From the IMG/VR virus record IMGVR_UViG_3300046714_000549, positions 1 through 23,412 of that record: a stretch of 23,412 nucleotides of DNA; one strand, 5' to 3'. Shown piece after piece: positions 1 to 23,412 of the stretch. The first letter of the stretch is position 1; every line of letters begins with the position of its first letter. This DNA comes from a virus. The position numbers and the translations under genes were made by a program. The notes under the pieces were generated by a model, which saw nothing but the letters and a program-made list of their open reading frames with translations, ran no database searches and had not been told where the DNA came from.

Positions 1-1
1 G

Positions 2-1612
2 CTGCCGAGGGCAGCCGAGCTCCAGCAGGAATGGGTCGAGCGCAACACGTCGCTCATCCGCCTCGAGCAGCGCGCCCGCCAGGAGGTGGCCCGCATCGTG
101 GACGCCCCGATCCGGGAGGGCGTGCGGGTGGAACAGATCCGAGACCGGATCCAGGAGCGCATGAACGTCGTGCGCTCGCGTGCGGAGCTCATCGCCCGCG
201 ACCAGACGCTCAAGCTCTACGGGCAGATTCAGGAGGAGCGGCAGACCCAGGCCGGCATCGAGGAGTACACCTGGTCGACATCCTTGGACGAGCGAGTCCG
301 CGGCAACCCGTCGGGCATCTACCCCAAGAGCCACGGCAACCACTGGAAGCTCGAGGGCAGGACGTTTCGCTGGGACGATCCGCCGGTGGTCGACGAGAAG
401 ACGGGGCGCAAAGAGCACCCGGGCGGAGACTTCCAATGCCGCTGCGCCGCCATCCCGGTGCTCTCCGATGACCTCGAGCCCATCAGCGAGGTGCGCCCGT
501 CGGTGCGCCCACGAGGCGAGCCCGCCAACGACATCCCCGAGGACCTGCCGCCAGAGCCCGGTCCCGATCCGGTGGAGCAGGAGCGCCAGCGGCTGGCCGA
601 GGAACGTGCCCAGCGTGAGGCCGAGCGGGAAGCGGCACGCCTGGCTGCCGAGCAGGAGGCTGCCGTCCAGGCAGCACGCGCGGCAGCGGAAGCCGAGCGC
701 GTCGCCACGACCGAGGCCGAGCGCATCGCCGAAGCTGCCCGGGCATCGAGAGCCGCCGCCCGGGCAGCCCGCACAGCCGAGGCGGCCCGGGTCGTCGAGG
801 AGTCACGAGCGGCGCGCATCGCAGCGAGCGGCCCGGAGATCGCCACCAACGAGCACCTGCAACGGGTGGCCCAGTCGCTCGGCCTGCAGGTGAGCGGAGA
901 CGTGGCGGGCATCGAGAAGATGCTGGGCCGCAAGCTGCGAGAGGCCGAGCTGGGGCAGCTCACCGGAGCTCAAGCGCTCGCCGAGCTCGGCCCGGTGAAG
1001 GGCACGATCCGCATCAGCGGCGGCGCCGTCGAGTACCAGCTCCAGGCCAACGGCGGACACCGGCAGCAGGGCGGCGCCAGCATCATGCGGACCATCACCC
1101 GCAACGCCAAGGGCGAGACGCACGTGTATCACGACCACTACTTCACCCACGCCTCGGCCCAGGGGGGAGGCACCGGGGCCAAGGTGTTGCAGGGCATGTT
1201 TCAGACCTACAAGGATCTGGGCGTGACCCAGGTGGGCGTGAGCGCGGTCGACGTCGGCCAATACTACTGGCCGAAGATCGGCTTCAAGGCGTCGCCCGCG
1301 CTGGTCGCGTCGCTCAAGGCGGACTTCGTTCGGTACCTGCAGAGAGAGGCGGGGCTGACCCCGGAGGTGGCGCAGGCCCTGGTGTTCCGCATGCGCGCGG
1401 CGCGAGACATCGCGATCGCCGACGTCACGGGATACCGGCGGACGCGGGTGACCCCAGCGGGTCCCGGCCACGCCGAGCAGGTGCGCCAGCTACGCGCCGG
1501 CCAGGACTTCCTCATCCACGGCAACCACGCCCAGGTGAGCGGGCTGAAGATGAAGCTCAAGGACGGTGACGCAGGGTGGGAGATCGCCAAGCGGGAGCTC
1601 GGTTTGAAATGA
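2..1612 (+). CDS. Head morphogenesis protein (Mu gpF-like) with acetyltransferase-like C-terminal extension, 5' partial
   Basis: The frame is open to the left edge, so the true start lies upstream; the visible part is 536 residues. The N-terminal part has the Mu gpF / SPP1 gp7 minor head signature: an ARDQT helix near 197-211, a DERVR segment near 287-301, and a terminal GGDFQCRC motif near 422-445. Proteins of this family sit by the portal, act in head assembly and may be ejected with DNA. An Ala/Glu/Arg-rich coiled coil follows (about 575-835). The last 250 residues are not part of the usual family: they contain HDHYFTH, then QGGGTGAKVL (about 1160-1189) and YYWPKIGF (1262-1285), resembling the acetyl-CoA loop and C-terminal part of GNAT acetyltransferases. 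The head assignment is firm; the GNAT-like reading is inference. Confidence 0.85.
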   Translation: MPRAAELQQEWVERNTSLIRLEQRARQEVARIVDAPIREGVRVEQIRDRIQERMNVVRSRAELIARDQTLKLYGQIQEERQTQAGIEEYTWSTSLDERVRGNPSGIYPKSHGNHWKLEGRTFRWDDPPVVDEKTGRKEHPGGDFQCRCAAIPVLSDDLEPISEVRPSVRPRGEPANDIPEDLPPEPGPDPVEQERQRLAEERAQREAEREAARLAAEQEAAVQAARAAAEAERVATTEAERIAEAARASRAAARAARTAEAARVVEESRAARIAASGPEIATNEHLQRVAQSLGLQVSGDVAGIEKMLGRKLREAELGQLTGAQALAELGPVKGTIRISGGAVEYQLQANGGHRQQGGASIMRTITRNAKGETHVYHDHYFTHASAQGGGTGAKVLQGMFQTYKDLGVTQVGVSAVDVGQYYWPKIGFKASPALVASLKADFVRYLQREAGLTPEVAQALVFRMRAARDIAIADVTGYRRTRVTPAGPGHAEQVRQLRAGQDFLIHGNHAQVSGLKMKLKDGDAGWEIAKRELGLK

Positions 1613-1632
1613 AACGCCGGACCGGCTAGACT
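1604..1632 (+). promoter_or_regulatory. Sigma70-type promoter
   Basis: TTGAAA at 1604-1609 and TAGACT at 1627-1632 are separated by exactly 17 bp. The -35 matches consensus at 5 of 6 positions and the -10 at 4 of 6. It overlaps the last codons of the head gene. The expected start near 1639 leaves a normal leader of about 28 bases that includes a Shine-Dalgarno sequence before the ATG at 1667. It does not share the upstream block of the four late promoters, so it is probably read by unmodified host polymerase. Confidence 0.6.
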
Positions 1633-1666
1633 TGGAGTGGTATTTGCGTGAGCACAGGAGCCCGAA

Positions 1667-1828
1667 ATGGCACGACCCGAATCGGACGATGACCTCGCCA
1701 CCGAGCTGATGGACGCCGAAGATCCGGAGCCCGCGGACCTCTTGCGCTTCGATCGCCAAGGCAATCTCATCTCGGGCGCGTACACCGACGACCCGCCCAG
1801 CGAGACGCCGGAGCCCGACCAGAAGTAG
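1667..1828 (+). CDS. Small acidic protein, 53 aa
   Basis: ATG with CAGGAG at 1655-1660, six bases upstream. The product is very acidic and Pro-rich (starts MARPESDDDLATELMDAEDP, ends PSETPEPDQK), with one short non-acidic stretch, LLRFDRQGNLISGAY. I do not recognise a family. It is the first gene after the sigma70-type promoter and is followed five bases later by a winged-helix gene. A DNA-mimic or antagonist role would fit the charge but is speculation. The good ribosome site, the promoter and the GC-rich third positions support a real gene. Confidence 0.6.
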   Translation: MARPESDDDLATELMDAEDPEPADLLRFDRQGNLISGAYTDDPPSETPEPDQK

Positions 1829-1833
1829 CCGCC

Positions 1834-2109
1834 ATGATCCTCGCTGCCGCACCCCGTCGCCGTGATCGCCCCATGCGCGGCGTGACGACCGAGCAGCGCC
1901 GCACGCTGCGGATCGTGACAGCGCTCACCCTGCTCCGCGAAGGGCGCTCTCCGTCGCTGCGCGAGATCGCCGCCGAGCTCCGCATCAGCAAGGACTCGGC
2001 CTTCGATCGGCTGCACTGGCTCGCCAAGAAAAACCTCTGGTGCCAGAGCAGCCGCGCGCTGACCCCGTCGGGGCTGTCGGTCGCGCTCGAGCTATTGACG
2101 CGGCGCTGA
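1834..2109 (+). CDS. LexA-type winged-helix DNA-binding protein, 91 aa
   Basis: Residues about 19-70 follow the LexA N-terminal DNA-binding domain: TTEQRRTLRIVTALTLLREG, then PSLREIAAELRISKDSAFDR as the helix-turn-helix, then HWLAKKNLW leading to the wing. No peptidase or dimerisation domain follows, so the protein is a bare DNA-binding domain. The start at 1834 is chosen because it is five bases after the preceding stop; an in-frame ATG at 1873 still keeps the whole domain. Neither has a strong ribosome site, so translational coupling is likely. The gene ends 12 bases before the first late promoter, making its product a candidate regulator of those promoters; that link is inference from position only. 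Confidence 0.75.
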   Translation: MILAAAPRRRDRPMRGVTTEQRRTLRIVTALTLLREGRSPSLREIAAELRISKDSAFDRLHWLAKKNLWCQSSRALTPSGLSVALELLTRR

Positions 2110-2115
2110 GGGCTC

Positions 2116-2172
2116 CCAGCGTTGGGTCATTCTGCCGTGGTTCAGCGGCCGGCTGACCCCTACGATCCGGGG
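2116..2172 (+). repeat. 57-bp direct repeat, copy A (identical to 9528-9584)
   Basis: Every base from CCAGCG to CCGGGG is identical to 9528-9584, 7.4 kb away. The block contains the whole late promoter P1. Perfect identity, including the promoter spacer that differs in the other two copies, suggests recent duplication or gene conversion. Confidence 0.9.
2121..2172 (+). promoter_or_regulatory. Late promoter P1 (capsid module)
   Basis: Conserved block TTGGGTCATTCTGCCGTGG begins at 2122. The -35-like TGGTTC at 2138-2143 is followed by a 17-bp spacer and the -10-like TACGAT at 2161-2166, then CCGGGG. The GTG start of the protease/scaffold gene lies at 2175, eight bases past the -10, which predicts an essentially leaderless transcript. 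Three further copies occur at 8050, 9533 and 21333. The promoter reading is inference from conservation, spacing and position. Confidence 0.7.
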
Positions 2173-2174
2173 CA

Positions 2175-3344
2175 GTGGCCAGCGTCCAGCGATTCGACGT
2201 AGGGAGACTCGACCGCGCCAAGCGGACGGGTGCCGGCGGCGCGCGGGTACCGGCCTCCGTCGCTCGTACTGGGGTCCAGGTCTACACCGACGAGCGCGGC
2301 AACGTCGTGCGCGAGTACCGCCCGCCCGAGGCCGTGTTCGCGCCGGCCTCGCTCGAGACCCTGGGCAGCATCCCGGTCACGGTAGGGCACCCGGCAGAGG
2401 GCGTGAATCCTCGCAACTACCGGCAGCTGTCGGTGGGGCACGTCTCCGACGCACCGTCTGGGCGCCGCGCGGACGGCCCGCTCGAATGGCTCGACACCGC
2501 CGTGGTCGTCCACGACGCCGACGCGCTCCGCAAGGTCGAGTCCGGCGAGCTCGCCGAGGTGAGCATGGGCTACCTCGCCGACGTGATACCGGAGGCGGGC
2601 ATCGCCCCCGATGGGCAAGCCTACGACGCCAAGCAGACCAACATCCGTTTCAATCATCTTGCGCTGCTCAAGGATGGGCACGCGCGCGCCGGCTCGGGAG
2701 CGCGCCTGCGCCTCGACGGCCACCAGGAGCCTATCCCCATGTTCGTTCGCCACGACGACAACACCACGCCCGCGTCGCAAAAGCTCATCGTCAAGGTCGA
2801 CGGCATCGACGTGGAGAAGGGCAGCGACACCCACCTGTCCCTGCTCGACCGCAGCATCACGGCGCAGACCAAGCGCGCCGACGACGCGACCACGGCGCTC
2901 ACCGCAGCGCAGACCCTGAACGGCGAGCAGAAGGCCAAGCTCGACGCGGCCGAGCTGGAGCTCAAGACGCTCAAGGCCCAGGACGTCAACGTGCTCGTCG
3001 CCGACGAGCTCGCGTTCCGCCAGTCGATGCTGCCTGTCCTGCCCAAGGTAGACGGCAAGCCGTACGACTTCACCGGCAAGACGCGCGAGCAGGTGAAGGC
3101 CGACGCGGTCGGGCCCGCCGTGATGGCCGAGGCCGCCAAGCTCACGAGCGACGCCGAGCGCTCTGGCTTCATCGGGGCGCACCTGAAGATCAAGCTCGAC
3201 GCGGTCGGCAAGGCGCCGGCCTCCTTGCACGTGCCGTCGGTCGTCACCGACTCGACCGATCCGACCAAGCCCAAGAAGCGCCGCGACGCGCGCGCCGACG
3301 CCTTCAATGCCTCGTTCGGGGCAGGAGACACTAAAGCACCATGA
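2175..3344 (+). CDS. DUF2213-family capsid maturation protease / scaffold
   Basis: The first 180 residues match phage DUF2213 proteins: VARTGVQVY, YRPPEAVFAPASL, PVTVGHP, LSVGHV, VSMGY and NIRFNHLALLKDG in order. In this family Ser130 (VSMGY) and His161 (NHLAL) or His72 (GHP) are plausible catalytic residues of a prohead serine protease. From about residue 185 the sequence is charged and helical, with a coiled coil near 230-275 (TAAQTLNGEQKAKLDAAELE), as expected of a scaffold, so protease and scaffold appear fused. The GTG at 2175 is the only sensible start, with no ribosome site, and lies eight bases past the P1 -10 element. The stop overlaps the next start by ATGA. The family call is firm; the catalytic residues are inferred. 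Confidence 0.85.
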   Translation: MASVQRFDVGRLDRAKRTGAGGARVPASVARTGVQVYTDERGNVVREYRPPEAVFAPASLETLGSIPVTVGHPAEGVNPRNYRQLSVGHVSDAPSGRRADGPLEWLDTAVVVHDADALRKVESGELAEVSMGYLADVIPEAGIAPDGQAYDAKQTNIRFNHLALLKDGHARAGSGARLRLDGHQEPIPMFVRHDDNTTPASQKLIVKVDGIDVEKGSDTHLSLLDRSITAQTKRADDATTALTAAQTLNGEQKAKLDAAELELKTLKAQDVNVLVADELAFRQSMLPVLPKVDGKPYDFTGKTREQVKADAVGPAVMAEAAKLTSDAERSGFIGAHLKIKLDAVGKAPASLHVPSVVTDSTDPTKPKKRRDARADAFNASFGAGDTKAP

Positions 3345-4111
3345 CCTCCCTGCTCGTACCCGCGGAAACGCTCGGCCTCGCCACGGCGGGCAGCATCAGC
3401 CGACTCGGCGCCTTCACCACGACCAGGACGCTCAACCAAGCGCTGGGTCTAGCTGAGGGCCTGCTCGTGGCTCCGTCCGGGACCAAGGGTCAGGAGTGCA
3501 TCTCGCCCTCCACGGCGGCGCTCGTCCAGGCCTCGTGCGGCTGGAGCGTCTGGCGTCCGATGAGCGAGGACTTCGACACCACCCACCACTACGCCGACAA
3601 CGAGGCCGTAGCGGTGATGGAGTCCGGGCACATGCACGTGCTGGCCGAAGGCACGGTGGTTGCCGACCAGCCCGTGTATGCCCGCATCACGAGCGACGGC
3701 GGATCGAATCTCGTACTCGGCAAGGCCCGCGGCGATAGCGACGGCGGCGTGACGCTCACGACCACTGCGACGGTCGACGGTCAGTACACCGTCGGGCTCT
3801 CCAACGGCGTGGTCACCGAGTACTTCCAATTCACCGCCAGCACCAGCACCGCCACCCAGATCGTGACGGGCCTGGTCGCTGCGATCGATGCGTCCGCCAA
3901 CTTCGCCGCGACCGGCACCACCACGGCCACCATCACGGCGCAGACCGGCAAGGAAGTGAGCATCGTGTTCCTCCAGGCGCCCACCAACGCCGCCGAGCTG
4001 CTCTACGTCAAGACGGACACGCAGAAGGCCGTGCGCGTGCCCGGCGCCTTCTTCGATCAATCCCGCACGGGCGCCGGCCTGGTCGAAATCCGCCAAGCCA
4101 AGCTCAACTAG
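3341..4111 (+). CDS. Capsid cement / decoration protein with inserted add-on domain
   Basis: Between a DUF2213 scaffold and a DUF2184 capsid protein, phages of this type carry a structural cement (gp24-like) protein. The segment HYADNEAVAVMESGHMHVLA, then ADQPVYARI, has the short-beta pattern of that family (residues about 82-115), resumed near the C-terminus with LLYVKTDTQKAVRVPGAFFD. Between them, at residues about 145-215 (3773-3985), lies a Thr/Ala-rich beta domain that resembles the insertion in the sheath protein encoded at 9622. It overlaps the scaffold gene by ATGA and is probably translationally coupled. The role is supported mainly by gene order. Confidence 0.65.
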   Translation: MTSLLVPAETLGLATAGSISRLGAFTTTRTLNQALGLAEGLLVAPSGTKGQECISPSTAALVQASCGWSVWRPMSEDFDTTHHYADNEAVAVMESGHMHVLAEGTVVADQPVYARITSDGGSNLVLGKARGDSDGGVTLTTTATVDGQYTVGLSNGVVTEYFQFTASTSTATQIVTGLVAAIDASANFAATGTTTATITAQTGKEVSIVFLQAPTNAAELLYVKTDTQKAVRVPGAFFDQSRTGAGLVEIRQAKLN

Positions 4112-4143
4112 TCCGCGCCATCGCGCGTTGAACGAGGAAAACA

Positions 4144-5286
4144 ATGCAACTTCATCAGGTCGATCTCGGGTTCAACGATGGCGCCGGCGGCTCCTCGGAG
4201 GGCGGCGGTTCCGTGCTGCGGCTCGATGCCGACGGCTGCCTCGACATGGACTGGGCGCGCGCCGCGCAGGCCCGCGGGGCCTTCGACTTCTGCCGAGGAC
4301 TGCCCGACGGCTTCCGCTCGGACAGCGCGGTGCCCTTGGCACGCGACCTGAACTACGTGCTCGAGTACGTACGCGACCACTACCGGCCGCTCAAGTACGC
4401 GACCGTGCTGCAGAGCGAGCCCATCCCGGACTGGGCCGAGCGCTGGGAGATCAGCAAGATCACCGGCACGGGCTCGGTGCAGCTCTCGTCCCAGGTGGGC
4501 CGCCAGGACATCGTCACCAGTGACATCAGCCGCGACACCGCGACGGGTCGGGTGTTCGAGATCGTCAACGGCTACAAGTACTGGAATCGCGAGCTCGTGC
4601 GCGCGGCCGTCACGGGCATCAATCCACAGACCGAGCGCGCCATGATCCAGGCGCAGGCGGCCGAAGAGTTCCTCGATGGCCTGATCGCCACCGGCCTGGT
4701 CGGCACGCAGTACGGCAGCGGCGGAGCTCGGGACATGGGCCTCGGTCTCACGGGCCTCGGCAACGACGCCAACGTGGTCGCCGACGGCATCGTGACCGCC
4801 ACGACCAAGGCCTCGGGTGCCACCGGCGCCTGGACCACGGCCGTCGCCGCGGACTTCGCGCTCGTGCTCGATGATCTGCACGCCGTGGTCTCTGCCGTGT
4901 ACACGCGGTCCAAAGAGAAGCACATGGCCGACACGCTCATCATGCCCCAGGACGAGCTCAATGCGCTGGTGCGGCTGAGGCCCGCGGGCTACGCCGCCAA
5001 TGCGCTCAACACCTTCAAGGAAGAGTGGCGGGCACGGCTCGGCAAGGACGGCCGCATCATCGTCTGGGACCGCTTCGCAGCGCTCGGCACCATCAGCACG
5101 GGCCCGCGCATCGCGGCGCTCAATGCGTCGGACAAGAACGTCGCGGCCTACATCACCGGCAAGCCCTACGGCGTCGACCAGGTGCGCGAAGTCACCCGCG
5201 GGTTCGAGGCGAATGCCTCTCTCGTGACGGGCGGCTGCCGCATCCTCGACTCGTCGGGCATCGCCTACCTGGACATCGCGGCCTAA
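4144..5286 (+). CDS. Major capsid protein (DUF2184 family, HK97-like fold)
   Basis: The 380-residue protein has the DUF2184 pattern: LNYVLEYVRDHYRPLKYATVLQSEPIPDWAERWEI, then a RVFEIVNGYKYWNRELVRAAVTGI segment, an ERAMIQAQAAEEFLDGLIATGLVGTQ helix, and a P-domain-like region with ADTLIMPQDELNAL. The ATG has GAGGAA at 4134-4139, four bases upstream, one of the best ribosome sites in the window, as expected for the most abundant virion protein. Gene order (scaffold, cement, capsid, DUF4054) is the standard one. No long propeptide is evident. Confidence 0.85.
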   Translation: MQLHQVDLGFNDGAGGSSEGGGSVLRLDADGCLDMDWARAAQARGAFDFCRGLPDGFRSDSAVPLARDLNYVLEYVRDHYRPLKYATVLQSEPIPDWAERWEISKITGTGSVQLSSQVGRQDIVTSDISRDTATGRVFEIVNGYKYWNRELVRAAVTGINPQTERAMIQAQAAEEFLDGLIATGLVGTQYGSGGARDMGLGLTGLGNDANVVADGIVTATTKASGATGAWTTAVAADFALVLDDLHAVVSAVYTRSKEKHMADTLIMPQDELNALVRLRPAGYAANALNTFKEEWRARLGKDGRIIVWDRFAALGTISTGPRIAALNASDKNVAAYITGKPYGVDQVREVTRGFEANASLVTGGCRILDSSGIAYLDIAA

Positions 5287-5308
5287 CGGGGCCGCTCGGC
5301 GGTTCCGC

Positions 5309-5617
5309 ATGACGGTCAGCACGGCCAGCTTCCTCGTCGCCTTCCCGGAGTTCGCCAAGGCGAATACCGCGATGGTGACGGCGCAGCTGGCGATGGTCGA
5401 GCTCGAGGTCTCCGACAGCTTCGGCGAGTCGCGGGACCTGGCCGTCATGCTGAAGCTCGCCGACGCGCTCGCGCTCTCGCCCTGGGGCAGGGATGCCCGC
5501 GTGGTGCCGAAGGGCGTCGACAACGCGTTCAGCTCCACCTACGGCGTGCGCCTCCAGCGCATGCAGGAGGCCAACGCCGTCAGCGCAAGCCGGCTCGGTT
5601 CCCCCGAGGCCTGCTGA
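5309..5617 (+). CDS. Head-tail connector, DUF4054 family
   Basis: A 102-residue protein that starts with FLVAFPEFAKANTAMVTAQL and continues MVELEVSDSFGESRDLAVMLKLADALALSPWG, the all-helical DUF4054 pattern found after DUF2184 capsid genes. The later segment VVPKGVDNAFSSTYGV matches the usual Gly/Ser strand. It likely forms a ring between portal and neck. No clear ribosome site precedes the ATG, 22 bases after the capsid stop. The stop TGA overlaps the next ATG as TGATG. Confidence 0.8.
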   Translation: MTVSTASFLVAFPEFAKANTAMVTAQLAMVELEVSDSFGESRDLAVMLKLADALALSPWGRDARVVPKGVDNAFSSTYGVRLQRMQEANAVSASRLGSPEAC

Positions 5618-6168
5618 TGGCGACCATCCCCGAGCGCCAGGGCCGCGCGCCTGTCGCGCTGCCGCAGGGCGAGCTCGTCATCACCGTCGGCGTGCACGGC
5701 GACGACGGGGCCGAGGACCACCTGGGCGGCGGCTCCTTCGCGGACGACGGCGCGGTCGAGTCCTCCGGCCTGACCGTGGCCGAGGTGGGCGGGTTCCACG
5801 AGTTCGGCGTCTCGCCATTCCAGCTCCGGAGCGGCGCGGTGCATCCCGGCATCCCGCAGCGCAGCTTCATCCGCGCCTGGTTCGACGAGTCCCAGGCCTT
5901 CATCGCCGAGACGCTGCAGTCGCAGATGGCGCTGGTCGTGGCCGGCAAGCTCACCGCCGAGAAGGCCGGCGAGCGCATTGCGCTAGCGTTCGAGGGCAGC
6001 GTCAAGCAGCGCATCTCCCGCGGCATCCCGCCCCCGAATGCTGCGGCGACCATAGAGGCCAAGGGCTCGAGCAAGCCGCTGATTGATACCGGCCAGCTCC
6101 GCGCGGCCGTGCGCGGCCGGAGCCTCGTCACCACCAGCATGGCCCGGGTGAGCGAGGCCGCGGAATGA
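5617..6168 (+). CDS. Neck / head-completion protein (HK97 gp10-like)
   Basis: The 183-residue sequence has the hallmarks of the gp10 / virion morphogenesis group: VAEVGGFHEFGV, then PGIPQRSFIRAWFDE, then RISRGIPPPNAAATIEAKGS and PLIDTGQLRAAVRGR at the end. These motifs mark neck proteins that close the head or join head to tail. A Gly/Asp-rich loop near residues 27-48 is variable in the family. It overlaps both neighbours (TGATG, ATGA), so the neck genes are probably translated as one coupled block. Confidence 0.8.
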   Translation: MATIPERQGRAPVALPQGELVITVGVHGDDGAEDHLGGGSFADDGAVESSGLTVAEVGGFHEFGVSPFQLRSGAVHPGIPQRSFIRAWFDESQAFIAETLQSQMALVVAGKLTAEKAGERIALAFEGSVKQRISRGIPPPNAAATIEAKGSSKPLIDTGQLRAAVRGRSLVTTSMARVSEAAE

Positions 6169-6752
6169 CCGCCACCCCGACCACCTGGCTCCTGTACCGG
6201 GCGGCCATCGTCGCCGCGGTCGAGGCGGCGCTGCCCACGGCCGTGCTCGCCGAGTGCGGCGTGGCCTGGGAGGACGGGCCGCGGCCGCACGCCAGGCACC
6301 GGGTGCTTCTGTCGATCGTGAGCTCGACCTTCGATGACCGGGATTCGGCGCTCGACGAGGGCGGCGACCAGCGGCTGGAGTCGATGGCCATCGTTGTCGT
6401 GCAGCTCAAGGCCGAGTCCGCGCACGACAGCGGGGATCTAGACGCGCTCTGGCTCATCGAGCAGTGCCGCCTCGGCCTTCGCAAGGTGAGCGTGCGGGAA
6501 GCCCTCGAGACCGCCGGCATCCTCATCACGGTATTCCCGCGGAGCACCCGGAACATCGGCGGGATCGCCGACGATCACGCCATGAGCGTGCATGCTCTCG
6601 AGTTCACCACCTGCTGCACGTTCGTGCTCACGACCACCGAGGACGCGGGCCTCATCGAGCGCTTCACCGCCGAGGGCACGCTGGAAGATCCCGCGGGCCT
6701 AGACATCGACATCGAGATCGATCTGGTCGATCCAGATCCGGAGCCGGTATGA
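6165..6752 (+). CDS. Tail terminator / neck protein (gp12-like)
   Basis: Residues about 90-160 (LDALWLIEQCRLGLRKVSVREALETAGILITVFP, then SVHALEFTTCCTFVLTTTEDAGLIERF) match the neck terminator proteins of DUF3383-type myophages: a helical middle and a closing beta strand before an acidic tail. The last 25 residues are strongly acidic (DIDIEIDLVDPDPEP). By family it should cap the finished tail and join it to the neck. It overlaps its neighbours by ATGA on both sides. The call rests on pattern and position. Confidence 0.65.
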   Translation: MTATPTTWLLYRAAIVAAVEAALPTAVLAECGVAWEDGPRPHARHRVLLSIVSSTFDDRDSALDEGGDQRLESMAIVVVQLKAESAHDSGDLDALWLIEQCRLGLRKVSVREALETAGILITVFPRSTRNIGGIADDHAMSVHALEFTTCCTFVLTTTEDAGLIERFTAEGTLEDPAGLDIDIEIDLVDPDPEPV

Positions 6753-7975
6753 CCTTCGAAAGCAAGCGCCGATCCTTTGGGGCACCGTCCGCCACTCGCC
6801 CGCCGCTGCGCGGACCGAAGGGTGACAAGGGCAACCCGGGAGCAGTCGGGCCGGCAGGCGCCGATGGCGCACTCGTCGCCGGAGCGCGTCACGTGCACGA
6901 GTTCGGCGCCATCGCCCGCGGCATCGGTGACACCGTGTCCGCCGATGAGTGCACCGCCAACACGGTCGCTCTCAACGCCGCGTGCGCCGCAATATTCGCC
7001 ACCGGCGGCACGCTATTTTTCGGCGGCGGCGGCGAGACGGGCGCCGTGTACCACGTCAACGGACCGTGGGGCTTCGTGGTGACGGAGGACACCAACGTGC
7101 GGGTGACCCTCCAGGGGCTCGGCCCGTTCCCGGGCGCGCTGGTCTATAGCAACAACACCAGTCAGGAAAACTTCCGGCTTCACTCCACGATCCCCAACAT
7201 CCGAAACATCTACGTCAAGGACATGCAGTTCCTGGGCGGGCGCACGGCGGTGAGCCTGGTCCGCTGCTTTTATTCCCGGTTCGAGCGCTGCTGGTTTTGG
7301 GGCGCCACGCAGTTCGCGGTGCAGATCGCGTATGGCGGTGACCTGGTGTTTCACGGATGCTTCTTCACAGAGACCGGAGCATTTGGAGACGCGCTTTTCC
7401 TCTACGCCGCTCAAGCGCTCTTTAGCGATACGACCTGGGGCGAGGCCGGCGGCGGTGTGGTCATGTTCGACTCGGCACTCATGATCAAGGGCGGGGTATT
7501 CCAGGCCGCGTGCTTCTACCGCGGCAAGGACTACACGGACTATTGGACCACGCCCGGAACGCCGGTCACGCAAAGCCTGGCTTTTTACTACGGCGAGGAG
7601 TCGTGCATCATTGCCGCGAACTCCGACCTCGACATCGATTGCCGCATGTACGTGGTGAAGATCGGCATATCGATCGACCTCGGGCACAACATCAAGATCG
7701 CCGGGCAGTTCCTCACCGACGGCGCAGCGTTCGAGGGCTTCATCAACGTGATGCGGAACTCCGCGGTCGCGCTGAAGGTGGACGGGCAGTTCCGCTGGAA
7801 CTTCCAGACAGGCTACTTCATCAAGGAAGTGGCCGCGCTCCTACATGACTCGATGATCAACGCGCAGTTCATCAACCAGGGCGGCACCATCACTGCGCTC
7901 GGCACCTCGGCTCCGGCGCTGGTGAACCCTGGAGGGGAAAACAACCTGGTCACGACCCGCACGTTTACCGTGTGA
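6749..7975 (+). CDS. Tailspike with collagen-like stalk and right-handed beta-helix
   Basis: The start is the ATG at 6749, overlapping the previous stop by ATGA; longer upstream frames are shadows. The 408-residue product has a basic N-terminus, a collagen-like run GPKGDKGNPGAVGPAGADG (residues 22-40), then a pectate-lyase-type entry (GDTVSADECTANTVALNAAC, then TGGTLFFGGG). Aromatic short-strand coils follow (MQFLGGRTAVSLVRCFYSRF, FHGCFFTETGAFGD), typical of a parallel beta-helix. Such spikes bind or cleave surface polysaccharide; no catalytic residues can be assigned by eye. The stem-loop at 7987-8043 follows. Confidence 0.75.
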   Translation: MTFESKRRSFGAPSATRPPLRGPKGDKGNPGAVGPAGADGALVAGARHVHEFGAIARGIGDTVSADECTANTVALNAACAAIFATGGTLFFGGGGETGAVYHVNGPWGFVVTEDTNVRVTLQGLGPFPGALVYSNNTSQENFRLHSTIPNIRNIYVKDMQFLGGRTAVSLVRCFYSRFERCWFWGATQFAVQIAYGGDLVFHGCFFTETGAFGDALFLYAAQALFSDTTWGEAGGGVVMFDSALMIKGGVFQAACFYRGKDYTDYWTTPGTPVTQSLAFYYGEESCIIAANSDLDIDCRMYVVKIGISIDLGHNIKIAGQFLTDGAAFEGFINVMRNSAVALKVDGQFRWNFQTGYFIKEVAALLHDSMINAQFINQGGTITALGTSAPALVNPGGENNLVTTRTFTV

Positions 7976-7986
7976 TCCCACCAATA

Positions 7987-8043
7987 GTGCCCGGGCTCGA
8001 CCGCGCCGCAGCCCCACTAGCTGCCGGCGCAGGCCCAGGGCAC
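7987..8043 (+). terminator. GC-rich stem-loop before promoter P2, probable terminator
   Basis: Inner stem: GCGCCGCAGC (8003-8012) pairs with GCTGCCGGCGC (8020-8030) with one bulged C and a seven-base loop, CCCACTA. Outer stem: GTGCCC (7987-7992) pairs with GGGCAC (8038-8043), extended by GGGC/GCCC across a bulged A. No U-run follows, so this is a GC-type terminator at best. It lies between the tailspike stop (7975) and promoter P2 (8050), where insulation would be useful. Confidence 0.5.
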
Positions 8044-8049
8044 GCCACC

Positions 8050-8101
8050 GTTGGGTCATTCCGCCGTGGTTGCCGGGCCGGGTGCCCCTTACGATCCGGG
8101 G
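8050..8101 (+). promoter_or_regulatory. Late promoter P2 (surface-protein module)
   Basis: The upstream block differs from the other copies at one position only (TTCC instead of TTCT). TGGTTG at 8067-8072, a 17-bp spacer and TACGAT at 8090-8095 follow, then CCGGGG. The spacer sequence differs from P1 and P3 but its length is the same, as expected for promoter spacing under selection. The ATG of the next gene is at 8102, six bases past the -10, the closest of the four. Confidence 0.7.
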
Positions 8102-8674
8102 ATGCGGCACGCTGAAGCAGCCCGGGATCACAACAAGGCCGAAGGGCTCACGTTCCGGGGCCAGGGCTTCAGCGGCATGACGGGCACCATGGCGGCCGCG
8201 CTGGCCAACGCCGCGGCGGTGTTCGCGGCGCGCTATCCGCTGGTGGCCACGCACCGCTTCCTCGTGCAGTGGATCCACCTCCACTACGTGACGCTCGTCG
8301 GCTACACGGTGCCGTTCACCGCGGGCCGCTCGCTCATCTGCAAGCGCGGCAGCGGCGGGGATGCCTCGAGCGGCACGGACATCTCGGTCGTGCGCAACCA
8401 GTCGGACCTCACCTCAGAGAACCTGCTCACCGGGCAGGTCGCCACGACCGGCGCGCTCACGATGACCTCCGTCTCGTTCGAGACGCCCGTGAAGGCAAGG
8501 CTCCTGCTGGCCCAGGCGGGCAACGCGGGCAACGACTACGATGAGATCTGGACGTTCGACGAGCCGTTCATCCTCTTGCCCGGGCAGCTCCTGGGCATCC
8601 TCGCCGGGCAGGCCTTCGATGCTGCAGGGACCTGGCAGCTGAGCGTCAAGGGCGGCGGCGTCGAGGTCCCGTGA
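8102..8674 (+). CDS. Hypothetical virion surface protein, 190 aa
   Basis: A TTG start inside the promoter would give a longer frame, but the ATG at 8102 is chosen because it sits where the P2 transcript should begin. I do not recognise the family. The N-terminal 50 residues are helical and Ala-rich (GTMAAALANAAAVFAARYPL); the rest looks beta-rich (HYVTLVGYTVPFTAGRSLIC, MTSVSFETPVKARLLLAQAG, WTFDEPFILLPGQLLGILAG, WQLSVKGGGVEVP), like a jelly-roll receptor-binding or decoration protein. It is the first of a two-gene unit, overlapping the next gene by GTGA, in the fibre-gene region between neck and sheath. Confidence 0.65.
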   Translation: MRHAEAARDHNKAEGLTFRGQGFSGMTGTMAAALANAAAVFAARYPLVATHRFLVQWIHLHYVTLVGYTVPFTAGRSLICKRGSGGDASSGTDISVVRNQSDLTSENLLTGQVATTGALTMTSVSFETPVKARLLLAQAGNAGNDYDEIWTFDEPFILLPGQLLGILAGQAFDAAGTWQLSVKGGGVEVP

Positions 8675-9504
8675 GCGGGCTGTCGCTGTCGTACGGCTCG
8701 CGACCACGTCGGCGCGCACCATTCGACCCCTCGACGCTGAGCGGGATCATCGGGGCGATCCTCGACCCCGCACACGCCAGCACGGTGGTCACGGGCTTAG
8801 GCGTCTCTTCACTGGCGGACGAGCTCGGCGGCAGCCCCGCGGTGCAGTCCACGGACGGACTGCGCCCGCCCCGGGTCTCGGCCACCAACGGTGAGCTGGT
8901 GCTCCAGGGCGTCAACGACGTGCTGATGTGGCCCGCCAGCAGCGCCAACAACCAGCTCGTGACGTGGGGGTGGTGCGGGCACCTGCTGCTCGACAATCTC
9001 ACCGCTTCGAAATACCTGCTGCGCTACGGCCCCGGCGGCTCCACGGATCCGGTCGCCACCGACAGCCACAATCTGCGCGTCCTCGGAGACGAGTCGCTCT
9101 TCCTGCAGGTATTCACCGATGCAACGGGAGGGCAGGCGCGCAATGCCTCGATGGCCGGCGGCGCGCTGGACTCGACCAGCTACAAGTTCGTCACCCTGGA
9201 GATGAACCTGGCCCTGGTGGGAGAGGCCAACCAGGTCGTCATCACCGTCGAGGCCGCAGTGCAGGCGCTCAACTTCGCCAATTCGATCGGCGCCCCGGGA
9301 GCGATGCCGGCGGCCCTGCAGGGACAGCCCGGCGGCTCCGACATCATGCTGCTCAACAACCGAACGAACGCCAACCTGGCGCCCTGCATTGGGAAGCTGG
9401 GTCGGCAGTACATCCTGAAAGCGGCCATGCCTGGAGTGACGCGGGGCCTGCTCACGACAGCCGCCCGAGAGTATTTGAGGCAGCTGCGGCGCCCCGTCGC
9501 GTGA
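8671..9504 (+). CDS. Probable lectin-fold (LamG-like) virion protein, 277 aa
   Basis: GTG start overlapping the preceding stop as GTGA. After a basic N-terminus and a linker (residues 1-85), the sequence resembles a concanavalin A / LamG-like sandwich: QLVTWGWCGHLLLDNLTASK, NLRVLGDESLFLQVFTDATG, SYKFVTLEMNLALVGEANQV, SDIMLLNNRTNANLAPCIGK, then LGRQYILKAAM. This pattern is common in phage adhesins that bind glycans. The fold call is by eye and moderately supported. It is the last gene before promoter P3. Confidence 0.6.
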   Translation: MSGLSLSYGSRPRRRAPFDPSTLSGIIGAILDPAHASTVVTGLGVSSLADELGGSPAVQSTDGLRPPRVSATNGELVLQGVNDVLMWPASSANNQLVTWGWCGHLLLDNLTASKYLLRYGPGGSTDPVATDSHNLRVLGDESLFLQVFTDATGGQARNASMAGGALDSTSYKFVTLEMNLALVGEANQVVITVEAAVQALNFANSIGAPGAMPAALQGQPGGSDIMLLNNRTNANLAPCIGKLGRQYILKAAMPGVTRGLLTTAAREYLRQLRRPVA

Positions 9505-9527
9505 GCACTCCTGGTACGAACGTCGCT

Positions 9528-9584
9528 CCAGCGTTGGGTCATTCTGCCGTGGTTCAGCGGCCGGCTGACCCCTACGATCCGGGG
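9528..9584 (+). repeat. 57-bp direct repeat, copy B (identical to 2116-2172)
   Basis: Identical to 2116-2172 and carries promoter P3. Sequence identity stops right at the CCGGGG after the -10 element, so the duplicated or converted unit is essentially the promoter itself. Confidence 0.9.
9533..9584 (+). promoter_or_regulatory. Late promoter P3 (tail module)
   Basis: Same elements as P1: conserved block from 9534, TGGTTC at 9550-9555, 17-bp spacer, TACGAT at 9573-9578, CCGGGG. The nearest start, an ATG at 9587, is eight bases past the -10 and opens a minicistron rather than the sheath gene at 9622. Confidence 0.7.
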
Positions 9585-9586
9585 TG

Positions 9587-9622
9587 ATGCGTACCCAATC
9601 CGCACGGCTCCGGGTGACCTAA
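9587..9622 (+). CDS. Leader minicistron, 11 aa, overlapping the sheath start
   Basis: ATG at 9587 encodes MRTQSARLRVT and ends at TAA 9620-9622, which shares its last base with the sheath ATG (TAATG). The start lies at the expected 5' end of the P3 transcript, as the true starts do after P1, P2 and P4, and it begins ATGCG like the P2 and P4 genes. This supports translation, with ribosomes handed to the sheath by termination-reinitiation. The peptide itself need have no function. It is too short for codon statistics. Confidence 0.5.
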   Translation: MRTQSARLRVT

Positions 9623-10974
9623 TGTCGGGTATCGCGGACATCATCGCGGTCTCCATCACGATCCAGGACTCGGCACCCAAAGCCGTCGAGTTCGATACGA
9701 TCGCGATCATGTGCAAGGCCCCCTTCGCGGGCGGGCGGCTCTACCCGATTACCCCCCAGGGCCTGGCTGCGATGGTGACCGACACCTTCAGCACGAGCTC
9801 GCGCGCGTACCAAATCATGGGGCGCATGGCGGGGCAGGTGGGCGGCGCTGCCGAGGCCTACGTCTGGGGCAGGACGGCGCAGCAGACGCAGCTGCTGGAG
9901 CTCATCCCGGACATCACCGTCCTCGCCGTGGGCTCGGTGATCGCGTTTTCGATCTCCTACGCTGGGGTTACCTCCAGCATCTCGGTGACGGTGGCCGCCA
10001 ACACGGTCGACGCCATCTGCGATCTGCTGGTGACGGCCATCGGCGCCAGCGCCGCCGGCATCGCCGGCATCGTGGCGACTCCCGACAATGCGACGGCCAC
10101 CAAGATCACCTTGAGCAACGCCGTGCCCGGCACCTTCGTGCAGCTGGACGGCTTCCCCAAGAGCATCATGCTCGAGGACGTCTCGGTCGCCGGCACGAGC
10201 TTCGCCAACGAACTGGCCGCCATGAAGGCCGATCTCGGAGAGGCGGTCTACGGCCTGCTCATCGATGGCTTCTCGCAGACCGAGATCGCCCTGGCTGCCG
10301 CCTTCGCTGAAGCCAACGGCATGATCTTCCTCGGCCAGTCCGCGGACAACGAGATCACCACCTCGGACACCGACGACATCGCGACGACCATGAAGACCGC
10401 CGGCTACAACCGGAGTGCGGTCTGCTTCTCCCGCTACATGAGCGGAGACTTCGCAGCCGCGCTCCTGGGGTACCAGCTCGGCCAGACGCCGGGCTCCTCC
10501 AACTGGGCCATGACGCAGCTGTCGGGTGTCTCGGCCGACGTCCTCACGAGTGCCGCTCACACCATCGCTCGCGGCAAGCGGGCGCTGACCTACACGACCG
10601 ATCGCGGCGAGGCCCACACCTGGGACGGGTTTGCGGCGTCGGGTCGCTTCTTCGATCTGACGCACGGCGCGGACGCCTTGAAGGCGGACATGGAGACGCG
10701 CTGCTACCAGGTGTTCCTCAACGCCAAGAAGGTGCCCTTCAACGCGACCGGCGTGGCGATGCTGGAGGCCCCGATGCGCGCTGCGCTCACGGCGGCCGAG
10801 GGCAACGTCTCCGAGGCGGGGCTCATCGAACCCGGCTGGACCGTGACGATGCCCAACCTGGTTGGGTACTCGGCGGTGGACAAGGCCGCGCGCCATCTGC
10901 GCACGGCCTACTTCACGGCGGTGCTCACGGGCGCCGTCAACAAGCTCACCGTGGCCGGGACCCTCACGCTATGA
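9622..10974 (+). CDS. Tail sheath protein (DUF3383 family)
   Basis: The 450-residue protein has the DUF3383 sheath pattern in its C-terminal two thirds: SRYMSGDFAAALLGYQLGQT, then NWAMTQLSGV, WDGFAASGRFFDLTHGADAL, and ETRCYQVFLNAKKVPFNATG, ending with RTAYFTAVLTGAVNKLTVAG. Residues about 100-177 (9922-10153) are an inserted Ala/Thr-rich beta domain resembling the one in the cement protein at 3773-3985. The sheath contracts to drive the tube into the cell. Only a partial ribosome site (GGTGA, 9613-9617) precedes the ATG, so coupling to the leader minicistron is likely. It overlaps the next gene by ATGA. Confidence 0.85.
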   Translation: MSGIADIIAVSITIQDSAPKAVEFDTIAIMCKAPFAGGRLYPITPQGLAAMVTDTFSTSSRAYQIMGRMAGQVGGAAEAYVWGRTAQQTQLLELIPDITVLAVGSVIAFSISYAGVTSSISVTVAANTVDAICDLLVTAIGASAAGIAGIVATPDNATATKITLSNAVPGTFVQLDGFPKSIMLEDVSVAGTSFANELAAMKADLGEAVYGLLIDGFSQTEIALAAAFAEANGMIFLGQSADNEITTSDTDDIATTMKTAGYNRSAVCFSRYMSGDFAAALLGYQLGQTPGSSNWAMTQLSGVSADVLTSAAHTIARGKRALTYTTDRGEAHTWDGFAASGRFFDLTHGADALKADMETRCYQVFLNAKKVPFNATGVAMLEAPMRAALTAAEGNVSEAGLIEPGWTVTMPNLVGYSAVDKAARHLRTAYFTAVLTGAVNKLTVAGTLTL

Positions 10975-11216
10975 GCGCCGACCACATCCTGCAGTTCTTT
11001 GCGCACGAGCACCTGCCGCCGCATCTGGCGGCGGTGAGCAGGCCGTTCTGCGAACTGGCGCACGCCATCGTCTCCGGCGACAACATCGTCGAGAGCGGCA
11101 GCGTGACGTTCGGTCCGCCGCTGCCGCGCAACCCCGAGCGCACCGTCGCGCTGCGCAAGCTGCTCGAGTCCAAAGACGCCGCGGTCCGAGCCCTCATCGC
11201 CAAGGACGTCACGTGA
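10971..11216 (+). CDS. Small helical-hairpin protein, possible Acb2/Tad1-like nucleotide sponge
   Basis: 81 residues with two evident helices: HLPPHLAAVSRPFCELAHAI and NPERTVALRKLLESKDAAVR, joined by a loop (VSGDNIVESGSVTFGPPLPR). The pattern FxHxxLPxHL...F..LA ... LPxNPERTVALRKLLExKDAAVRA recalls small phage proteins that databases group with the Acb2/Tad1 hairpin domain, some members of which bind cyclic nucleotide immune signals (anti-CBASS, anti-Thoeris). The loop here seems longer than I would expect. The gene sits between sheath and tube, overlapping both (ATGA, GTGA), where a structural role is also possible. The helical hairpin is clear; the sponge function is a hypothesis. Confidence 0.6.
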   Translation: MSADHILQFFAHEHLPPHLAAVSRPFCELAHAIVSGDNIVESGSVTFGPPLPRNPERTVALRKLLESKDAAVRALIAKDVT

Positions 11217-11635
11217 ACTTCGACATCAACGGCTGCGAGTGTAACTTCGCTCTGATCCCGCTCAAGAACGGGCTGGTGTCCGTGGAGATCACCCCGGAAG
11301 GCCCGGCCTACGCCGACGACATCGGCGCCGACGGGCAGGTCTGCCGCAACGCCACCAACGAGTGCCGGGCGACGGCCAACGTGACCTTGAAGGGCTTCAG
11401 CCTGGAGAACCAGAAGCTCTCGGCGGTGTGCGGCCTCGACCGCGGCAGCTTCAACGGCGCGGGCATCGCACCCTTCCTCTTCCGGGACGGCAACGGCTCG
11501 AGCCTGTATGCCACCGACCAGGCGTGGATCATGGGCATGCCCGCCAAGACGTTCGGCGCGGGCCCGGGTGACGTCGTCTGGGCGATCCGCCTGGTGCTGA
11601 GCTCGCCGCTCAACTGGGTCGTCGGCGGGAACTAA
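11213..11635 (+). CDS. Tail tube protein (DUF3277-like)
   Basis: The start is the GTG at 11213, overlapping the preceding stop as GTGA; longer frames upstream run antisense to the logic of the preceding gene and are shadows. The 140-residue product has the tube pattern: GLVSVEITPEGPAYADDIGA, DGQVCRNATNECRATANVTL, LSAVCGLDRGSFNG, and AWIMGMPAKTFGAGPGDVVW AIRLVLSS near the end. This is the DUF3277 type of tube that accompanies DUF3383 sheaths. It forms the inner channel for DNA. Confidence 0.8.
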   Translation: MNFDINGCECNFALIPLKNGLVSVEITPEGPAYADDIGADGQVCRNATNECRATANVTLKGFSLENQKLSAVCGLDRGSFNGAGIAPFLFRDGNGSSLYATDQAWIMGMPAKTFGAGPGDVVWAIRLVLSSPLNWVVGGN

Positions 11636-11638
11636 GCC

Positions 11639-12100
11639 ATGGCCACCGAGTTCGAGATTGAGGGCCGCCGGTTCGAGGTGAAAGCCTTGGCGCCGGAGGA
11701 CTCGTGCCTCGGCCTCGAGATTCTGGGCAAGCTGCTCGGCCCCGCGATGCTCTCCGCGCTCACGGGCGTGACGGCCGAGATGACTCCCGAGGAGATCGGC
11801 CAGCAGCTGGACTACGGCTCTCTCGTGGCGTCCCTCGTGGGGCAGGCGAGCCAGCTCTCCGCGCTGCTCAAGCTCTTCGCCCCGGTCACCAAGTTCGACC
11901 GGGCAAACAACGGCAACCTGGTCGACATCAAGCTCTTCACCGGGGAACTGTTCGGCGGGAGAATGGATCTCCTCATCGCCTTCCTCGTGCAGGCGGTGCG
12001 GGCCGAGTACACCTGTTTTTTAGGTGGAAGCAACGCCCTCGGCCCGCTGCTAGCGGCGTTCGCGAAACCCTCCAAATCCCCGACGGCGCCCACGCCCTGA
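11639..12100 (+). CDS. Tail assembly chaperone, short form
   Basis: 153 residues between tube and tape measure, the standard place for the tail assembly chaperone. It is helical: VKALAPEDSCLGLEILGKLL, then YGSLVASLVGQASQLSALLK and DLLIAFLVQAVRAEYTCFLG. ATG at 11639, three bases after the tube stop, with GGGAAC weakly resembling a ribosome site. At 12016-12022 it carries a canonical slippery heptamer in the right frame, so a fraction of ribosomes should make the longer form. Such proteins coat the tape measure during tail assembly and are absent from virions. Confidence 0.75.
   Translation: MATEFEIEGRRFEVKALAPEDSCLGLEILGKLLGPAMLSALTGVTAEMTPEEIGQQLDYGSLVASLVGQASQLSALLKLFAPVTKFDRANNGNLVDIKLFTGELFGGRMDLLIAFLVQAVRAEYTCFLGGSNALGPLLAAFAKPSKSPTAPTP
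12016..12022 (+). promoter_or_regulatory. -1 programmed frameshift site T_TTT_TTA
   Basis: Zero frame reads TGT TTT TTA GGT, so T_TTT_TTA fits the X_XXY_YYZ rule exactly. Downstream, AACGCC (12032-12037) pairs with GGCGTT (12055-12060), and GCT (12046-12048) with AGC (12052-12054), giving a stem that begins nine bases after the heptamer, a normal distance for a stimulator. The -1 frame then stays open to 12291. A run of six T in such GC-rich DNA is itself unusual. Confidence 0.75.
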
Positions 12101-12291
12101 TCTGGAGAATCGTCTTGGACGCGCGCATCCCGGACGGGCTGACCGCGATCCGGCAGACGTGGTGCCTGCAGGACCTCCTGCACGCGCATGACTTACTCGA
12201 CGAGCTCGACGCGGCCCAGGCCCGGACCGAGGCGCGCGTAAAGGCCGAGCAGCAAGCCGCGCAAGCGGCAGCCAAGGCGGCACGAGGATGA
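12022..12291 (+). CDS. Tail assembly chaperone, -1 frameshift extension
   Basis: After slipping, reading resumes at AGG (12022) and yields 89 more residues, for a fused product of about 217. The extension contains GAHALIWRIVLDARIPDGLT, then AIRQTWCLQDLLHAHDLLDE and an Ala/Gln-rich coiled tail (VKAEQQAAQAAAKAARG). The motif with W, L, D and A residues recalls the second half of gpGT-type chaperones. Its stop overlaps the tape measure ATG as ATGA. Independent initiation at a TTG near 12115, after GGAG, is an alternative, but the heptamer and the tape measure context favour frameshifting. Confidence 0.7.
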   Translation, partial: RWKQRPRPAASGVRETLQIPDGAHALIWRIVLDARIPDGLTAIRQTWCLQDLLHAHDLLDELDAAQARTEARVKAEQQAAQAAAKAARG

Positions 12292-14090
12292 GCGAAGCGC
12301 TCCGCTCCCTGCTGGCCGAGTTCGTCGTCAACGTCGACAAGGCGGGCGAGCTCGCCAAGGGCAACGAGGCCGTCACCGCGCTGAAGGCCCGGCTCGGCGA
12401 GCTCGTCGCCGAGTTCGCGAAGGTGAAGGTCCCGGCGCAGCAGGCCGCCAAGGCCGCCGGGGACGTGTTCGCGCGTGCCGCTCAGACGGCGCAGCGCAAC
12501 CTGCAGGCCATCTCGGCAAGTCAGCTGGGCGGGCGCGCGGACAACTCCGGCTTCGGCGCCCTGGCGGGCCTGGCCAATCGCCCCCAGCAGGGCCCGGTGC
12601 TGCCCGCTGGCGTGGCGAAGATGCGCGCGGCCGAGCAGGCCGCCGCCGCCTACGCGCAAACCCTCCGGGGCAAGCTCGCGGGAGCCGTCGCCCAGGTCCG
12701 GGCGGGATTCAACGGAGGCGGCGGCAGTGGGGGCGGACCTGGCCTGCTCGCCAGCCTCACCTCGGTCAAGGCCGGGCTCATCGGGCTCGGCGTGGGAGCG
12801 GCGGCGCATGGCGTGAAGCGGCTCGTCGATGGCATCGGCGACATCCGGGAGAGCGCGCAGCGCCTCGGGGTCACGACCGGCACCTTCCAGCGCCTGCGGG
12901 TGCTGGCCGAGCAGAACGGCACCAGCGTCGGGGCGCTCGGCACGGCCTTCCGCAACCTGGCCAACTCGGCGGTGCAGCCCACCAAGCAGTCGGAGGCTGC
13001 CTTCACCAAGCTGGGCGTCTCGGTCAAGGATGCCCAGGGGCAGTTTAAAACCACCGACGATCTGTTCTTCGAAGTGTCGGCCGCGCTCGCCGACGTGGGC
13101 AATGAGACCGAGCGCAGCGCCCTGGCGCAGGATCTCTTGGGACGGAGCGCCCAGGAGCTGAAGCCCATCTTCGCTGCCGGCCGCGTCGAGATCGACAAGC
13201 AGCGCCAGGCGCTGGCCGCCATGAACGTGCTGAGCGATGAGACCATCGCCCAGGCCGACGATCTGTCGGACTCGTGGAAGGCCGTGGGCCCGTCGCTGCT
13301 GGCCGCAGCCGAGCCGCTCCTGCAGCTGCTGCTGCCAGCGCTGAAGTGGCTCACGGAGTCGTTGACCAAGGGCGTGGAGGTGGTCGGCAAGTTCCTGAAG
13401 CAGACGGATTTTCTGGCGGTCGGACTCACGGGGCTCGCCGTTGCCCTCACGACCTATGTCATCCCCGGGCTCGGCCTCATGATCGCGCTCGGCGGCGGCG
13501 CCACGCGGGTGCTGTTCGGCATGGCCGGCGCGGCGGCAAGCGCGGCGGTCTCGTTCGCTCGCTTCGTGCTGCCGCTGCTCTTCATCGAGGACTTTATCGG
13601 CTTTCTCAATGGGTCGGACTCGGTCATCGGCAGGACGCTCGACGCGCTCTTCGGCAAGGGTGCCAGCACGGCCGTGATCGATGCGCTCGCCAAGGCGTGG
13701 GAACTGCTCGCCTCATCGGTGAAGATCGTGCTCGAGGCGCTGCACCTCTGGAATCCAGACGACGCGGACAAGGCGCAGCAGGAGCGCGCGAATAGCACCT
13801 GGCAGGGCTCCAACTTCCAGCGGCTGTTTCAGAACATCGGCGACGCCTTCGCCACGATGGGCGCCGCCGGCGCACCCGGCGGACAGTTCGGAATGGCGGG
13901 CGGGATGCCCATGCCGGGGCCGTCGCCGAAGACCAGTCAAAACATGTCCGTCGCTCCGACCGTCACGGTCGGCGACAACGTCGTGAACATCAGCATGGCC
14001 CCGACATCGAGCGCGAGTCAGATCGCCAGCACGGTCGGCACGGAGCTGCAGTCCAATCGGGACGCGATCCTGTCGGCGTATCCGGAGTGA
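12288..14090 (+). CDS. Tape measure protein, 600 aa
   Basis: The longest intact gene in the window, directly after the frameshifted chaperone. The N-terminus is helical (LRSLLAEFVVNVDKAGELAK), followed by a Gly-rich linker (NGGGGSGGGPG, near residue 145). The segment GIGDIRESAQRLGVTTGTFQ RLRVLAEQNGTSVGALGTAF is typical of phage tail tape measure domains. Hydrophobic stretches at about 330-350 and 375-450 (ALTTYVIPGLGLMIALGGG, FARFVLPLLFIEDFIGFL) may insert into the membrane on ejection. At the usual 0.15 nm per residue this predicts a tail near 90 nm (inference). Confidence 0.9.
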   Translation: MSEALRSLLAEFVVNVDKAGELAKGNEAVTALKARLGELVAEFAKVKVPAQQAAKAAGDVFARAAQTAQRNLQAISASQLGGRADNSGFGALAGLANRPQQGPVLPAGVAKMRAAEQAAAAYAQTLRGKLAGAVAQVRAGFNGGGGSGGGPGLLASLTSVKAGLIGLGVGAAAHGVKRLVDGIGDIRESAQRLGVTTGTFQRLRVLAEQNGTSVGALGTAFRNLANSAVQPTKQSEAAFTKLGVSVKDAQGQFKTTDDLFFEVSAALADVGNETERSALAQDLLGRSAQELKPIFAAGRVEIDKQRQALAAMNVLSDETIAQADDLSDSWKAVGPSLLAAAEPLLQLLLPALKWLTESLTKGVEVVGKFLKQTDFLAVGLTGLAVALTTYVIPGLGLMIALGGGATRVLFGMAGAAASAAVSFARFVLPLLFIEDFIGFLNGSDSVIGRTLDALFGKGASTAVIDALAKAWELLASSVKIVLEALHLWNPDDADKAQQERANSTWQGSNFQRLFQNIGDAFATMGAAGAPGGQFGMAGGMPMPGPSPKTSQNMSVAPTVTVGDNVVNISMAPTSSASQIASTVGTELQSNRDAILSAYPE

Positions 14091-14094
14091 GCTG

Positions 14095-14877
14095 ATGGCC
14101 GACGATCTCATCTCCTACGATGGCGGGTTCCTCGCCTGCGACATGCTCGCCGACGCATCGATCGACGACACGAGCGAGCTCACGCGCTTCCCCATCGAGT
14201 CCGGATCCTTCATCAGCGATCACATGATCCGCCAGCCGCGGACGGTCTCTCTCACGCTCGTGCAGACGGAGACGCCGCTGCGGGAGACCAAGGGCTTCGC
14301 GCTCGCCCTCCAGTCGCTCTCCTACCAGGAGCGCCCCGCGGCGCAGCAGACCAACACGGCGCCGGTCCGGCAACTCGAGTTCCGTCCGACGTCGCTCTTC
14401 GCGCTATCGCAGGGCGCCCAGTCTTTGCTCTTTGGCGGGCCGCCGACGGAGCTGAAGGTCACCGGCCAGAAGTCAGACGCGCCGCTCGCCGGAAAATCCC
14501 TGAGCGTGCACGTGCTCTCCGCCGGGGCTCCCGTGGCGCGGGTCAACGAGTTCCACGCCCAGCTCCTCGGGCTGCTCGGGAGCGCGGCGCCCGTGATCGT
14601 GACCGTCAAGGGCGCGTCCTACGTCGATCTGGTGGTCGTGGGAGTCAAGCGCACCGACGCCCAGGGGCAGGTCGGCAAGGCCACCTTCGCCGTCGAGCTC
14701 CAGCAGATCGCCACGGTCGAGACGCAAACGGTCGATCTGCCGCCGGTGCCCAAGGCCAAGGCGCCCAAGCAAGCCGGGCCGAAGCCGGCGGTGCCCGCCA
14801 AGCTCACCACCGAGGAGAAGGCGACCATTTCGCTGCAAATCGTCCAGGGCGCGGGCGGCTTCACGGGGCCGAGATAA
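14095..14877 (+). CDS. Dit-like baseplate / distal tail protein, 260 aa
   Basis: First gene after the tape measure. Residues about 20-55 read LADASIDDTSELTRFPIESGSFISDHMIRQPRTVSLTL, the N-terminal pattern of Dit-like proteins in which a variable strand is followed by SDH and a PRTL segment. The middle is a beta-rich domain (GLLGSAAPVIVTVKGASYVD, VGKATFAVELQQI). A Pro/Lys/Ala-rich linker (about 220-240) precedes the C-terminus. A ribosome site GGAG precedes the ATG by eight bases. The product likely forms the ring joining tube to baseplate. Its stop overlaps the next ATG as TAATG. Confidence 0.7.
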   Translation: MADDLISYDGGFLACDMLADASIDDTSELTRFPIESGSFISDHMIRQPRTVSLTLVQTETPLRETKGFALALQSLSYQERPAAQQTNTAPVRQLEFRPTSLFALSQGAQSLLFGGPPTELKVTGQKSDAPLAGKSLSVHVLSAGAPVARVNEFHAQLLGLLGSAAPVIVTVKGASYVDLVVVGVKRTDAQGQVGKATFAVELQQIATVETQTVDLPPVPKAKAPKQAGPKPAVPAKLTTEEKATISLQIVQGAGGFTGPR

Positions 14878-15218
14878 TGCTGGTCATTCCCACCTTCTCC
14901 GGCGCCGACGCGGTCGAGGCCTACGACCAGCGCACCCAGCTCGAGGGCGTCGAGTACCTGCTGCAGTTCCGATACAACCTGCGCCGCGAGCTCTGGACGT
15001 TTTCGATCCTGGCCCTCGACGGCACCGACATCCTCACCGGGCAGACCGTGCACGTCGGCATCCCGCTCAATCGGCGGGCAGTGGGCGGCCCGCCCGGGAT
15101 CTTCCTGGCCACCAGTGAGACCGACGATCTCGCCTCCCCGATGTTCGAGGAGCTCGGTCTGCGGGTCAAGCTGGTCTACGTGACCGCGGCCGAAGTCGCC
15201 GATCTGGGGGTCACGTGA
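14877..15218 (+). CDS. Baseplate plug protein, 113 aa
   Basis: Matches the short phage baseplate plug family: an N-terminal strand, LEGVEYLLQFRYNLRRELWT FSILALDGTDILTG, then VHVGIPLNR, GGPPGIFLATSETDD, and a closing ELGLRVKLVYVT. The W in the RNLRRELWTFSI-type strand and the final VKLVYV are characteristic. By family it sits in the baseplate centre next to the hub. It overlaps its neighbours as TAATG and GTGA. Confidence 0.75.
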   Translation: MLVIPTFSGADAVEAYDQRTQLEGVEYLLQFRYNLRRELWTFSILALDGTDILTGQTVHVGIPLNRRAVGGPPGIFLATSETDDLASPMFEELGLRVKLVYVTAAEVADLGVT

Positions 15219-16093
15219 CGGCGTTCCAGCGCGCGTATCGCCTGACCGTGGGCAGCATCGAGATGGACGCCCTGGCCGGAGCCGACGGGCTCAATGCCTT
15301 TCGCATCGCCTTCAGCATCGAGCGCGACATCAAGCGCCACCCCAACAACGCCGAGATCCAGGTCTACAACTTGACGCCCTCCAACCGCGCCGCCCTGGCC
15401 AAGCTGGCGAGCGTGCGGGTGCGGCTCGAGGCCGGCTACGTCGACGACGTCGGGGTGCTGTTCGACGGGGAGCTCCGCTCGGCGCGCACCACCAAAGAGG
15501 CCACCGAGTTCGTCACCCGCGTGTCCGGCGGAGACGGCGATACCAAGTGCCGCAGCGCCCGCATCAACAAGACGTTTTCCAAGGGAACGCCCATCGGCAC
15601 CGTGCTCAATGAACTGGGCAAGGCGCTCGGCGTCGGCCCTGGCAACCTGAAGGACTTCACCGGGGCCACCTTGGCCAACGGCAGCAAGACGCTCAAGCGC
15701 TCGCTGACCTTGTCGGGGGCCGTGTTCGACGAGCTGGAGCACGTGACCCGTTCGTGCGGGCTGCAGTGGTCGGTGCAGGACTCGGCCTTGCAAATCAGGG
15801 AGGCCGGTCTGCCCGTGGGCGATCGGCAGGGGCCGCTCTTGCGCCAGGACTCGGGGCTCGTGGGAACGGTGGAAGTCGAGACGGTCGCCAAGGCCGAGCC
15901 GGGCTTCGCTGCTGGCAGCACCAAGGTGACCGGCGTCTGCCTGCTCCGCGGCGATCTGATCCCCGGTGTGCCGTTCCGCGTCGAGAGCGAGGCCTTCACC
16001 GGCAACCTGGTCTGCACGGCGACCGTGCATCGGGGCGACTCGGTATCGGTCGACTCCTGGGGCATCGAGTTCACCGGGAGACCCTACAAGTGA
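15215..16093 (+). CDS. Baseplate hub protein (gp27/gpD-like), 292 aa
   Basis: GTG start overlapping the preceding stop as GTGA. The protein opens with a strand-rich domain in which IAFSIERDIKRHPNNAEIQVYNLTPSNRAAL is the hallmark of phage hub proteins, followed by VRLEAGYVDDVGVLFDGELR. A helical middle (GTPIGTVLNELGKALGVGPG, VFDELEHVTRSCGLQW) and a final beta domain (LIPGVPFRVESEAFTGNLVC, then WGIEFTGRPYK) complete the hub fold. It should form the trimeric adaptor between tube and spike. Confidence 0.8.
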   Translation: MTAFQRAYRLTVGSIEMDALAGADGLNAFRIAFSIERDIKRHPNNAEIQVYNLTPSNRAALAKLASVRVRLEAGYVDDVGVLFDGELRSARTTKEATEFVTRVSGGDGDTKCRSARINKTFSKGTPIGTVLNELGKALGVGPGNLKDFTGATLANGSKTLKRSLTLSGAVFDELEHVTRSCGLQWSVQDSALQIREAGLPVGDRQGPLLRQDSGLVGTVEVETVAKAEPGFAAGSTKVTGVCLLRGDLIPGVPFRVESEAFTGNLVCTATVHRGDSVSVDSWGIEFTGRPYK

Positions 16094-16100
16094 GGCGCAC

Positions 16101-16406
16101 ATGAACACCCAAGTCATTCCCATCGTGCAGCAGGGCGGGCACGTGCATGCCCTCGGGCACCGGGTCGCGCTCGACAACGGCGGGGTCGCCGAGCTCAAGG
16201 CGCGCTGCCTCGAGACCCTGGCGAAGCTCAAGGATCCGCCGGATGAAATCCGCTTCCAGTTGCCGCTCGTGTCCGTCGCGGTGCTGGCCGCCGCGCTGGC
16301 CCCGAGCGAGCGCGCGGCCTCGCCCTCCGACCGGCACCCGGCGCCCCAGGTCCAGCCGCCTCCACTGGCCGCGGCAGCAGGGCAGAAGGGGCGCAAGCGC
16401 GGCTAA
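16101..16406 (+). CDS. Hypothetical protein between hub and spike genes, 101 aa
   Basis: ATG at 16101 with GAGG at 16092-16095. I do not recognise it. The N-terminal half is polar with two His (GGHVHALGHRVALDNGG), then a helix (VAELKARCLETLAKLKDPPD), a hydrophobic run LPLVSVAVLAAAL near residues 54-66, and a disordered Pro/Ala-rich basic tail ending GQKGRKRG. The stop overlaps the spike ATG as TAATG, so it is expressed with the baseplate genes. It could be an assembly factor; nothing more can be said. Confidence 0.6.
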   Translation: MNTQVIPIVQQGGHVHALGHRVALDNGGVAELKARCLETLAKLKDPPDEIRFQLPLVSVAVLAAALAPSERAASPSDRHPAPQVQPPPLAAAAGQKGRKRG

Positions 16407-16933
16407 TGGCTGATCCTCGCCAACCGTCCTGGGGGCAGGTGTTCGACACCATCCTCTCGGCTCGCCTGCGCTCGGTGCACACGGCGATGGTCGGCGAGAT
16501 CCGCTCCTACTCCGAGGCGGACCAGACGGCAGAGGTGACGCTCGCCGTCCAGCTCGAGACGAGCGACGGGCAGTTCGAGGCGCTGCCGCCGCTCGGGGAT
16601 GTGCCCGTGCTCTGGCCGGGAGCCTGGGCCGCGGGCGACACTTGCCTGCTCGTCTTCTCCGAGGAGAGCTTCTCCAAGTGGTGGGACACGGGCAGCGTCG
16701 AGCAGCCCGAGGTCCTCCGGCGGCATGGGCTGCACGCGGTGTGCATCCCGGTCGTCGCGCGCGCGGGAGACGCGGTGCAGTTCGTGGCGCTGGCCAACCT
16801 GGTGGACGCTCGGCTGGAGACCATTCGCACGACCTGGACCTTTCCCACTGGGGTGGGCCCGACGGGCACGGCCGCTGCCGGCGGTGTGCCGGCGCTCGAT
16901 TCGGTCGCGGCCGAGAAGGTGAAGGCGCGATGA
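16406..16933 (+). CDS. Baseplate spike protein (Gp138-like OB domain), 175 aa
   Basis: Residues 20-120 follow the N-terminal OB-fold of phage central spikes: LRSVHTAMVGEIRSYSEADQ TAEVTLAVQL, then LPPLGDVPVLWPGAWAAGDTCLLVFSEESFSKWW, and RRHGLHAVCIPVV. The GDxCLLVFSE strand followed by a W and an RH motif is the family signature. The C-terminal part is short, with a Gly/Ala-rich end, so the needle is small. It is the puncturing tip mounted on the hub. Confidence 0.8.
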   Translation: MADPRQPSWGQVFDTILSARLRSVHTAMVGEIRSYSEADQTAEVTLAVQLETSDGQFEALPPLGDVPVLWPGAWAAGDTCLLVFSEESFSKWWDTGSVEQPEVLRRHGLHAVCIPVVARAGDAVQFVALANLVDARLETIRTTWTFPTGVGPTGTAAAGGVPALDSVAAEKVKAR

Positions 16934-17424
16934 CTCTATCGGCGGCCACCTTAGAGTCCGAGCTCGGCTCGCTCACGCCGACCATCAGCGAAGCCACGGC
17001 CATCACTCGGCTGGTCGACGCCTGGGAGGAGTACTTCGGAGACGCCACGGTGAGCGGCGCTCCCCTCGTGCCGGCCAGCATCAGCGGCGGGCTCAGTGCC
17101 ATGGCAGCGGCGCTGGTGGGGCTCTCGGCGCCCGGCGCCGCTGCTGCCAAGATCGCCGCGGGCACGAGCGCCTTCTGGTCGACCCAGGCGGCGCTGGCGA
17201 CCGCCATGTGGGTGACGGCCCCCGTGGTGCTGGTGCCTCCGATCGTCCCGCCCCCGGGGCTGGCGTCGCTCTCGAGCACGCTCGCCGCAGTGTTTGCTGC
17301 CGGCCCCTATGACTTCGACGACGCCATGGGCCACATCGCCAGCGCCTGGCATGCTGCCTCCACGGGCGCCCTCGTACCGGGCTCGGTGCCGCCGGCGCCG
17401 CCCGCTCCCCTGGTGGTGACATGA
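16930..17424 (+). CDS. Ala-rich hypothetical tail-region protein, 164 aa
   Basis: The start is the ATG at 16930 (ATGA overlap with the spike stop). The sequence is largely Ala, Gly, Val and Pro: ISGGLSAMAAALVGLSAPGA, AAKIAAGTSAFWSTQAALAT, then VLVPPIVPPPGLASLSSTLA AVFAAG and a Pro-rich end. Proteins of this composition occur beside the spike gene in related phages, but I know no function. The hydrophobic helices could contact the membrane or pack in the baseplate. Coding is supported by tight overlaps on both sides. Confidence 0.65.
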   Translation: MTLSAATLESELGSLTPTISEATAITRLVDAWEEYFGDATVSGAPLVPASISGGLSAMAAALVGLSAPGAAAAKIAAGTSAFWSTQAALATAMWVTAPVVLVPPIVPPPGLASLSSTLAAVFAAGPYDFDDAMGHIASAWHAASTGALVPGSVPPAPPAPLVVT

Positions 17425-17561
17425 TCTGGGTGCACCTGTACAAGGACGGCAAGCTCCTGCTCATCTGCCCGGCAACCGAGGCGCAGATGTGGGGCTTCCT
17501 CGAGTGCGGGTACTGGTGGGAGTACGTGCTCGTTCCGGAGGAGGTGTTGCCATGCCCGTGA
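17421..17561 (+). CDS. Trp/Tyr-rich mini-protein, 46 aa
   Basis: Begins MIWVHLYKDGKLLLICPATE and ends with ECGYWWEYVLVPEEVLPCP. It overlaps the previous gene by ATGA and the gp25 gene by ten bases. Four Trp and three Tyr in 46 residues, plus three Cys, suggest a compact folded domain rather than a random frame. Its 3' end also supplies the strong ribosome site for the next gene. Family unknown. Confidence 0.55.
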   Translation: MIWVHLYKDGKLLLICPATEAQMWGFLECGYWWEYVLVPEEVLPCP

Positions 17562-17908
17562 TCGGTGACCTGCAACTGTCCGACGATGGGCGAGAGATCC
17601 TACTCACGCGCGGCGCTGCGATGGCGCTCCAGCAGATCCAGGTCGGCGCTCAGATCTGGACGGGCACGATCTCCTGGGACCCGGACGCGGGCCTGCCGAT
17701 GCTTGGAACGATCCTGGTGAAGGGCCCCGACTTCCGGGTCATCACGGAGATCTTTCGCTCGTTCCTGCTCGACACCGACGGTGTCGTCTCGGTCGACGAG
17801 CTCTCGGTGCAACTCGAGCGCGCAACGCGCGAGCTCACCGTCCGCTTTCGGGTAACCTGCGAGGACGGCGAGAGCGCCCAGGATGAGGTCGCTTTCGCGA
17901 TCGCTTGA
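17552..17908 (+). CDS. Baseplate wedge protein (gp25/gpW-like), 118 aa
   Basis: ATG at 17552 preceded by GGAGGAGGTG at 17537-17546, the strongest ribosome site in the window, which fixes the start. The sequence shows the gp25 core: ALQQIQVGAQIWTGTISWDP, then GLPMLGTILVKGPDFRVITE IFRSFLLDTDGVVSVDELSV and RELTVRFRVTCEDGE. In other contractile systems gp25 nucleates sheath assembly at the baseplate. It lies directly before the J-like gene, as usual. Confidence 0.8.
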   Translation: MPVIGDLQLSDDGREILLTRGAAMALQQIQVGAQIWTGTISWDPDAGLPMLGTILVKGPDFRVITEIFRSFLLDTDGVVSVDELSVQLERATRELTVRFRVTCEDGESAQDEVAFAIA

Positions 17909-17917
17909 AGGAACACG

Positions 17918-19072
17918 ATGCCCGTTACCGACACCGGCTACACGCCTCGCACGCTCGACGCGGTGCTCACCAGCATCCAGGGATTTCTACGGGACAAGAT
18001 CTCGGCGAAGCTCACGCTCACCGAGCGCACCGTCCTCGGCAATGTCTCGAACCTCATGGCCGACCACGTCGAGCAAATCGAGGCGCTGGCGCTCGAGTGT
18101 TACCATGCCTTCGATCCGGACAACGCCAGCGACGATCGGCAGGTCGCTCTCTCTAATCTGACCGGCGTCCCGCGGCGCGGCCTGAAAAAAGGCCTGGTGA
18201 CGATGAGCCTAGACATCGACGCCTCGCAGTCCTACGCGCCGGGCGACATCGCGATGCACGTGATCGACGAGCCGACGAATCGCTGGCTCAACCGAGACAC
18301 CGTGGTCACCACGACCGCGGGCCTGTACCCGGCCGTGTTCGAGTCGGAGTTCGCGGGCTCGGCCGCCATTGCCGAGGCCCTTACACTCACGGTCATCGCA
18401 ACGCCGGTCTCTGGTCTCAACTCCGGCACGAACATTCTGGCCGCCACCCCGGGCGAGGACATCGAGGCGATCCCGGCGCTGCGCATTCGGCGGGAGGGCG
18501 CGGTATCGATCGGCGGGTCCCGCACCCGCGGCGCCATCCGGGCCAAGCTCTTGCTGATCGAGGGCGTGCTCTCGGCCGAGGTGTTCGAGAATATCTCCAA
18601 CGCGGTCGACGCTGATGGCATCGGGCCGCACGGCATTCGGGCCATCGTCTGGGACGGCTCGCCCGCAGCGGCCGATGACGACGCGATCGCTCAGGTCATT
18701 CACGACCACGGGGCAGAGGGCATCCTGGCGCAGGGCGCCTTCTCGGGCACGGCCCAGGACGAGCAGCTGGGGCCGGTCACCAAGTACTTCGATCGCGCGA
18801 CGGCCTCCAACATCACCGTCGCGGTCGACATCGAGAGCGCCACCGGGGTCGCCATCGACGACGTGAAGGCCGCCATCTTGGCAGCGATGCCGACGCGGGT
18901 CGGACGAGAGGTGACGTTCCACAAGCTCGCCGGCAGCGTCTTCAGCGTGCCCGGCGTGGACGACTATGTGACCTTCACCATCAACGCGGGCACGTCCGAT
19001 CTGGCCGCGGTGCAGAGCACCATCTACCTCCTGGACGAGTCGGACATCACCGTCACCGGGGATGTGAGCTGA
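17918..19072 (+). CDS. Baseplate J-like protein, 384 aa
   Basis: Clear gpJ family features: a helical N-terminus (LDAVLTSIQGFLRDKISAKL), then ALALECYHAFDPDNASDDRQVALSNLTGVPR, then GSAAIAEALTLTVIATPVSGLNSGTNI, PALRIRREGAVSIGGSRTRGAIRAKLLLIEGV, and the final AVDIESATGV domain. In these wedges it links hub and tail fibres. Ribosome site AAGGAA nine bases before the ATG region. The product length is typical. Confidence 0.9.
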   Translation: MPVTDTGYTPRTLDAVLTSIQGFLRDKISAKLTLTERTVLGNVSNLMADHVEQIEALALECYHAFDPDNASDDRQVALSNLTGVPRRGLKKGLVTMSLDIDASQSYAPGDIAMHVIDEPTNRWLNRDTVVTTTAGLYPAVFESEFAGSAAIAEALTLTVIATPVSGLNSGTNILAATPGEDIEAIPALRIRREGAVSIGGSRTRGAIRAKLLLIEGVLSAEVFENISNAVDADGIGPHGIRAIVWDGSPAAADDDAIAQVIHDHGAEGILAQGAFSGTAQDEQLGPVTKYFDRATASNITVAVDIESATGVAIDDVKAAILAAMPTRVGREVTFHKLAGSVFSVPGVDDYVTFTINAGTSDLAAVQSTIYLLDESDITVTGDVS

Positions 19073-19075
19073 GCG

Positions 19076-19744
19076 ATGGCCGAGGGCACGACCGCGATCG
19101 ACACCGCGCTCTCGACCGAGGGCGACGCCGACGGCACGGACCTCATCGAGTTCACCCCGGGCACGTTCGTGCACGCGGGCGACGAGCCGAGCGGGCCGCT
19201 CGAGTACATCCGCGACCACGAGGAGATTTCCGCACGCAAGCTAGCCCCGCCCTTCTGGGGCAAGCCGTTCGTGGCCTGGGTGCTCCTGGCCTTCATGCGC
19301 GAGATCCAAGCGCTCGAGGACACCTTCTGGGACATCCTCGAGAGCCGCACGCTGGAGAACGCGGACATGACCCGGCTGAAGGTGCTGGGCAAGATCGTCG
19401 GGCAGCCCCGGCACGGGTTCGATCTGGAGAGCTATCGGCTGCTCATCGAGGCCCGGGGCCTGGCCAACGTGAGCAAGGGTCGGGCGAGCGATCTCTTGGC
19501 CGTGCTGACGCTCCTGCTCGGCGAGGGCGACTTCGTTCTATTGGCGATCGGCAACGCCACCCTCTACGTGAGCGCGCTCGCTCCGGTGGGCGACAACGGC
19601 CTGGCGATGGTCACCGAGATCTTGCCCGACACCCGAAGCGCAGGCGTCGGCCTGCAGTTCCTGTATTCGGAGAGCCCGGACGTTTTCATCTGGGGCGACG
19701 ACTGGGGCTACCCCGAGGAATGGGGCTCCGTCCGGAGCCTGTAA
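19076..19744 (+). CDS. DUF2612-like baseplate wedge / fibre-connector protein, 222 aa
   Basis: Gene order J, DUF2612/gpI-like, fibre is standard. The core reads MREIQALEDTFWDILESRTLENADMTRLKVLGKIVGQPRHGFDLESYRLLIEARGLANVSKGRASDLLAVLTLLLG split over residues about 75-150, with the IVGxxRxGxxxxxYRxxI pattern of the family. The C-terminal part is beta-like and ends with a Trp-rich acidic segment (FIWGDDWGYPEEWGSV), likely the fibre contact. It starts three bases after the J stop. Confidence 0.7.
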   Translation: MAEGTTAIDTALSTEGDADGTDLIEFTPGTFVHAGDEPSGPLEYIRDHEEISARKLAPPFWGKPFVAWVLLAFMREIQALEDTFWDILESRTLENADMTRLKVLGKIVGQPRHGFDLESYRLLIEARGLANVSKGRASDLLAVLTLLLGEGDFVLLAIGNATLYVSALAPVGDNGLAMVTEILPDTRSAGVGLQFLYSESPDVFIWGDDWGYPEEWGSVRSL

Positions 19745-19754
19745 GGAAGTCACG

Positions 19755-20891
19755 ATGACCACCAGCTTGCAGCTACCCCGCCCCTGGGCGACCAACGTCA
19801 ACTACTCGAGCGGCCCGGACACGGGCACGCCGACCAAGGTCGATCCGGCGAGTGACGCCAACGGCTTCATCAGCGGATCGGTCGCGTCGGCGGCGCACGT
19901 CAACTACCACGTCGCCCAGCTCACCCGGGCCGCACGCAGGGCGCTGGCCCTCAAGCTCTGCAAGCCGCGCCGGCTCGGCCTGACCTCGGACCAGGCAGGC
20001 GGCATCGGTGTGTGCTCGATCGGACGGGGTCTGCCTGCGATCGTCGGCAACGGCCACAGCGCTGGCGTGCCGCGCGCCTTCGACGGAGACATCAATCTCG
20101 GCGGGGTGGTGGCCTCCATCACGGGAGCGGTCAACGGCGCGGCGGTCAACGGGTCGAGCCGCATCGTGCTGGTCGGCGGTGGCGGCAACCGCAGCTGCTT
20201 CAGCGACAACGGCGGCACCGCGTGGTCCGCCGGTGGCGACCTCGGTGGCACCGGGCTGGACGTCATCTATAACAGCACGTTTTCTCGATTCCAGGCGGGT
20301 TACTCCGGACACATGCGCTACAGCTCCGACGCAACGGCGTGGACTGATGTGGTGGTCGCCGGGTACCTTGGCAAAGGTATCGGGCTGTCATCGGTTCCCA
20401 ATGGTCGCGTGACCGTCGTGCAGACCGGAGTGAGCCCTGTGACCGCGTCCAAGTCTGCCAACGGAGGCACTTCGTGGGCCGCCGCAGGCACCATCGCCAA
20501 CGCTGCTAGCATCACTGCCGGCAGCGTTGGTGGAGCAGGACTCGACAACATCTATCATGCGGGAGTGCTCAGCGGCGGCTCCATACAGATCAGCTCAACA
20601 CCCGACGGTGTGACGTGGACTGTGGTGAACACACTCGCCCCCGTCGCCTCCAACAACTACACCGCCGCGCTCATTCGGCAGTGCCCGGACACCGGCGTGC
20701 TCTTCCTCCTGACCGGGCTGGCGACGGGTACGGTGGCTATCCTGGCGAGCCTGGACGGAGGCGCCACCTGGACCGAGCAGGTGTACGCGCCGGTGACGGC
20801 GGCCGCCTGCTACGGCGTCGCCCACGGTCGCATCTTCATCCTCAACGCTGCGGGTGAACTGTTCGCGTCCGACGGCGCTGGCTGGGAATGA
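19755..20891 (+). CDS. Tail fibre with Asp-box (BNR-like) repeats, 378 aa
   Basis: ATG with AAGGAAG at 19744-19750. After an N-terminal attachment region (residues 1-70, including VNYHVAQLTRAARRALALK), the protein has about five Asp-box motifs of the form S-x-D-x-G-x-x-W: SDNGGTAW, SSDATAW, SANGGTSW, STPDGVTW and SLDGGATW, spaced 40-60 residues apart. These mark a beta-propeller of the sialidase/BNR type. Asp boxes are structural, so no enzyme activity follows. Its position after the baseplate genes makes it the receptor-binding fibre. Confidence 0.75.
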   Translation: MTTSLQLPRPWATNVNYSSGPDTGTPTKVDPASDANGFISGSVASAAHVNYHVAQLTRAARRALALKLCKPRRLGLTSDQAGGIGVCSIGRGLPAIVGNGHSAGVPRAFDGDINLGGVVASITGAVNGAAVNGSSRIVLVGGGGNRSCFSDNGGTAWSAGGDLGGTGLDVIYNSTFSRFQAGYSGHMRYSSDATAWTDVVVAGYLGKGIGLSSVPNGRVTVVQTGVSPVTASKSANGGTSWAAAGTIANAASITAGSVGGAGLDNIYHAGVLSGGSIQISSTPDGVTWTVVNTLAPVASNNYTAALIRQCPDTGVLFLLTGLATGTVAILASLDGGATWTEQVYAPVTAAACYGVAHGRIFILNAAGELFASDGAGWE

Positions 20892-20927
20892 AGAAAACAC
20901 CATGGGAGAGAAACGCGATGCTGACCA

Positions 20928-21212
20928 ATGAACGGACCGAACGCACCGATCACCGACCGCGATCTGTTATTCGTCGCGCTCTCGGGTGGCTTGTGGTGGA
21001 TCAAGCTCACCTGGCAGCTCTGGCGCAGGACTCGGTACTTGGAAGAGGCGCTACTGCGCGAACAGCTGAAACGTTTCGAGCTCGAGAGGACGCACACCGC
21101 GCAGTGGAACGACAAGCAGAGGAGGCTGCTCGAGGCTTTCTTGCGCGGACCGAAATCCACTCTGCGCGAGCTGGTGAGCGATACCGAGACGGAGTACGAA
21201 ACGAAGCCGTGA
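20928..21212 (+). CDS. Small protein with hydrophobic segment and coiled coil, 94 aa
   Basis: MNGPNAPITDRD is followed by a hydrophobic Trp-rich stretch (LLFVALSGGLWWIKLTWQLW, residues 13-32) and a charged coiled coil (YLEEALLREQLKRFELERTH). Arg residues right after the hydrophobic segment argue against a simple N-in spanin topology. The ATG lacks a ribosome site but overlaps the stop of a nine-codon frame at 20902-20931 (MGEKRDADQ), so coupling is possible. A longer overlapping frame that starts earlier is a shadow up to 21208. Function unknown; the coiled-coil membrane design fits the lysis region. Confidence 0.6.
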   Translation: MNGPNAPITDRDLLFVALSGGLWWIKLTWQLWRRTRYLEEALLREQLKRFELERTHTAQWNDKQRRLLEAFLRGPKSTLRELVSDTETEYETKP

Positions 21213-21325
21213 CGGGCGTGCTACAGCGCACCCGGCTGGAAATCGAGCAAGAGGATCTGCTGGCTTTCCCGCTGGAACGGCTCGCCGCGGACGCTCCCGG
21301 GCTCGACGTCTCGCCTCACCCGTAG
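21209..21325 (+). CDS. Mini-protein, 38 aa
   Basis: GTG overlapping the preceding stop as GTGA; reads MTGVLQRTRLEIEQEDLLAF and ends ADAPGLDVSPHP. Third codon positions are mostly G or C, as in the neighbours, and the tight overlap supports translation, but the product is short and unknown. A small hairpin CACCC/GGGTG (21317-21330) overlaps its end, just before promoter P4. Confidence 0.4.
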   Translation: MTGVLQRTRLEIEQEDLLAFPLERLAADAPGLDVSPHP

Positions 21326-21332
21326 GGGTGTA

Positions 21333-21378
21333 GTTGGGTCATTCTGCCGTGGTTGGCCCCGAGGGCCACCCGTAGCTT
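21333..21378 (+). promoter_or_regulatory. Late promoter P4 (lysis module)
   Basis: The upstream block is identical to P1 and P3 through GTGGTT. TGGTTG at 21350-21355, again a 17-bp spacer, then TAGCTT at 21373-21378 as a diverged -10. The CCGGGG that follows the other -10 elements is missing, so this is the weakest or most diverged copy. The lipoprotein ATG is at 21386, seven bases past the -10. Confidence 0.65.
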
Positions 21379-21385
21379 GAAGTGC

Positions 21386-21622
21386 ATGCGCAAGCTCCCC
21401 TGGCTAGTTGCACTCGGTGGGACTGTGGTTGTGAGCACCGCTTGCACGCCCGCGCTCGTACAGTGCAGGGCGGAAGCTGTGGCATTTTTGCCTGCCGATC
21501 CCGGGCAGCTCACGCCCTACGACTTGGAAGATTTAGTCGGCCGATTGAACGCGTGCGAGGCGCCCGCCGCTCCCCTGCCTCCGGCCTCGCCGGTGACTAC
21601 GCCCGACGCGGGAGCCCCGTAG
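21386..21622 (+). CDS. Lipoprotein, probable outer-membrane spanin (Rz1-like), 78 aa
   Basis: ATG at 21386 is selected because it lies at the expected P4 transcript start and yields a clean signal peptide: MRK, hydrophobic core, then STAC with Cys20 as the likely lipidated residue. An upstream in-frame start would lie inside the promoter. The mature part is about 58 residues with two further Cys and a Pro/Ala-rich C-terminus (APAAPLPPASPVTTPDAGAP), the composition of Rz1-type o-spanins. It heads the lysis cassette. The lipobox is imperfect at position -3 (Ser). Confidence 0.6.
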   Translation: MRKLPWLVALGGTVVVSTACTPALVQCRAEAVAFLPADPGQLTPYDLEDLVGRLNACEAPAAPLPPASPVTTPDAGAP

Positions 21623-21624
21623 AG

Positions 21625-22020
21625 ATGCCGGACGATCCGCGCAACCGTCCGCCTCCCTTGCCGCCGCGGCCGCTGGTGCCGGAGCCGTTCCGCTTGTCCG
21701 ACACCCCGCCGAGCGGCGGCGTCCCGATGCAGGGGCGGCTGCTCCCGCCCGATCCGCGCGACCGTCTCATCGAGGAGATGCGCGACGAGCTCGCCGCGCT
21801 CCGGGTCGCCAACGATCACGAGACGGCCGACACCGAGCCGCCTCCGACGCGTCCGAGCGTGCGGGTGCGCAAGGCGAAGGTCGCCCGGTTCCTCGGCAAG
21901 TGGGCAGTGCTCTTGCCGGTCGTGGCGATTGCTGCCCGCGCGGCGGCGCGCGCTGCCGCCAAGCAGTGGCCCGAGGCGGCCGAGCTCGTGGACACGGCGC
22001 TGCAGGCCATCGGGCTATGA
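21625..22020 (+). CDS. Single-span membrane protein, holin candidate, 131 aa
   Basis: ATG at 21625, two bases after the lipoprotein stop. The N-terminal 50 residues are Pro-rich and disordered (RPPPLPPRPLVPEPFRL); then a short coiled coil (RDRLIEEMRDELAALRVAND), a basic stretch (VRVRKAKVARFLGK) and one membrane segment, WAVLLPVVAIAARAAARAAA (about residues 93-112), near the C-terminus. Position directly before the endolysin, with an ATGA overlap, suggests a holin or lysis regulator. A C-terminal single span after a long cytosolic tail is unusual for a classic holin, so the role is tentative. Confidence 0.5.
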   Translation: MPDDPRNRPPPLPPRPLVPEPFRLSDTPPSGGVPMQGRLLPPDPRDRLIEEMRDELAALRVANDHETADTEPPPTRPSVRVRKAKVARFLGKWAVLLPVVAIAARAAARAAAKQWPEAAELVDTALQAIGL

Positions 22021-22619
22021 TCCCCGTCGACATCGCCGCCTTCCAGCGCCTGCGGGTGGGCCCCGACGGGGCCAAGCTCCTGCCCGATGGCGCGCTCGGT
22101 CCGAAGACATACTGGGCGCTCGCCCTCGACTCGCTCCCGCAGTGGCGCGTGGACGTGGTGCTGGGAGCCCTGAAGTGGAACGGGCTCCGGGAGACGGGCG
22201 TGAACCGCGGCCCTGACATCGACGCCTGGCTCGAGGCGTGCGGCGTGGCCGTCCCGGAGGACCCCACCGCTCCCGCACCCAAGAACGCTTGGTGCGCGGC
22301 GTTCGTGAGCGCCATCCTCCGGGGCGCCGGCATCGGCTGCGCTGAGGCCAGCGTGGCGCGCCTACGGGGCAGGTTCCCGAGGACCGAGACGCCGGTGCCT
22401 GGAGACGTGATGTGCTTCGTCCGCGACGACGGCACGGGGCACTGCGGCATCGTCACGGGGGTCTCCGCCGATCGGGTGAGCACCTGCGAGGGCAACTCCA
22501 ACGACGGCGTGCGTGTGGGCTGGCGCCCCCGGGAGGGCCTGGACTTCGTGGTGCCGATGGGTCAGCCGCTACCCGGCGTGTGGTCGGGACTGACCCAGCT
22601 CGGCGGTAAGACTCTCTAG
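22017..22619 (+). CDS. Endolysin, CHAP/NlpC-type cysteine peptidase, 200 aa
   Basis: The start is the ATG at 22017, overlapping the previous stop. The catalytic part is recognisable: NRGPDIDAWL, then NAWCAAFVSAIL with Cys93, PGDVMCFVRDDGTGHCGIVTG with His142, and STCEGNSNDGVRVGW with Glu158/Asn160 as third member. This is the layout of phage-encoded amidase/endopeptidases that cut peptidoglycan cross-links. The first 45 residues (LLPDGALGPKTYWALALDSL) resemble a degenerate peptidoglycan-binding repeat. There is no signal peptide, so release needs a holin. Confidence 0.8.
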   Translation: MIPVDIAAFQRLRVGPDGAKLLPDGALGPKTYWALALDSLPQWRVDVVLGALKWNGLRETGVNRGPDIDAWLEACGVAVPEDPTAPAPKNAWCAAFVSAILRGAGIGCAEASVARLRGRFPRTETPVPGDVMCFVRDDGTGHCGIVTGVSADRVSTCEGNSNDGVRVGWRPREGLDFVVPMGQPLPGVWSGLTQLGGKTL

Positions 22620-22649
22620 TCCCGTCGGCGCGGGCCGTTCATCGGAACG

Positions 22650-22988
22650 ATGCCTCAGTACACCCGCACCGAAACGGTCCTAGGTCTGTGCATGTTCGCG
22701 GGCGCGCTCGTGCTCGTGGGCAGGTGCGTCGTGGGCAGAGAGGCTCCCGCCGCCGAAACGTGGATCGAAACCTGCGCTGCTTCCGAGCGCGCGCAGAGCC
22801 ACGTCACCGACCAGGAGTTCGATCTCGAGCGCGGCATACGTACTGGCAAGCTGTCGGCCAGCGACGTCCGCCAGCAGACGGCCACGCTCGAGGCGCGTCG
22901 GCGGATCGCTGCAGAGAAGCGCGCGGCGTGCGAGGCCGCGCAGGCGAGCCCGAATGAGTCCGCGCCGAAGCCTGCGGCACAGCGCTAA
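22650..22988 (+). CDS. Membrane-anchored coiled-coil protein, probable inner-membrane spanin (Rz-like), 112 aa
   Basis: One N-terminal span (TVLGLCMFAGALVLVGRCVV, about residues 9-28) is followed by a charged helical domain (DQEFDLERGIRTGKLSASDV, QQTATLEARRRIAAEKRAAC) and a Pro/Ala-rich end. That is the i-spanin design. It follows the endolysin by 30 bases and would pair with the lipoprotein at 21386. The two partners are separated by two genes, which is not the usual nested or adjacent arrangement. A pinholin-type role is less likely given the long soluble part. Confidence 0.55.
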   Translation: MPQYTRTETVLGLCMFAGALVLVGRCVVGREAPAAETWIETCAASERAQSHVTDQEFDLERGIRTGKLSASDVRQQTATLEARRRIAAEKRAACEAAQASPNESAPKPAAQR

Positions 22989-23177
22989 CTACTTCCTCGG
23001 TGGGCGAAGCCCCTGATCGATCAAGCGCCGACGCTCTTCGGCCAGCAGCCGCCGGAGGAGATCACTCATCGAGCTGTTCAGATACCGTGCCAGCGCACGG
23101 ATCTCGTCGCGCTCCTCCGGGGTGACACGCAACTGCATTTTGATGGTTGACGCATCGTTGGTGGTCAGTCGTCTCAC
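22989..23177 (-). CDS. Ribbon-helix-helix (Arc/MetJ-like) regulator, 62 aa
   Basis: The only minus-strand gene; it converges on the lysis cassette with no gap. The GTG start at 23177 is preferred because GAAGGG lies six bases upstream; a TTG at 23222 would add 15 residues without a site. Residues 11-17 (TIKMQLRV) form the DNA-contacting strand, followed by PEERDEIRALARYLNSSMSD and LLRRLLAEERRRL, the two helices. Such proteins bind palindromic operators as dimers, and perfect palindromes lie upstream of it at 23235-23248 and 23261-23271. Autoregulation or control of the rightward gene that may start at 23409 is plausible. Confidence 0.75.
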   Translation of the reverse strand: MRRLTTNDASTIKMQLRVTPEERDEIRALARYLNSSMSDLLRRLLAEERRRLIDQGLRPPRK

Positions 23178-23412
23178 TGGGCGCCCTTCATTGTCAGTAC
23201 ACCGGGTTGACGTTCGCCGCAACCGGTGGCACCATGTAGGCGCCTACACGGGCGTACTAAACTGACTCAGTGTGGCGGCCAGTGTAGCGTTTTAGTCTTG
23301 CGCCACGTAGTTGAAACGGTGCACTACGACGGGTCCGGGGCAGCGCCAATGTGGAGCACCCGAGCAAGGCGGCCCACAGCGGGCGGCGCCAGGGAGGGCT
23401 GAGTTAACGTGA
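23178..23412. promoter_or_regulatory. Divergent control region with palindromes
   Basis: No gene is evident in these 235 bases, which are visibly less GC-rich than the rest. They contain a perfect 14-bp palindrome, TGTAGGCGCCTACA (23235-23248), a perfect ACTGACTCAGT (23261-23271), and the inverted pair CGTAG (23306-23310) / CTACG (23324-23328). These are likely operators for a divergent promoter pair. Weak -35/-10 pairs can be drawn on either strand but none is convincing. At the far end GGGAGGG (23392-23398) precedes a GTG at 23409, possibly the start of the next rightward gene. Confidence 0.45.
23235..23248. promoter_or_regulatory. Perfect 14-bp palindrome, likely operator
   Basis: TGTAGGCGCCTACA reads identically on both strands. 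It lies 58 bases upstream of the regulator's GTG start, in non-coding DNA. The size suits two ribbon-helix-helix dimers or one winged-helix dimer. No experimental support can be seen from sequence. Confidence 0.45.

Follow-up and report, generated by a model that had tools for sequence, protein, structure and literature searches.

Four sites in a fragment of phage DNA, heading its head, cassette, tail and lysis units, quite probably act as activator-dependent late promoters whose first genes would be read from near-leaderless mRNAs. From the sequence and its conservation we infer that these sites are promoters, that they are used late, that an activator binds them and where transcription starts; near-leaderless late mRNAs are a prediction on the same grounds. 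The fragment, here called the window, is the entire IMG/VR record IMGVR_UViG_3300046714_000549, a linear piece of 23.4 kb (23,412 nt) with 68% GC. Among annotated phages the window has no DNA match, and its protein matches all lie below 60% identity. The window itself lacks the early region. In relative G002 this region follows the lysis genes and encodes a tyrosine integrase, a DnaC-like loader and a PD-(D/E)XK nuclease, and in G004 and G005 it is joined to terminase and portal. Because relatives carry an early region with an integrase, the source of the window looks like a temperate myophage that carries an integrase and infects uncultured bacteria, not like a Mu-like transposing phage.

Four copies of a two-part element

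The block TTGGGTCATTCTGCCGTGG occurs exactly at 2122, 9534 and 21334 and with one mismatch (T to C at base 12) at 8051, always on the plus strand. Each copy is followed by TGGTT(C/G), 17 nt and then the hexamer TACGAT (three copies) or TAGCTT (the copy at 21334). In copy 1 the block CGTTGGGTCATTCTGCC spans 2120–2136 (+), which is −53 to −37 when the hexamer is counted as −12 to −7; GTGGTT follows at 2137–2142, and the hexamer TACGAT at 2161–2166 (+) is directly preceded by CC at −15/−14. Copy 2, with the mismatched block CGTTGGGTCATTCCGCC, lies at 8049–8065 (+), continues into GTGGTT at 8066–8071 and has its TACGAT at 8090–8095 (+). Copy 3 (block 9532–9548, TACGAT 9573–9578, both +) is the same as copy 1 through the hexamer, and copy 4 combines the block AGTTGGGTCATTCTGCC at 21332–21348 (+) with GTGGTT at 21349–21354 and TAGCTT at 21373–21378 (+).

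A search of both strands of the window with up to three mismatches found no further copy of TTGGGTCATTCTGCCGTGG, and 100 dinucleotide shuffles produced none. A weight matrix built from the copies scores them at about 50 and the rest of the window at no more than 2.4. Since the window is only a fragment of a phage genome, the absence of other copies applies to that fragment. The mismatch search thus recovers what an earlier note on this DNA had described, namely four coding-strand copies with a single mismatch and no other in the window, and TGGTT(C/G), the 17-nt spacing and the two hexamers are seen in all four. Its remark that the spacer sequence varies does not hold throughout, as copies 1 and 3 are identical across 57 bp, spacer included. 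The spacers at 2141–2155, 9553–9567 and 21353–21367 each contain a short inverted repeat that differs in sequence from copy to copy; it is weak against shuffles and its form is not conserved.

The fragment begins with a MuF-type head protein and a winged-helix-turn-helix (wHTH) gene. Copy 1 then precedes the head maturation protease (DUF2213, PHROG 530; 2175–3344, +), whose GTG start lies 8 nt past the hexamer and which heads a head operon with the major head protein (4144–5286); neck genes and a putative fibre follow. Copy 2 precedes a two-gene cassette (8102–9504, +; genes 8102–8674 and 8671–9504), with an ATG 6 nt past the hexamer. Copy 3 stands ahead of the tail unit, which runs from the tail sheath (DUF3383, PHROG 205; 9622–10974, +), its first structural gene, through the tape measure to the baseplate. 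The first start codon after copy 3, an ATG 8 nt past the hexamer, belongs to a leader ORF at 9587–9622 (+) that encodes MRTQSARLRVT and ends in a TAA overlapping the sheath ATG (TAATG). Similar leaders occur at the sheath in L140 (MRTPYAAAT) and in G003 (VIRTPYALPPVGAP), each followed by a stop. Copy 4 precedes a small lipoprotein-like, o-spanin-like gene (21386–21622, +; ATG 7 nt past the hexamer, lipobox read from the sequence) that heads the lysis unit with its CHAP endolysin (22017–22619). Family matches therefore bear out the earlier view that each copy heads a functional unit for capsid, tail and lysis, but the supposed surface proteins are the cassette, which has no family match. In G005 the two-gene cassette lies between portal and MuF, with no block there, which suggests that it moves from site to site.

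Two further frames lie near the lysis genes. A GTG-start frame of 212 codons (21382–22020) overlaps the o-spanin-like gene in another frame and is also open in G001, G002 and L130; either the two are nested or the open frame reflects the high GC content. Past the lysis genes, a small ribbon-helix-helix (Arc/NikA-like) protein is encoded at 22989–23222 (−) and is conserved in G002.

The element keeps its places in related phages

Searching viral contigs for the exact block identified two relatives, and a looser core identified six more contigs, of which one, L130, was judged real and adds one more lysis copy. The other five, with GC contents of 36–50%, were judged to be chance matches. Across the near-relative records, G001–G006 and L130, all of them fragments, the block recurs 24 nt ahead of a TACGAT or TAGCTT hexamer: before the protease in G004, G005 and G006, before the cassette in G003, before the sheath in G003 and G006, and before the o-spanin in G001, G002 and L130. 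The sheath of L140 is preceded by a diverged block with TACGAT. In G004 and G005 the same block also stands before the portal gene, followed there by other sequence and, one base further on, by the hexamer CAAACT or CAGAAT; the block is the sole part that these portal copies share with the protease copies. We found no convincing copies elsewhere in the near-relative records, on the other strand or in early regions, that of G002 covering 15 kb. The motif search in related phages that the earlier note had proposed thus places the block at matching positions.

Within a genome, all copies have the same or nearly the same left half of the block, but this half differs between genomes: TTGGGTCA in the window, TTAAGYCG in G003, TTAGGGYA in G004 and G005, and TTAGGTTG in G006. 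This is the pattern expected if the block were fitted to a factor. Gene conversion could produce the same likeness within a genome, as the 57-bp identity of copies 1 and 3 illustrates.

Two relatives carry something else at these places. In G007 (43 kb, sheath 57% identical), a canonical promoter, TTGACC-N17-TAAGGT, stands before the protease and before a lipoprotein-sheath unit, the only two places in the record where it occurs; we found no block, wHTH or sigma factor in G007. In G010, TGACTCCCCATTG occurs twice (L147:2167–2179; G010 11156–11168), at the protease and spanin/sheath places and 28 nt before poor hexamers, and the wHTH gene is kept. These copies are suggestive of a further genome-specific block type.

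We also scanned 84,980 bacterial and archaeal genomes for TTCTGCCGTGGTT-N15-19-TACGAT. None of the eight matches includes the block's left half, and two fall in what is apparently one coding sequence; we take them as chance and not as host sites, and hence the scan found no host.

Conservation outlines a probable promoter footprint next to the start codon

Alignment of 14 copies shows conservation of GTTRRGNYRTTCTGCC at −52 to −37, CC at −15/−14 and TANNNT at −12 to −7, with G-52, T-51, G-47, T-42, C-41, C-37, G-33, CC at −15/−14, T-12, A-11 and T-7 invariant. Between orthologous sites the hexamer is 100% identical and the block 60–100%, compared with 28–33% for the upstream flank (cassette, sheath and protease) and 39–63% for the spacer (39–50% at cassette and sheath). 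Flanks and spacer that are close to random around a block and hexamer that are held constant point to a promoter footprint.

The downstream part resembles the −10 region of sigma70 promoters, TANNNT, in all 14 copies; the hexamers that depart from TACGAT are TAGCTT at lysis and the two at the portal, which differ from TANNNT. There is no conserved −35 near TTGACA. TGGTT(C/G) stands in its place and the TGGTT-N17-hexamer arrangement is constant in 10 copies, but in the G006 and portal copies TGGTT is replaced by other sequence while the block and −10 region are kept. The core of the element is thus the block plus CCNTANNNT. The earlier reading of a sigma70-type promoter with an added activator site stands for the −10 region and the upstream block, but not for TGGTT as an obligatory −35. 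Within the block we found no dyad beyond the level of shuffles in any of the four variants; an 8-bp direct repeat is present in one of the four, and repeats are otherwise not significant. A search of Rfam returned nothing past threshold for the element.

The distance from hexamer to start codon is 6–8 nt in 16 of 16 copies, and the late mRNAs are therefore predicted to be near-leaderless, with leaders of 0–2 nt. G-rich runs ahead of the start codons, as read from the sequence, lie too close for a good Shine-Dalgarno interaction; computed duplex energies were non-discriminating.

We propose that a phage-encoded DNA-binding factor would occupy the block at −52 to −37 and let RNA polymerase use the −10 region in the absence of a proper −35. 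The predicted start of transcription, about 6–8 nt past the hexamer, falls on the start codon or no more than about 2 nt from it, and the mRNA from which each late unit's first gene is read would thus be leaderless or near-leaderless. If one factor acts on all four sites, the head, cassette, tail and lysis units would be switched on together. The late-promoter reading draws on the recurrence of the element in matching gene contexts in G001–G006 and L130, and on the canonical promoters that G007 has at two matching sites. Both also favor the idea, put forward in the earlier note, of a late-promoter family that heads virion modules and answers to one shared factor through the upstream block.

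Candidate factors

The wHTH gene upstream of the protease is our leading, if tentative, candidate for the factor that reads the block. It encodes a basic, LexA-like protein of 91 aa (1834–2109, +) directly upstream of copy 1, and it matches the family LexA_DNA_bind exactly at the cut-off. The gene adjoins the protease promoter in all four block-carrying records that cover this place (the window, G004, G005 and G006) and also in G010. An ordinary sigma70-like promoter, TTGAAA-N17-TAGACT (1604–1632, +), lies ahead of a small ORF at 1667 and the wHTH gene; it is found before this operon in the window and G004 but not in G005 or G006. An AlphaFold model of the wHTH protein (pLDDT 60) was too weak for a fold search.

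A second possibility, which we consider slightly less probable, is a Fis-type HTH or a FliA-like sigma factor reading into a Fis-type HTH, the two taken jointly. Among the near relatives the early region is covered only in G002 and G005, and both carry a FliA/WhiG-type sigma there, in frames at L028:7694–9130 (−) and L033:5428–6891 (−). Family searches place Sigma70 region 4 past its cut-off in both records and match FliA_WhiG (E 8e-23 and 7e-24) and, in the same frame, the Fis-type HTH_8 (E 3e-10 and 6e-8); the nearest solved chains are FliA/WhiG, and the FliA_WhiG scores are far under that model's cut-off. Such sigmas are rare, with one weak match among 50,697 phage records. In both relatives the sigma frame stays open without a stop into the Fis-type HTH, but the linking stretch shows the evolutionary pattern of a coding sequence in a different frame. 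The HTH may instead belong to a gene of its own that starts at a GTG overlapping the preceding stop. Even by itself, the Fis-type HTH could be the activator. The AlphaFold model of the sigma-HTH frame has a pLDDT of 50, with values mostly above 70 confined to sigma region 2, the HTH and the C-terminal end, and it likewise could not support a fold search. G002 also has a second short Fis-type HTH ORF near the sigma frame and a weakly matched, sigma-4-like small protein at 17777–18148. That the factor is something we have not seen is rather unlikely.

These frames raise the best-surviving alternative, one form of the phage-altered polymerase that the earlier note had mentioned, in which a phage FliA/WhiG-like sigma, with or without the same-frame Fis-type HTH, redirects host polymerase, the HTH reading the block and the sigma the −10. 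This is a special case of activator-dependent promoters with the factor named, so its probability overlaps with that of our main explanation; we regard it as unlikely. It accords with the family matches in G002 and G005 and with the absence of the sigma from G007, whose promoters are plain, and it has a precedent in the Escherichia coli aer promoter, where an activator centred at −49.5 works with sigma28 (PMC2859248). The DNA itself fits less well. As a −10, TANNNT is of the primary-sigma kind, an argument against the late sites being read by a FliA-like sigma, and it differs from the sigma28 −10 GCCGATAA; of the full sigma28 (FliA) promoter, TAAAGTTT-N11-GCCGATAA, the elements share CGAT alone, the conserved TAAA of its −35 being absent and the −35 zone not conserved. 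The divergent lysis and portal hexamers, the low FliA_WhiG scores, the coverage of the region in just two records and the coding signal in another frame also count against it. Its most specific form is improbable; here a sigma with a built-in Fis-type HTH would recognise the −10 together with the −52 to −37 block and alone turn host polymerase to leaderless late promoters.

Other readings of the element

Activator-dependent late promoters must also be weighed against ordinary sigma70 promoters, with TGGTT(C/G) as the −35, incidental upstream bases and host polymerase sufficient. The constant TGGTT-N17-hexamer arrangement, a −10 of the primary-sigma type and the sigma70-like promoters at matching places in G007 would all suit such promoters. 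We nevertheless judge them improbable, since TGGTT is a poor match to the −35 consensus and is lost in the G006 and portal copies while the upstream 15–16 bp stay, and since the upstream block is conserved about as strongly as the hexamer.

The position of every copy just ahead of a start codon invites comparison with the start-associated sequences (SAS/ESAS) of Cluster K mycobacteriophages, short repeats upstream of selected start codons that number 11–19 copies per genome (PMC3203893), and hence with translation elements acting on RNA. Small hairpins in the spacers (combined z −3.9, from copies that are not independent) would agree with this. The elements differ from SAS in sequence, copy number and architecture: read directly, they lack the 13-bp SAS GGGATAGGAGCCC, they number 1–4 per record with one per late unit, and their conservation, at −52 to −37 and −12 to −7 around a near-random spacer, has the form of a promoter footprint. 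With canonical promoters at the matching sites of G007 and no Rfam match past threshold, a role in translation is very unlikely.

That the repeats mark module borders and permit cassette exchange is the least probable reading of all: copies 2 and 3 flank a cassette placed elsewhere in G005 and copies 1 and 3 share 57 identical bp, but no mobile cassette lies next to the lysis or protease copies and recombination needs neither two conserved parts nor fixed spacing nor a fixed start-codon distance, although it may be a side effect of the element.

Comparison with known late promoters

The arrangement proposed here is closest to phages Mu and P2. The Mu late promoters Plys, PI, PP and Pmom depend on the activator C and lack a good −35 (PMC4461284); here too we propose four late promoters under one activator, and neither system has a good −35. 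At Mu Pm, Mor binds a dyad at −51 to −36 (PMC4287176), nearly the span of our block at −52 to −37. The block fits the position of the Mor/C dyad, near −43.5 in Mu, but no dyad was found in the four variants, and none of 11 records has a Mor/C family protein (PF08765) at E ≤ 1, an absence that is not final because the records are fragments. The phages differ further in that relative G002 has a tyrosine integrase, lysis here follows the tail genes, and the start codon is predicted at about +1 to +3. In phage P2, also a temperate myophage, four late promoters head the late operons under one activator, Ogr (PMC3931495), as we propose here. The P2 motif TGT-N12-ACA occurs twice in the window, at 9623 (+) and 13773 (−), neither time upstream of a copy, and the Ogr/Delta zinc finger (PF04606) has no match past the cut-off in 11 records, the weak one in G004 having E 0.007.

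The staphylococcal Ltr/RinA regulators, small basic proteins encoded directly upstream of their promoter (PMC13123087), offer a parallel in gene layout for the candidate wHTH gene, which is placed in the same way. Ltr/RinA drives one long late transcript, whereas several promoters share a common block here.

Taken together, the element makes a probable late regulon readable from sequence in a phage group without a close annotated relative, and it yields a two-part promoter, predicted start sites and a few candidate factors. If the late genes are leaderless and the block changes with its regulator, these phages would form a natural series for the co-evolution of an activator and its site, with the plain-promoter relative G007 as the control.
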